In this document: positions 1 through 36,273 of the stretch, piece by piece
Numbering within the stretch: the stretch's first letter is position 1
How the letters are laid out: each line of letters opens with the position of its first letter
Source: a virus
Strand: one strand, 5' to 3'
IMG/VR virus record: IMGVR_UViG_3300038441_000602
Span: 1 to 36,273 of that record
DNA: 36,273 nt
The notes under the pieces: model-generated
Seen by the model: the letters and a program-made list of their open reading frames with translations, nothing else
What the model was told of the DNA's origin: nothing
Databases searched by the model: none
Program-made: the position numbers and the translations under genes

Positions 1-1088
1 GCCCAGAAGTTGGTAGAGATCTGATCCTGGAGCGCAGCAAGTTCCGCCTTGACTCCAGGGAAGACGGTATTGAAGTCCTGGAATGCTGCTACGAATACAC
101 CGACAGAGACGCCAGCGGCAGCGAACAGGGCAGGCAGGGCCAGTGCCAGTGGGGCGATCTGTGCCAGGCTTGCGCCCAGTGCGAAGACGTTGCTGACCGC
201 AGCTCCGAGCCAGCCGATCAGGCCAATGATGCCCGTCGTGAGAGTAGCGATGGTTGGTAGAGCGCGATCGAGATTCTGGAATGCCCGGTACATGCTCTCG
301 ATCTGGTCCGTTGCCACACGTGCACCGGAGAGCCGAGCGAGCTGCATACCAGCCAGTCGCATTGCTGCGTTATCCACGATCGGACGGATGTGATAGAAGG
401 TCCCAGTGAAGGTCGCGCGAAGGCGCGCAATAGCTGCTGCGAGAGCTGCATTGTCGATCTCTGGGTACAGCCGGAACCCGATGTCTCGTGCGATCCCGGC
501 AGCCAGCTCGTCAAAGTTGAAGTCAAGGGTGGGCGTGAACCGCATCCGCTTGTTGGACTCAACTGCCAGCTCGTGCGCGAAGTCCAGGACGCTGTTCCGT
601 ACAGTCCGGAGGGATTCTGTGTCAAGGAATGTGGCGACCGTGATTTCTCGAGGACGTGCCAGTTGCTTGTCCAGCTCTGCCCCGATGCGGCGAAGCTCAT
701 CAACGCTCAGGATCTCCGGGGTAACCATCGTCTGGAAACCCTTGGTGATTTCGTTGAGGTTGTTCTTGATGGCCTCAAACTCGCTGACCGGGAGCTGGAG
801 TGCGATGTTTCCGAAGTCGAACTGGGTGAGTCGGGTAAGTGCTGCCTGTGCAATGTCGATGCCCTGGACATCTACGCCAACGGGAACGTCGGTTGCAGCG
901 GCCCGAGCCAGAGCCTTCATCTGTGCGATGATTCGTTCGGCTCCGGTCAGCTCAATGCCGACCTCAATGGGATCGATCGAGTCCTCGGTGGCGTCAACGA
1001 TTCGCTGAGTCTTCTGGCGGAATCCAGTGGGATCGGGAACCAGTTCTGCCTTGAGCCGGGCGAAGACATCCCCAGTGGGCGAAGTCAT
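1..1088 (-). CDS. Tape measure protein, N-terminal part (cut by window edge)
   Basis: The frame is open from an ATG at 1088-1086 to the left edge, giving 362 residues with no stop. The gene normally sets tail length and takes part in DNA ejection. The N-terminal 270 residues are rich in Ala, Arg, Glu and Leu with heptad-like stretches. Two hydrophobic segments follow at about residues 284-300 (TTGIIGLIGWLGAAV) and 312-333 (APLALALPALFAAAGV), as is usual for tape measure proteins. Its ATG overlaps the TAA of the upstream chaperone frame (TAATG), and a tape measure is expected directly after the G/GT chaperone pair. Identity rests on position and composition rather than a catalytic motif. Confidence 0.85.
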   Translation of the reverse strand, partial: MTSPTGDVFARLKAELVPDPTGFRQKTQRIVDATEDSIDPIEVGIELTGAERIIAQMKALARAAATDVPVGVDVQGIDIAQAALTRLTQFDFGNIALQLPVSEFEAIKNNLNEITKGFQTMVTPEILSVDELRRIGAELDKQLARPREITVATFLDTESLRTVRNSVLDFAHELAVESNKRMRFTPTLDFNFDELAAGIARDIGFRLYPEIDNAALAAAIARLRATFTGTFYHIRPIVDNAAMRLAGMQLARLSGARVATDQIESMYRAFQNLDRALPTIATLTTGIIGLIGWLGAAVSNVFALGASLAQIAPLALALPALFAAAGVSVGVFVAAFQDFNTVFPGVKAELAALQDQISTNFW

Positions 1089-1483
1089 TACTTGCCTCCA
1101 TGCATCCTGTTAAACAGGCTCTTGACCGCGCCCTTTCGGGGAGCATCCGGCGTCTTCTTTTTGGGTCGCGGGTATTCGGGAATCTTCGGGACCTTGCCCT
1201 TGGCCCAGTTCCCGGTGGCACGGGTATTGGTGTTCACCGCATCGAAAATGTCGGCCAGCATGTATCTGGTCTGGCCCCATCCGAAGAACTGCCGGCCACC
1301 ATTAGCCAGGGCAGAAGTGAGGGAATCGTCGGGGAGCCTCTGCACGTCCAGTAGGACCAGATACGGAGAAGGGCCTCTACCCTCGATCACGTCCACCAGG
1401 TCATAGCCGTAGTGAAACTTCAGATCGGGATAGAGGCCCTCGCCGTATTCGTCTATTAGTCGCGCGAGGCTGAGGCTTCCCCC
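1088..1483 (-). CDS. Tail assembly chaperone, frameshift extension (GT-type second frame)
   Basis: This frame is open in -1 relative to the preceding chaperone gene and has no ATG before codon MDVIEG at 1396. The protein sequence upstream of that ATG (LARLIDEYGEGLYPDLKFHY) is typical of the actinophage second chaperone frame, which is why I place the entry at the slip site near 1483 rather than at 1396. The product is expected only as a fusion with the first frame, ending at TAA 1090-1088. The Lys/Arg/Pro-rich C-terminus (about PKIPEYPRPKKKTPDAPRKG) is common for this family. The stop overlaps the tape measure start. Confidence 0.8.
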   Translation of the reverse strand, partial: GGSLSLARLIDEYGEGLYPDLKFHYGYDLVDVIEGRGPSPYLVLLDVQRLPDDSLTSALANGGRQFFGWGQTRYMLADIFDAVNTNTRATGNWAKGKVPKIPEYPRPKKKTPDAPRKGAVKSLFNRMHGGK

Positions 1484-1815
1484 ATCTGGGTAGCCTCTCC
1501 GTACTCCTTGACAATCTGAACCAGCATTGCCAGGTCATCGCCCACGGCGTCCAGGAGCATTTGCCCCTTCTTTGGGTCCTCGGCAACGAGCAGGATCATT
1601 TCCTGGAGAACGGCAGACTGGTCGGCATCCTCCGCACCCATGTTCTTCTTCAGGTCGCCCAGCGTCTTGCGCTTGTCGGCAGAAATGCGGAGTGCGTTCA
1701 GGAGCCGAACAGTCTTGCCCGCGACGGGCTTTCCGTTCTTGGTCTCAAGGTCGATGTCGTACGAGCCGTAAGCAGCGTCAGCCGCCTTACGGATTGAATC
1801 AAGCGTGGTACCCAT
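1456..1815 (-). CDS. Tail assembly chaperone (G-type first frame)
   Basis: A 119-residue acidic protein lying between the major tail protein and tape measure genes, the fixed position of the lambda G/GT chaperone pair. Such proteins bind the tape measure during tail assembly and are absent from the virion. It begins MGTTLDSIRKAADAAYG and ends at TAA 1458-1456 shortly after a run of five G. Most ribosomes should end here, while a minority shift into the -1 frame. No catalytic motif is expected. Identity comes mainly from context and from the convincing second frame. Confidence 0.8.
   Translation of the reverse strand: MGTTLDSIRKAADAAYGSYDIDLETKNGKPVAGKTVRLLNALRISADKRKTLGDLKKNMGAEDADQSAVLQEMILLVAEDPKKGQMLLDAVGDDLAMLVQIVKEYGEATQMGEASASRD
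1477..1483 (-). other. Probable -1 programmed frameshift site, GGGGGAA
   Basis: Zero-frame codons are ATG GGG GAA GCC. Slipping back one base at GGG leaves a perfect GGG:anticodon match in the P site and then reads GGA AGC CTC. That enters the chaperone second frame. The site is not a textbook X XXY YYZ heptamer because the A-site codon GAA would re-pair as GGA with a mismatch. The position of the slip is therefore inferred, while the -1 relation of the two frames is directly visible. Confidence 0.6.
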
Positions 1816-1896
1816 TGGGTGCGGACCCTTTCAGGTTCAGTTTTTGAGTGCGTTCAGGATTCGTGAACAGGCGGAAAAGATGAACGAGAGGAGAAG

Positions 1897-1933
1897 CCCC
1901 TCCAGTGCAGGGTCCGCCGATACACTGGAGGGG
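1897..1933 (-). terminator. Hairpin after the major tail protein gene
   Basis: An 11-base inverted repeat, CCCCTCCAGTG at 1897-1907 and CACTGGAGGGG at 1923-1933, with a 15-base loop, lies 11 bases past the stop of the major tail protein gene. Downstream on the minus strand the sequence is pyrimidine-rich (CTTCTCCTCTCG) but has no clean T tract. It may attenuate transcription so that the tail tube protein is made in excess of the chaperones. Confidence 0.6.
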
Positions 1934-1943
1934 AAAGCGCGGA

Positions 1944-2693
1944 TTAGGCGCCAGGAGCCAGACCGGTCTCCCACGAGTCGCCGTCCCAGTGGACTGGCGA
2001 ACCGTCGTCCAGCTCCACGTACTGGCCCACGGTCCATTCGGTTGCCGGCGATGCGGTAACACCAGACATTGCGCTGATCGAGATAGGAGCGTCCGAGCCT
2101 TCCGGCGTGAACGAACCAGGCGTTCCAGCAACTGCGGTGGTGGCAGCGATCGTGCCCAGTGGCGTGATGGCGTACGTCCAGTCGTTGGTCGAGTAGACCA
2201 GCGGCTTGAGGTTCAGCGGCAGACCAACCAGCGACTCTGCGTCAGAGACAGCAACGTCGTCCGACCGGAAGATCTCGCACCGCGGAACGTAGACACCGAA
2301 CCGGTTCTCGCCGTCAACGAAGATGGCCAGGAGGGCAACCTCAGTCGGGGACGGGCTCTGCGGAATGGCAAGGGTGCCGTTGGTCAGCATCTCAGCGTTC
2401 GCACCGTAGTAAAGCCGCAGGGACTTCCGGTCGAACTGCTGGAGGGTGATGTTGAAGGACTCGATCCGGGGAGCGAAGGTCGTCCGGAGTGCCTTGGACT
2501 GGAGGGTTCCCAGAGTGGTCGCCTCGCCACCTTCAGATGCGAAGGTGAAGATGTCCTCAAGGCTGGTGTGGCCGATCTCTTCCCACGGGTCAGATGGGGC
2601 GCTCGAAAGGCTTCCGGGCATAGCCGTGCCGGTCGGAGCCGTGTAAAAGTTACCCGACCCCACAACAAGGGTCGAGTTGTCATTCTTAGCCAT
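1944..2693 (-). CDS. Major tail (tube) protein
   Basis: A 249-residue protein starting MAKNDNSTLVVGSGNFYTAP, an opening typical of actinophage tail tube subunits (a residue run ending in GxGxxYxAPxGT). It forms the stacked rings of the non-contractile tail. It lies between the tail terminator gene and the chaperones, as expected. The C-terminal part after about residue 180 is rich in Gly, Thr, Ser and Ala and could be a small surface-exposed beta domain, but no specific fold is certain. An isolated hairpin follows the stop. Confidence 0.85.
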   Translation of the reverse strand: MAKNDNSTLVVGSGNFYTAPTGTAMPGSLSSAPSDPWEEIGHTSLEDIFTFASEGGEATTLGTLQSKALRTTFAPRIESFNITLQQFDRKSLRLYYGANAEMLTNGTLAIPQSPSPTEVALLAIFVDGENRFGVYVPRCEIFRSDDVAVSDAESLVGLPLNLKPLVYSTNDWTYAITPLGTIAATTAVAGTPGSFTPEGSDAPISISAMSGVTASPATEWTVGQYVELDDGSPVHWDGDSWETGLAPGA

Positions 2694-2707
2694 TTAAGGC
2701 GTTCTCC

Positions 2708-3223
2708 TTATGGAGTGGGGTACGGGGGATTACGCGGCTTGCGCACGACGATTCGGTATCGACCCTCGTAACGGTGGACATTGCTTGGTAGGTCGGCGTA
2801 CTGAACGGGACCTACAGAGGTGGCCCAGTCAGGAGTCCGGCGAGGAGGCGAAAGAACCTCGAAGTATGTAATCGACCCGTGTTCCGGGTTCGAGTAGTTG
2901 TTCAGCCAGGCGTCACGAAGAATGACCCGACATGCTTCAGAGAGACGTGACGCGTCCTTGTCTCCGTCCGGATCATCTGCAAAGCAGTGAATCGTGAGAT
3001 CCATTGAGTTCAGGAATCGTTCGTCAGAACGGAACTCCCAGAACGTAGGCAGCTTCCGGATAAGAACTGCTGGACGGGGCTGATCTCTGGAGATCTGGGT
3101 CACGAGGTGAACCGGGGTGGAGAGATCGAGTTCCTCGAACCTCTCCCGAAAGAGCGCGAGTACGAAGTCTTCCGCCGGAACGTGCTCATTGATGGCCAGG
3201 ATCTCCGGTGGAATGTTGGCCAC
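2708..3223 (-). CDS. Tail terminator protein
   Basis: A 171-residue protein starting at GTG 3223-3221 after a GAGGT ribosome binding site. Size and place, between the neck protein and tail tube genes, fit the protein that caps the tail tube at the neck. The region around residues 75-115 (MDLTIHCFADD, then ASRLSEACRVILRDA) resembles actinophage tail terminators: a strand reporting on date-like DD residues followed by an amphipathic helix. Assigned mainly by order and general pattern. Confidence 0.75.
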   Translation of the reverse strand: MANIPPEILAINEHVPAEDFVLALFRERFEELDLSTPVHLVTQISRDQPRPAVLIRKLPTFWEFRSDERFLNSMDLTIHCFADDPDGDKDASRLSEACRVILRDAWLNNYSNPEHGSITYFEVLSPPRRTPDWATSVGPVQYADLPSNVHRYEGRYRIVVRKPRNPPYPTP

Positions 3224-3227
3224 GGGA

Positions 3228-3611
3228 TTACCTCAGAGACCTTCTATGTCTATCCTTGAGGATCTGAACGGCCTGTCCAAGGATCTCCAGTCCAGCCATG
3301 GCACCGGTACCTTCTTGCATGCCGGGCAGACGTCCGAACTCGATGCTGCTGGCTGCGCCCTGCCGTTCATTGCCGGTGTCGTCCAGCCAGACATTCCATC
3401 GGTTGCCGCTCTCCCTCTCGGAAGTGATTTTGGCGTTCTCCTCGAATGGCCTTCCGATCATCAGGGAGAAATCGCGAGCGGCTTCGAGAACAACTTCAGC
3501 GTGGGCTTCGAGCTCGAACGCGTACGAACGCATAGCCCTGGCCGTGCCGGGCAGCTCCACGAGGTATTCCTCAACTGGACGGCCCTTGATGGTTCGGAAG
3601 ACTTCAGCCAC
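3228..3611 (-). CDS. Neck/connector protein, DUF5403-like (HK97 gp10 type)
   Basis: The open frame extends upstream to 3725, but I place the start at GTG 3611-3609, which overlaps the TAG of the preceding stopper gene (TAGTG). This gives 127 residues. The end pattern, GAASSIEFGR followed by GAMAGLEILGQAVQ, matches the small actinophage connector family often annotated DUF5403 or HK97 gp10-like. These proteins act at the head-tail joint. Order (adaptor, stopper, this gene, tail terminator) supports it. Confidence 0.7.
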   Translation of the reverse strand: MAEVFRTIKGRPVEEYLVELPGTARAMRSYAFELEAHAEVVLEAARDFSLMIGRPFEENAKITSERESGNRWNVWLDDTGNERQGAASSIEFGRLPGMQEGTGAMAGLEILGQAVQILKDRHRRSLR

Positions 3612-3952
3612 TACGGCCTCTTCCGAAGGTCGATCGTCCAGTGGCGAACGTGGCGGGTCCCGTGGTGATAGAGCGGCGGGATAACCACGTCGTACAGATC
3701 GCCCTTCCACAGCACGCGAGACCATGAGTCCACGCCGGGAAAGTCTGAGCCGACACCAATACGGACGATGTCAATGTCCATCTGTCCAGGAACTTCAGCC
3801 CTTGAGCTGCGTCCGGGAATCACCCAGCCACGAGTTGAGTAAGGGCTTTCTTCATCGACGGTCTGAACCTTGTTCCCACGTGAGTCAGTGGTGGTCTTGG
3901 ACCGGTACAGAACAATCGGCTGCCCTCGCCGGCGCTGCGGAGTGATGGACAT
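3611..3952 (-). CDS. Head-tail stopper protein
   Basis: A 113-residue beta-rich protein (MSITPQRRRGQPIVLYRS) in the slot between head-tail adaptor and gp10-like protein. Stopper proteins close the portal channel after packaging and join the adaptor to the tail. The phrases GWVIPGRSS, DFPGVDSWSRVLWKGDLYDVV and the closing HWTIDLRKR are the usual strand pattern of actinophage stoppers, with a W-x-G-x-x-Y-D-V stretch. The start is ATG, four bases after the upstream stop. Confidence 0.75.
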   Translation of the reverse strand: MSITPQRRRGQPIVLYRSKTTTDSRGNKVQTVDEESPYSTRGWVIPGRSSRAEVPGQMDIDIVRIGVGSDFPGVDSWSRVLWKGDLYDVVIPPLYHHGTRHVRHWTIDLRKRP

Positions 3953-3955
3953 TGG

Positions 3956-4432
3956 TTACCACCCGTCAGTTGCCGGGTTGAACATCGGGAATGGCGTCTG
4001 CATAGAAGCGACCGGGATCATGCCGTCGTCCTGAGCTGCAAAGCCGTTTTCCGGCAGGTAAGCAACCATCTCAACGGTTCCCAGGAAGTACCCGCGGCGA
4101 CCGTCACCGATAGCCTTGATCTTCTTCTGCTCCTGTGGCGTGAACCACGGAACAGCGTGCTCAGGCTTAACGTCATCCCATTCAACGGTTTCATCACCAG
4201 CACGGGACAGGGTGATGGCGTTCATGTTCTTCGCCCACCGAGTCACGGAGATGATGACCGTTGTGCGAATCTCGTATGGAGCGCTCTCAGGCTCTGGCCA
4301 CTCGCGACCGGCGATGTATCGCGCCTCGTTGCTCATGTCCTCAAGGTGTGCCGAAACGGCCTCTTCCTCGCGTTCATCGAGCACGAAGTCCAGCCGCCGC
4401 TGAACGTCCTCCACCAGTGCGAAGGGTTCCAT
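3956..4432 (-). CDS. Head-tail adaptor protein
   Basis: A 158-residue protein that begins with a helix-rich segment (VEDVQRRLDFVLDEREEEAVSAHLEDMSNEAR), typical of gp6/gp15-like adaptors that form a ring under the portal. It is the first connector gene after the capsid gene. A 160-base gap containing a large hairpin element separates it from the capsid gene. The C-terminus (PFPMFNPATDGW) is less helical. Function is assigned from gene order and N-terminal helix composition. Confidence 0.75.
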   Translation of the reverse strand: MEPFALVEDVQRRLDFVLDEREEEAVSAHLEDMSNEARYIAGREWPEPESAPYEIRTTVIISVTRWAKNMNAITLSRAGDETVEWDDVKPEHAVPWFTPQEQKKIKAIGDGRRGYFLGTVEMVAYLPENGFAAQDDGMIPVASMQTPFPMFNPATDGW

Positions 4433-4493
4433 GTGAACTCCCAGGTGAGCATCCGACAGGGACTGACGGTCGCTCGGGTGGAGCCGCCTCAGT

Positions 4494-4568
4494 GGGCTTC
4501 ACAGGAGCCAAGATCTTTTCCAGGGGTACCCTGAGGTACCCTCGGACAGTTTTCGTGGCTCCTGTGAG
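4494..4568. repeat. 75-base hairpin element, full copy 1
   Basis: Lies in the gap between capsid and adaptor genes. Outer arms CACAGGAGCCA (4500-4510) and TGGCTCCTGTG (4556-4566) pair over 11 bases. An inner hairpin pairs GGGTACC (4524-4530) with GGTACCC (4535-4541) around CTGA. Related copies lie at 15874-15950 (full), 25623-25651 (partial, inside the Ku gene) and 35066-35083 (partial). Bases 4501-4521 are an exact 21-base reverse complement of 25629-25649. Confidence 0.8.
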
Positions 4569-4592
4569 AACTACTGAAGCGGGAATGAGCTA

Positions 4593-5669
4593 TTAGGCAG
4601 CGTCGCCCAGGCCGGTGATGCGCGTCAGCGCCACGGCACGTGGGTCCGAACCAGTCGGCAGGACATCCGAGGTGGCGTCCAGGTCGAACGCGACGGCACG
4701 GATCATGTACTCGAACGGGTCGCCGTTGGCGTCGTGAGCAACGTCCTCGTTGTCCTCATCGAACAGAACGTCCGTGACGTACCGGGTTCCGTTGTAGAGG
4801 TTCACGACCGACCGCTCAACGAACAGCGTCGGGTCGTAGTCCTTCATCCACCGGACGGTTGCGAAGCCACCAGCGCTTGCGGTCGAGCCGAACTTGATGC
4901 TGTCCGGAACGCTCGGTGCGGCAGTTGCCATCGCGTACGCGCCACGCACGAACACGGCACCGAAGTCATCCGGAAGCTCTGGCGAGACCACCAGGTCCAT
5001 CTGGAACAGACGGCCGATCCGAGCCTCACGCAGTGCGCCCTCAGCGGTGCTTTCCGAGGTGTTCTGCGACAGAACGATCTTCTCGTCCGCGAGCAGAGCC
5101 TCTTCGATGCCAGAGCCCATCAGGAAGGTACGACCCTCCAGCGGCATCCGGATCTTGTTGCAGGCCCGACGCAGAGCGATCAGGTCGGCACGCATTCCAC
5201 CGGAGCTACGGCCCGACACAGCGCCACCAATGGTGACCTCGTACGGGGTGCCCTTCGGGTTGGTCGACGCGTGGTACGGAAGAACCAGGTTCACGCACTT
5301 GCGCTCAAGGTTCCGGCCGATACCTTCACCCTGAACGGTCACGATCTCCGACCACTTCATCAGGTCGAAGTCCTTCTGTTCGTCCTGAAGCTTGGTCGCC
5401 TGGTAGGTGTTTCCACCGAGCGTGATGGCGATGCGCCGCTGGCCGTAGGCGTCGAGAGTGATCGGGCTCGAACGCTCCGCACGCCATGCCGGGATCTCCC
5501 GTGCAGGCAGGTAGCCAGGAACCGTGATGTGAACGGTGTCGTTCTCCGCGCCCCGGAACTGGTCGAAACCTTCGGCCGTGATGAGGTTCGGGATAACGGT
5601 CGCCTGCTTCACGGCTTCCGCTGCAACAGCGGCCATCCGCTCCGGCTTGATGACAGTATTGAGAGTCAC
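4593..5669 (-). CDS. Major capsid protein
   Basis: A 358-residue protein following the scaffold gene, starting at GTG 5669-5667 behind AAGGAAA. It forms the icosahedral shell. The opening (MTLNTVIKPERMAAVAAEAVKQ), the segment HITVPGYLPAREIPAW and the central ITLGGNTYQATKLQDEQKDFD are typical of actinophage major capsid proteins with an HK97 or P22-like fold. Several aromatic and Gly-rich stretches near the end fit the A domain. A conserved promoter-like element (TTGCTAATGTGTC) lies about 25 bases before the start, which would suit strong independent expression. Confidence 0.85.
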   Translation of the reverse strand: MTLNTVIKPERMAAVAAEAVKQATVIPNLITAEGFDQFRGAENDTVHITVPGYLPAREIPAWRAERSSPITLDAYGQRRIAITLGGNTYQATKLQDEQKDFDLMKWSEIVTVQGEGIGRNLERKCVNLVLPYHASTNPKGTPYEVTIGGAVSGRSSGGMRADLIALRRACNKIRMPLEGRTFLMGSGIEEALLADEKIVLSQNTSESTAEGALREARIGRLFQMDLVVSPELPDDFGAVFVRGAYAMATAAPSVPDSIKFGSTASAGGFATVRWMKDYDPTLFVERSVVNLYNGTRYVTDVLFDEDNEDVAHDANGDPFEYMIRAVAFDLDATSDVLPTGSDPRAVALTRITGLGDAA

Positions 5670-5687
5670 TTTTTGATTTCCTTAGTA

Positions 5688-5701
5688 AGACACATTAGCA
5701 A
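5688..5701 (-). promoter_or_regulatory. TTGCTARTNNGYC element 1 (before capsid gene)
   Basis: Minus strand TTGCTAATGTGTCT, about 19 bases before the GTG of the capsid gene. It is the only member of the eight-copy family in the structural arm. TGC-TAATGT could be an extended -10 element. No convincing -35 box is seen upstream. Confidence 0.5.
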
Positions 5702-5724
5702 GTGTGTGTAAAGAGACGTAGGGT

Positions 5725-6228
5725 TTAGCCCCTGCGGGCACGGACGCCGCGAACAACCTCAGCCGCGTCGAATGAATCCCCGCCAGTTCCGCCACCGAGT
5801 CCGCCACCGAGCTTCTCCGGTGGAGCCTCGTTCGATTCCTTGCCCTTGGCGATCTCTGCGTACTTCCGCAGCACGGCCGCCTTCTTCGTGAGGGCTTCCT
5901 CCGTGGTCGCGCTAGATTCACGCAGCTCATTGAGCAGGTCTTCGGGAAGGTCCCGGCCGATGCTCGCCACCAGGGCTTCACGCGTGGCCTTGTCGCGATC
6001 GGACTTCAGAGTCTCGATCTCCTTCGCCAGCTCCTCCATGGTCGGCTGAGCGTCACGAATCTTGGTCCGCCACGAAGCGTTCTCGTCACGCAGCTTGCGG
6101 ATCTCGGCCTCGTACCACTCTTCAGTCTTCGGGGCCTTCGGAGCTGCGGGTGCAGGCGGTGCGGCAGGGGTGTTTGGTTCGGTAGCAGCCGGCTCCTGGC
6201 CGGTCGGCTGAACTTCGGGCTGTGTCAT
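5725..6228 (-). CDS. Scaffolding protein
   Basis: A 167-residue protein directly before the capsid gene. The N-terminus is a Pro/Ala/Thr/Glu-rich disordered tail (residues 1-34). A long charged coiled-coil region follows (about 35-130), and the end is Gly-rich with a basic tail (VVRGVRARRG) that could contact the capsid lattice. This architecture is standard for siphovirus scaffolds, which guide procapsid assembly and are then lost. No protease motif is visible. Confidence 0.8.
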   Translation of the reverse strand: MTQPEVQPTGQEPAATEPNTPAAPPAPAAPKAPKTEEWYEAEIRKLRDENASWRTKIRDAQPTMEELAKEIETLKSDRDKATREALVASIGRDLPEDLLNELRESSATTEEALTKKAAVLRKYAEIAKGKESNEAPPEKLGGGLGGGTGGDSFDAAEVVRGVRARRG

Positions 6229-6293
6229 TGCGGTACGCCTCCTGGACGTATGTGAAAAGCAGAAATGCAGTCGCCGGGACTGCGATGAAAGGG

Positions 6294-7073
6294 TTAAGGC
6301 TCGAGATATCCGCTAAGCGGAATGGGCATCCAGACGCCAGAAACCCGGACATAGAACGGGGTGTCCACATCTTCGGGCGGGTCGACTGGAGTTAGAGAGA
6401 AGTCGAAATCGACCGGATCGGCCGAGGTGACCATGAACTGCCGGGCCGTCTCGTCCGCTCCACCCTCGGTGAAGTCCACGAGTGCAGTGCCGGCATCCGC
6501 TTCAGGTGCCAGCCAGCCCGCGTCGGGTAGTGCTGCGGCGAGATCCTGTGCCAGTCCGGTACAGGCGGCCTCGACCGCAGCGTCGTTCAGCTCGGACTTC
6601 CACACAGCGCCGGCAGCAAAGTGCGACGAGGTGTGGCCGAAACCGTACTGATAGAAGCCGATCGAAAAAGCAGCCGCAGTGGCCTGGTTGCCGTGGTTAC
6701 CGGCTCCAGTGCTTTCGCCGTGGCTCCAGGTGAGGGTTGCCAGATCGGCAACGTGCCAGCGGAGGTGGGCAGACCCAGCCGGCTTGGAGACGACGAGCCA
6801 ACGCCACACCTCGTCCCCGAGGTCAGTTCCATACCCGGAGGAGAAGTCGCTGCGTCCGTACAGCTCGCCACCCGTGATGAAGTAGCCGCCAACGTCGGTG
6901 CCACCAACAGTGTCCGACCATCCGGCAAAAATGCCTCGGTCGTCACTCTCGGTCTTCATCAATATGGCGACGGTGAATGCACCTTCATAGAGTGCTGCGG
7001 CTGTACCGACACCCATGGTCAGGTACGCCGCATCAGCATCGTCGTTCGTAAACGACTCACCCATCAGGGACAT
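6294..7073 (-). CDS. Putative lectin-like (LamG/concanavalin-type) virion protein
   Basis: A 259-residue protein whose ATG overlaps the stop of the upstream fibre gene (TAATG). The pattern of the first 170 residues, FTVAILMKTESDDRGIFAGW, then ELYGRSD, WRWLVVSKPAG and FSIGFYQYGF, resembles a jelly-roll carbohydrate-binding domain of the LamG/concanavalin A type. The last 25 residues (FYVRVSGVWMPIPLSGYL) are a short motif commonly ending phage fibre proteins. It sits with two other fibre-like genes between portal and scaffold, so it may be a head or neck appendage rather than a tail-tip protein. Family assignment is by pattern only. Confidence 0.6.
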   Translation of the reverse strand: MSLMGESFTNDDADAAYLTMGVGTAAALYEGAFTVAILMKTESDDRGIFAGWSDTVGGTDVGGYFITGGELYGRSDFSSGYGTDLGDEVWRWLVVSKPAGSAHLRWHVADLATLTWSHGESTGAGNHGNQATAAAFSIGFYQYGFGHTSSHFAAGAVWKSELNDAAVEAACTGLAQDLAAALPDAGWLAPEADAGTALVDFTEGGADETARQFMVTSADPVDFDFSLTPVDPPEDVDTPFYVRVSGVWMPIPLSGYLEP

Positions 7074-7399
7074 TAGAGAACCACCACCCAGAATGAGCCG
7101 TCAGCGGCCGTTGCGGGAGCTTCAGGGCCGACGTACAGACCGGCACCGCTGGAGGCGACATAGGCCGAACCGTTCCAACGGAATGCCAGCAGATAGTTGG
7201 TGTGCGTGTGCGAGCTTGCGGCCTTACCGGCTAGATCTGTGACGAGGCTGTTCACCTTGGCCTGAGGAATGTCTCCATCCTCAAGGTCGAGCTTCGCGTA
7301 GGTCACTGAGCCATCGGCGATCTCGCCACCGCCACCACCCGAAGGGAAGTCGACCCATTCGCCGTCTACACGGAGCTTGCGCCCCAGGATTTCTGCCAT
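7073..7399 (-). CDS. Small fibre-like protein
   Basis: A 108-residue protein starting MAEILGRKLRVDGEWVDFP with a Gly-run linker and then a short segment common in phage fibres (ADGSVTYAKLD; SSHTHTNYLLAFRWNG). Its C-terminal 40 residues (WNGSAYV, LYVGPEAP, DGSFWVV) match a block inside the neighbouring 655-residue fibre (WTGTEYAV, LVYVGSEDP, DGSIWIV). The two genes therefore share a duplicated domain. Likely an accessory subunit of the same appendage. Confidence 0.65.
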   Translation of the reverse strand: MAEILGRKLRVDGEWVDFPSGGGGGEIADGSVTYAKLDLEDGDIPQAKVNSLVTDLAGKAASSHTHTNYLLAFRWNGSAYVASSGAGLYVGPEAPATAADGSFWVVVL

Positions 7400-7411
7400 G
7401 GTTCAACCTCC

Positions 7412-9379
7412 TTACGGGAGCGGATTGTCAACGGTGGTTCCCGTGCCAGCAGGACCGTCACCGTCACGGTTATTGGTCCAGGTGTCCACGGAGCCGGAGA
7501 GGTCAACGTCGATCAGGCCAACCTCGGTAGCGCCGCCCCAGTGGAGGGTGCCGAGGTTGTTGTTCGTAACGATGGCGTCCTGAACCCTGCGCCCGATTCG
7601 AGCGTGGTAGATGCCGGCCTGGAAGAAGTTGTTGTCGATCTTCGGCGTGAGGTACGGGCCGGTGTCGTCACCAGGAGGCTTGCCCAGCGTGAGGCCCGAG
7701 TTGATCGGTTCGCCCACGGGACCAATCGCGCCCTCGATGTAGTTGTGCTCGATGGTGACCCAGGTGTCGGTCGTCGTGTTGTCGGCGGTGGTGTTGAAGA
7801 CCTGGATGCCGTCAAGGTGCTGCTCACTGTCCAGGAAGGACAGATCATGCACCCAGTTCTGCGAGACAATCGAACCGTCTGCAAAGCTCGCGCCGGGGAT
7901 ACCGCACACGTGGATGCCATCGCCAGAGCCGGACACGTCGCACCTACGCACGATCGCCCGAGCGTCACTCTGGATGCCCACGCCGTACACGGTGGTGCTT
8001 GGACCGGGTTCACAGATGACCGTGGTGTCTTCGACCGTAAGCAGGCCGCGATCGTCACCGTTGCAGCCAATGCCCCAGAAGCCGACGCCCGCAGGAGCCT
8101 CGATGACGCAGTTACGGATGGTCAGGTTCGTGCCGCCCGTATGAACGACCGGGGCATGAATCCAGTAGCCGTCGACAACCAGATCGGTCGCGCTGACCAG
8201 GAGGTTGCCGGCGTCCCACGAGGCGTTGCCGTCGAAGACGGTTCCCGTGAGCGAGTCGTTGGCGTTCAGGACGATCAGCTCGCCCGTGTCACCGAGGTAT
8301 CCAACTGTGCCGGGTGCAGCCCGTTCGCCAGTGTCGATCTCCTCAACGGAGAGGACGATCCAGATGGAGCCATCGGCCACCTCGCCGGGATCTTCAGATC
8401 CGACGTAGACCAGGGCCTCCACCTCAACCGCGTACTCAGTTCCAGTCCAGAGGGCGATTCCGCCGCCATCAGCGCCAGGATCGCCAGTGAGACCTTGGAT
8501 ACCCTGCTCGCCCTGGATTCCCTGGATACCTTGGATGCCCTGGATGCCCTGGGTACCTTGAGCCCCCTGTGGACCCACCAGCGATTCGAGCCACTCTTCT
8601 TCAGTGCCCTCGAAGTCGTTGGCCACAGCGATCTCGTACGCGGACAGGCCAGGCTCACCAGGATCTCCCTGATCGCCCTGCGGGCCAAGGATGACTCCAC
8701 CGTCGATCCAGCTATCGCCGTCCCATACCCAGAACCGTCCCTCGTCCTCGGCAATGTAGGCAGTGCCCGTATCGCTTTCGGTGAGGTCGTCAGGCAGGGC
8801 CGCAGCGTTCTCGATCGAGCCAAGGAAGGTCAGGCCAGGACCAGGTGCTCCGTCCTCGCCGTCTTCACCCTGAAGGGATGCGAGCCATGCAGACTCGGAA
8901 CCAACGAACCCGTTGGACACGGCGATCTCGTAGGCACTCAGTCCACCAGGACCGTCTTCGCCGGCAGGACCAGCGGGACCGGCAGGACCAACGAGGGTAC
9001 CTTCATCGATGGCTTCCTCGAGTTCCCTCATCCGAATCCACCAGAGTTCGTCTGGCGACGGAGGGCTGAAGCTGTCCCCCACCTCTACGAGGTCGTCATA
9101 GTCCAGTGGGGTTTCCGAGAACGGGACGAGAACGAACCGGTGCACGCCGTCCTGGCCAGGGAAGTACTCGGTCACCCGGTACGCCCATGGCTCCTCGCCG
9201 TACTCCTCTTCGTCGGTCGCCAGCAGCTCGACCTCTCCGATGCCCTCGTTCAGGTAGACCCGCTTCGGGGGAACGGCACCAATACCGGCGAGCCGGCGAG
9301 AGGGAGTGAAAACTAGCTTGATCCCTTCGGGGGCAGTGCCCGAGATCGGATCTGTCATGTCAATTTCTACGATTGTCAC
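7412..9379 (-). CDS. Collagen-like fibre/tailspike with beta-helix domain
   Basis: A 655-residue appendage protein starting at GTG 9379-9377, overlapping the portal stop (GTGA). The N-terminal 110 residues look like a virion-attachment domain. Collagen-type G-X-Y repeats follow (GPAGPAGPAGEDGPGG, then GPQGDQGDPGEPG and a long GIQ run), which should trimerise. Two copies of a LSAYEIAVxNxFxGxExxWLxSL block separate them. From about residue 375 the protein becomes a right-handed parallel beta-helix typical of tailspikes and pectate-lyase-like depolymerases. No catalytic triad can be named. The location between portal and scaffold is unusual for a tail fibre. Confidence 0.8.
   Translation of the reverse strand: MTIVEIDMTDPISGTAPEGIKLVFTPSRRLAGIGAVPPKRVYLNEGIGEVELLATDEEEYGEEPWAYRVTEYFPGQDGVHRFVLVPFSETPLDYDDLVEVGDSFSPPSPDELWWIRMRELEEAIDEGTLVGPAGPAGPAGEDGPGGLSAYEIAVSNGFVGSESAWLASLQGEDGEDGAPGPGLTFLGSIENAAALPDDLTESDTGTAYIAEDEGRFWVWDGDSWIDGGVILGPQGDQGDPGEPGLSAYEIAVANDFEGTEEEWLESLVGPQGAQGTQGIQGIQGIQGIQGEQGIQGLTGDPGADGGGIALWTGTEYAVEVEALVYVGSEDPGEVADGSIWIVLSVEEIDTGERAAPGTVGYLGDTGELIVLNANDSLTGTVFDGNASWDAGNLLVSATDLVVDGYWIHAPVVHTGGTNLTIRNCVIEAPAGVGFWGIGCNGDDRGLLTVEDTTVICEPGPSTTVYGVGIQSDARAIVRRCDVSGSGDGIHVCGIPGASFADGSIVSQNWVHDLSFLDSEQHLDGIQVFNTTADNTTTDTWVTIEHNYIEGAIGPVGEPINSGLTLGKPPGDDTGPYLTPKIDNNFFQAGIYHARIGRRVQDAIVTNNNLGTLHWGGATEVGLIDVDLSGSVDTWTNNRDGDGPAGTGTTVDNPLP
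8490..8575 (-). repeat. Short tandem repeats encoding the GIQ collagen-like run
   Basis: Near-identical 9-base units (CCTGGATNC / CTTGGATNC) are repeated in tandem inside the fibre gene and encode GIQ/GEQ/GTQ triplets. They are coding repeats, not a CRISPR array. Such runs are prone to slippage and length variation between relatives. Confidence 0.7.
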
Positions 9380-10932
9380 TCGGAAGCTCCGGTAGTCTTC
9401 GGGCCAAAGGTGCCCTCAGGAAGGACGCTCTGTAGGCGGGTGACAAGGCTGATGATGCTGTTGGCGATTGCCTCAGGGCTTTCCATGCCGTCTTCCTTGA
9501 GCATCAGCATCCAGGACTTGATCTCATTCCTGGTTGCCTGCGGAACACGAGCAAAGAGTCCCCGCATAGGAACGCCCATCTCGCGCAGCTTGAGAAGGCC
9601 GTCAGAATCGGCAGCGAGAGAACGCATCTCCATGTTGCGCCAGATGACTTCGCCACTCTGGTCGAGAGCTGCGGCAGTGTCTCCAGAAAGCTCCGCGGCA
9701 AGACGGAAGACTCGCTCCCAGGACTCGCCGAAGGACTTCTTGTACTCCTCAACGGAGCGCAGCAGTGCAGTTTCAGCGGCCTGAAGTGCCTCGGCAGACA
9801 GGTTGGCAATCTCCCCCAGCAGGTAGTGCGGAGGAGTCTGCGTCATTGCTGCCAGATGCCGAATCGACATGTCGAGAGACTTGATATAGCCGTCGAGAGT
9901 CGTAGGCGGAAGAGATCCGAACTCAGCCTCAGGGTCCTCTGCGAACAGGAACCGACTGGCATTGATTCGGAGCCGCTTCGGAATGGGCTCACCAGTCTCC
10001 GGATCGACCATCGGATCGCCGGGTTCAACTCCAACGGCGGACATCCGAACGCCGGGACGGATCAGTAGACCCTCAGTGCCAGCCTTATCGATAGCGGACT
10101 GGGTCCAGCGCTGCATTGGCGGAGACATGCCCCGAGCCGTGCGGACGAAGAATGCCCCATACGACTGCGTAACGAGTAGGTCAAAGACTGATTGATTGAT
10201 GCGATTCTGGACGTTGATGTTCGGCCAGACGACACCGATCGTGCGGCCCTCCAGATCCACCTTTGCGGCGAACCGGGTAACCGGGCACTGCGAGCTTCCG
10301 TGCTTGACGCCACGGTGAACGCGGACACTCTTCTCGTCCTTGTACGCCCGGAAGGTAATCTCGTAGACGTACTCGCTGTCCCACATGCGTGCGCGGCCGA
10401 GCTGGTCCGATGCACGCTTCGCAGCCGGGTCTGGTTCCTTCCAGACGTTCAGTGCCGCGTAGGGCTCGATGTCGTTGGCTGCGTCGCGGTAGACGGCCGC
10501 GGTGTAGAAGGCAGACAGGCCAGTCGTGATGACCTTCCCGTCGAGCTTCTTCTCGGTCAGCGTGAAGCTGTGGCCGTACTTGAGTGCGCCTCGGTGAATC
10601 TGGATCTGCTTGGCATCAAGACGGGACTCCTGCCAGTGCTTCCACTCCGGTGGATCGACCTCTTCGTGATCCGCAACGGCACCACGCCGGAAACTGTCGA
10701 CGTAGCATGCCTGGCATGGAGAGTTCAGCAGTAGAGGAATCCAGTTTGAAACGGAGCGCTCTGCCAGTAGCCGGTATTCGTCGTCCGCATCATGCGGGAT
10801 GTACGGACCGTCGTGCTTGCCCTCAACGTAATCATCGATCCGCTGAAAGATTGGCCGGTCGTTGTCGATGATTCCGAGCAGCATCCGTGCCAGAGCGTGA
10901 GCACTCACGTCAAGATACGTGGGCTGGGTCAC
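9376..10932 (-). CDS. Portal protein (SPP1 gp6-like)
   Basis: A 518-residue protein in the canonical place directly after large terminase, starting at GTG 10932-10930 behind AGAGGT. Portals form the dodecameric DNA gate at one capsid vertex. The order of features, WIPLLLNSPCQACYVDSFRRG, GVVWPNINVQNRINQSVFDLLV, then GPLPPTTLDGY-like and AAMTQTPPHYLLG, is typical of the SPP1-type portals of actinophages, which use the P-x-H-Y-L-L-G phrase near the C-terminal third. The end is a helical tail. Length is normal. Confidence 0.85.
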   Translation of the reverse strand: MTQPTYLDVSAHALARMLLGIIDNDRPIFQRIDDYVEGKHDGPYIPHDADDEYRLLAERSVSNWIPLLLNSPCQACYVDSFRRGAVADHEEVDPPEWKHWQESRLDAKQIQIHRGALKYGHSFTLTEKKLDGKVITTGLSAFYTAAVYRDAANDIEPYAALNVWKEPDPAAKRASDQLGRARMWDSEYVYEITFRAYKDEKSVRVHRGVKHGSSQCPVTRFAAKVDLEGRTIGVVWPNINVQNRINQSVFDLLVTQSYGAFFVRTARGMSPPMQRWTQSAIDKAGTEGLLIRPGVRMSAVGVEPGDPMVDPETGEPIPKRLRINASRFLFAEDPEAEFGSLPPTTLDGYIKSLDMSIRHLAAMTQTPPHYLLGEIANLSAEALQAAETALLRSVEEYKKSFGESWERVFRLAAELSGDTAAALDQSGEVIWRNMEMRSLAADSDGLLKLREMGVPMRGLFARVPQATRNEIKSWMLMLKEDGMESPEAIANSIISLVTRLQSVLPEGTFGPKTTGASE

Positions 10933-10942
10933 GGGTTACCTC

Positions 10943-12613
10943 TTAAAGGAAATGAGCAACCCCTGTACGCTTCTTTTCGGGGCGCGGATTGGTCATAAAT
11001 CGGGAAAGTGCTTCATGGGCGAGGAGCCAGGCTGCGTATGCGTCGATCTTCTTCGTGGAGTCCTGAGATTCCTTACCGAAGTACACGCCGTAGTCGTTTT
11101 CTCGAGCCCGTGCATTGAGCGCGTGGCGACGGAGGTCGCGGTTGCCGTCGTACAGAACCTTCTGTTCCTTGATGGACGACAGGAAACGCTCATGGGCGCG
11201 AGTGAGGATCTGGAGTGACTGGCGCATGTCCCAACCGATCGGCTGGTTCTGCGTCGCCTTAATCGTCAGTCGCTGTCCGTACTTCTCGGTCCAGGTGGCG
11301 ATGTAGGACTCCCAAAGGTGCACGTCAGCGAAGAACGCCTTGACCTTGTAGAGCCGGAATGCGCGCGATACCTCGGAGTCGACCTCGTCAACGGGAACCT
11401 CCCAACGGCCGCGGACCTTCTCGTCCCAGACCTTCGGGCGTTCCCACAGTCCAATAAGGAAGGACACGTGATCCTTGACTCGGATCGCAACCAGGGCCGT
11501 GCTGTCGTCCACTCGTGCCCCGTCGAAGCCGAGCACGATCTCGTCACCAGGGACAAGGGTTGCGTCCGGGCGCTCGATGGTGCGGAGCAGGTCAGGCGTA
11601 ACCAGGGCGTCCTGATCGGCGATGATCTGGTTCAGCCACATGCGTCGGCTACGAGCTGCGGAGATCGTGGTGTCCTGGATCGCGGCCATGATGGCCTCCA
11701 GGTCGAGCCAGAAGGCATCGCCACGGATCTTTGGCAGGACAACCGCGAGAGCTTCCTCGGTGAGAGGAGTCTTGGAGTGGGCCTCGATCGAGTCGTAGAG
11801 GAATCCAACGTCGACGGCGCGTCCTTCAGCGATCCGCTCGTACGCTTCCCGCATGCGCTCCGCAACGGAGTCTTCGCCGGGCAGGTAGGCGTTGGTGATC
11901 GCAAGGTAGCGACAGGCCATCTTGACGAGATTTCCGTTGATGACCTCGTACATCTTCGGACCACCGTTACCGACAACCCAGTGATGGGTTTCGTTCAGCA
12001 GCACGAAGGTGCTCCGCTTGCCTTCAAGGGCGCGGTAGTTCGATGTCACGGACTCCAGCCGGCAACGGCCGCGGTGAGCACGGATCAGCTCAGAGCCAGG
12101 CTTGATGCCGTAGAACTCCATGAGCTTCTGGGACATGAGCGACGGCATCAGCGACATCGTGTTGACGGTCTGCTCGATGGAAACCGCAGCAACCTGCACC
12201 CAGGAACGGCGGTGTGCTCGGCCGATCGGCTGTCCGTTGCGGTCCCAGCCAGCGAACTGTGAAGGTCCAACGAACTCGATCAGACAAAGGACTGCACCCA
12301 GTGGGTCCTTGCCCCAGCCCTTGAGTCTTTGCAGGACTCCAGCTCGGTAAACGAACCGGCCACGCTCATCGACGGCGTACCACCAGAGGATGAACCGGAG
12401 CTGTTCCAGGGTGAACTTCCACGGCTTGCTGTCGTCGTCCAGGTCTAGGAGGAACTCGGTGCACCAGCGGACGATCTGCCAGCCGAGAGTCTTCTCAGGG
12501 AGCTTCCAGGGACCGGTCGTGGAGGGCTCTCCGTCCAGTCCAGTCCATGTTGGGCCAAGGTAGGTGCAAGGTAGGGCGTCCAGCTCCTCCGCAGAGAGGT
12601 GCGGGGCGGTCAT
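10943..12613 (-). CDS. Terminase large subunit
   Basis: A 556-residue packaging ATPase/nuclease. The N-terminal ATPase domain has a degenerate Walker A (KGWGKD at residues 98-103) and a Walker B with catalytic Glu (TFVLLNE, E208). The nuclease domain begins with LGFDGARVDD, with the first metal-binding Asp at about 364. Later acidic positions are FADVHLW and KKIDAY near the C-terminus. It lies three bases after small terminase and ten before portal. The motor cuts concatemers and pumps DNA through the portal. Confidence 0.9.
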   Translation of the reverse strand: MTAPHLSAEELDALPCTYLGPTWTGLDGEPSTTGPWKLPEKTLGWQIVRWCTEFLLDLDDDSKPWKFTLEQLRFILWWYAVDERGRFVYRAGVLQRLKGWGKDPLGAVLCLIEFVGPSQFAGWDRNGQPIGRAHRRSWVQVAAVSIEQTVNTMSLMPSLMSQKLMEFYGIKPGSELIRAHRGRCRLESVTSNYRALEGKRSTFVLLNETHHWVVGNGGPKMYEVINGNLVKMACRYLAITNAYLPGEDSVAERMREAYERIAEGRAVDVGFLYDSIEAHSKTPLTEEALAVVLPKIRGDAFWLDLEAIMAAIQDTTISAARSRRMWLNQIIADQDALVTPDLLRTIERPDATLVPGDEIVLGFDGARVDDSTALVAIRVKDHVSFLIGLWERPKVWDEKVRGRWEVPVDEVDSEVSRAFRLYKVKAFFADVHLWESYIATWTEKYGQRLTIKATQNQPIGWDMRQSLQILTRAHERFLSSIKEQKVLYDGNRDLRRHALNARARENDYGVYFGKESQDSTKKIDAYAAWLLAHEALSRFMTNPRPEKKRTGVAHFL

Positions 12614-12615
12614 AG

Positions 12616-13056
12616 TTAGGCCGCCAGCTCTGGCACCAGGTGGAGGCCCTTGAAATAGGTGTCCATCTGCTCCTCGACAACCGGGTCCTCCTCAGATCCA
12701 GCCTTTTCGAGCTCGATCCGGACTCGCCGGCGATCCCCTTCAGTGATGAGGAGACCTTCCATCTGACCAAAGATGGTCTGGATGAGGATTGCGGGCAGCT
12801 TGGTCATCGCAAGAGCCTTGGAATACAGGTCACAGAGCAGGTAGAGCTTCGCGTAGTCAGAAGACTCGTAGAAATCGACCTGTCCGGACTCGAGAACAGA
12901 GTCCCAGAACATCCGAACGGACTTATGCCAGTCGGAATCGGGATCGGGAATTGTTGCAGGGCGGCTTGTGCCCTTAGTTGCGTCCATCCGACCGCCCTTG
13001 TGAGCGTCCCGCGCTCGTGAGAGGTCTTCAGTGCGATTTGGAACGGGGCCAGGCAT
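12616..13056 (-). CDS. Terminase small subunit
   Basis: A 146-residue protein beginning MPGPVPNRTEDLSRARDAHKGG, the characteristic basic start of actinophage small terminases. A WHKSVRMFWDSVLESGQVDFYESSDYAKLYLLCDLY segment follows, which is the conserved core of this family. It recognises the packaging site and delivers DNA to the large subunit. The start is ATG with GGAGGTGT upstream. It follows the tRNA array and is separated from it by a small terminator. Confidence 0.85.
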   Translation of the reverse strand: MPGPVPNRTEDLSRARDAHKGGRMDATKGTSRPATIPDPDSDWHKSVRMFWDSVLESGQVDFYESSDYAKLYLLCDLYSKALAMTKLPAILIQTIFGQMEGLLITEGDRRRVRIELEKAGSEEDPVVEEQMDTYFKGLHLVPELAA

Positions 13057-13089
13057 AGCGGGACACCTCCAGGATGTCTCGTGAAAGAA

Positions 13090-13106
13090 GCCAGCTCCGG
13101 GCTGGC
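13090..13106 (-). terminator. Terminator at the end of the tRNA array
   Basis: On the minus strand GCCAGC-CCGGA-GCTGGC is followed by TTCTTTC. It lies 10 bases past the last tRNA (Met) and 33 bases before the small terminase start. It would separate the tRNA transcript from the head operon, at least partly. Confidence 0.65.
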
Positions 13107-13115
13107 GTTAAGAAA

Positions 13116-13191
13116 GTGCCGGAACCTGGATTTGAACCAGGGATCTTTGGTTTATGAGACCAACGTCGTAGGCCGCTGGACTATCCCGGCA
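13116..13191 (-). tRNA. tRNA-Met (CAT)
   Basis: Cloverleaf visible: acceptor TGCCGGG/TCCGGCA, anticodon stem TTGGT/ACCAA with loop CTCATAA, T arm CCTGG-TTCAAAT-CCAGG. Whether it is elongator Met or a lysidine-modified Ile tRNA cannot be told from sequence alone. The CCA end is not encoded. Confidence 0.85.
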
Positions 13192-13212
13192 AGGCCGCAT
13201 AACTGGCGGCGG

Positions 13213-13286
13213 TGGACAACGTCGGATTTGAACCGACAACCTTCTGTTTGCAGGACAGATGCTCTACCAGATTGAGCTAGGAGCCC
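13213..13286 (-). tRNA. tRNA, anticodon probably TGC (Ala), irregular
   Basis: D arm GCTC/GAGC, anticodon stem TCTGT/ACAGA with loop CCTGCAA, T arm GTCGG-TTCAAAT-CCGAC. The 5 bp anticodon stem gives TGC (Ala), but position 33 is then C instead of the nearly universal T. Reading one base later would give GCA (Cys) but breaks the stem. The acceptor GGGCTCC/GTTGTCC has two mismatches, so the gene may be degenerate. Confidence 0.6.
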
Positions 13287-13340
13287 GTGATCGTTCAGGT
13301 ACTCTATATACATGCGAGGTTGACGACGCTGAACGAAAAG

Positions 13341-13412
13341 AACCGTAAGAGGGAATCGAACCCTCACCGTCTGCTTGGAAGGCAGAAACGCTAACCATTA
13401 CGCCACTACGGC
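13341..13412 (-). tRNA. tRNA-Gly (TCC)
   Basis: Acceptor GCCGTAG/TTACGGT, anticodon stem TCTGC/GCAGA with loop CTTCCAA, T arm GAGGG-TTCGATT-CCCTC. All stems pair, with G-T at two positions. Confidence 0.85.
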
Positions 13413-13470
13413 TTGGCCCAGGTTTTATATACCGATCGGACGGCCCCGGTTGTGTGGATTTTAACCACCG

Positions 13471-13543
13471 TGTGACTGGATGGAGTCGAACCATCAACCA
13501 CTGGAGCCACATTCCAGTGCTCTGCCAGTTGAGCTACAGCCAC
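13471..13543 (-). tRNA. tRNA-His (GTG)
   Basis: Acceptor GTGGCTG/CAGTCAC, loop ATGTGGC on a CTGGA/TCCAG stem, T arm GATGG-TTCGACT-CCATC. A G precedes position 1, as expected for the extra -1 G of tRNA-His. Confidence 0.85.
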
Positions 13544-13548
13544 CATGG

Positions 13549-13623
13549 TCGGGAATATGGGACTCGAACCCACAACTTCCTGCTCCCAAAGCAGGCCCGG
13601 TCGCCTAGTGCCGGACATTCCCA
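13549..13623 (-). tRNA. tRNA-Pro (TGG)
   Basis: Acceptor TGGGAAT/ATTCCCG, D stem CCGG/CCGG, anticodon stem CCTGC/GCAGG with loop TTTGGGA, T arm GTGGG-TTCGAGT-CCCAT. It ends five bases before the His tRNA begins. Confidence 0.85.
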
Positions 13624-13748
13624 TTGCCACCCCAGATGTTGACGAGCTGGAGCACTCGTTTGGTGGAGCGCCCCGTTTCCATCGAGGCGCCCCGTGCGAT
13701 TCACTCTGCTCCCACTGCGGGGAAGGCTGATTACGGAAGGTGAATGCG

Positions 13749-13823
13749 TTCCCCCACCTGGACTCGAACCAGGGACCCGCCGATTAAGAGTCGGCTGCTC
13801 TATGACCACTGAGCTACAAGGGA
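13749..13823 (-). tRNA. tRNA-Lys (CTT)
   Basis: Acceptor TCCCTTG/TGGGGGA pairs fully when G-T is allowed. Anticodon stem GCCGA/TCGGC with loop CTCTTAA gives CTT. T arm CCTGG-TTCGAGT-CCAGG. Confidence 0.85.
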
Positions 13824-13829
13824 AGGACT

Positions 13830-13900
13830 CGTCACTCCCAGGAATCGAACCTGGACCGCCCCCTCCGCGGGAGCCCTCTGCCGTTAAGAAGTAGAGCGAC
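13830..13900 (-). tRNA. Irregular tRNA, anticodon uncertain (possibly CGG)
   Basis: Acceptor GTCGCTC/GAGTGAC pairs over seven bases (one G-T) and the T arm CCAGG-TTCGATT-CCTGG is perfect. The middle is odd: a D stem CTTC/GAGG is possible, then GCTCC/GGGGC frames loop CGCGGAG, giving CGG but with G at position 33. It may be a decayed tRNA or one with a noncanonical fold. Confidence 0.5.
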
Positions 13901-13905
13901 GATTG

Positions 13906-13978
13906 CCGACCCCCCTGGACTTGAACCAGGAACCTCTCCCATTTCACGGGAGCGCTCTGCCAATTGAGCTAGGGATCG
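13906..13978 (-). tRNA. tRNA-Phe (GAA)
   Basis: Acceptor CGATCCC/GGGGTCG, D stem GCTC/GAGC, anticodon stem CTCCC/GGGAG with loop GTGAAAT, T arm CCTGG-TTCAAGT-CCAGG. Confidence 0.85.
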
Positions 13979-13984
13979 ATCTTG

Positions 13985-14059
13985 CTGGCGCGCCTGGACT
14001 CGAACCAGGAACCGCCCGGTTAACAGCCGGGTGCTCTTGCCCATTTGAGCTATGCGCCA
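13985..14059 (-). tRNA. tRNA-Asn (GTT)
   Basis: Acceptor TGGCGCA/CGCGCCA (one mismatch at the last pair), D stem GCTC/GAGC, anticodon stem CCCGG/CCGGG with loop CTGTTAA, T arm CCTGG-TTCGAGT-CCAGG. It is the first tRNA of the array in the direction of transcription. Confidence 0.85.
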
Positions 14060-14131
14060 AAGGGGATGGGCGTCGTCTACCGATCGTTTGAAAGCACCTT
14101 CTAAGAGAGAGGGCTTCCCATCCAAGTCTTG

Positions 14132-14344
14132 TTACTTCTGGCGAGCCAGTGCCGCGTTACCCCAGAACATGACCTCTTCAAGGTGCGTGACGGCCAGAGC
14201 CTTTTCACGTCCCTCCGGGAGCTTCTCGTTCAGGAAGTCCGCGAGCAGCCGGCAGTTCTGCCGGACACTGGTGTGCGCGTCGCGCTTCTCCTCGGTCGTA
14301 GCCGCGTGGAAAGCGAAGCGGTGCTCGATGTCCTCGGGAGCCAT
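14132..14344 (-). CDS. Acb2-like anti-CBASS protein (cyclic oligonucleotide sponge)
   Basis: A 70-residue helical protein. The order IEHRFAFH, then HTSVRQNCRLLADFLNEKLPEGREKALAVTHLEEVMFW-NAA-AR, matches the conserved plan of the Acb2 (Vs.4-type) family: R-F-x-x-H near the start, an H-x-x-x-R helix, P-x-x-R-E-x-x-L-A-x-T-x-L-E-E, and a closing M-F-W-x-N-A. Known Acb2 proteins bind and sequester the cyclic di- and trinucleotide signals of CBASS (and some related) immunity and so protect the phage. Its ATG overlaps the stop of the upstream gene (TAATG), so the two are co-translated. Small late-arm location fits other Acb2 genes. Function is inferred from motif recall. Confidence 0.75.
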   Translation of the reverse strand: MAPEDIEHRFAFHAATTEEKRDAHTSVRQNCRLLADFLNEKLPEGREKALAVTHLEEVMFWGNAALARQK

Positions 14345-14850
14345 TAGTTAGCCGTCACAACGCCAGCGCCAGTGGCACCGAGCAGGTCTGTCAGGTGGGT
14401 CTTGACCTTCCGCGCGAGGTGAACGGCGGCCGGGTTGCTCACCTTGAACACGTCCACGACACCATCGGCCGAGACAGCAATGGTCGCGCCGCTGTCCAGA
14501 TCGCCAAGGGTGAAGTCGTTCGCGTTCGGAACGGTCTTGACGGCGTAGTAGCCAGCGGTAGCACCAGTCGCGCCCGAGTCGATTGCGATACGAACGATGT
14601 CGCCAACCACCAGGCCGTGAGCGGTCTCAGTGATCTCCTCGTCGTCTGCTTCCCAGACCGAGTTCAGGTCGCCCACGTTGCTCTCAGTGGCCCCGAAGAT
14701 GCCCGAGATGCCAGCCAGGAGCTTCTCGTAGGCGTCGACAGCGGCGTCAGTGTTGTCGCCGTACGAGCCGGTGAAGTCGTTGATGACCTCAGCCTCAACC
14801 GCGTTCAGGCCCGCGATGGCCGTGAGGTGCGGCGCAGGAATGTTCCCCAT
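14344..14850 (-). CDS. Putative virion/decoration protein
   Basis: A 168-residue acidic, Ala/Gly/Val-rich protein starting MGNIPAPHLTAIAGLNAVEAEV. Residues about 77-120 contain HGLVVGDIVRI ... AGYYAVKTVPNANDFTLGD. That H-G-L-x-x-G-D-x-V ... Y-x-V ... F-T-L pattern is a small beta module common in phage structural and fibre proteins. The ribosome binding site is AAGGA seven bases upstream. It is immediately followed by the Acb2-like gene. A structural role is a guess, and nothing indicates an enzyme. Confidence 0.55.
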   Translation of the reverse strand: MGNIPAPHLTAIAGLNAVEAEVINDFTGSYGDNTDAAVDAYEKLLAGISGIFGATESNVGDLNSVWEADDEEITETAHGLVVGDIVRIAIDSGATGATAGYYAVKTVPNANDFTLGDLDSGATIAVSADGVVDVFKVSNPAAVHLARKVKTHLTDLLGATGAGVVTAN

Positions 14851-15029
14851 TTGGAGTCCTTAGATTGTTCGGAGGGGAACTCGTCGCCCTCATCGGTTTC
14901 ATTGGTGAACCCAAAGGAAGACAGCTTGTCTGTTCCCTCGTTGTCGGGCTCGGTTCGTTCAAACAAAGTGCAGGAGAAGATCACCAGCTCGCCGGCCACA
15001 AGTGCGCACTTGATCGGCAGTAGCTTCAT
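14805..15029 (-). CDS. Small acidic protein, function unknown
   Basis: The frame is open further upstream, but the start chosen is ATG 15029-15027 with CCAGGAG eight bases before it. This gives 74 residues: a hydrophobic first 25 (KLLPIKCALVAGELVIFSC), then a polar acidic stretch (TNETDEGDEFPSE) and a basic Ser/Arg end. It overlaps the next gene by 46 bases, more than its neighbours do, so the stop region is suspicious. I do not recognise a family. Confidence 0.45.
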   Translation of the reverse strand: MKLLPIKCALVAGELVIFSCTLFERTEPDNEGTDKLSSFGFTNETDEGDEFPSEQSKDSKWGTFLRRTSRPSRA

Positions 15030-15246
15030 CGTGAACTCCTGGAAGTCGTTGGGGTGTCCCAGTGGAGGAGCACCATCCCGGAAGGAGGCACGGGATTGGT
15101 GGGAAGGGCCTGAGAGTGACCCCAACTAGGATGACCGACATTGCTATCGATCATCCGGTTTGGAGGGAGCAGATCGAGTCTGCTCGGACCAGAACGGTCC
15201 AGGCTCCGGGCGCGTGCCGCGGTCTAGGCCAACCTCCTGCCGAGAG

Positions 15247-15591
15247 CTAACTCGGTCGTATCATTCCTGGATGTGGTTCCCAGTGCTTTCCATTGCGAGC
15301 TGGAGCCAATCCAAGTCGTGACTCGTTCCGCTCTTTGCGGGACTTGTCGCTGTTGTGGTCCTTGCAGAGCGACCAAAGGTTGTCCGGAGTGTGCGGACCA
15401 AATCGGTCGATGTGGTCTACGAACTTGGCAGGAGCATTGCAACGAATCCCGTTCTCGAGCCACCTACAGCGGTACCTATCCCTCTTCAGGATCTTGGGAC
15501 GTACCTCGGACTGCCAGTTTGATGGAAGTTCTCGACGGCGGTAGTTTCTGGAAGGGAGCTTGTTCGCATTACTCCAGTCGTTCCAACTCAT
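15247..15591 (-). CDS. HNH endonuclease
   Basis: A 114-residue HNH nuclease. Paired Cys C42 and C51, then DH (59-60), N71, C76 and H79 give the C-x8-C ... D-H ... N ... C-x2-H pattern of the zinc-stabilised beta-beta-alpha metal fold. In many cos phages a small HNH protein encoded next to terminase is needed with the large subunit for cos cleavage. The gene is first in the left arm, so that role is likely. The start codon at 15591 sits at the foot of a GC hairpin whose stem and loop hold the ribosome binding site (GGAGG), so translation may be controlled. Confidence 0.85.
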   Translation of the reverse strand: MSWNDWSNANKLPSRNYRRRELPSNWQSEVRPKILKRDRYRCRWLENGIRCNAPAKFVDHIDRFGPHTPDNLWSLCKDHNSDKSRKERNESRLGLAPARNGKHWEPHPGMIRPS

Positions 15592-15607
15592 ACCCCCTCC
15601 GGGGGTA
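15591..15607. promoter_or_regulatory. GC hairpin 1 (TACCCCC-TCC-GGGGGTA), over the HNH start
   Basis: Perfect seven-base arms around three bases. On the minus strand it reads TACCCCCGGAGGGGGTATG, so GGAGG for the HNH gene is inside the hairpin and the ATG shares its last bases. It could mask the start. Confidence 0.7.
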
Positions 15608-15615
15608 GTACTGTA

Positions 15616-15627
15616 GAACTATTGTTC
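15616..15627. promoter_or_regulatory. GAAC-N4-GTTC box (actinobacterial LexA-like)
   Basis: GAACTATTGTTC has the core of the actinobacterial SOS box and lies 25 bases upstream of the HNH start. A match to eight fixed bases is expected about once in every two windows of this size, so on its own it is weak. Confidence 0.3.
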
Positions 15628-15635
15628 ATCGCTCT

Positions 15636-15652
15636 TACCCCCTCCGGGGGTA
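15636..15652. promoter_or_regulatory. GC hairpin 2 (TACCCCC-TCC-GGGGGTA)
   Basis: Identical to hairpin 1 over all 17 bases, 45 bases away. On the minus strand it places GGAGG before ATGAAC (15630-15628). That opens a 13-codon peptide (MNNSSTVLPPEGV) whose TGA overlaps the HNH ATG (ATGA). A leader peptide is possible. Confidence 0.65.
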
Positions 15653-15660
15653 TGTTCTAT

Positions 15661-15674
15661 TGTTCTATTGAACA
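15661..15674. repeat. TGTTCTATTGAACA palindrome, copy 1
   Basis: An exact 14-base sequence with arms TGTTC/GAACA around TATT, found again at 16266-16279. It lies between GC hairpins 2 and 3. Confidence 0.6.
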
Positions 15675-15682
15675 GGCTCTCA

Positions 15683-15697
15683 CCCCCCTCCGGGGGG
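15683..15697. promoter_or_regulatory. GC hairpin 3 (CCCCCC-TCC-GGGGGG)
   Basis: Third copy of the hairpin with one extra C/G pair, 47 bases from copy 2. Regular spacing of about 45-47 bases (around four helical turns) suggests repeated protein binding, for example by terminase, or RNA-level control. Confidence 0.6.
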
Positions 15698-15851
15698 AGG
15701 TACCGTGGAGCGATCGTTCTACTGTTCTTTCTCTACATTTGTAGATCCGCAGAATCTTGAGAGTTCAGCGGGTAGTGTGACCAAATTCACACCAAGTTCC
15801 TGCGGAGGACCGCCAGTACGAGGAGCGCAGGCCCGAACCCTACGCTCGTGG

Positions 15852-15865
15852 TATTCACTTGAATA
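15852..15865. promoter_or_regulatory. Operator-type palindrome site 1 (TATTCACTTGAATA)
   Basis: Leftmost member of the 13-site family, in the divergent region, 260 bases from the HNH start. It is the only site close to the leftward operon. Confidence 0.75.
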
Positions 15866-15873
15866 GCGCTCAA

Positions 15874-15950
15874 GGGCTTCACAGGAGCTGTCAGAACTGC
15901 CCGTGGTGCCCTGGACTACCCCCTCGTGGTGATCTTGGCTCCTCGTGAGA
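15874..15950. repeat. 75-base hairpin element, full copy 2
   Basis: Bases 15874-15888 (GGGCTTCACAGGAGC) exactly match 4494-4508, and the far arm GGCTCCTCGTGAGA matches GGCTCCTGTGAGA of copy 1. When copy 1 is reversed, the inner sequence also aligns (AACTGYCCG, then GATCTTGGCTCCT at 15931-15943). It starts eight bases after operator-type site 1. Confidence 0.75.
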
Positions 15951-16084
15951 CCACTAACCCTGGAACAGGCCACCTGAAAGTTGCCAAACCTCGCGGAACT
16001 CCGGCCGTGTTCGTCGAGCTTCGATTGACATATCGATGGGGGGCATACCCCCGTCCTTACCTGTATCAATGCGTACATGCAGTG

Positions 16085-16330
16085 CATCCCTTATATATGT
16101 CCAATGTACCCACACACATAGACACACATGCACACCCATGCACACACGCATGTGTTGGTACGTAAGGGAAGTAGCACGCACACACCATACACTGATCTAT
16201 GTATCACTGCACTGGGCTCGTGTGTGCCATGCTCGTACTCATAGGTGGGTGTCGTGGTAGCACACTGTTCTATTGAACACTGTATGTGTAGCACATCCTT
16301 ACATACCAACGGTTGTAGAGACATACATAC
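16085..16330. repeat. CA/TG-rich low-complexity tract
   Basis: Many short alternating purine-pyrimidine runs (CACACACAT, ACACATGCACACCC, CACACGCATGTG, ACATACATACACAC). No gene is credible. Such tracts are unusual in this otherwise balanced sequence and can adopt left-handed DNA or mark a replication or packaging region. Confidence 0.6.
16266..16279. repeat. TGTTCTATTGAACA palindrome, copy 2
   Basis: Exact duplicate of 15661-15674, within the CA/TG-rich tract. A one-armed remnant (ATTGAACAGTG) lies near 16583. Confidence 0.6.
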
Positions 16331-16673
16331 ACACCACTAAGCATGATCGTAACTGTATGTAATACGTATCTCACACATCATCCGTTCGTATGAGGTACAC
16401 CATCACCCTAACGGGTGAATATCACCTGTTCAGCCAAGTATTTTCGCCTCTCGTACCCACCCATATAGATGATCTTATGAGTTAGTCCCATTGGGTGGTA
16501 CATATAGACGAGCGTATGGGAGGGGCTACATCCTAGCTATACTTGGATAGTTGCTATTGTGCCATCCATACTCTTAGACCCATTGAACAGTGAGACGCAC
16601 TAGCAATCCCTACCATTGGCAGGGCATGTGGGAATCCCTTATGTAGCAACGGTTTCCTAGGTACGTGTCGGGG

Positions 16674-16687
16674 TTGCTAATCAGCCC
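16674..16687 (+). promoter_or_regulatory. TTGCTARTNNGYC element 2
   Basis: TTGCTAATCAGCCC on the plus strand, 240 bases before the tRNA-like structure and 400 before the first rightward gene. It shares its first 14 bases with the element at 18268. It may start the first rightward transcript. Confidence 0.45.
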
Positions 16688-16913
16688 TCCATGCCCCATG
16701 CTTGTCATGCACCTGTTGCGACGGCCCCACCAGGGTCAAGCGGTAGCGGGATGCGCTCGATTCTTGACTTCGCCTCACCGAGGCCACATAGCTAGGCAAG
16801 CGATAGGGACGCCGACGCGCGTCTCTGGGTAGCTCACGCTCCGTCCGGGGTGACAGGCACTCAGGGGCTTATGCGAGCGCAGGGTAAGCGTCCCGAAAGG
16901 CGAGCCAGCGTGA

Positions 16914-16992
16914 CGGATGGCCGTATGTACGGGTCCCTAGCCCGTGGGCGGTAGACAGACAAATCTAGCGGGTTCGATCCCTGCCCATCCGA
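16914..16992 (+). tRNA. tRNA-like element with degenerate core
   Basis: Acceptor CGGATGG/CCATCCG pairs perfectly over seven bases, and the T arm GCGGG-TTCGATC-CCTGC is normal, followed by discriminator A. The 47 bases between them do not fold canonically. An anticodon-like arm ACGGG-TCCCTAG-CCCGT is perfect but has only eight bases before it, so no D arm fits, and a short TAGA/TCTA hairpin precedes the T arm. The loop would give CCT (Arg) with C at position 33. It lies outside the tRNA array and on the other strand. It may be a decayed tRNA, a tRNA mimic or part of a longer structured RNA. Confidence 0.5.
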
Positions 16993-17005
16993 CGATTCAT
17001 GATCG

Positions 17006-17020
17006 TATTCAAGGTGAATA
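17006..17020. promoter_or_regulatory. Operator-type palindrome site 2 (TATTCA-AGG-TGAATA)
   Basis: Same half-sites as the family but with a three-base centre, the only site with altered spacing. It lies 60 bases before the helix-turn-helix gene. Confidence 0.65.
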
Positions 17021-17037
17021 CGGCACATGGGTCCGGT

Positions 17038-17051
17038 TATTCAAGTGAATA
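17038..17051. promoter_or_regulatory. Operator-type palindrome site 3 (TATTCAAGTGAATA)
   Basis: Consensus site 29 bases before the ATG of the helix-turn-helix gene, 18 bases after site 2. Paired sites at this position suggest autoregulation of the first early gene. Confidence 0.8.
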
Positions 17052-17080
17052 GCCGAATCTAGCCCTAGGGAGGCAGCACC

Positions 17081-17761
17081 ATGGCAACAAAGAACGTAAC
17101 CGCGATCAAAACGGCCGATCTCACCTGGCTCCGCAAGTACGCTGCTCAGGCCGAAACGGACGGCAGTAAGGCCAGCGAGATCCTTCTACAGGTCAAGGGC
17201 AAGGATGAACTTGCCGCACTGGTCGACACTCTCTCTCCGCTCAAACTCGGTCGGATCATGCCGCGTCACGCGGTCTGGACCGTTACTCAGGCATGGCGGG
17301 CAGCGAAGATTGACCAGACCGTCATTGCGACGGCGCTAGGCATCAGTCAGCCGACCGTGTCTCGCCTTGAGAAGGAGAGCGAGCCAGACACCGAGAGCGA
17401 GACACCGACCGGTGCGGGCGGCGCGCGGAACAAGCGTACCGATGACGAACGGCTCCGTGATCTGGCGGAGTCCATCGGCAAGTTGATCGAATCGTTCCCG
17501 CCTGCCAAGTGGGATCAGGAGACTGTCCAGGCAGTCAACAATGCGCGGATCAAGATGGCTCACGCGATCGAACCTCCGGCCAAGTTGAAAGCCATCACTG
17601 CCAGCGAGGGTACTTCCGGCACGTCCACCACGGTCACGGGTCCGGACAAGCCTGCCAGCAAGCCTCGCACGCCGCGCGCTACCAGCAAGGACAAGTCTGG
17701 CGAGTCCGACCAGACACGGGCAGCGCGTGAGGCAGTGCAGGAAATGCAGATCGCTGCTTGA
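17081..17761 (+). CDS. Helix-turn-helix DNA-binding protein
   Basis: First gene of the right arm, 226 residues, ATG behind GGGAGG. Residues about 75-102 (AWRAAKIDQTVIATALGISQPTVSRLEKE) form a clear helix-turn-helix with the usual G-I-S-Q-x-T-V-S-R recognition helix. The N-terminal part is helical. The region after residue 100 is polar, and the last 70 residues are Ser/Thr/Lys/Pro-rich and probably disordered. Two palindromic sites lie directly upstream, making it a candidate for the protein that binds the dispersed site family. A ParB-like or replication role cannot be excluded. A hairpin (17775-17800) follows the stop. Confidence 0.75.
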   Translation: MATKNVTAIKTADLTWLRKYAAQAETDGSKASEILLQVKGKDELAALVDTLSPLKLGRIMPRHAVWTVTQAWRAAKIDQTVIATALGISQPTVSRLEKESEPDTESETPTGAGGARNKRTDDERLRDLAESIGKLIESFPPAKWDQETVQAVNNARIKMAHAIEPPAKLKAITASEGTSGTSTTVTGPDKPASKPRTPRATSKDKSGESDQTRAAREAVQEMQIAA

Positions 17762-17774
17762 TCGCTCACTAGTC

Positions 17775-17800
17775 AGGCACGGGCGTAACAGTCCGTGCCT
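17775..17800 (+). terminator. Hairpin after the helix-turn-helix gene
   Basis: AGGCACGG pairs with CCGTGCCT across a ten-base loop, 14 bases after the stop. There is no T tract, so it may only stabilise or attenuate the transcript. Confidence 0.5.
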
Positions 17801-17834
17801 AGGCTATGTCCGATCAATCAAGGGAAGGTTAAGC

Positions 17835-18071
17835 ATGTTGTATGCATCGCCACCTATCCGACTAGCAGAATGCAAACGGGTTATTGACGGACTAACCCAT
17901 ACGGGAGGGTCCTTCCCTCGCCTCACCCTGCTAGCGATCATGTCCGACGCACAATTGCGATTCGTGGCGCGCCGTTCATCGCTAGGCAAGACCCTGCCGA
18001 CGGCGTCATGGTTCGACGCGCCACGGTCCGACCTTATGCGATGGCTCATTGAGTCCGCGCGGTTCGACTAG
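17835..18071 (+). CDS. Small protein of unknown function
   Basis: A 78-residue protein starting at ATG 17835 with GGGAAGG nine bases upstream. The frame is open further upstream, but that part overlaps the terminator and has no signal. The sequence is mixed basic (MLYASPPIRLAECKRVIDGL) with no recognisable motif. It is the first gene after the helix-turn-helix hairpin. Confidence 0.55.
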   Translation: MLYASPPIRLAECKRVIDGLTHTGGSFPRLTLLAIMSDAQLRFVARRSSLGKTLPTASWFDAPRSDLMRWLIESARFD

Positions 18072-18110
18072 GCACTACGACCGGTCGGATCGATCATGGT
18101 CCGACCGGTC

Positions 18111-18124
18111 TATTCATATGAATA
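18111..18124. promoter_or_regulatory. Operator-type palindrome site 4 (TATTCATATGAATA)
   Basis: Lies between two small genes, 24 bases before the ATG of a tiny membrane protein, just upstream of its AGGAGG. This copy is a perfect palindrome over all 14 bases. Confidence 0.8.
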
Positions 18125-18147
18125 CCCACCATCAGGAGGTAACAATC

Positions 18148-18261
18148 ATGTCCACTGTCAAGCGTGCTCTCATCACCGGTTCATCGTTCCTCGCCATGAT
18201 CGGCATTCTCATGGCCGCTGTCATCGGCGTTGCCGTAGGGGGTGTCTCTGTTCTTTCTTAG
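18148..18261 (+). CDS. Tiny membrane protein (37 aa)
   Basis: ATG 18148 follows AGGAGGT at an ideal distance. Residues 9-34 (ITGSSFLAMIGILMAAVIGV) form one strong transmembrane helix after a short basic start (MSTVKRA). No family is recognised. It is one of several single-span miniproteins in this arm. Confidence 0.7.
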   Translation: MSTVKRALITGSSFLAMIGILMAAVIGVAVGGVSVLS

Positions 18262-18267
18262 TCCAAC

Positions 18268-18281
18268 TTGCTAATCAGCCC
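18268..18281 (+). promoter_or_regulatory. TTGCTARTNNGYC element 3
   Basis: TTGCTAATCAGCCC, 30 bases before the ATG at 18311, in the gap after the membrane protein gene. A likely extended -10 promoter. Confidence 0.5.
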
Positions 18282-18310
18282 GTTCTACCAATCCCAGTTA
18301 GGAGATCACC

Positions 18311-18760
18311 ATGTCGTCTTGGCTCTCTCTTGAGCTGCACCTCAAGCACGCCACCCGCAAGCTCGGTCCCCTGGTCCTGAAGGACCCCAAGAGCAAGGAG
18401 ACCCCCAACATCCGGCCGCTCACGTTCCGCGTATCCGAGGTCTGCCACGTTGGCTACAGCGGGACTGGTAAGCGCGGGCTGACCCTGCATGGTGCCGTGA
18501 ACGTGCGTGACTTCGGAGCATCCCAGTTCCCGCGGGTGACTTTGGTCCAGAAGAACGCGGCCAAGATGCGCTCGATGGTCAAGCCTGCGGCTGACGCTGT
18601 GGCTGACTGGGAGGCTGGTGCGCTGGCAGCTATCCAGGCTGAGTTCACAGCAGATCAGCTCGACTCCATGACCGAGCTGGAGTACCGGACGCGCGAGTGG
18701 CACGAGGACATCGAGCCCTGGGAAGAGGCTGCGCTGATGCTCCAGGGGGTCAAGCGCTGA
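18311..18760 (+). CDS. Hypothetical protein (149 aa)
   Basis: ATG behind TAGGAG. Basic N-terminal half (LHLKHATRKLGPLVLKDPKSK), then a beta-like central part (FRVSEVCHVGYSGTGKRGLTLHG) and an acidic helical C-terminus (FTADQLDSMTELEYRTREWHEDIEPWEEA). No known family recognised. The stop overlaps the next ATG (TGATG), so the two are co-translated. Confidence 0.7.
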   Translation: MSSWLSLELHLKHATRKLGPLVLKDPKSKETPNIRPLTFRVSEVCHVGYSGTGKRGLTLHGAVNVRDFGASQFPRVTLVQKNAAKMRSMVKPAADAVADWEAGALAAIQAEFTADQLDSMTELEYRTREWHEDIEPWEEAALMLQGVKR

Positions 18761-19032
18761 TGCAACCCATTAAGCCGCTGAAGATCCAGTGCGAGACCTC
18801 GTACCGCGGGCTGACACCCAGCGATCTCGCACGCATTGAGATCGAGTTTCCTGGCAACAACTTCAAGCGGGCCTGGGTCAATCCACGCCTGCACAGCCGG
18901 GAATCCATGCACAGAGAGGCCATTCTCGATGCCATCGGGACGGGCTTCAAGCTGCGCATCATCGAGGAAACCCTAAGTGGCTACGTCTGGGAAATCAGCG
19001 TGCCACGAGACAACCGCTATTCAAGTGAATAG
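18760..19032 (+). CDS. Hypothetical protein (90 aa)
   Basis: ATG overlaps the previous stop. Mixed alpha/beta composition (IEIEFPGNNFKRAWVNPRLH). The last codons and TAG stop lie inside palindromic site 5 (CTATTCAAGTGAATAG), so the protein ends YSSE. Function unknown. Confidence 0.7.
   Translation: MQPIKPLKIQCETSYRGLTPSDLARIEIEFPGNNFKRAWVNPRLHSRESMHREAILDAIGTGFKLRIIEETLSGYVWEISVPRDNRYSSE
19018..19031. promoter_or_regulatory. Operator-type palindrome site 5 (TATTCAAGTGAATA)
   Basis: Overlaps the stop codon of the upstream gene and directly abuts GGAGG of the next gene. Binding here would block readthrough or the ribosome site in RNA terms. Confidence 0.85.
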
Positions 19033-19042
19033 GAGGTGTTTG

Positions 19043-19273
19043 GTGCGAATCATTGACTGGTACGGGGGAAAGGCGATCATCACGCAAGACCAGCAGTCCC
19101 GTCCCGTGCGTATCGAGTTCGATTACGGGATCGAGGATGGGCAGGTCTGGGTCTATGTCTATCGAGGCACCTGGCACAGGGAAGGACTCGGGCCAACATG
19201 GGCTCCGGTCCGGCGCATTCCCATGGGCAACTACCGCGCGACCGCTATTCAAGTGAATAGGAGCAGTGAATGA
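19043..19273 (+). CDS. Hypothetical protein (76 aa)
   Basis: Start at GTG 19043, eight bases after GGAGG. An upstream reading start at 18977 would overlap the previous gene and was rejected. Beta-rich (VRIIDWYGGKAIITQ, RIEFDYGIEDGQVWVYVY). Site 6 encodes its AIQVN near the C-terminus. Stop overlaps the next ATG (ATGA). Unknown function. Confidence 0.7.
   Translation: MRIIDWYGGKAIITQDQQSRPVRIEFDYGIEDGQVWVYVYRGTWHREGLGPTWAPVRRIPMGNYRATAIQVNRSSE
19246..19259. promoter_or_regulatory. Operator-type palindrome site 6 (TATTCAAGTGAATA)
   Basis: Inside the last codons of the 76-residue protein gene, 11 bases before the next start, adjacent to GGAG of that gene. Confidence 0.85.
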
Positions 19274-19497
19274 AGCTCAAGTGCAAGAGCCATGACAGCC
19301 GAGTCATGGTCCTGGACGACCACCAGGTGCTCCATCGGTCCAAAGGGGACGAGTGCGCTGATGCCGTGCTCACCATCGGTGGGCAAGACCTCCCCGTCGT
19401 AGCTGTCGCCCTAATCGGTGTCGGCCTGATGGAGCGCGAGAACAAGCGGGGCACGGACCCCGCACGGGAACTACTCAAGGAGGTTTTCGGTGGGTAA
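19270..19497 (+). CDS. Hypothetical protein (75 aa)
   Basis: ATG overlaps the previous TGA. Compact alpha/beta sequence (VMVLDDHQVLHRSKGDECADAV) with a nonpolar centre (LPVVAVALIGVGLMERENK). The next gene starts inside its end. No family recognised. Confidence 0.65.
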   Translation: MKLKCKSHDSRVMVLDDHQVLHRSKGDECADAVLTIGGQDLPVVAVALIGVGLMERENKRGTDPARELLKEVFGG

Positions 19498-19672
19498 GAG
19501 CAGCGGGCTCCGCAACAAGAGCCGGCCCAACGGCAAGAGCACCTACACCCGCAAGGGCAAGGGCAACAAGCGCGACACGTACGGCAGTTGGGAGAACGGC
19601 AAGCAGGTACGCCCGGACAACATCGCGGGCCGAATCCTGGACATCTACAAGGAGCGGGAGCGAGCGCGATGA
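19490..19672 (+). CDS. Small highly basic protein (60 aa)
   Basis: GTG start at 19490 behind AAGGAGG. About a third of residues are Lys or Arg in the first half (GKSSGLRNKSRPNGKS), which suggests nucleic-acid or ribosome contact. The C-terminus is helical. Stop overlaps the next ATG. Confidence 0.65.
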   Translation: MGKSSGLRNKSRPNGKSTYTRKGKGNKRDTYGSWENGKQVRPDNIAGRILDIYKERERAR

Positions 19673-20001
19673 TGAACGCGGTAGAGATCCTGACTGCGGG
19701 TCGGGACAAGATCCAGGGAAACGGGTGGTACCGGGGTGACAGCGCTGGACTTCAGCGCGACAAGGTGATTGGTCCAGCGAAGGACAGGTATTCCTGCGAT
19801 TGCCTCGCTACGTCGGTTCACCACAACCCCAAGGTGCTCCGGTACATCCTGGCCGCGCTGGACCTGCCCTACGATCCCGACTCCCCCGACTGGCGGCCGG
19901 TCTACAAGGCCAACGACGCTCAGTCCATCGAGGACGGTCCGAAGTGGGCCATCGGTGTCCTGGACAAGGCGATCGAGCTGGCGAAGGCCGACGTGACATG
20001 A
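19669..20001 (+). CDS. DUF6197-like small phage protein
   Basis: A 110-residue protein with ATGATG start overlapping the previous stop. The pattern AVEILTAGRDKIQGNGWYRGD ... YSCDCLATSVHH, with paired Cys near residue 43, resembles the small DUF6197 family seen in actinobacteria and their phages. Its role is unknown. The similarity is weak and based on pattern only. Confidence 0.55.
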   Translation: MMNAVEILTAGRDKIQGNGWYRGDSAGLQRDKVIGPAKDRYSCDCLATSVHHNPKVLRYILAALDLPYDPDSPDWRPVYKANDAQSIEDGPKWAIGVLDKAIELAKADVT

Positions 20002-20378
20002 ACTACGAAGCCATGCAGCTATGGATCGATGGGCTCCGTTCGGATGAGTTCAAGCAGGGCGTGGGGAAGCTACTTCAGGTCGAGGATGGCGCGGCTAAGT
20101 ATTGCTGCCTCGGCGTGGCGTGTGTGCTTGCCAAGCGTGCTGGCGTGATCGAGACCCTTCCATGGGAACGCGCAGGCAGGGGATTCGAGGTTGCCGTGCT
20201 TCCGCCTGATGTGTCGGACTGGCTCGGTACCTCCGAATGGGACACCAACAACCGGAAGAACCCCATGGTCAAGGGCATTTCCCTGGCTGGCCACAACGAT
20301 GCTGGAGCCACGTTCCGGGAGATCGCTGACATGTTGGAGCAGGTCGTAGCCGACCACAAGGAGCGTGCTCATGTTTGA
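19998..20378 (+). CDS. Hypothetical phage protein with CCLGV motif
   Basis: A 126-residue protein, ATGA overlap with the preceding gene. The order KYCCLGVACVLAK, then FEVAVLPPDVSDWLG, then NDAGATFREIADMLE is a pattern found in many phage hypothetical proteins of this size. Its partner gene upstream has a related layout. Function unknown. The gene shares its last bases with the start of the dprA-like gene. Confidence 0.65.
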   Translation: MNYEAMQLWIDGLRSDEFKQGVGKLLQVEDGAAKYCCLGVACVLAKRAGVIETLPWERAGRGFEVAVLPPDVSDWLGTSEWDTNNRKNPMVKGISLAGHNDAGATFREIADMLEQVVADHKERAHV

Positions 20379-21063
20379 GCCACGGATCATCGATCCCAAT
20401 TCAAGTGAATGGCCGTGGGTGTTCCGTGACCTGCCCGCGGACTACACACCAGAACGACTCTGGGTGCGCGGAGACGGGAACCTTGAGGAGTTCACCAACA
20501 CGGCCATCTCCATCATCGGGGCTCGTGCCAGTACGGCGTACGGGGATCACACTGCCAGTGACATTGCCAACGGACTCGCCACGAACGGCTGGACGGTTGT
20601 CTCTGGTGGTGCTCTCGGAATCGACGGTGCTGCCCATCGTGGTGCCCTTGCGGCTGACTCCATGCGCTTCCCTGGCACAAAGGGACGCACGATCGCGGTC
20701 CTCGCGTCCGGTGTGGACGTGTTCTATCCAGCCGCGCACCACTTCCTGTTCGAGCACATCCTGCGTAACGGTGGGCTGATCGTGTCCGAGTATCCGCCCG
20801 GATCTCACCCGCACCGTTCACGTTTTCTCGAGCGCAACCGGCTGATTGCTGCCATGAGTGGCGGGATGGTCATGGTTGAGGCTGGGCAGAACAGTGGATC
20901 GACGGCTGCCTTTGGGCATGCTCGCACGCTGAAGCGGAAGCTCATGGTGGTGCCTGGTCCGGTCACGTCTGCCTACAGCAAGGGCACTAACTACCAGCTC
21001 AGGTTCGCTGATGTGTCACCGGTCGGTACGGCCGCTGAAGTGGAAGAGGTGATGAACGCATGA
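20371..21063 (+). CDS. DprA-like Rossmann-fold protein
   Basis: A 230-residue protein. I chose ATG 20371, with GGAG ten bases upstream. It carries the DprA/Smf core in order: SIIGARAST, VVSGGALGIDGAAHRGAL, VLASGVDVFYPAAHHFLF, GGLIVSEYPPG, FLERNRLIAAMS, VMVEAGQNSGSTAAFGHA and VVPGPV. Cellular DprA protects single-stranded DNA and loads RecA. The N-terminal SAM and C-terminal winged-helix regions of long DprA are missing here, leaving the core. Phage DprA-like proteins may act in recombination of incoming DNA or in defence contact. Site 7 lies within codons 10-13. Confidence 0.85.
   Translation: MFEPRIIDPNSSEWPWVFRDLPADYTPERLWVRGDGNLEEFTNTAISIIGARASTAYGDHTASDIANGLATNGWTVVSGGALGIDGAAHRGALAADSMRFPGTKGRTIAVLASGVDVFYPAAHHFLFEHILRNGGLIVSEYPPGSHPHRSRFLERNRLIAAMSGGMVMVEAGQNSGSTAAFGHARTLKRKLMVVPGPVTSAYSKGTNYQLRFADVSPVGTAAEVEEVMNA
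20398..20411. promoter_or_regulatory. Operator-type palindrome site 7 (AATTCAAGTGAATG)
   Basis: Core ATTCAAGTGAAT intact but outer pair A/G instead of T/A. Within the first codons of the dprA-like gene. Confidence 0.65.
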
Positions 21064-21140
21064 AGCTGCTCAAGGAGATCGGGTCCTGGGTTGCGATCGG
21101 CGTGATCTGGGGCCTGGGCATCTGGATCGCGGTGAGCTGA
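21060..21140 (+). CDS. Tiny membrane protein (26 aa)
   Basis: MKLLKEIGSWVAIGVIWGLG then IWIAVS, with ATG overlapping the dprA-like TGA. One transmembrane helix, basic N-terminus inside. Too short for function prediction. Confidence 0.6.
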   Translation: MKLLKEIGSWVAIGVIWGLGIWIAVS

Positions 21141-21141
21141 C

Positions 21142-21675
21142 ATGACCGCGGTTATTCAAGTGAATACGTATCCACTGTCCGACATCGTGATCGGCTCTCT
21201 GAACGACAGCGACCTGGTGACCTGCGGGACGTGCGGCAAGAAGTTCCCCGACATCTACCCGTCTGCCCGCTGTCCGTACGAGTACGAGCACCCTCGCAAG
21301 TGGCCAACGGATGAGGCTGGCTGCCTGATCGGTGGACACCATGGCTGGCATGGGCACGCCTACATGATTGACCTGGCCGTGCAGTCGGGTTACCCGATGA
21401 CCGAGAAGGACACGCGCGCCCTGGATATCTACCGGGGCAACGCATCGCACGACGCTGCATCACAGCACATGCTCGACCAGGGCGGCTTGATGGACAAGGC
21501 CGAAGAGTGGATGAACAAGCACTGTGCTCCGGAGGGCTACAGCTTCGGGTGGCATGAGGGTGAGTTCTTCCTCGCGCACAACTACTGGTGGTACCCGGAA
21601 GCCGATGGCAACGACGGCAGGGACTGCCAGGGCAAGGACATCCACTACGACATCCACGGAGCCCAGGAGGTGTAG
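21142..21675 (+). CDS. Hypothetical protein with N-terminal CxxC
   Basis: A 177-residue protein starting one base after the previous stop. Near residue 28 it has TCGTCGKKFPDIYPSARCP, a C-x2-C with a later Cys that could form a zinc knuckle. The rest is rich in His, Trp and Tyr (HHGWHGHAY, NYWWYPEADG). Site 8 covers codons 4-8 (VIQVN). Not recognised. Confidence 0.65.
   Translation: MTAVIQVNTYPLSDIVIGSLNDSDLVTCGTCGKKFPDIYPSARCPYEYEHPRKWPTDEAGCLIGGHHGWHGHAYMIDLAVQSGYPMTEKDTRALDIYRGNASHDAASQHMLDQGGLMDKAEEWMNKHCAPEGYSFGWHEGEFFLAHNYWWYPEADGNDGRDCQGKDIHYDIHGAQEV
21153..21166. promoter_or_regulatory. Operator-type palindrome site 8 (TATTCAAGTGAATA)
   Basis: Within the first codons of the 177-residue protein gene. 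Encodes IQVN in the same frame as site 6, showing the sequence is conserved across different contexts. Confidence 0.8.
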
Positions 21676-21678
21676 CCC

Positions 21679-22029
21679 ATGACCGACTACGAGCACAAGG
21701 TCACCACCAACAACAAGCCCCGTCCGGTCATCGACGCATGGTTGCTGACCGCAAAGGAGCGGGAGGACTTTGATTACCTGGACTGGGAAGCCATCGAGGA
21801 TGGTCGCGATTCCGCCTCGTTCTTCCGCTACAGGAAAGAGCTGTACGACCTCGGGAACTTCCTGGCGTGGGACACGGCATGGACTGGTCCTCGGCCGGAG
21901 TGGGCTGGGAGGTGGGACGGGTTCTATAACGACTCGTTCTTCACCGGAATGGTGGTCAGGTACGCATCACCGGACTGTGAGCAGGTCGTGGTCGGCTCAG
22001 TGATCTATCGACCGAAGGAGGAGACGTGA
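21679..22029 (+). CDS. Hypothetical protein (116 aa)
   Basis: ATG behind GGAGGTGT. Aromatic-rich acidic protein (EREDFDYLDWEAIEDGRDSASFFRYRK). No known family. Stop overlaps the next GTG (GTGA). Confidence 0.65.
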   Translation: MTDYEHKVTTNNKPRPVIDAWLLTAKEREDFDYLDWEAIEDGRDSASFFRYRKELYDLGNFLAWDTAWTGPRPEWAGRWDGFYNDSFFTGMVVRYASPDCEQVVVGSVIYRPKEET

Positions 22030-22244
22030 AGCACGGTAACGAGCTGTGCAAACAGCACCTGTGGGAGCACCGACGATGGGCCGGTCAGATCGACAAGGAC
22101 GGCAACCCCACGGGTGGCTGGGGTCCTGACAATCCAATCCCTAAGGGCGTCACGGTTGCGCTGGCTGAGACGCAGAGGCGCAGCATTCGGACGCAGTGCA
22201 CGGAGGAGCGGGGCTGCTCTGACAGCTACGGCCCGCGCCCATAG
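22026..22244 (+). CDS. Small protein (72 aa)
   Basis: GTG start overlapping the previous TGA, with AAGGAGGAG just before. His- and Trp-rich N-terminus (KHGNELCKQHLWEHRRWAG). Two Cys near the end (TQCTEERGCSD). Unknown. Confidence 0.6.
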   Translation: MKHGNELCKQHLWEHRRWAGQIDKDGNPTGGWGPDNPIPKGVTVALAETQRRSIRTQCTEERGCSDSYGPRP

Positions 22245-22256
22245 CTCTACGGCAAG

Positions 22257-22270
22257 TTGCTAATGAGTCC
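22257..22270 (+). promoter_or_regulatory. TTGCTARTNNGYC element 4
   Basis: TTGCTAATGAGTCC directly followed by palindromic site 9, and 29 bases before the ATG at 22299. The overlap (the palindrome begins where the element ends) suggests a promoter controlled by the site. Confidence 0.6.
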
Positions 22271-22283
22271 ATTCATATGAATA
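22270..22283. promoter_or_regulatory. Operator-type palindrome site 9 (CATTCATATGAATA)
   Basis: Immediately downstream of TTGCTARTNNGYC element 4 and upstream of GGGAGG. A bound protein would cover the transcription start of that promoter. Confidence 0.8.
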
Positions 22284-22298
22284 GGGAGGTGCACAGAG

Positions 22299-22886
22299 AT
22301 GAGTGACGAACAGATCGGCGAGTACGAGTTCAAAGAGGGCACGCTGTACGTGAAGACGCATCGGTCGAAGCTGTCCGTTGAGGGACCGTGGAATGAGCGG
22401 AGGGTTGACGCTACTGCGGTCCTGCACGTGTCCAGCAGTCCTGCGTTCAAGTGGTTGGAGGCGGACGGAGCCCTGGTCATTCGTGGGCGCAAGTACCGCG
22501 TCCACACGGGACGGATCAGGACCACGGAGGAGTACACCAAACGATCCGGCCTTACCACTCAGTGGAGGGCTGACGGCAACCTGTCCTTCCGCGAGTTCCT
22601 CAACGACAACGGCGTGCCCGTGACCTGGGACACCGCAACGTATACGCGGCTCGACGCCATGGTGTCCGAGGCATGCGACAAGTACGTGGCCGACTTCCCT
22701 GGTTGGGAGGAGCACTGCCTGCGCCTGGCCATCGACTCGGAGGTCGACCGGAACGAGGGCAAGATCCGAGAGCTGCGCGAGGAGCTGGACAAGTACACGG
22801 GCAGGCGAGACAGGTTCGCGGCCCTGCTGGAACTCAGGCAGCCCAATGCCGGGCACATCAGCATCAACGACCTGGACGGGCGGTAG
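22299..22886 (+). CDS. Hypothetical protein with C-terminal coiled coil (195 aa)
   Basis: Starts at ATG after GGGAGGTGC. The N-terminal half is beta-rich (EFKEGTLYVKTHRSKLSVEG; HVSSSPAFKWLEADGALVI). From about residue 148 an acidic/basic helix runs (EVDRNEGKIRELREELDKYTG). Possibly nucleic-acid or partner binding. Not recognised. It heads a new operon after element 4 and site 9. Confidence 0.65.
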   Translation: MSDEQIGEYEFKEGTLYVKTHRSKLSVEGPWNERRVDATAVLHVSSSPAFKWLEADGALVIRGRKYRVHTGRIRTTEEYTKRSGLTTQWRADGNLSFREFLNDNGVPVTWDTATYTRLDAMVSEACDKYVADFPGWEEHCLRLAIDSEVDRNEGKIRELREELDKYTGRRDRFAALLELRQPNAGHISINDLDGR

Positions 22887-22889
22887 CCC

Positions 22890-23183
22890 ATGACGCAGAC
22901 CATCGAGAGGACTCGACGCCTCGTCAAGGCACCGAACAGATTCCCCGGCGTCTACCTGCGCGTGATCGGGCCAGTCCTGGAAGAACGCGAGGAGTGGTTC
23001 ACCGCGACCGATTGGGCCGGCACCACGTACGAGTGGCCCGAGGTGATCGAGGAGGACACAGGCCAGCTCTACGTCGTGATGGTCGGAGATGACCACAAGT
23101 GGATTGTCGATCCTGGCGACCTGGAAGACGTACCGGAAGACGAAGACTACTGCGGGTGCGGCCAAATCGGCTGTCCCTGGTAA
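22890..23183 (+). CDS. Hypothetical acidic protein (97 aa)
   Basis: ATG four bases after the previous stop. Basic first 30 residues (RTRRLVKAPNRFPGVYLR), then a strongly acidic part ending YCGCGQIGCPW with four Cys residues close together. The cluster could bind a metal. No family recognised. Confidence 0.6.
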   Translation: MTQTIERTRRLVKAPNRFPGVYLRVIGPVLEEREEWFTATDWAGTTYEWPEVIEEDTGQLYVVMVGDDHKWIVDPGDLEDVPEDEDYCGCGQIGCPW

Positions 23184-23196
23184 GGAGGGAAAACCA

Positions 23197-23610
23197 ATGG
23201 AGAGAACAGATCGCGAGCGGTTCCAAGTCATGCTCGCAAATATTGCGCTGGATGCACCCGGTGACCTGTGGTTCGCCGTGGATGACGACACCCGCGACAA
23301 GGAGAACGGCACGGGCCTCATCTGTGACCTGCTGGAGGATGGCAACCCGTTCCACCGCGTTACCCACCTGACGATGCGCTCTGGCGTGAGCGTGCTCACT
23401 CGGTCGGCCATGGGCACGTGGCACAACCCGTTCACGGGCGATGACGAGGACCACCTACTCACCGCGGACGGGCTACGGCTCTACATGTCACCGGAGGACC
23501 GAGCTCGAATCCTCGCCGCGTACAAGAAGATGCGCATTGACGAGATCACTTCGGACGACGCGCTGGCAATTCTCGAGTGCGCCCTGTTCGGACAGGTGGT
23601 GTACCGGTGA
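23197..23610 (+). CDS. Hypothetical protein (137 aa)
   Basis: Start set at ATG 23197 with AAGGAGGG ahead. The frame is open upstream, but that part overlaps the previous gene. Mixed alpha/beta, acidic, with a final helical part (EDRARILAAYKKMRIDEITSDDALAILE). Not recognised. Stop overlaps the next GTG. Confidence 0.65.
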   Translation: MERTDRERFQVMLANIALDAPGDLWFAVDDDTRDKENGTGLICDLLEDGNPFHRVTHLTMRSGVSVLTRSAMGTWHNPFTGDDEDHLLTADGLRLYMSPEDRARILAAYKKMRIDEITSDDALAILECALFGQVVYR

Positions 23611-23885
23611 GCGCGATGAAGCCCAACAAAAGCGCGACCATTGCTATCGCACTGGCGATCGGGGGTGCACTCACGGCCGGGTTTGTGGGGGGACGACTCA
23701 CAACAACCCCACTCCAGCCGCTTCCCGGCGAGGTGCTGGTCTCCGAAGGACAGCCCGTCAATATCAACGTCACCCGACCCACAGTGCTCAGCGTGGTCAT
23801 GGAGGACGACGACGCGGCCGAACAACGGTGCCTGGACATGGGTGGATGGCCTGACGGTCAGATCTGCCGGAACGTGGACTACTGA
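23607..23885 (+). CDS. Predicted membrane-anchored or exported protein (92 aa)
   Basis: GTG 23607 overlaps the previous stop (an ATG at 23616 is an alternative). Residues about 10-30 (TIAIALAIGGALTAGFVGG) form a transmembrane or signal segment after basic residues. The remaining 60 residues are polar with two Cys, as in exported small proteins. Role unknown. Possibly involved in superinfection exclusion, but that is only a guess. Confidence 0.6.
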   Translation: MSAMKPNKSATIAIALAIGGALTAGFVGGRLTTTPLQPLPGEVLVSEGQPVNINVTRPTVLSVVMEDDDAAEQRCLDMGGWPDGQICRNVDY

Positions 23886-23886
23886 C

Positions 23887-24105
23887 GTGAGCAAAATCCG
23901 GATCAACAAGCATCCGTTCGCGGACAGTTACGCGCTCCACGATGAACGCATCATCGAGTTCAGCTCCGGTGAGACGCAGGACGAGCTGGCGGGTGGGCTC
24001 ATCTCGTTCATGAGGCTGCCTGACGGGCGGCTGCGGGTGGAGCTGTACCAGCTCGACGAGAACGTGACCGTAGTGGCACCGCCGGAGCGATTGGCTGGCG
24101 GCTGA
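23887..24105 (+). CDS. Small protein (72 aa)
   Basis: GTG 23887 starts two bases after the previous stop. Weak ribosome binding site. Beta-like composition (RIIEFSSGETQDELAGGL; RLRVELYQLDENVTVV). Not recognised. Confidence 0.55.
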   Translation: MSKIRINKHPFADSYALHDERIIEFSSGETQDELAGGLISFMRLPDGRLRVELYQLDENVTVVAPPERLAGG

Positions 24106-24106
24106 C

Positions 24107-24274
24107 ATGGACAAGTACAGGAACCCCACTGGATTCGCGCTCGGTGTCGTTCTAGCGCTGGTTGTGCTTCTGGTAGTGGCGCTCTGGGTCGCCGTGACAC
24201 TCGTGCCGGCAGGTCCCTGTGGACCTGATGGTCAGCCTTGCCAGATCGAACGTGGACCAGGAGGTGGACCGTGA
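24107..24274 (+). CDS. Tiny membrane protein (55 aa)
   Basis: MDKYRNPTGFALGVVLALVV, then a long nonpolar run and an extracellular-type tail with two Cys (GPCGPDGQPC). One transmembrane helix at about residues 10-33. ATG one base after the previous stop. Confidence 0.6.
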   Translation: MDKYRNPTGFALGVVLALVVLLVVALWVAVTLVPAGPCGPDGQPCQIERGPGGGP

Positions 24275-24522
24275 CCACGTACACAAGAGAGCAAATCACC
24301 ACCGCCCTGAACCGAGCGGCGGACGAGATCGCTGAAGCCGTCGGCATCAATGAGGGACCAATCCTTGATGCCATGAACCTGGCCGTCAATGTCGGGATGA
24401 GCTACCTCGAAGGCACCGCGGACACTGTGGCTGACGCCATCGAGGAGAACTACGACGTGCTCTCGGACGACATCGAAGAGGGCAGGACCCTGGTTGACCA
24501 TGTGCTCGGGTGGCTGGAATGA
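24271..24522 (+). CDS. Small acidic helical protein (83 aa)
   Basis: GTG 24271 lies behind GGAGG and overlaps the previous TGA. Helical and acidic throughout (LNRAADEIAEAVG; TADTVADAIEENYDVLSDDIEEG). Not recognised. Confidence 0.6.
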   Translation: MTTYTREQITTALNRAADEIAEAVGINEGPILDAMNLAVNVGMSYLEGTADTVADAIEENYDVLSDDIEEGRTLVDHVLGWLE

Positions 24523-24611
24523 GGGTCGCTGGACTCATGGTTCTGGTGGGCCTCGTCCTGGTGGCCGCGTTCCTGGCTGGCTTCGGACTGCACGAGATGA
24601 CTGCGAGATGA
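24519..24611 (+). CDS. Tiny membrane protein (30 aa)
   Basis: MRVAGLMVLVGLVLVAAFLA then GFGLHEMTAR. One transmembrane helix. ATG overlaps the previous TGA and its own stop overlaps the next ATG, an unbroken chain. Confidence 0.6.
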   Translation: MRVAGLMVLVGLVLVAAFLAGFGLHEMTAR

Positions 24612-24763
24612 GCGCGGGCCTGACCAAGAAGTGGGCAACGGCTCGGAAGGCTGCGAGTTGCGCTGGGTGTCGGCGGGCTATCCCCGTTGGTGCACAGTAC
24701 TGGCAGGTCCAACCACCGTTCGTTCCCGCGACCAAGTTCTGCTCAGAGGAGTGTGACAGATGA
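24608..24763 (+). CDS. Small zinc-ribbon-like protein (51 aa)
   Basis: ATGA overlap on both sides. Cys pairs CAGC (about residue 18) and CSEEC (about residue 45) form a two-knuckle zinc site of TRASH/ribbon type, with a basic N-terminus. Directly precedes the Ku gene, which also has Cys residues in its N-terminal part. Possibly an adaptor, but no family certain. Confidence 0.65.
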   Translation: MSAGLTKKWATARKAASCAGCRRAIPVGAQYWQVQPPFVPATKFCSEECDR

Positions 24764-25710
24764 GAGCGGTATGGAAAGGTGTCATCTCCTTCGGACTGGC
24801 GAACATCGCGGTCAGGCTGTACTCAGCCACGGAGGACAAGGACATCCGATTCAAGTCAGTGCATGTCGGCTGTGGTGGTGGGATCAAGATGCCACGGATG
24901 TGCACGAAGTGCGGTGAACAGGGTCTCGCGTCCAGTGCCATCGGCAAGGGCTACGAGACGGGAGACGGCCTGGTCCTGCTCGATGAATCCGATCTGGCTG
25001 ACCTGCCGCTGAGCACCAGCCGGCGCATTGAGATCGAGCAGTTCGTTACGGACGTCGATCCGATCTATCACGAGAAGATGTACTACCTGGAGCCGGACGG
25101 TCCGGAGATGATCCAGGCATACGAGCTGCTCGCGCATGGACTGAAGGGGACTCGCCGGATCGGCATAGGGAAGGCGGCGCTACGACAGCGAGAGCGCATG
25201 GTCGCGCTGAGTGTCCTGGATGGGAACGTCATCCGCCTGACCACACTGCGCTGGCCTGACGAGGTGCGTGTTCCTGAGTTCATGCACATGCCTACGGGCG
25301 AAAGCACCACAACGGCCGGGTACCTGATGGCGTGCGAGATCATCAAGTCCATGGCCGTCGATGAGCTGGACCTGACCCAGTATTCAGATGAATACCGCAA
25401 CGCCCTGGAACGGGTCATCGAGGCGAAGGTGGCCGGACAGTCCTCGCCGGCGATCGAGTCTAAGCCACAGTCCAACGTGGTCGACCTCATGGCAGCACTC
25501 AGAGCGTCCGTCGAGAAGGCCCGGGCGGACAGGCAGGCCAGGGAGGCTGCCACAGAACAGGCGATTCCCGCTCTAGTGGGCTCGCGTAGAGCCACGAAAA
25601 CGACGAGGACGGGTCAGGGCAAGGGTACGGAAAAGATCTTGGCTCCTGTAAAGGTTGCCTCATCCACATCACGGGCGACACGTACGCCCAAAGTTGCTAG
25701 TCAGTCCTAA
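24760..25710 (+). CDS. ku: Ku protein (DNA end-binding, NHEJ)
   Basis: A 316-residue homologue of bacterial Ku. The opening MRAVWKGVISFGLANIAVRLYSATEDKDIRFKSVH is diagnostic, as are LLDESDLADLP, YYLEPDG and AYELLAHGLKGTRRIGIGK. The N-terminal domain has a CxxC-type element (RMCTKCGEQG) not usual in Ku, perhaps a small zinc insert. The C-terminal tail after residue 230 is basic and Ser/Thr-rich. Bacterial Ku bridges DNA ends and recruits LigD. In mycobacteriophages Omega and Corndog a phage Ku helps circularise genomes with short cohesive ends. A partial 75-base element lies in codons near the end, and site 10 lies in the middle. Confidence 0.93.
   Translation: MRAVWKGVISFGLANIAVRLYSATEDKDIRFKSVHVGCGGGIKMPRMCTKCGEQGLASSAIGKGYETGDGLVLLDESDLADLPLSTSRRIEIEQFVTDVDPIYHEKMYYLEPDGPEMIQAYELLAHGLKGTRRIGIGKAALRQRERMVALSVLDGNVIRLTTLRWPDEVRVPEFMHMPTGESTTTAGYLMACEIIKSMAVDELDLTQYSDEYRNALERVIEAKVAGQSSPAIESKPQSNVVDLMAALRASVEKARADRQAREAATEQAIPALVGSRRATKTTRTGQGKGTEKILAPVKVASSTSRATRTPKVASQS
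25381..25394. promoter_or_regulatory. Operator-type palindrome site 10 (TATTCAGATGAATA)
   Basis: Deep inside the Ku gene, about 620 bases from its start. A full 14-base match to the half-sites here argues against a role limited to promoters. Confidence 0.75.
25623..25651. repeat. 75-base hairpin element, partial copy inside ku
   Basis: Bases 25629-25649 are the exact reverse complement of 4501-4521, and 25623-25640 the exact reverse complement of 35066-35083. The stretch is in frame and encodes GTEKILAPVK near the Ku C-terminus. Confidence 0.75.
25694..25707 (+). promoter_or_regulatory. TTGCTARTNNGYC element 5
   Basis: TTGCTAGTCAGTCC across the end of the Ku gene, 18 bases before the GTG of the DUF932 gene. 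Confidence 0.5.
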
Positions 25711-25724
25711 CAAGGGAGAAAGCA

Positions 25725-26807
25725 GTGAGCAAGTACACGAACGAGTACCTGCGTGAGCACGTCCGCTACGGCTACAAGGGTCTGCGCGGGAAGACGTGGT
25801 GGGACACGTGGGGCGAGGAAGGGACGTACGCCTTCGACGGAGCTGTTCCGCTCGATGTGGCGATCAGTCTCATCGACTACCCGATCCAGGAGCAGGTCAT
25901 CCCGTGCCCGTGTGGCGAGTGTGGACAGTCCCGGAAGGAGCTGGTGCATGGCGTGACCGGTCACTACCTCGGTACGCACAACGAGGGCTGGAAGCTGCAC
26001 AGCCCGAAGGAGTGGCTGCTCGACGGCCCGGCGAAGATCCTGGACGACTCGGTGAACATCGGCTCGGTCGGTGTGCTCGGTTACGGCCAGGTGGTGTGGG
26101 TCCAGATCGAGATGAGCGACTCCGCCCGTGAGGCCATGGGTACCGCGTTCCGTCCCTACATGCTGTGCTACACGGCCATGGACGGGAGCATGTCCACCGG
26201 GTTCCAGTGGGCCAGCAAGATCAGCATCTGCGACAACACGTTCTACGGCAACATGTCCGAGCGGACGAAGAAGCACCGGACCCGGCACACCCGCAACTCG
26301 GAGCTGAAGGTGCTCGACATCCGTTCGGCGCTGGGCATCATGTTCGAGACCGCGGACACCATCGAGACCGAGATGCGGGCACTGATGGAGCTGGAGGTGT
26401 CCAGTCGTCAGTTCAGCCAGTATCTCGACCTAGCTCACCCGATTCCGGAGCGTCGGGACATGGGCAAGCGCAAGGACGGGCAGCCGAAGGAAGACAAGAC
26501 CCACAACAACGCCGTCCGCCTACAGGACACGCTGACCGACCTCTACACCGGCAGCAACAAGTCCGAGATCGATGACAAGTTCCGGGCGATGGTCGCTCCG
26601 TACGAGGGCACTGCGTGGGGCGTGCTGATGATGGAGAACACCTGGACTCACCACCTCCAGGGGATCAAGGGCGACGCACGTGGTGAGCGGAACCTCATGG
26701 CCGACATCAAGGGCCAGTTCGCGGACGTGGACCGGACCACGATGAGCCGGCTGGGCCAGGTGCTCGACGGGAAGCAGGCCAAGCACCTCGAACTGGTCGC
26801 GGCGTAA
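25725..26807 (+). CDS. DUF932-type phage/plasmid protein
   Basis: A 360-residue protein starting at GTG behind AAGGGAG. The central region, ILDDSVNIGSVGVLGYGQVVWVQIEM ... STGFQWASKISICDNTFYGN ... KKHRTRHTRNSELKV, is the DUF932/phage-plasmid-like family pattern. A cysteine cluster (PCPCGECGQ) lies at about residues 60-68, which is unusual for that family and could be a zinc site. Members are frequent on actinophages and plasmids. The biochemical role is not established. Confidence 0.8.
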   Translation: MSKYTNEYLREHVRYGYKGLRGKTWWDTWGEEGTYAFDGAVPLDVAISLIDYPIQEQVIPCPCGECGQSRKELVHGVTGHYLGTHNEGWKLHSPKEWLLDGPAKILDDSVNIGSVGVLGYGQVVWVQIEMSDSAREAMGTAFRPYMLCYTAMDGSMSTGFQWASKISICDNTFYGNMSERTKKHRTRHTRNSELKVLDIRSALGIMFETADTIETEMRALMELEVSSRQFSQYLDLAHPIPERRDMGKRKDGQPKEDKTHNNAVRLQDTLTDLYTGSNKSEIDDKFRAMVAPYEGTAWGVLMMENTWTHHLQGIKGDARGERNLMADIKGQFADVDRTTMSRLGQVLDGKQAKHLELVAA

Positions 26808-26835
26808 GCAATCCAACCAACGGAAGGAAACAGAA

Positions 26836-27273
26836 ATGGCGAACGTACGAACCCTCGTCCGTCACGAGGCACAGCACATCCGGGTCGTGTCCCTCGCTGA
26901 AGGGGACGTGTACAAGCGGATCATCCCGGCCGACACCTACAACAAGGCCAAGGTGGTGTTCGGTGCAGTGAAGGATGTCCTCGTCAACGGGGAGCACACC
27001 GCGATCGTTTCCGTCGAGTACGAGATCAGCTCCTACTCCGACGTGGAGGCGAAGCTCGTCACGCTCACCGAGCAGGAGGACGTGGCACTGTTCCCGGCTC
27101 GGCCGGAAGAGGTGCGGGTGTACTTCGAGGAGGTGCGCGAGGCTCAGGACCGCAAGGTGGCCGCGAAGCGGCGGGAGCTGGCCGAGGCTCTGCGTCGGTT
27201 CGATGCAGTGAACTCCGTGCTCGCGGGTGAGCTGACCGTTCCGCAGATCGAGCAGGTTGCGATCACGTCATGA
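26836..27273 (+). CDS. Hypothetical protein (145 aa)
   Basis: ATG behind AAGGAAAC. Residues 10-85 look like a small beta domain, and after about residue 95 a charged helix (FEEVREAQDRKVAAKRRELAEALRRF). It follows the DUF932 gene in many phages of this type. Function unknown. Stop overlaps the next ATG. Confidence 0.65.
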   Translation: MANVRTLVRHEAQHIRVVSLAEGDVYKRIIPADTYNKAKVVFGAVKDVLVNGEHTAIVSVEYEISSYSDVEAKLVTLTEQEDVALFPARPEEVRVYFEEVREAQDRKVAAKRRELAEALRRFDAVNSVLAGELTVPQIEQVAITS

Positions 27274-27428
27274 GCAGGCCACTTCGACACAGCCTGGAGG
27301 CACCCACACGGGCAGACACGGCAGAGCTGATCGGGATGCTGTCCCGGATCGGCGTGCTCAACAAGGGTGCGGCTCAGACGTACCGCTACAGCACGAGGAA
27401 GTTCACCCGTCCACGTAGGAGGAAGTGA
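27270..27428 (+). CDS. Small basic protein (52 aa)
   Basis: ATG overlaps the previous TGA. Basic end (RYSTRKFTRPRRRK) and an early helical stretch. Unknown. Stop overlaps the next ATG. Confidence 0.6.
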   Translation: MSRPLRHSLEAPTRADTAELIGMLSRIGVLNKGAAQTYRYSTRKFTRPRRRK

Positions 27429-27577
27429 TGCAACGGGAGGTAGGAGGGCCACCTCAGCGGGATCTGCTCTCGCCCGACACGAACAAGTGGGGTCCGACGT
27501 TGTTACTCGCTATATCCGCGGCCCTGTTCGCCGGCTCGATCCTCGTCATGGCACTTGCTGATTCGGTCTGTCGATGA
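27428..27577 (+). CDS. Tiny membrane protein (49 aa)
   Basis: Polar first 22 residues (MQREVGGPPQRDLLSPDTNK), then one transmembrane helix (TLLLAISAALFAGSILVMAL). Overlaps its neighbours at both ends. Confidence 0.6.
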   Translation: MQREVGGPPQRDLLSPDTNKWGPTLLLAISAALFAGSILVMALADSVCR

Positions 27578-27729
27578 AGCAGGTCGAACCTCCGGAGTGG
27601 CGTGCCTGTCGGGAACGGACCGAGACCGAGGAGCGCGGTGTGGAGGAATCCGTGACGCGCAGGATGCTCGAGAAGGTGACGGGCTTCTTCATCCGCAGCA
27701 GGGACGCAAAGCCGACACCCATCCGGTAG
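27574..27729 (+). CDS. Small charged protein (51 aa)
   Basis: ATG overlaps the previous TGA. Acidic/basic mixed (ERTETEERGVEESVTRRM). No family recognised. The conserved TTGCTAATGTGCC element follows four bases after its stop. Confidence 0.55.
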   Translation: MKQVEPPEWRACRERTETEERGVEESVTRRMLEKVTGFFIRSRDAKPTPIR

Positions 27730-27732
27730 GTA

Positions 27733-27746
27733 TTGCTAATGTGCCA
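27733..27746 (+). promoter_or_regulatory. TTGCTARTNNGYC element 6
   Basis: TTGCTAATGTGCCA in a 61-base gap between two genes, 45 bases before the GTG at 27791. One of the better intergenic examples. Confidence 0.55.
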
Positions 27747-27790
27747 GGGTTGTGTCAAGATCACCCGACCCTGACAAAGGGAGGGGGCCT

Positions 27791-28084
27791 GTGAGTTCAG
27801 AGCGAGTCCGCAAACTCCTAGCCAAAGCACGCGATCCGGGGTGCACGCCGGAAGAGGCGCGAGCGTACGAAGAAAAGGCGGTAGAGCTGATCGTCAAGTA
27901 CGGCATCAAGGTTCCGAGAGTTCAATCCGCAGCACACAAGACGAGAGTCCGGTCAGTTGTCGGTGGGTTCAAGATCTATTGCTCCTGCCGACAGGTGGAC
28001 CGGAGGTACCCAGTGAAGGACCTGGCCGATACGTATGCGTCGGCGCACAGGTTCTACAGCAACAGACATGAAAGGAGGAAGTGA
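27791..28084 (+). CDS. DUF2786-like protein
   Basis: A 97-residue protein starting at GTG 27791 behind GGGAGGG. The first 40 residues (VRKLLAKARDPGCTPEEARAYEEKAVELIVKYGI) match the DUF2786 signature: a short helical repeat with K-L-L-x-x-A ... E-A-x-x-x-x-x-K-A-x-E-L. The rest is basic with FKIYCSC and a Tyr/Arg-rich end. Frequent on phages and mobile elements; role unknown. Confidence 0.75.
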   Translation: MSSERVRKLLAKARDPGCTPEEARAYEEKAVELIVKYGIKVPRVQSAAHKTRVRSVVGGFKIYCSCRQVDRRYPVKDLADTYASAHRFYSNRHERRK

Positions 28085-28308
28085 TGGGCGTACGTGTTAG
28101 GCGCATCGATCTCGGCAAGGACGACAGGCCGACTCGGTTCACGGTCGTGATGGACATGGAGAACGCAGCCGAGATCGTGGAGCGGTTCGGAAAGCTCTCC
28201 CCGGCCACGGGCGGTAACGAGGCCACATCGGAGCTGTACGACGCTCTCTCGTCCGCGTTCAACTGCTTCTGGGACAACGGAGTGGACGGGTTCCGTCGTG
28301 GCAAGTGA
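28084..28308 (+). CDS. Hypothetical protein (74 aa)
   Basis: ATG 28084 overlaps the previous stop. Alpha/beta composition (FTVVMDMENAAEIVERFGKL). Unknown function. Ends inside the next gene. Confidence 0.6.
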   Translation: MGVRVRRIDLGKDDRPTRFTVVMDMENAAEIVERFGKLSPATGGNEATSELYDALSSAFNCFWDNGVDGFRRGK

Positions 28309-28540
28309 CGAAACCACCGAACAGAAGCTGGCAGTTGCCAAGCTACGTATTGACCGGCTCGAAGAGGAGCAGGCCAAGTACCTGACCGAGATCGCGCGGC
28401 TGAAGAGTGCCCTGTCCCACCAGTACCGGACGGGGCGCAGGGCTGCGTTCCGGGACATCCTGAAGGTGGCGATCACCGAGGAGGAAGTTCACGGGTCGAA
28501 GCACATTGCCAGGCGACTGGCACTCCTGGAGGATGATTAA
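28298..28540 (+). CDS. Coiled-coil protein (80 aa)
   Basis: GTG start overlapping the previous gene. Residues 8-40 form a clear coiled coil (TEQKLAVAKLRIDRLEEEQA). Then a basic helical end. Possible scaffold or partner protein, function unknown. Confidence 0.6.
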   Translation: MASDETTEQKLAVAKLRIDRLEEEQAKYLTEIARLKSALSHQYRTGRRAAFRDILKVAITEEEVHGSKHIARRLALLEDD

Positions 28541-28542
28541 CA

Positions 28543-28806
28543 GTGACGAACGTCAATATACGGCTGGAACCCACTGCGCTAGAACTGGCGGTTGAGCGGA
28601 TCGTTGAGAACGTCGAGAACTTCAGCGACGTTGACAACGCCGAACAGAAGCAGTGGCTGATCGACCAGATCATGCGCGACCTGCTCGGTGAGGGGTACGA
28701 GAAGTGGCGGGACGCATTCAACGCGGAGTCCGAGCAGCTCGGGGTCGGCCCCTGGAGTGAAGGGGTCATGCCCGGAGATCCCATCACGCAGGCGGCATTC
28801 AAGTGA
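28543..28806 (+). CDS. Hypothetical acidic protein (87 aa)
   Basis: GTG 28543 behind GGAGG. Acidic helical (VERIVENVENFSDVDNAEQK). Its stop TGA lies inside palindromic site 11 and overlaps the next GTG. Unknown. Confidence 0.6.
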   Translation: MTNVNIRLEPTALELAVERIVENVENFSDVDNAEQKQWLIDQIMRDLLGEGYEKWRDAFNAESEQLGVGPWSEGVMPGDPITQAAFK

Positions 28807-28809
28807 ATA
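28796..28809. promoter_or_regulatory. Operator-type palindrome site 11 (CATTCAAGTGAATA)
   Basis: Contains both the stop of the upstream gene (TGA 28804-28806) and the GTG start of the polynucleotide kinase gene (28803-28805). The site therefore sits exactly on a translational junction. Confidence 0.8.
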
Positions 28810-29747
28810 GGCTCATCGTCTACCGTGGACTGCCCGGAGCCGGGAAGACAACCCTGGCAAAGGCTGTCGTGGCTGAGGACCCGCGGCGCTGGGCACGGGT
28901 GAACCGGGATGACCTGCGTGCCATGGCTCACGACGGTATTCACTTGAATCAGACGGGCACCGAGGACGGTACCGAGCGGGCGATCATTGCCATACGGGAT
29001 GCTGCAATCTCAGCTCTGCTCAAGCGTGGCATGAACGTCATCAACGACGACACGAACCTGCCAGCCAGGACGGTTCGGGACCTGCGTCGACTGGCCACAT
29101 TGCACGGTGCTGAGTTCGAGGTGGTGGACCTGACCGGAGAGTCCGTGGACGTTTGCGTGGCTCGCGACAAGGCCAGGATCAAACCGGTCGGGGAGAACGT
29201 CATCCGTGACTACCACAAGCGGTACATCAAGGGGCAGCCCTGGCCGCTACCCATCCCGGACGAACCTGTCGATGACCAGTGGGTGATCGAGCCGTACAAG
29301 CCAACGGGCGTGGGTCCGAAGACCTGGATCGTGGACATCGACGGAACCGTTGCCCTGATGGGTACCCGTTCGCCGTTCGATGAGTCACGAGTCTGCGAGG
29401 ATCAGCCGCACGTGCCTGTCGTCTCAGCCGTCCACGCACTGTGGATGCAGGGATACGAAATCATCTTCCTGTCCGGACGGAAGGATTCCTGTCGAGACGC
29501 GACCGATGCTTGGCTTCGCAGGCACTTCCCGGCCATGACCTACAACAGTGGACTGAGACTGTTCATGCGTCCAGCAACGGGACCGCTCGCTGGCGAGACG
29601 GACTGGAAGGTGAAGCTCACACTGTTCAACGAACATGTTCGGCACAACTACGACGTGGCCGGCGTGCTCGATGACCGCAATCAGGTAGTCGACATGTGGC
29701 GGAAGCTGGGCCTGACCTGCTTCCAGGTAGCGGATGGCAACTTCTAG
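28803..29747 (+). CDS. Polynucleotide kinase/phosphatase
   Basis: A 314-residue protein with two domains. The kinase half has Walker A GLPGAGKTT (residues 9-17) and lid-region Arg residues. The phosphatase half has the HAD signature DIDGT at residues 178-182, a following Ser/Lys region and a DDRNQVV box near the C-terminus. This is the T4 Pnk layout (kinase then 3'-phosphatase). It can restore 5'-phosphate and 3'-hydroxyl ends of cleaved DNA or RNA, for example tRNAs cut by host defence nucleases. No phage ligase is in the window. The host would have to supply the ligase, possibly LigD together with Ku. Site 12 lies in codons 45-50. Confidence 0.88.
   Translation: MNRLIVYRGLPGAGKTTLAKAVVAEDPRRWARVNRDDLRAMAHDGIHLNQTGTEDGTERAIIAIRDAAISALLKRGMNVINDDTNLPARTVRDLRRLATLHGAEFEVVDLTGESVDVCVARDKARIKPVGENVIRDYHKRYIKGQPWPLPIPDEPVDDQWVIEPYKPTGVGPKTWIVDIDGTVALMGTRSPFDESRVCEDQPHVPVVSAVHALWMQGYEIIFLSGRKDSCRDATDAWLRRHFPAMTYNSGLRLFMRPATGPLAGETDWKVKLTLFNEHVRHNYDVAGVLDDRNQVVDMWRKLGLTCFQVADGNF
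28937..28950. promoter_or_regulatory. Operator-type palindrome site 12 (TATTCACTTGAATC)
   Basis: Within the kinase gene, 127 bases after site 11 and in the opposite sense of its asymmetric centre. Last base differs from consensus. Confidence 0.65.
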
Positions 29748-29753
29748 GTCATC

Positions 29754-29767
29754 TTGCTAGTATGTCC
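29754..29767 (+). promoter_or_regulatory. TTGCTARTNNGYC element 7
   Basis: TTGCTAGTATGTCC begins six bases after the stop of the kinase gene and 138 bases before the next start (29906). Here TAGTAT would be a good -10 element. Confidence 0.5.
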
Positions 29768-29905
29768 AGGACGGTCCGGCGATGCGTCAACGTCACCGAT
29801 GCCATGCGGATCGATGGTGGGGAGAGACAAGCAACCTCCCGTCTCACAGATCCACCAGCGCTGACCCGGACCGCCTACAACTTCACAACAACTGAAGGGA
29901 ACCAA

Positions 29906-30145
29906 GTGAACGGCCCCCCAGAGTTTGAACTGATGCCCCTGACTGAAGGCGTGAGCGCACGGATCAAGCTCACCCACGCAAGGGCATGCACGTCACTGTC
30001 CGACGAGGCCGCGACGGAGCGCATGAACACGGAGAACCCGACTGGGATCGAGTCCTGGTGGGAGATCTGCGCGAGCGAAGCACTAGCTCCGGTCGCCTGC
30101 CAGGAACGACCCGACACGCATCGGCACCTGATCTTCGAGTGCTGA
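29906..30145 (+). CDS. Hypothetical protein (79 aa)
   Basis: Start set at GTG 29906 with GAAGGGA before it. The frame is open upstream to 29762, but that would place the start within a promoter-like element. Mixed composition with two Cys in the centre (TGIESWWEICASEALAPVAC). Unknown. Confidence 0.5.
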   Translation: MNGPPEFELMPLTEGVSARIKLTHARACTSLSDEAATERMNTENPTGIESWWEICASEALAPVACQERPDTHRHLIFEC

Positions 30146-30148
30146 CCA

Positions 30149-30535
30149 ATGCACAGGGAAGATCGACCATTCCCCTGCAAGGGGAAGCACGCGCTGTTCT
30201 TCAGTGAGCGAAGCATTGACGAACGCAGAGCTGTTGCCCTGTGTAAACCCTGCCCGGAACGGGTCGCGTGCCTGACCGGTGCGAGGGAGCGGCAGGAACC
30301 GTACGGGACGTGGGGTGCGGAGACGAAGAGGCAGCGATTCCGGGCGATCAACGGTCGAACGATCCGGAAGGCTGCTGTCGACACCGTGAACCCCACCACT
30401 CCTGCGATCAAGGCTGACATCGTGAGGCTCAACGAGCAGGGCATGTCCCGTCTTGCGATCAGCCAGGAACTGAACATCACCAAGGATCAAGTGATCGGCG
30501 TGCTGCGGCGGATGAGAGGAAAGACAGATGGGTAA
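30149..30535 (+). CDS. WhiB-family regulator with C-terminal HTH
   Basis: A 128-residue protein. Cys10, Cys32, Cys35 and Cys41 give C-x21-C-x2-C-x5-C, the iron-sulfur ligands of WhiB proteins, and GTWGAE (53-58) is the conserved turn. WhiB proteins modulate the main sigma factor; phage TM4 carries a WhiB that acts as a dominant inhibitor. The C-terminal part (about 86-125, ADIVRLNEQGMSRLAISQELNITKDQVIGV) adds a helix-turn-helix not usual in small phage WhiB proteins. It starts three bases after the previous stop with a poor ribosome site. Confidence 0.88.
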   Translation: MHREDRPFPCKGKHALFFSERSIDERRAVALCKPCPERVACLTGARERQEPYGTWGAETKRQRFRAINGRTIRKAAVDTVNPTTPAIKADIVRLNEQGMSRLAISQELNITKDQVIGVLRRMRGKTDG

Positions 30536-30731
30536 GTATCAATCGAAGACGTGGGTGCAGGACCACATGGCTGATCGGACCAGCGAGCCGCCAGACACGT
30601 GGGAGTTCGGCATCGGGTACGCCTTCAAGGGCTGCACCTGGGTTGTCCTACACCGGGCGGACATGCCACACACGACGCTCGTGGTCACAGCGTCCGACCT
30701 GAAGGACGACTTCCTGGAGGTGGCAGCATGA
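30528..30731 (+). CDS. Hypothetical protein (67 aa)
   Basis: ATG inside the end of the WhiB gene with GAGGAAAGACAG before it. Compact beta-rich sequence (WEFGIGYAFKGCTWVVLHRAD). Unknown. Stop overlaps the next ATG. Confidence 0.6.
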   Translation: MGKYQSKTWVQDHMADRTSEPPDTWEFGIGYAFKGCTWVVLHRADMPHTTLVVTASDLKDDFLEVAA

Positions 30732-31477
30732 CCGTCACTGCATACACCACAAAGGACTCTGGCAAGCGTCAGCAGTACGCCAACGGGATGAAGCGGGACA
30801 CGAACGAGGGCAAGCCGCGGTTCAACCTGATGGTTCCGAAGGAGGTCCCGTACAACGAGCAGATCTTGACGCGCGTTGCCGAGCTGCTCGCCCGTGGTGC
30901 CGTCAAGTACGGAGACCGGAACTGGGAGTCTGGATGGGACCCGGAAGCCTTGGAGCGCGCGTACGACAGCGCCATGCGTCACCTCATGCAGTGGATGTGC
31001 GGGGAGACCGACGAGGACCATGCTGCTGCGGTCGTGTTCAACATCATGCAGGTTGAGTACCTGGAGTACATGCGGCCGAAGCCGTCCCGATGGGAACAGG
31101 TAGTGGCGGCACCGACCAGGAAGGACCGGGAGCACTGGGTCGAGGCAACTGAGATCCCTGCGGACGGCCAGTCCAGGAAGGACCGCATCGAGGCGCTGAA
31201 GAAGAAGCGGGCAGAGCGGCAGGCCAAGGCCAAGGACGAACCGAAGGAACCGGTGGCCAACACGGCCGAGCTGAAGCCACCACCGGAACGGGTTCCGACC
31301 CTGTCCTACGCCGAACTGATGAAGCTGCGGTGCGGGTCCATTGTGGAGTCCACCGAGACTGGCCGGAGGTTCATCAAGGAGGAGGGCACGATGGTTTGGC
31401 TCGGACTAGAGGGACTCGGAAGGTTCAGCAACGCCGGCCTCATCGCCATGTTCGGCAGCAAGCTCAAGGAACTGTGA
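30728..31477 (+). CDS. DUF5664 dATP/dGTP pyrophosphohydrolase (MazG/MazZ-like) with extra tail
   Basis: A 249-residue protein from ATG 30728. The N-terminal 110 residues have the DUF5664 pattern: NEGKPRFNLM, then LLARGAVKYGDRNWESG, then AYDSAMRHLMQWMCGETDEDHAAAVVFNIM. The E/D-rich DED-H metal site is visible. Such enzymes split dATP or dGTP, or other nucleotides, to monophosphates. MazZ is the relative in phages with 2-aminoadenine DNA, but no purZ-like gene is in this window. The remaining 130 residues are basic, then globular, and may be a separate domain. Confidence 0.8.
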   Translation: MTVTAYTTKDSGKRQQYANGMKRDTNEGKPRFNLMVPKEVPYNEQILTRVAELLARGAVKYGDRNWESGWDPEALERAYDSAMRHLMQWMCGETDEDHAAAVVFNIMQVEYLEYMRPKPSRWEQVVAAPTRKDREHWVEATEIPADGQSRKDRIEALKKKRAERQAKAKDEPKEPVANTAELKPPPERVPTLSYAELMKLRCGSIVESTETGRRFIKEEGTMVWLGLEGLGRFSNAGLIAMFGSKLKEL

Positions 31478-31488
31478 GGAGAGACGGA

Positions 31489-32274
31489 ATGACAACGGTC
31501 AAGAAGTACGAAGAGATCGTGGCGGACGGCAAGGCTGCGATCGACACTGCGGTTCAGGAAGCATACGCACGCGGCCGAGAGTCGGGGGTGAATCAGTATG
31601 CCCACGTTCATGCAGCCATGGCACAACTTGCTAATCTGTCCGGCCGTCCTTCTGGGTTTTCATTCCTGTCCAGGAGTGGCGTGGCAGACATCGTTGCTCG
31701 GATCAAGGCACGGTTCGAGCAGTACCCACCGATCCATGTCACTGCCAATGCGGAAGAGATCGCAACGCTGAAGGACCGCAACGCACGTCAGGCCATGTGT
31801 ATCTCTGCGGTCACTGATGCGATCGGCCTGCCCATCGGACAGCTCGACCTGAACACTCTCGGAAAGGAGGTGAAGGACCGGCTCGCGGAGAAGGACAAGG
31901 AGATTGCCAGGCTGACGGAGAAGAACCAGAACCAGCAGAGATTCCTGCGAGAGATCGCCAAGGCTGTCGGCATGGACCCCCTCCTCTCCGTGGAGCTGAA
32001 CAACCTCGTTCACCGGGTCTCGGCGGTGGCCGAGTCGGAGCGAGACCTGATCGAGCGGAACGAGAAGCTGACCCTGAAGGTAGGCAAACTCAGGCGCGAA
32101 CAGGTGGACGAGTTCCATCGTGGACTCCAGCAAGGGGTCCAGCGGGGACGGGAAGAGGAGCGTGCAGAGATCCTGGCTGCGGCTGCCCGTGAGCGACTGA
32201 AGATTTTGCACGCCACAATCCAGGACAGTGACCGCGAGCGCTCCATCACCTTCGAGCTGTGCGGGCAGCACTGA
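31489..32274 (+). CDS. Coiled-coil protein (261 aa)
   Basis: ATG 31489 behind GGAGAGACG; an earlier frame start overlaps the previous gene. Residues about 133-250 contain repeated charged heptads (DRLAEKDKEIARLTEKNQ; ERDLIERNEKLTLKVGKLRR). The N-terminal part is less regular and TTGCTARTNNGYC element 8 lies in it. Likely a structural or partner-binding protein. No specific family. Confidence 0.65.
   Translation: MTTVKKYEEIVADGKAAIDTAVQEAYARGRESGVNQYAHVHAAMAQLANLSGRPSGFSFLSRSGVADIVARIKARFEQYPPIHVTANAEEIATLKDRNARQAMCISAVTDAIGLPIGQLDLNTLGKEVKDRLAEKDKEIARLTEKNQNQQRFLREIAKAVGMDPLLSVELNNLVHRVSAVAESERDLIERNEKLTLKVGKLRREQVDEFHRGLQQGVQRGREEERAEILAAAARERLKILHATIQDSDRERSITFELCGQH
31628..31641 (+). promoter_or_regulatory. 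TTGCTARTNNGYC element 8
   Basis: TTGCTAATCTGTCC within the coiled-coil gene, about 140 bases from its start. The only internal member. It may drive the downstream phosphatase and lsr2 genes, or may be chance conservation. Confidence 0.4.
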
Positions 32275-32275
32275 C

Positions 32276-32776
32276 ATGCCGTACTACGTTCCCGCCGCCC
32301 GTGACGAGTGGAATGAGATCGTCCCGAACCTGTTCATGGGTGGCCATGTCTACGACCCGATGCAGAAGTTCTCGAGCCCATGGCTGCCAGTCGTGGTGCG
32401 TGACGAGTTCGATTCGGTCGTGTCCCTATACACAGAGTCTGGCTCTGGTCCGAGCGTAGGCGTTCCGCACGTCATATGCGAGATTCCTGACGACAAAGAG
32501 AACGGACTGAATGACGGCGGACTGTTCATGGTCGAGCTGATTGCCGACCTGGTGGCAGATGCCGTGAAGTCCGGGAAGAAAGTCCTCGTCCGTTGCCAAG
32601 CTGGATACAACCGTTCCGGCCTGGTCGTGGCGTTCGCGCTCATGCGGATGGGCTACACGGGTCCGCAGGCTATCCAGCTCATTCGGCAGAAGCGTTCACC
32701 GCACGCACTGTGCAACGAACGCTTTGTCGAGTACATCCAGAACCACAAGCCCGTCCTGGAGGAGAGCAATGCCTAG
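32276..32776 (+). CDS. Dual-specificity protein phosphatase-like
   Basis: A 166-residue protein. VRCQAGYNRSG holds the C-x5-R active-site loop (Cys107, Arg113, then Ser). IPDDKENG at about 70-77 supplies the general acid Asp. Fold order, a beta strand before VPHVICEIPDD then the loop and an alpha helix, is that of dual-specificity phosphatases. Phage versions could dephosphorylate host proteins, or RNA ends, to reprogramme the cell. Start is ATG 32276, one base after the previous stop. Confidence 0.85.
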   Translation: MPYYVPAARDEWNEIVPNLFMGGHVYDPMQKFSSPWLPVVVRDEFDSVVSLYTESGSGPSVGVPHVICEIPDDKENGLNDGGLFMVELIADLVADAVKSGKKVLVRCQAGYNRSGLVVAFALMRMGYTGPQAIQLIRQKRSPHALCNERFVEYIQNHKPVLEESNA

Positions 32777-32861
32777 AACCAGGATCGGATGGACGATATT
32801 CCTATTGGCCTCATTGCTGGGCGTGGCGGGACTGGTGGTCCGAGTTGCAGGGGTGGCGTGA
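32769..32861 (+). CDS. Tiny membrane protein (30 aa)
   Basis: MPRTRIGWTIFLLASLLGVA then GLVVRVAGVA. Basic start and one transmembrane helix. ATG lies inside the end of the phosphatase gene. Confidence 0.6.
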   Translation: MPRTRIGWTIFLLASLLGVAGLVVRVAGVA

Positions 32862-33019
32862 TGGAGCTGGCTGGCCTGAGGTTCATGCTGTGGTGCATTG
32901 ACGTCTCCGATCGAGTCCGTTGGCTCTGGACCGACATCCGCGGCGACAAGGTCGGATGGAACTGCTCCACCGGAGAATGGTTGGCTGCACCGAGAAAGAG
33001 CCTCGGAAGTAGCAAGTAA
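32861..33019 (+). CDS. Small Trp-rich protein (52 aa)
   Basis: ATG overlaps the previous TGA. Four Trp residues in mixed context (WCIDVSDRVRWLWTDIRGDK). Basic end. Unknown. Confidence 0.6.
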   Translation: MELAGLRFMLWCIDVSDRVRWLWTDIRGDKVGWNCSTGEWLAAPRKSLGSSK

Positions 33020-33276
33020 TGGTCGCCGCTGACCCAGCAACAAGAAGTCTGGTCGCACGTATCGCAGCCAATACAAGAGTGGCACACACCACCGACCGCA
33101 AGGCGATGACCGCACCAGCGAGACGGGCATGGAATGCCAGGTGGGAAAAGGAAGTAGACCCGACCGGATCGTTAGATCCAAATGAAAGGGCGATACGCGC
33201 CAAGGCAGCCCTGAAGGCACACATGCAGGGGCTGTCGCTAAGATCATCCCAAACCAGGAAGAGGAGAAAGAAGTAA
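33019..33276 (+). CDS. Small basic protein (85 aa)
   Basis: ATG overlaps the previous TAA (TAATG). Ala/Arg-rich helical sequence with a strongly basic end (RSSQTRKRRKK). Stop shares a base with the Lsr2 start. Nucleic-acid binding is possible, but no family is recognised. Confidence 0.6.
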   Translation: MVAADPATRSLVARIAANTRVAHTTDRKAMTAPARRAWNARWEKEVDPTGSLDPNERAIRAKAALKAHMQGLSLRSSQTRKRRKK

Positions 33277-33737
33277 TGGCAACGCAGAGCATCGTCGTCG
33301 CTTACTGCGACATCACTGGCGAGACCGAGAACGTCGAGACCGTCCTCTTCGGACTGGACGGCGTGCTGTACGAGATCGACCTCGTCGGGAAGCTGGCCGA
33401 CAAGCTGCGTGACGGCTTGGGCGAGTTCATCCCGAACGCACGTCGGGTCACCGCGAAGCGGGGCGCCGGTCGCAAGGCCATGGCGGACCCAGAGCTGAAC
33501 AAGCGGATTCGGGAGTGGGCACCTGGAGCTGGCTGGGAGGTCAGCGAGCGCGGTCGCATCAAGTCCGAGATCATCGACGCCTACCACGCGAACCGCTCGA
33601 ACCCGGACGCAGTGCAGCCAGAACCGGTCAAGGCCAAGTCCACCAGGGCCAAGGCTGAGCCGCCTGCTGCTGCGTTCTCCAACCCGGAGACCCCGGACGA
33701 GACTCCGAAGAAGCGGACTCGGGCCAAGGCTGAGTAG
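33276..33737 (+). CDS. Lsr2-like nucleoid protein
   Basis: A 153-residue homologue of Lsr2. The N-terminal dimerisation domain, DITGETENVETVLFGLDGVLYEIDL, and the C-terminal DNA-binding part, IREWAPGAGWEVSERGRIKSEIIDAYH, are both clear. The Lys/Pro/Ala-rich end (KAKSTRAKAEPPAAA, then TPKKRTRAKAE) is a phage-specific extension. Lsr2 silences AT-rich DNA in actinobacteria. A phage copy could counteract host silencing or package phage DNA. Site 13 and a strong terminator follow. Confidence 0.88.
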   Translation: MATQSIVVAYCDITGETENVETVLFGLDGVLYEIDLVGKLADKLRDGLGEFIPNARRVTAKRGAGRKAMADPELNKRIREWAPGAGWEVSERGRIKSEIIDAYHANRSNPDAVQPEPVKAKSTRAKAEPPAAAFSNPETPDETPKKRTRAKAE

Positions 33738-33742
33738 CAAGC

Positions 33743-33756
33743 TATTCACATGAATA
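33743..33756. promoter_or_regulatory. Operator-type palindrome site 13 (TATTCACATGAATA)
   Basis: Rightmost site, between the lsr2 stop and the terminator. None follows in the GntR/integrase region. Confidence 0.8.
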
Positions 33757-33762
33757 CAAGAG

Positions 33763-33801
33763 GGGCCAGTCCTTCCACATCGGGAGGGCTGGCCCTTTTT
33801 G
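33763..33801 (+). terminator. Strong intrinsic terminator of the right arm
   Basis: GGGCCAGTCCTTCC pairs with GGGAGGGCTGGCCC (14 bp, two G-T) around ACATC, then five T. Marks the end of early-gene transcription. Confidence 0.9.
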
Positions 33802-33814
33802 TGTCTCCAGAGCA

Positions 33815-33873
33815 TGAGAGCGGGTCCCCCTCGACCACTGGCTCACCAGCTATGCGAAGAGAACCCGCTCTCA
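33815..33873. terminator. Large inverted repeat after the small minus-strand gene
   Basis: TGAGAGCGGGT (33815-33825) and ACCCGCTCTCA (33863-33873) pair exactly over 11 bases with a 37-base loop. It may end leftward transcription of the 79-residue gene. No T run follows. Confidence 0.5.
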
Positions 33874-33921
33874 CCTTACCGGCGGACAGGGCACCGGGGT
33901 CTAGGCGTGCACAGGTATGGG

Positions 33922-34161
33922 CTATGTGCGTACGGGTAGGTGGTCCGGATGTCCCGCCACGGCAACGGCCTCGTCGTAGTCGATCTGTGCCACCCTCAGG
34001 AGAGCGTCCAGCCCATCCATCTCCTTCACCAGTGCTTCCCGCTCCGCCTGGTCCTCTGTCCTGTGCATGGTGAACATGACCCGTCCACGGTCACGCTTCA
34101 GGTCGGCTATGAGCTGCTGAGACTCCGACGCCCAGAGATCAGCCCAGGACACGTTACGCAC
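33922..34161 (-). CDS. Small helical protein (79 aa)
   Basis: Start placed at GTG 34161-34159, with GGGGAGGG just upstream. The frame is open further but that part overlaps the divergent promoter region. Helical with alternating charge (EDQAEREALVKEMDGLDALL). It is divergently transcribed from the GntR gene. Its role is unknown; it could be a control partner of the regulator. Confidence 0.5.
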   Translation of the reverse strand: MRNVSWADLWASESQQLIADLKRDRGRVMFTMHRTEDQAEREALVKEMDGLDALLRVAQIDYDEAVAVAGHPDHLPVRT

Positions 34162-34334
34162 GAAACCCTCCCCAGATTTGACGGAGAGCAGAGCGACACA
34201 GAGGCCGGTCCGTCCCGCCCCGCTCTCCCGTGGCCACCATGTCCCTCGATGTGGTGGTTGCGAGCATGCTAGTACACGTAGGTGTTCGTGAGCTAGATGA
34301 CGATCGCAGATGACCGTCCGGTAGCTTTTGGCGT

Positions 34335-35060
34335 ATGGCGCTAGACCGTCCTGCACCGCCGTATGTGCAGATCGCCGACAGGTACCGCAGAGAGATCATC
34401 GACGGGACCCGTGAGGCTGGCGCACGTCTACCGACCATCGCGGAGATCGCTAAGGAGTACAACGTAGCCACGGCCACGGCAGCCAAAGCGATAACGCAGT
34501 TGCAGGTTGAGGGCCTGGTCTACAGCTCGCCGCAAGGCACGTTCGTGGTCGACACCCGATCAGCTTCAGCACCCCATGATCGGCTCCGTCGAGTGCGCAC
34601 CACGGGCAGAGCTGAAGGCACCGCGGAGTCCGTCCGGATCATCTCCGCTGGCATCGTCCGTCCACCGAGGTACGTGAGCGAGCTGCTGGCTACCGGCGAT
34701 GAGGAAGTGGTCAGGCGCGAGTGGGTCACCTTGAACCGGAGCAAGGCAGCCATGCTCTCCGTGTCCTGGTTCTCTCCCCACGCGATCAGGGACTTGCTGA
34801 CCGAGCTGGTGTCCGACGATCCCACATCTGTGCAGATGATCGAACAGGCTGTAGCTCGACGGCTCTCCACGGCCAGGGACTACTACGAGGCCAGAGAGTG
34901 TGACGATCGAGAGGCTAGACATCTGGGTATCAGGATCGGGGCACCAGTCCTCGCCGGCACCTACCTCTGGCACGACAGGGACGGGGCGGTCATCGAGTAC
35001 GGGGAGTACGTGATCCCACCAGGGAAGGTCATCACCTACGAGTACGAGGTGTCTTCCTAG
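34335..35060 (+). CDS. GntR-family transcriptional regulator (HutC/UTRA type)
   Basis: A 241-residue regulator. Residues 9-76 form the winged helix (PPYVQIADRYRREIIDGTRE, then LPTIAEIAKEYNVATATAAK). The C-terminal UTRA ligand domain follows, ending with GAVIEYGEYVIPPGKVITYEYE. Such proteins control transfer genes of actinobacterial integrative elements (KorSA type) and some temperate phages. It lies next to the integrase and is a candidate lysogeny regulator. The usual HutC-type operators contain GT-N-TA-N-AC, unlike the palindromes in the right arm. Confidence 0.88.
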   Translation: MALDRPAPPYVQIADRYRREIIDGTREAGARLPTIAEIAKEYNVATATAAKAITQLQVEGLVYSSPQGTFVVDTRSASAPHDRLRRVRTTGRAEGTAESVRIISAGIVRPPRYVSELLATGDEEVVRREWVTLNRSKAAMLSVSWFSPHAIRDLLTELVSDDPTSVQMIEQAVARRLSTARDYYEARECDDREARHLGIRIGAPVLAGTYLWHDRDGAVIEYGEYVIPPGKVITYEYEVSS

Positions 35061-35065
35061 GACGC

Positions 35066-35083
35066 AAGATCTTTTCCGTACCC
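35066..35083. repeat. 75-base hairpin element, partial copy after the GntR gene
   Basis: AAGATCTTTTCCGTACCC, exact reverse complement of 25623-25640 in ku. It begins six bases after the GntR stop. Confidence 0.7.
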
Positions 35084-35191
35084 TTCCAACCACCCACGCC
35101 CGCTACGTTCGTCGGTCTGCTGAAGACTGCTTGACCTGGAATGCACGGCCTACAGGGACGCACCGACAGAGTTCTGGCGGCGGTCCCTTCC

Positions 35192-35220
35192 GGACGATCT
35201 GAGCCCGCTCAGATCTGTCC
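35192..35220. terminator. Perfect palindromic hairpin between convergent GntR and integrase genes
   Basis: GATCTGAGC-CC-GCTCAGATC with GGAC/GTCC flanks, 13 bp in total with one extra T. It lies at the integrase stop and could end transcription from both sides. There is no T run. Confidence 0.55.
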
Positions 35221-36134
35221 TACAGCCGGTCCCCTGGTGCCAGCCTCTTGTTCGACTCCCTTGCCCGCTCCGAGGCGGTGGACGCCGCATACCTGGCCAT
35301 CATCGCTGGCGATCTCCAACCAGCAATCTTCATGATCTCCTCGTCTGACATGTTCGCCTGCTTCATCATGTGAGCCCAGGTGTGTCGGAGCATGTGCGGG
35401 TGCAGTTTCTCGAGCCCAACCTTGAGCGCGCGTCGTTCCAGCATCTGTGCAATCCCGGAGCCGGTCAGAGCTTGCTTGTTCCGTTCTCCTAGCCACAGCT
35501 CGGGCAGCTCGGCCAGTGCATGCTTGTCCCGCTCAGTGATGTAGCGGTCGAGAGCCCATGCCGCTTTCCGGCCGAACGCAACGGTGCGAGTGCGCCGACC
35601 CTTTCCGAGCACGGTCACCTCACGGTGGTCCAGGTCCACATCCTCAACCCGCAGAGCTGCCAGCTCGGTACGACGAATGCCTGAGTCCAGGAACAGGTAG
35701 ATGATGGCTGCGTCTCTACGCTGGACGAACTCTTTCCCTTCGCATGACTTGAGCAGTGCCTTCAGCTCGTTCTCGCGCAGGACGGGTGTCTCCTGTTCGG
35801 GCAGCATCGGTGGCTTCATCCCGGCCATGGGGTTCTGGTGGTCCTCGTCATGCTCAGTGCTGTACCACTTGGAGAACTGCTGGAGTGCCCGGAACAGGTT
35901 GCTCGCGTAGCCCGCAGAGCGGGTGTCCAGGATCGAGATGACGAACCCCTGGATGTGGTCACGAGTCACGTCCGCCCAGTCCCGCACGGCATGGTGCTCG
36001 GCTACCCACGAGGCGAACTTGCGAGCTGCGTTGGTGTAGACGGTCCTGGTCTTGCCCGACTTGTTCTCGAAGTTCAGCCAGCGGTCGAAGCTCACGATCT
36101 GCCGCTCGATGGGGGTGGTTCTGGGTGTGGTCAC
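35220..36134 (-). CDS. int: Tyrosine integrase
   Basis: A 304-residue tyrosine recombinase. An N-terminal SAM-like domain binds the core. The catalytic residues are Arg154 (SGIRRTEL), His247 and Arg250 (HPHMLRHTW), Trp273 in place of the second His (AGWRSP), and nucleophile Tyr282 (ARYAAS). The start is GTG 36134-36132, about ten bases after a -10-like TATAAACT (36148-36141 on minus). It catalyses integration and, with a directionality factor, excision. No excisionase is obvious. It is encoded away from the tRNA-Thr at the right edge, the usual arrangement next to attP or attR. Confidence 0.93.
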   Translation of the reverse strand: MTTPRTTPIERQIVSFDRWLNFENKSGKTRTVYTNAARKFASWVAEHHAVRDWADVTRDHIQGFVISILDTRSAGYASNLFRALQQFSKWYSTEHDEDHQNPMAGMKPPMLPEQETPVLRENELKALLKSCEGKEFVQRRDAAIIYLFLDSGIRRTELAALRVEDVDLDHREVTVLGKGRRTRTVAFGRKAAWALDRYITERDKHALAELPELWLGERNKQALTGSGIAQMLERRALKVGLEKLHPHMLRHTWAHMMKQANMSDEEIMKIAGWRSPAMMARYAASTASERARESNKRLAPGDRL

Positions 36135-36140
36135 GCCTAC

Positions 36141-36148
36141 AGTTTATA
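36141..36148 (-). promoter_or_regulatory. Possible integrase -10 element (TATAAACT)
   Basis: Very close to the integrase start, so the mRNA would be nearly leaderless. No clear -35 box is seen at normal spacing. Confidence 0.35.
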
Positions 36149-36229
36149 CCTGGTCAAGCGGTGTGCTGAGCTATCCATCGACGCTGGCCTGTGGTCTTGA
36201 CTGCGTTTCCGCAGGTCAGGTACTGTATG

Positions 36230-36273
36230 AGCCGGAGGTCGGGATTGAACCGACGACCTACCGCTTACAAGGC
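36230..36273 (-). tRNA. tRNA-Thr (TGT), 3' part, cut by window edge
   Basis: Minus strand from the anticodon loop (CTTGTAA) to the 3' end: T arm GTCGG-TTCAATC-CCGAC and acceptor strand CTCCGGC. The 5' half lies beyond the window. It points towards the integrase, suggesting that integration occurs in its 3' end. It could also be a phage tRNA. Confidence 0.75.

What the first reader, a model, noticed from the sequence alone, without database searches (positions are those of the whole stretch)
14132..14344. Acb2-like anti-CBASS gene between tRNAs and the HNH gene
The 70-residue protein has the R-F-x-x-H, P-x-x-R-E-x-x-L-A and M-F-W-x-N-A landmarks of the Acb2 sponge family. It is co-translated with an unrecognised 168-residue protein, which may be virion-associated. 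If right, this phage likely meets CBASS or related cyclic-nucleotide immunity in its host.
Basis: partly seen in the sequence, partly recalled or inferred. Interest (0 to 1): 0.6.

Follow-up and report, generated by a model that had tools for sequence, protein, structure and literature searches.

The report
Acb2-family immune-signal sponge gene
A virus of soil bacteria carries a small gene of a known family whose proteins soak up the chemical alarm signals bacteria use against infection; it is a convincing but ordinary new member of that family.

Summary
Window 14132-14344 (minus strand) is a 70-codon ORF with exactly the motifs described. It matches Pfam PF24729 (Acb2/Tad1 hairpin) at 68.3 bits against a cut-off of 27; T4 Vs.4, the reference Acb2, scores 71.4 on the same model. 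It belongs to phrog_1454, with relatives in 372 phage records (mostly Mycobacterium, Paenibacillus and Gordonia) and in actinobacterial prophages. AlphaFold2 gives the Acb2 layout, a short N-terminal helix plus two long antiparallel helices (pLDDT 90). Residues aligned to Acb2 nucleotide contacts, F12 (Vs.4 Y8) and R28 (Vs.4 K23), stay aromatic in 60/64 and basic in 63/64 relatives. dN/dS is about 0.1-0.17. The gene overlaps the upstream 168-codon gene by one base (TAATG). Streptomyces phage Ibantik carries a relative in a similar place.

Most likely mechanism: a sponge, by analogy hexameric, that sequesters cyclic di- or trinucleotides made by CBASS or related immunity. The ligand is untested. 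By sequence this branch is nearer to Acb2 homolog 43 and the Tad1 hairpin than to Vs.4, so other ligands are possible. Putative actinophage Acb2 genes are already in the literature. New member of a known kind, modest interest.

The parts
14132..14344 (-). acb2-like gene, 70-aa standalone Acb2/Tad1 hairpin-domain protein
   Evidence: PF24729 68.3 bits vs cut-off 27; phrog_1454 E 9.5e-30; AF2 pLDDT 90, helices 3-9, 21-41, 46-68; dN/dS about 0.1-0.17
14344..14850 (-). 168-aa upstream partner, stop overlaps the acb2 start by one base (TAATG); no close relative found; residues 67-138 resemble a module seen in phage tail/virion proteins
   Evidence: overlap; no tblastn match in phages or viral contigs; phrog_10467 E 2.4e-8, phrog_584 major tail E 1.6e-4; PF12195 20.1 bits, below its cut-off of 35; single-sequence AF2 fold uninformative, pLDDT 35
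13116..14059 (-). nine tRNA genes directly downstream on the same strand (Asn, Phe, Pro, Lys, Pro, His, Gly, Ala, Met)
   Evidence: ARAGORN
15247..15591 (-). HNH endonuclease upstream of the pair
   Evidence: phrog_333 E 1.3e-19
12616..13056 (-). gene between the tRNAs and the large terminase; weak resemblance to ORFs just upstream of terminase in other loci
   Evidence: phrog_226 E 3.5e-26, labelled minor tail protein by PHROGs; weak blastp E 3e-4 to L052/L073 ORFs
10943..12613 (-). terminase large subunit, downstream of the tRNAs
   Evidence: phrog_9 E 4.1e-79

Best explanation
The gene encodes a standalone Acb2-family nucleotide sponge. The 70-aa protein folds as a short N-terminal helix plus a long antiparallel helical hairpin (predicted). 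Six copies probably assemble into a compact hexamer (inferred from solved relatives). Pockets between protomers, lined by the N-terminal aromatic F12, the basic R28 and the C-terminal end of helix 3, bind cyclic di- and/or trinucleotides without cutting them (inferred from Vs.4 and PaMx33 Acb2). Sequestering the alarm signal keeps CBASS effectors, or effectors of another cyclic-nucleotide system sharing the signal, inactive so that the phage can replicate. Shown here: the gene, its constraint, its family and its predicted monomer fold. Inferred: hexamer, ligand, and which defence it counters.
For: PF24729 at 68.3 bits, while T4 Vs.4 scores 71.4 on the same model. The profile of its family finds Acb2 homolog 43 (PDB 9ptq, 6 chains) at E 5.4e-9 and Tad1 chains at E 0.007. 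AF2 shows one short and two long antiparallel helices, pLDDT 90, the layout described for Acb2 (PMC10419184). The best BFVD structural matches are Acb2/Tad1 hairpin proteins. F12 aligns with Vs.4 Y8, whose Y8A mutant loses cyclic dinucleotide binding (PMC12657218), and is F or Y in 60/64 relatives. R28 aligns with Vs.4 K23 and is R in 63/64. dN/dS is about 0.1-0.17. Neighbourhoods differ widely (terminase side in Ibantik, thyX in a cluster A phage, lysins in prophi91-3), as expected of an accessory gene. Possible hosts have targets: CD-NTase in 28/199 Streptomyces genomes; in Nonomuraea a CD-NTase plus Cap15 CBASS lies about 15 kb from a relative.
Against: No direct binding or protection data. 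Pairwise BLASTP to Vs.4 finds nothing; profile-profile comparison aligns only the last helix (E 2.5e-4, probability 43%). Foldseek against PDB is not significant: Vs.4-cGAMP appears only at rank 29, E 9.2, a weakness expected of a 70-residue helical hairpin. Vs.4 F82, which stacks on the ligand, aligns with A67; PaMx33 Acb2 also has Ala at the aligned place. The F12 position is S in Ibantik and H in two relatives. Only 1/29 genomes carrying a relative have a SMODS match.
Confidence: 0.8

Rival explanations
1. The protein is a sponge, but its main ligand is not a CBASS signal: it captures cyclic ADP-ribose of Thoeris-like TIR systems, or cyclic oligoadenylates of type III CRISPR, like the hairpin of Tad1 without its beta-sheet domain.
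For: Its sequence profile matches Tad1 chains (E 0.007) and shares the RExxxAxTHxEExxxW helix-3 motif with Tad1, whereas Vs.4 and PaMx33 Acb2 were not found among PDB sequences at E up to 10. ThsB_TIR matches occur in 24/199 Streptomyces genomes, about as often as CD-NTase.
Against: It has no room for the N-terminal beta-sheet of Tad1; [quoted passage not shown] Standalone size and helix layout are those of Acb2.
Confidence: 0.25
2. The hairpin has been co-opted for a housekeeping role: buffering host c-di-AMP or c-di-GMP, or acting in phage nucleotide metabolism, rather than anti-immunity.
For: In cluster A mycobacteriophage 20ES and Gordonia phage Battleship the gene is next to thyX and near ribonucleotide reductase. 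Few genomes carrying a relative have a CD-NTase.
Against: Neighbourhoods vary freely; the characterised members of the Pfam family known to me are counter-defence sponges (general knowledge; PMC12043709).
Confidence: 0.08
3. It is a structural or assembly helper protein translated with the upstream 168-aa possibly virion-associated protein.
For: One-base TAATG overlap and position on the late-gene strand near terminase; a large terminase matching the probes was found on the same fetched locus in 18 related loci.
Against: The 168-aa partner was found as such in no other phage, while the hairpin gene occurs with many different neighbours; family profile matches are to sponges.
Confidence: 0.04

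Closest known systems
Acb2 (T4 Vs.4; Pseudomonas phage p26, PDB 8h2j)
   Same: Standalone small protein of PF24729; short N-terminal helix plus long helical hairpin; aromatic and basic residue at the positions of Vs.4 Y8 and K23; T-x-L-x-E-x-x-x-W in the last helix of Vs.4.
   Different: No detectable pairwise BLASTP similarity to Vs.4; 70 aa instead of 88-94; shorter loop between the long helices; carries RFxxH and GREK motifs that Vs.4 and p26 lack; no equivalent of Vs.4 F82.
Acb2 homolog 43 (PDB 9ptq)
   Same: Closest solved relative by sequence (E 5.4e-9 with the profile); LPEGREK motif shared and helix 3 similar; 76 aa.
   Different: N-terminal part not aligned; its ligand is not stated in the record seen here.
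Tad1 (Thoeris anti-defence 1)
   Same: Hairpin helices of PF24729 with the RExxxAxTHxEExxxW motif.
   Different: Tad1 has an additional N-terminal antiparallel beta-sheet (four strands) that this 70-aa protein lacks.
Putative Acb2 of actinophages (Microbacterium phage Statler gp57; mycobacteriophages Xandras gp101 and BigBubba gp102)
   Same: Actinophage genes annotated as cyclic-oligonucleotide sequestration proteins in published announcements (PMC13348362, PMC11953737).
   Different: Different phage groups and gene contexts; also untested. Their sequences were not compared with this one here.
Streptomyces phage Ibantik gene 60
   Same: 74% identical, similar place: HNH, tRNAs, acb2-like, then terminase and portal.
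   Different: Annotated hypothetical; tRNAs lie upstream of it, and it is followed by a peptidase gene instead of being preceded by the 168-aa gene.

Membership tests
Acb2 (PF24729 hairpin family, standalone) | Score above the curated cut-off of PF24729 | tested here: met
   68.3 bits vs 27, positions 2-58 of 58; positive control T4 Vs.4 71.4 bits
Acb2 | Standalone three-helix architecture: short N-terminal helix plus two long antiparallel helices | tested here: met
   AF2 pLDDT 90, helices 3-9, 21-41, 46-68; description of Acb2 in PMC10419184
Acb2 | Significant structural match to a solved Acb2 | tested here: inconclusive
   Foldseek PDB: Vs.4-cGAMP 7uq2 E 9.2, TMq 0.59, not significant; best BFVD hits are Acb2/Tad1 hairpin proteins, E 7e-4
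Acb2 | Aromatic stacking residue in the N-terminal part (Vs.4 Y8, PaMx33 Y11) | tested here: met
   F12 aligned with Y8 by the Pfam model; F/Y in 60/64 relatives
Acb2 | Basic residue on helix 2 at the phosphate-contact position (PaMx33 K26, Vs.4 K23) | tested here: met
   R28 at the aligned place, R in 63/64; the contact role of K26 is from general knowledge
Acb2 | Vs.4 F82-type stacking residue at the C-terminal end (found in Vs.4, not a constant feature of Acb2) | tested here: not met
   A67 aligned with F82; not strictly defining, the Pseudomonas Acb2 has Ala there too
Acb2 | Homohexamer | not testable with these tools
   Only single-chain prediction available
Acb2 | Binds and does not cut cyclic di-/trinucleotides; antagonises CBASS | not testable with these tools
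   Needs biochemistry and phage assays
Tad1 | N-terminal beta-sheet domain joined to the hairpin | tested here: not met
   70-aa all-helical model, only 20 residues before the hairpin

The most novel reading that the evidence does not exclude
The actinophage branch (phrog_1454), with its near-invariant RFxxH, GREK and WxNAAxAR motifs absent from T4 and Pseudomonas Acb2, could have a distinct ligand range, for example a Thoeris-type cyclic ADP-ribose or a cyclic nucleotide made by an uncharacterised actinobacterial defence, making it a functionally separate sponge family.
Probability: 0.25. Interest if true: 0.5.

Novelty: new member of a known kind. Interest (0 to 1): 0.22.

Why it matters
It adds one well-supported gene to a common but mostly unnamed phage family (372 phage records by tblastn; among the 40 listed, those with an annotation there say 'hypothetical protein'). 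If its sponge activity holds, many Mycobacterium, Gordonia, Streptomyces and Paenibacillus larvae phages may carry a counter-defence against cyclic-nucleotide immunity, and such genes may matter when choosing phages for use.

Tried and rejected
PADLOC and NCBIfam gave no match. BLASTP of the protein against Vs.4: nothing. hhalign against a six-sequence alignment of Vs.4 and relatives: only the C-terminal helix. Foldseek against PDB: non-significant, helical proteins of any origin. The 168-aa partner: no relatives in phages or IMG/VR, PDB hits spurious (human CPSF6, E 0.016), single-sequence fold useless. A link between relatives and a host CD-NTase was sought; 1/29 genomes gives no support for co-occurrence, and the only background measured was Streptomyces. 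Primary Acb2 structure papers (Huiting 2023, Cao 2024, Jenson 2023, Li 2024) were looked up by DOI from memory and are not held in the library, so contact residues rest on PMC12657218 and general knowledge. The idea that the ORF is a chance frame opposite the 99-aa plus-strand ORF 14052-14351 was rejected on family and dN/dS evidence.

Full report
What is there. The minus-strand ORF 14132-14344 encodes 70 residues with an ATG start. The ORF is preceded by a 168-codon ORF whose stop overlaps its start by one base (TAATG), and followed by nine tRNA genes on the same strand, a 146-codon gene, the large terminase and the portal. Upstream lies an HNH endonuclease. The window is a 36,273-base virus record with tape-measure, major tail, major head and portal genes on one arm and DNA metabolism genes (Ku-like, polynucleotide kinase, DprA-like) on the other. 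Terminase and portal DNA are most like Streptomyces phages (65-67% identity).

Family. Pfam PF24729 (Acb2/Tad1 hairpin) matches with 68.3 bits against a cut-off of 27. As a positive control, T4 Vs.4, the reference Acb2, scores 71.4 bits. PHROG 1454 matches with E 9.5e-30 and also picks up Vs.4 weakly (E 7e-4). tblastn finds 372 phage records, mostly Mycobacterium, Paenibacillus and Gordonia; IMG/VR gives 38 loci at 56-89% identity; genome contigs give 32 loci, mainly Streptomyces, Nonomuraea, Nocardia and Mycolicibacterium, with a few in Clostridia, an alphaproteobacterium and Aneurinibacillus. Against close relatives dN/dS is about 0.1-0.17.

Structure and residues. AlphaFold2 with 25 sequences gives pLDDT 90 and helices 3-9, 21-41 and 46-68, the layout reported for Acb2 (PMC10419184). 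Foldseek against BFVD returns Acb2/Tad1 hairpin proteins first; against PDB no hit is significant and Vs.4 with cGAMP is rank 29. The Pfam model puts F12 opposite Vs.4 Y8, needed for cyclic dinucleotide binding (PMC12657218); counting along helix 2 from the shared TEEK puts R28 opposite K23 of Vs.4 and K26 of the Pseudomonas protein. In 64 distinct sequences F12 is F or Y in 60 and R28 is R in 63; H13, P43, K48, M59 and N63 are near-invariant and E47, E56, W61, A64, A67 and R68 invariant. Vs.4 F82, which stacks on the ligand, is replaced by A67, as in the Pseudomonas protein.

How close to Acb2 proper. By sequence the nearest solved chain is Acb2 homolog 43 (9ptq, E 5.4e-9), then Tad1 chains (E 0.007); Vs.4 and the Pseudomonas Acb2 are not found by this profile at E up to 10, and hhalign aligns only helix 3. 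The protein is therefore a standalone hairpin, Acb2-like in build, from a divergent branch. Lack of the Tad1 beta-sheet excludes Tad1 proper.

Context. The gene sits in a similar place in Streptomyces phage Ibantik (HNH, two tRNAs, acb2-like, then terminase and portal) and is followed closely by a tRNA gene in L004, L011 and L013. Elsewhere the neighbours differ: thyX and ribonucleotide reductase in mycobacteriophage 20ES, thyX and MazG in Gordonia phage Battleship, lysins and holin in prophi91-3. Variable neighbours fit an accessory counter-defence gene. The 168-aa partner was not found in any other phage; among the fetched loci only one stretch of it matched, weakly, part of a larger ORF in L052.

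Hosts. A CD-NTase (SMODS) match is in 28 of 199 Streptomyces genomes and ThsB_TIR in 24 of 199, so targets exist. Among 29 genomes that carry a relative, one has SMODS: in Nonomuraea thailandensis a CD-NTase plus Cap15 pair lies next to an integrase and about 15 kb from the relative. The actual host of this phage is unknown.

Mechanism. Best supported: a nucleotide sponge. Shown: gene, constraint, family, predicted monomer fold. Inferred: hexamer, cyclic di-/trinucleotide sequestration, CBASS (or Thoeris, type III CRISPR) as the countered system. Acb2 can also trigger Panoptes (PMC12657218), so the gene may be a liability in some hosts.

Known or new. Putative Acb2 genes in actinophages have been published (Statler, PMC13348362; Xandras and BigBubba, PMC11953737). 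This is a new, uncharacterised member of a known kind.

Noticed in passing
L085:1499-4885 (-) and L058:6001 (Nonomuraea thailandensis): A CBASS-like pair (CD-NTase with SMODS, Cap15 cyclic-dinucleotide receptor with TM helices) plus a DACNG/DACNH sensor-domain protein lies beside a phage integrase and about 15 kb from an acb2-like gene, so immunity and its antagonist may share or adjoin one prophage.
   Followed up: partly
window 24760-25710 (+): Phage-encoded Ku-like DNA end-binding protein (PF02735 E 1.7e-35).
   Followed up: no
window 28803-29747 (+): Polynucleotide kinase-phosphatase (HAD_PNKP E 4e-46); with nine tRNAs in the phage it could serve tRNA repair.
   Followed up: no
window 20365-21063 (+): DprA-like (SLOG-fold) protein, PF02481 E 1.9e-56.
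   Followed up: no
window 14344-14850 (-): 168-aa protein without detectable close relatives in phage or viral collections; residues 67-138 hit tail/beta-barrel models weakly.
   Followed up: partly
L042, L044 (cluster A mycobacteriophage 20ES, Gordonia phage Battleship): The acb2-like gene, annotated hypothetical, sits next to thyX and near ribonucleotide reductase in both phages.
   Followed up: no

Follow-up and report, generated by a model that had tools for sequence, protein, structure and literature searches.

The window, the whole stretch of 36,273 nucleotides analysed here (IMG/VR record IMGVR_UViG_3300038441_000602), belongs to a virus whose hosts are probably actinobacteria and contains 13 copies of the palindrome TATTCA-N2-TGAATA between 15.85 and 33.76 kb, a span with a probability of about 1.3e-4 under uniform placement. 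The start coordinates given for the 13 copies in a previous sequence-only reading are all exact, as is its division of them: eight sites show the full TATTCA-N2-TGAATA (15852, 17038, 18111, 19018, 19246, 21153, 25381 and 33743), in one the centre has three bases (17006) and four have changes only in the outer bases (20398, 22270, 28796 and 28937). The inner ATTCA/TGAAT is identical in the 13 sites, the centre is variable, and no other ATTCA-N(0 to 7)-TGAAT is present in the window. Twelve sites are distributed along one rightward early gene block, the first at its head and the last at a strong terminator, and for these the confinement to the early arm described in that reading holds; it does not hold for site 15852..15865 (centre CT), which is on the leftward side of the divergent control region. 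This site overlaps a leftward ORF of 122 aa (15719-16087) without a PHROG match, which is doubtful as a real gene. The first gene of the rightward block (17081..17761, plus strand) encodes a 226-aa HTH protein and, as had been noted, has two sites directly upstream: 17006..17020, with centre AGG, 68 bp from the start and with arms that reach 8 bp (CGTATTCA/TGAATACG), and 17038..17051, with centre AG. Their centres are 31.5 bp apart, about three helical turns. The centre of site 18111..18124 (TA) is 30 bp 5' of the start of a 37-aa ORF (18148-18261), which is our own gene call. The last two bases of site 19018..19031 (AG), together with position 19032, form a stop TAG directly followed by the Shine-Dalgarno sequence of the next gene, and site 19246..19259 (AG) is in the final codons of one gene and adjoins the Shine-Dalgarno sequence of the next one. 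Site 20398..20411, with both outer bases changed, is near the 5' end of a DprA-like gene, site 21153..21166 (AG) covers codons 4-9 of the gene at 21142, and the centre of site 22270..22283 (TA, one outer change) is 22 bp 5' of the start at 22299. Both the stop codon of a gene and the GTG with which the polynucleotide kinase gene starts fall within site 28796..28809 (AG, one outer change). Two further sites lie far inside genes: 25381..25394 (GA) in ku and 28937..28950 (CT, one outer change) in the kinase gene. The last gene of the block (33276..33737, plus strand) encodes an Lsr2-like protein with Pfam Lsr2 and Lsr2_DNA-bd matches above cut-off, and site 33743..33756 (CA), 473 bp from a start, lies between its stop and the terminator. 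The latter is a hairpin followed by a T run (33754..33804, plus strand; fold -41.3 kcal/mol, z -7.36) whose stem, as folded, starts within the last bases of this site; a simple terminator pattern scan did not list it. Consensus sigma-70 promoters were not found near the head sites, and the region 15.6-35.2 kb shows three of them versus 4.5 expected.

The sequence-only reading considered chance recurrence negligible, and the counts agree: the window contains 15 matches to the motif at three or fewer mismatches, versus a shuffle mean of 3.35, and none of 100 shuffles reaches 15. Twelve of these matches are array sites and three are not (15661, 16266 and 21938), and the pattern misses site 17006. 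In an open dyad scan of the window with 5-base arms, ATTCA-N2-TGAAT leads by a wide margin, with 12 copies, and no dyad exceeds three copies in 20 shuffles; with 6-base arms the motif ranks first (eight copies, at most two in shuffles), and with 7-base arms it is no more than level with another dyad, at two copies each. The codon-shuffled control named in the sequence-only reading was run, and the seven sites observed in coding sequence compare with a single site in 23 of 500 synonymous recodings and no site in the other 477. Since, in addition, these sites use many minority codons, the array is not forced by coding. Placement is biased towards gene starts: eight of the 12 right-arm sites are at 40 bp or less from a start codon (17.4% expected, p 2e-4), a limit set after the sites had been seen, and the figures for 30 and 50 bp are five (p 0.014) and eight (p 0.001) of 12. 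The gene starts are our own choices (36 ORFs), and the model covers the rightward arm only.

None of 112 terminase-related loci (1.67 Mb; 80 kept of 132 from IMG/VR and 32 from GTDB) contains the motif, nor does any of 11 whole phage records, and IMG/VR close-protein scans with the HTH protein, Ku and the terminase as queries recovered no relatives that carry it; no close relative was found. A tblastn search of 20 window proteins against loci L005-L246 (E <=1e-4) gave eight matches for the protein encoded at 22299, two for each of the DprA-like, 21142, 21679 and DUF932 proteins, one for each of Ku and Lsr2, and none for the other queries. The scan of related phages proposed in the sequence-only reading is therefore limited to distant relatives, in other phages, of a small number of early genes (the DprA-like gene, 21142, 21679, 22299 and others), and none of the loci concerned contains the motif. 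Searches for the DNA pattern itself in IMG/VR gave nine loci in the first scan, eight with one site and one (L011) with two; among a further 40 loci (L014-L053), two, L033 and L039, show six sites each, and another 25 loci, of 31-44% GC, contain two sites each only. L033 (65% GC) has sites extended to AATTCA..TGAATT, no similarity to window proteins and other packaging families, and for these reasons was treated as unrelated; L039 (37% GC) shows no tblastn match to the 20 window proteins. A two-copy query with the window motif matched 18 phage records, at one place each. In dyad scans of 11 phages, no 6-base dyad exceeds five copies, and the largest 5-base dyad is GCCGG-N5-CCGGC, with 11 copies in each of phiHau3 and GreenWeasel; given its scatter along the genome, it was read, without a shuffle comparison, as GC-rich coding bias and not as an array.

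Dyad arrays of the same form are described in two groups of actinophages, and the window array was classed as a further case of them, with a new sequence. According to the available part of its description, Mycobacterium Cluster O (the Corndog group) contains more than 30 copies of the 17-bp dyad TGTTCGG-NNN-CCGAACA, for which a dimeric protein is proposed and no function is given there (PMC4351075). Microbacterium Cluster EG (Hyperion, Squash and OneinaGillian) shows, in the part of its account available, 8-10 copies of the 18-bp inverted repeat GATCAACC-NN-GGTTGATC, typically 14-22 bp upstream of starts (PMC7302621). In these portions, neither the Cluster O (2015; PMC4351075) nor the Cluster EG (2020; PMC7302621) account names a function or a ligand. 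Like both, the window array repeats a single short dyad many times, with a short centre that varies, and has its copies concentrated in the non-structural arm, near starts; its repeat sequence differs from both. As far as the available descriptions go, Cluster O also resembles the window in the free centre, in having intergenic, 5'-proximal and intragenic sites and in their higher density toward the right end, but it differs in sequence, spacing, higher copy number, sites also present in the left genome part and the lack of an integrase in Corndog. On the same basis, Cluster EG resembles it in the dyad with a two-base variable centre, the about ten copies, the right-end location and the proximity to starts, but its arms are different and longer, whereas the window has two sites deep in genes and one three-base centre. 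The dyad scan used on the window also recovers the arrays of Mori (Cluster O) and Casend (Cluster EG). Mori has 36 dyad copies, and six of ten sites taken from these 36 are at 40 bp or less from an annotated start (p 0.03). Casend has 12 sites at two or fewer mismatches, and 10 of 11 are within the same distance (p 2e-6), the 12th, at 31-48, being left out; in its leftward right-end block, the start of the first gene, which encodes 231 aa, is preceded at 20 bp by a site with two mismatches.

The four departures in the outer bases all break the pair that would form in RNA, and none is compensated. The arms are conserved as sequence and not as RNA pairing, and the likely ligand is therefore a dimeric DNA-binding protein. 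An element acting in RNA, in which transcript hairpins beside Shine-Dalgarno sequences would be targets of a protein or an RNase, would find a precedent in the start-associated sequences of Cluster K, and some sites do adjoin Shine-Dalgarno sequences, the segment 17000-17080 folds well (z -3.1; one of 200 shuffles as good) and AG is on the presumed sense strand in seven of the eight AG/CT-centred sites (two-sided p 0.07). However, besides the broken pairs, the fold z is only -1.8 at 19018, -1.6 at 19246 and +0.4 at 22270, and some sites have a TA, GA or CA centre or lie inside genes, so this explanation is unlikely. In the available text, the Cluster K sequences are asymmetric 13-mers at translation starts (PMC3203893), similar to the window sites as start-linked repeats in the non-structural half; the window motif, however, is symmetric, four of the 12 right-arm sites have no start within 40 bp, and only a few adjoin a Shine-Dalgarno sequence. 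We put at about even chances that the 13 palindromes are sites for one phage-encoded dimer, most probably the product of the HTH gene at 17081, which would govern early expression. This protein shows a weak HTH_3 match (E 0.00047, below the Pfam cut-off), weak PHROG regulator matches and a poor single-sequence model (pLDDT 45.5), and no homologues were found in the searches run, including the IMG/VR close-protein scan. As the window is a fragment, the binder may also be encoded outside it. If the HTH product is the binder, the sites would be sequence-specific targets in double-stranded DNA, one subunit reading each 5-6 bp arm and the centre bases (two, once three) being left unread. On the head pair, which it would occupy on one helix face, it would shut its own early promoter as the product builds up; on the remaining sites, along what is probably a single rightward operon, it would make RNA polymerase pass less readily and might also limit the access of ribosomes at starts, and the net effect would be that of a governor of early expression.

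The sites might instead belong to a symmetric analogue of stoperators, in which an immunity repressor, either the GntR/UTRA regulator or a protein encoded outside the window, silences the early genes of a prophage through promoter and downstream sites; we regard this as possible but doubtful. A tyrosine integrase and this regulator are adjacent at 34.3-36.1 kb, and one array site is on the leftward side too. The layout is indeed similar to that of Cluster A and the motif dyad-symmetric, as the sequence-only reading stated, although it did not name the nearest kind, the dyad arrays of Clusters O and EG. According to the available portions of the sources, Cluster A/CA stoperators are asymmetric, of 13-14 bp and mostly in one orientation, those of Cluster A being bound by the repressor (PMC6550527, PMC13313380), and, as in the window, they are spread over the genome, either between genes or across gene ends (PMC13313380). 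Their asymmetry contrasts with the dyad arms of all 13 window sites, and the sequence is unrelated. The GntR/UTRA regulator (34335..35060, plus strand; Pfam GntR and UTRA above cut-off), a relative of NagR/YvoA, had also been suggested as binder, and it is a weak candidate: every array site is at least about 580 bp away from its start, the terminator is in between, and in place of the two base-reading arginines of NagR it has Ala and Thr, so that no guess at its own site can be made and the array motif is not predicted. A PHROG scan of 40 window proteins named no Cluster A-type immunity repressor. Furthermore, arrays of the same form are present in Cluster O, where Corndog lacks an integrase and the available text does not report stable lysogens (PMC4351075), and in Cluster EG, where the text available identifies neither repressor nor integrase (PMC7302621); lysogeny is thus not needed for such arrays. 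A role of the sites in organising phage DNA (partition, bridging or occlusion, as for the scattered sites of ParB/KorB) and not in transcription is improbable. The inner TTCA-N2-TGAA resembles the bacterial parS core, two of the sites lie far inside genes and the Lsr2-like DNA bridger is encoded in the early block; Lsr2, however, is not known to need a palindrome, the PHROG scan of 40 proteins of the window, itself a fragment, named no ParA/ParB-like family, and a bias toward starts with confinement to one gene block is not expected of partition sites. The motif of a host regulator acquired by the phage is very improbable, as 10 actinobacterial genomes (about 77 Mb) contain one exact site, the same number as for the backward control pattern.

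For the preferred reading, a phage-encoded dimer, a third array of the same form with a pair of sites before the HTH gene provides a concrete and cheap ligand candidate, and suggests where to look in two culturable groups: gp127 in Mori and gp106 in Casend. Confirmation of the candidate would name an operon-wide mode of control common to unrelated actinophages. More speculatively, the phages of Cluster O, Cluster EG and the window, as unrelated lineages, may have converged on one design, in which the head gene of the early region encodes a DNA-binding protein that has some 230 residues and evolves fast, with sites upstream of that gene and at the gene starts of the operon; the protein would tune early expression after initiation, in lytic and temperate phages, with a site code private to each lineage. 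The head-region proteins of Mori and Casend show no detectable similarity to those of the window, including the 17081 protein. Ku is also present in Mori, with 30% identity.

All 13 palindromes of the TATTCA-N2-TGAATA type claimed in the sequence-only reading proved exact in their coordinates, from the site starting at 15852 to that starting at 33743, and the array is real. Most likely, it represents operator-type sites for a dimeric phage protein predicted to govern the early genes. The inner ATTCA/TGAAT is invariant, the centre bases vary, and only site 17006 shows a centre of three bases. An open dyad scan of the window placed this motif at the top at arm lengths 5 (12 copies; at most three in shuffles) and 6 (eight copies; at most two in shuffles), and at arm length 7 it has two copies, tied with another dyad. 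At arm length 6 the same scan recovers the known arrays of the Cluster O mycobacteriophage Mori (38 copies) and the Cluster EG Microbacterium phage Casend (12 copies), and across 11 named phages encoding related proteins it shows no 6-base dyad with more than five copies. The claim that chance recurrence is negligible withstood recoding of the block genes with their own synonymous codons: 477 of 500 runs contained no coding site and 23 contained one, against seven observed. Coding sites use many minority codons (TAT 0.14, TCA 0.10, CAA 0.12 and TTG 0.05, as fractions of the amino acid's codons), and some common ones (TTC 0.94, AAG 0.92 and CAC 0.79). From the recoding control and the minority codons, the sites thus look selected as DNA sequence over and above coding.

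The window, a linear IMG/VR virus record of 36,273 bases (GC 60.5%), shows leftward structural genes (terminase, portal and capsid) and a tRNA array in its first 15.6 kb, followed by some 1.5 kb of control region and a rightward gene block (17.08-33.74 kb), which we take as a single operon. Beyond this block are a GntR/UTRA regulator and a tyrosine integrase. We infer an actinobacterial host from the terminase, with 59-62% identity to terminases from Arquatrovirinae phages of Streptomyces, and from the gene content of the rightward block, whose products include a DprA-like protein, Ku, a polynucleotide kinase, WhiB and Lsr2. Nine tRNA genes are packed in less than 1 kb on the minus strand (13116-14059), with eight given by Rfam at threshold. 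Between the divergent gene blocks, about 0.7 kb (16325-17000) is without a convincing gene, and directly before the head sites there is a tRNA-like stretch (about 16914-16993), which ARAGORN reports as tRNA-Pro only at lowered thresholds and where Rfam lists no tRNA; it may represent a degenerate tRNA or else the core of an attP site.

All sites lie within 15.6-33.8 kb (chance about 1.3e-4 under uniform placement): one is on the leftward side of the control region, a pair with centres 31.5 bp apart is upstream of the first rightward gene, and one is between the stop of the last block gene and a hairpin resembling a strong terminator (by folding, -41.3 kcal/mol and z -7.36; not listed by a simple pattern scan). 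In our own 36-gene model, eight of the 12 right-arm sites are centred no more than 40 bp from a start codon, a limit set after the sites were seen, versus 17.4% expected (p 2e-4); the counts are five of 12 at 30 bp (p 0.014) and eight of 12 at 50 bp (p 0.001). Counter to this bias, sites 25381 and 28937 are deep within ku and the kinase gene, respectively, and the nearest start is 68 bp from site 17006 and 473 bp from site 33743. A second palindrome, TGTTCTATTGAACA, is present in two exact copies in the divergent control region (15661-15674 and 16266-16279); it differs from the array pattern at three positions and is possibly a related operator. Ahead of the leftward HNH gene there are three exact copies of CCCCCTCCGGGGG (15593, 15638 and 15684), spaced about 45 bp.

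As to whether the arms act as RNA or DNA, each of the four outer-base departures disrupts the potential RNA pair, with no compensating change, and site hairpins are not clearly better than shuffles (19018, z -1.8; 19246, z -1.6; 22270, z +0.4). The 17000-17080 stretch does fold better than shuffles (z -3.1), with longer arms contributing, and seven of the eight AG/CT-centred sites carry AG on the presumed sense strand, a weak bias. On balance, it looks as if a dimer reads the arms in double-stranded DNA. The dyad-array kind to which these sites belong is already known from Clusters O and EG; the array sequence is new, and the genome also has an integrase. The description of Cluster O gives more than 30 copies of TGTTCGG-NNN-CCGAACA, intergenic, near 5' ends and intragenic; a dimeric protein is put forward there, with the function stated to be unknown (PMC4351075). 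Cluster EG phages have 8-10 copies of GATCAACC-NN-GGTTGATC, usually 14-22 bp ahead of a start (PMC7302621). By the 40-bp rule applied to annotated starts, 10 of 11 sites taken from Casend's 12 and six of 10 taken from Mori's 36 are start-proximal. Literature searches, with subscription journals mostly outside their coverage, found no report on the ligand of the Cluster O and EG arrays, and the motif letters matched only an unrelated microarray paper.

Two products are candidate binders. The 17081 protein (17081-17761, plus strand, 226 aa) matches an HTH domain weakly (HTH_3, E 0.00047, under the cut-off), and its gene is preceded by the two-site pair. Homologue searches, part of which reach close relatives only and one of which carries no weight in its empty result, found none. 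It resembles Casend gp106 (231 aa) and Mori gp127 (240 aa) in size and rough place, but not in detectable sequence, and neither of these shows a clear domain. Casend gp106 heads the leftward gene block at the right end, with a two-mismatch site 20 bp upstream of its start; Mori gp127 is at the right end, facing the opposite way, and 145 bp separate its start from the end of the nearest upstream site. This parallel may serve as a lead. The GntR/UTRA protein (34335-35060, plus strand) is a relative of NagR/DasR. In NagR, Arg38 and Arg48 read two guanines (PMC4333415); the aligned positions in the GntR/UTRA protein are Ala and Thr, so its own site cannot be guessed, and the array has no site closer than about 580 bp to its start. 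The 17081 protein is preferred at about even chances, because the window is a fragment and may lack the true binder.

ATTCANNTGAAT was not found in 11 complete records of named phages with related proteins, nor ATTCA-N2/3-TGAAT in 112 terminase-related loci (1,669,869 bases); in 10 actinobacterial genomes the full pattern and its backward control each occur once. Comparison of 20 window proteins with 242 fetched loci gave 18 matches: distant relatives of the DprA-like protein in Gordonia phage Bosnia, of the early proteins 21142 and 21679 in Kribbella loci (L178 and L193), of the early protein 22299 in eight loci, and of DUF932 and Lsr2 also among the fetched loci, as well as a Ku relative in Mori. 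The motif is absent from the loci holding early-gene relatives, searched with Mori left out, which shows that it does not travel with those families at the distance of these relatives. An apparently unrelated GC-rich virus contig (L033, IMGVR_UViG_3300021446_000130, 250-4130) contains many GAATTCA half-sites and ATTCA-N2/3-TGAAT dyads in the gaps around its terminase gene, and is perhaps another dyad-array virus.
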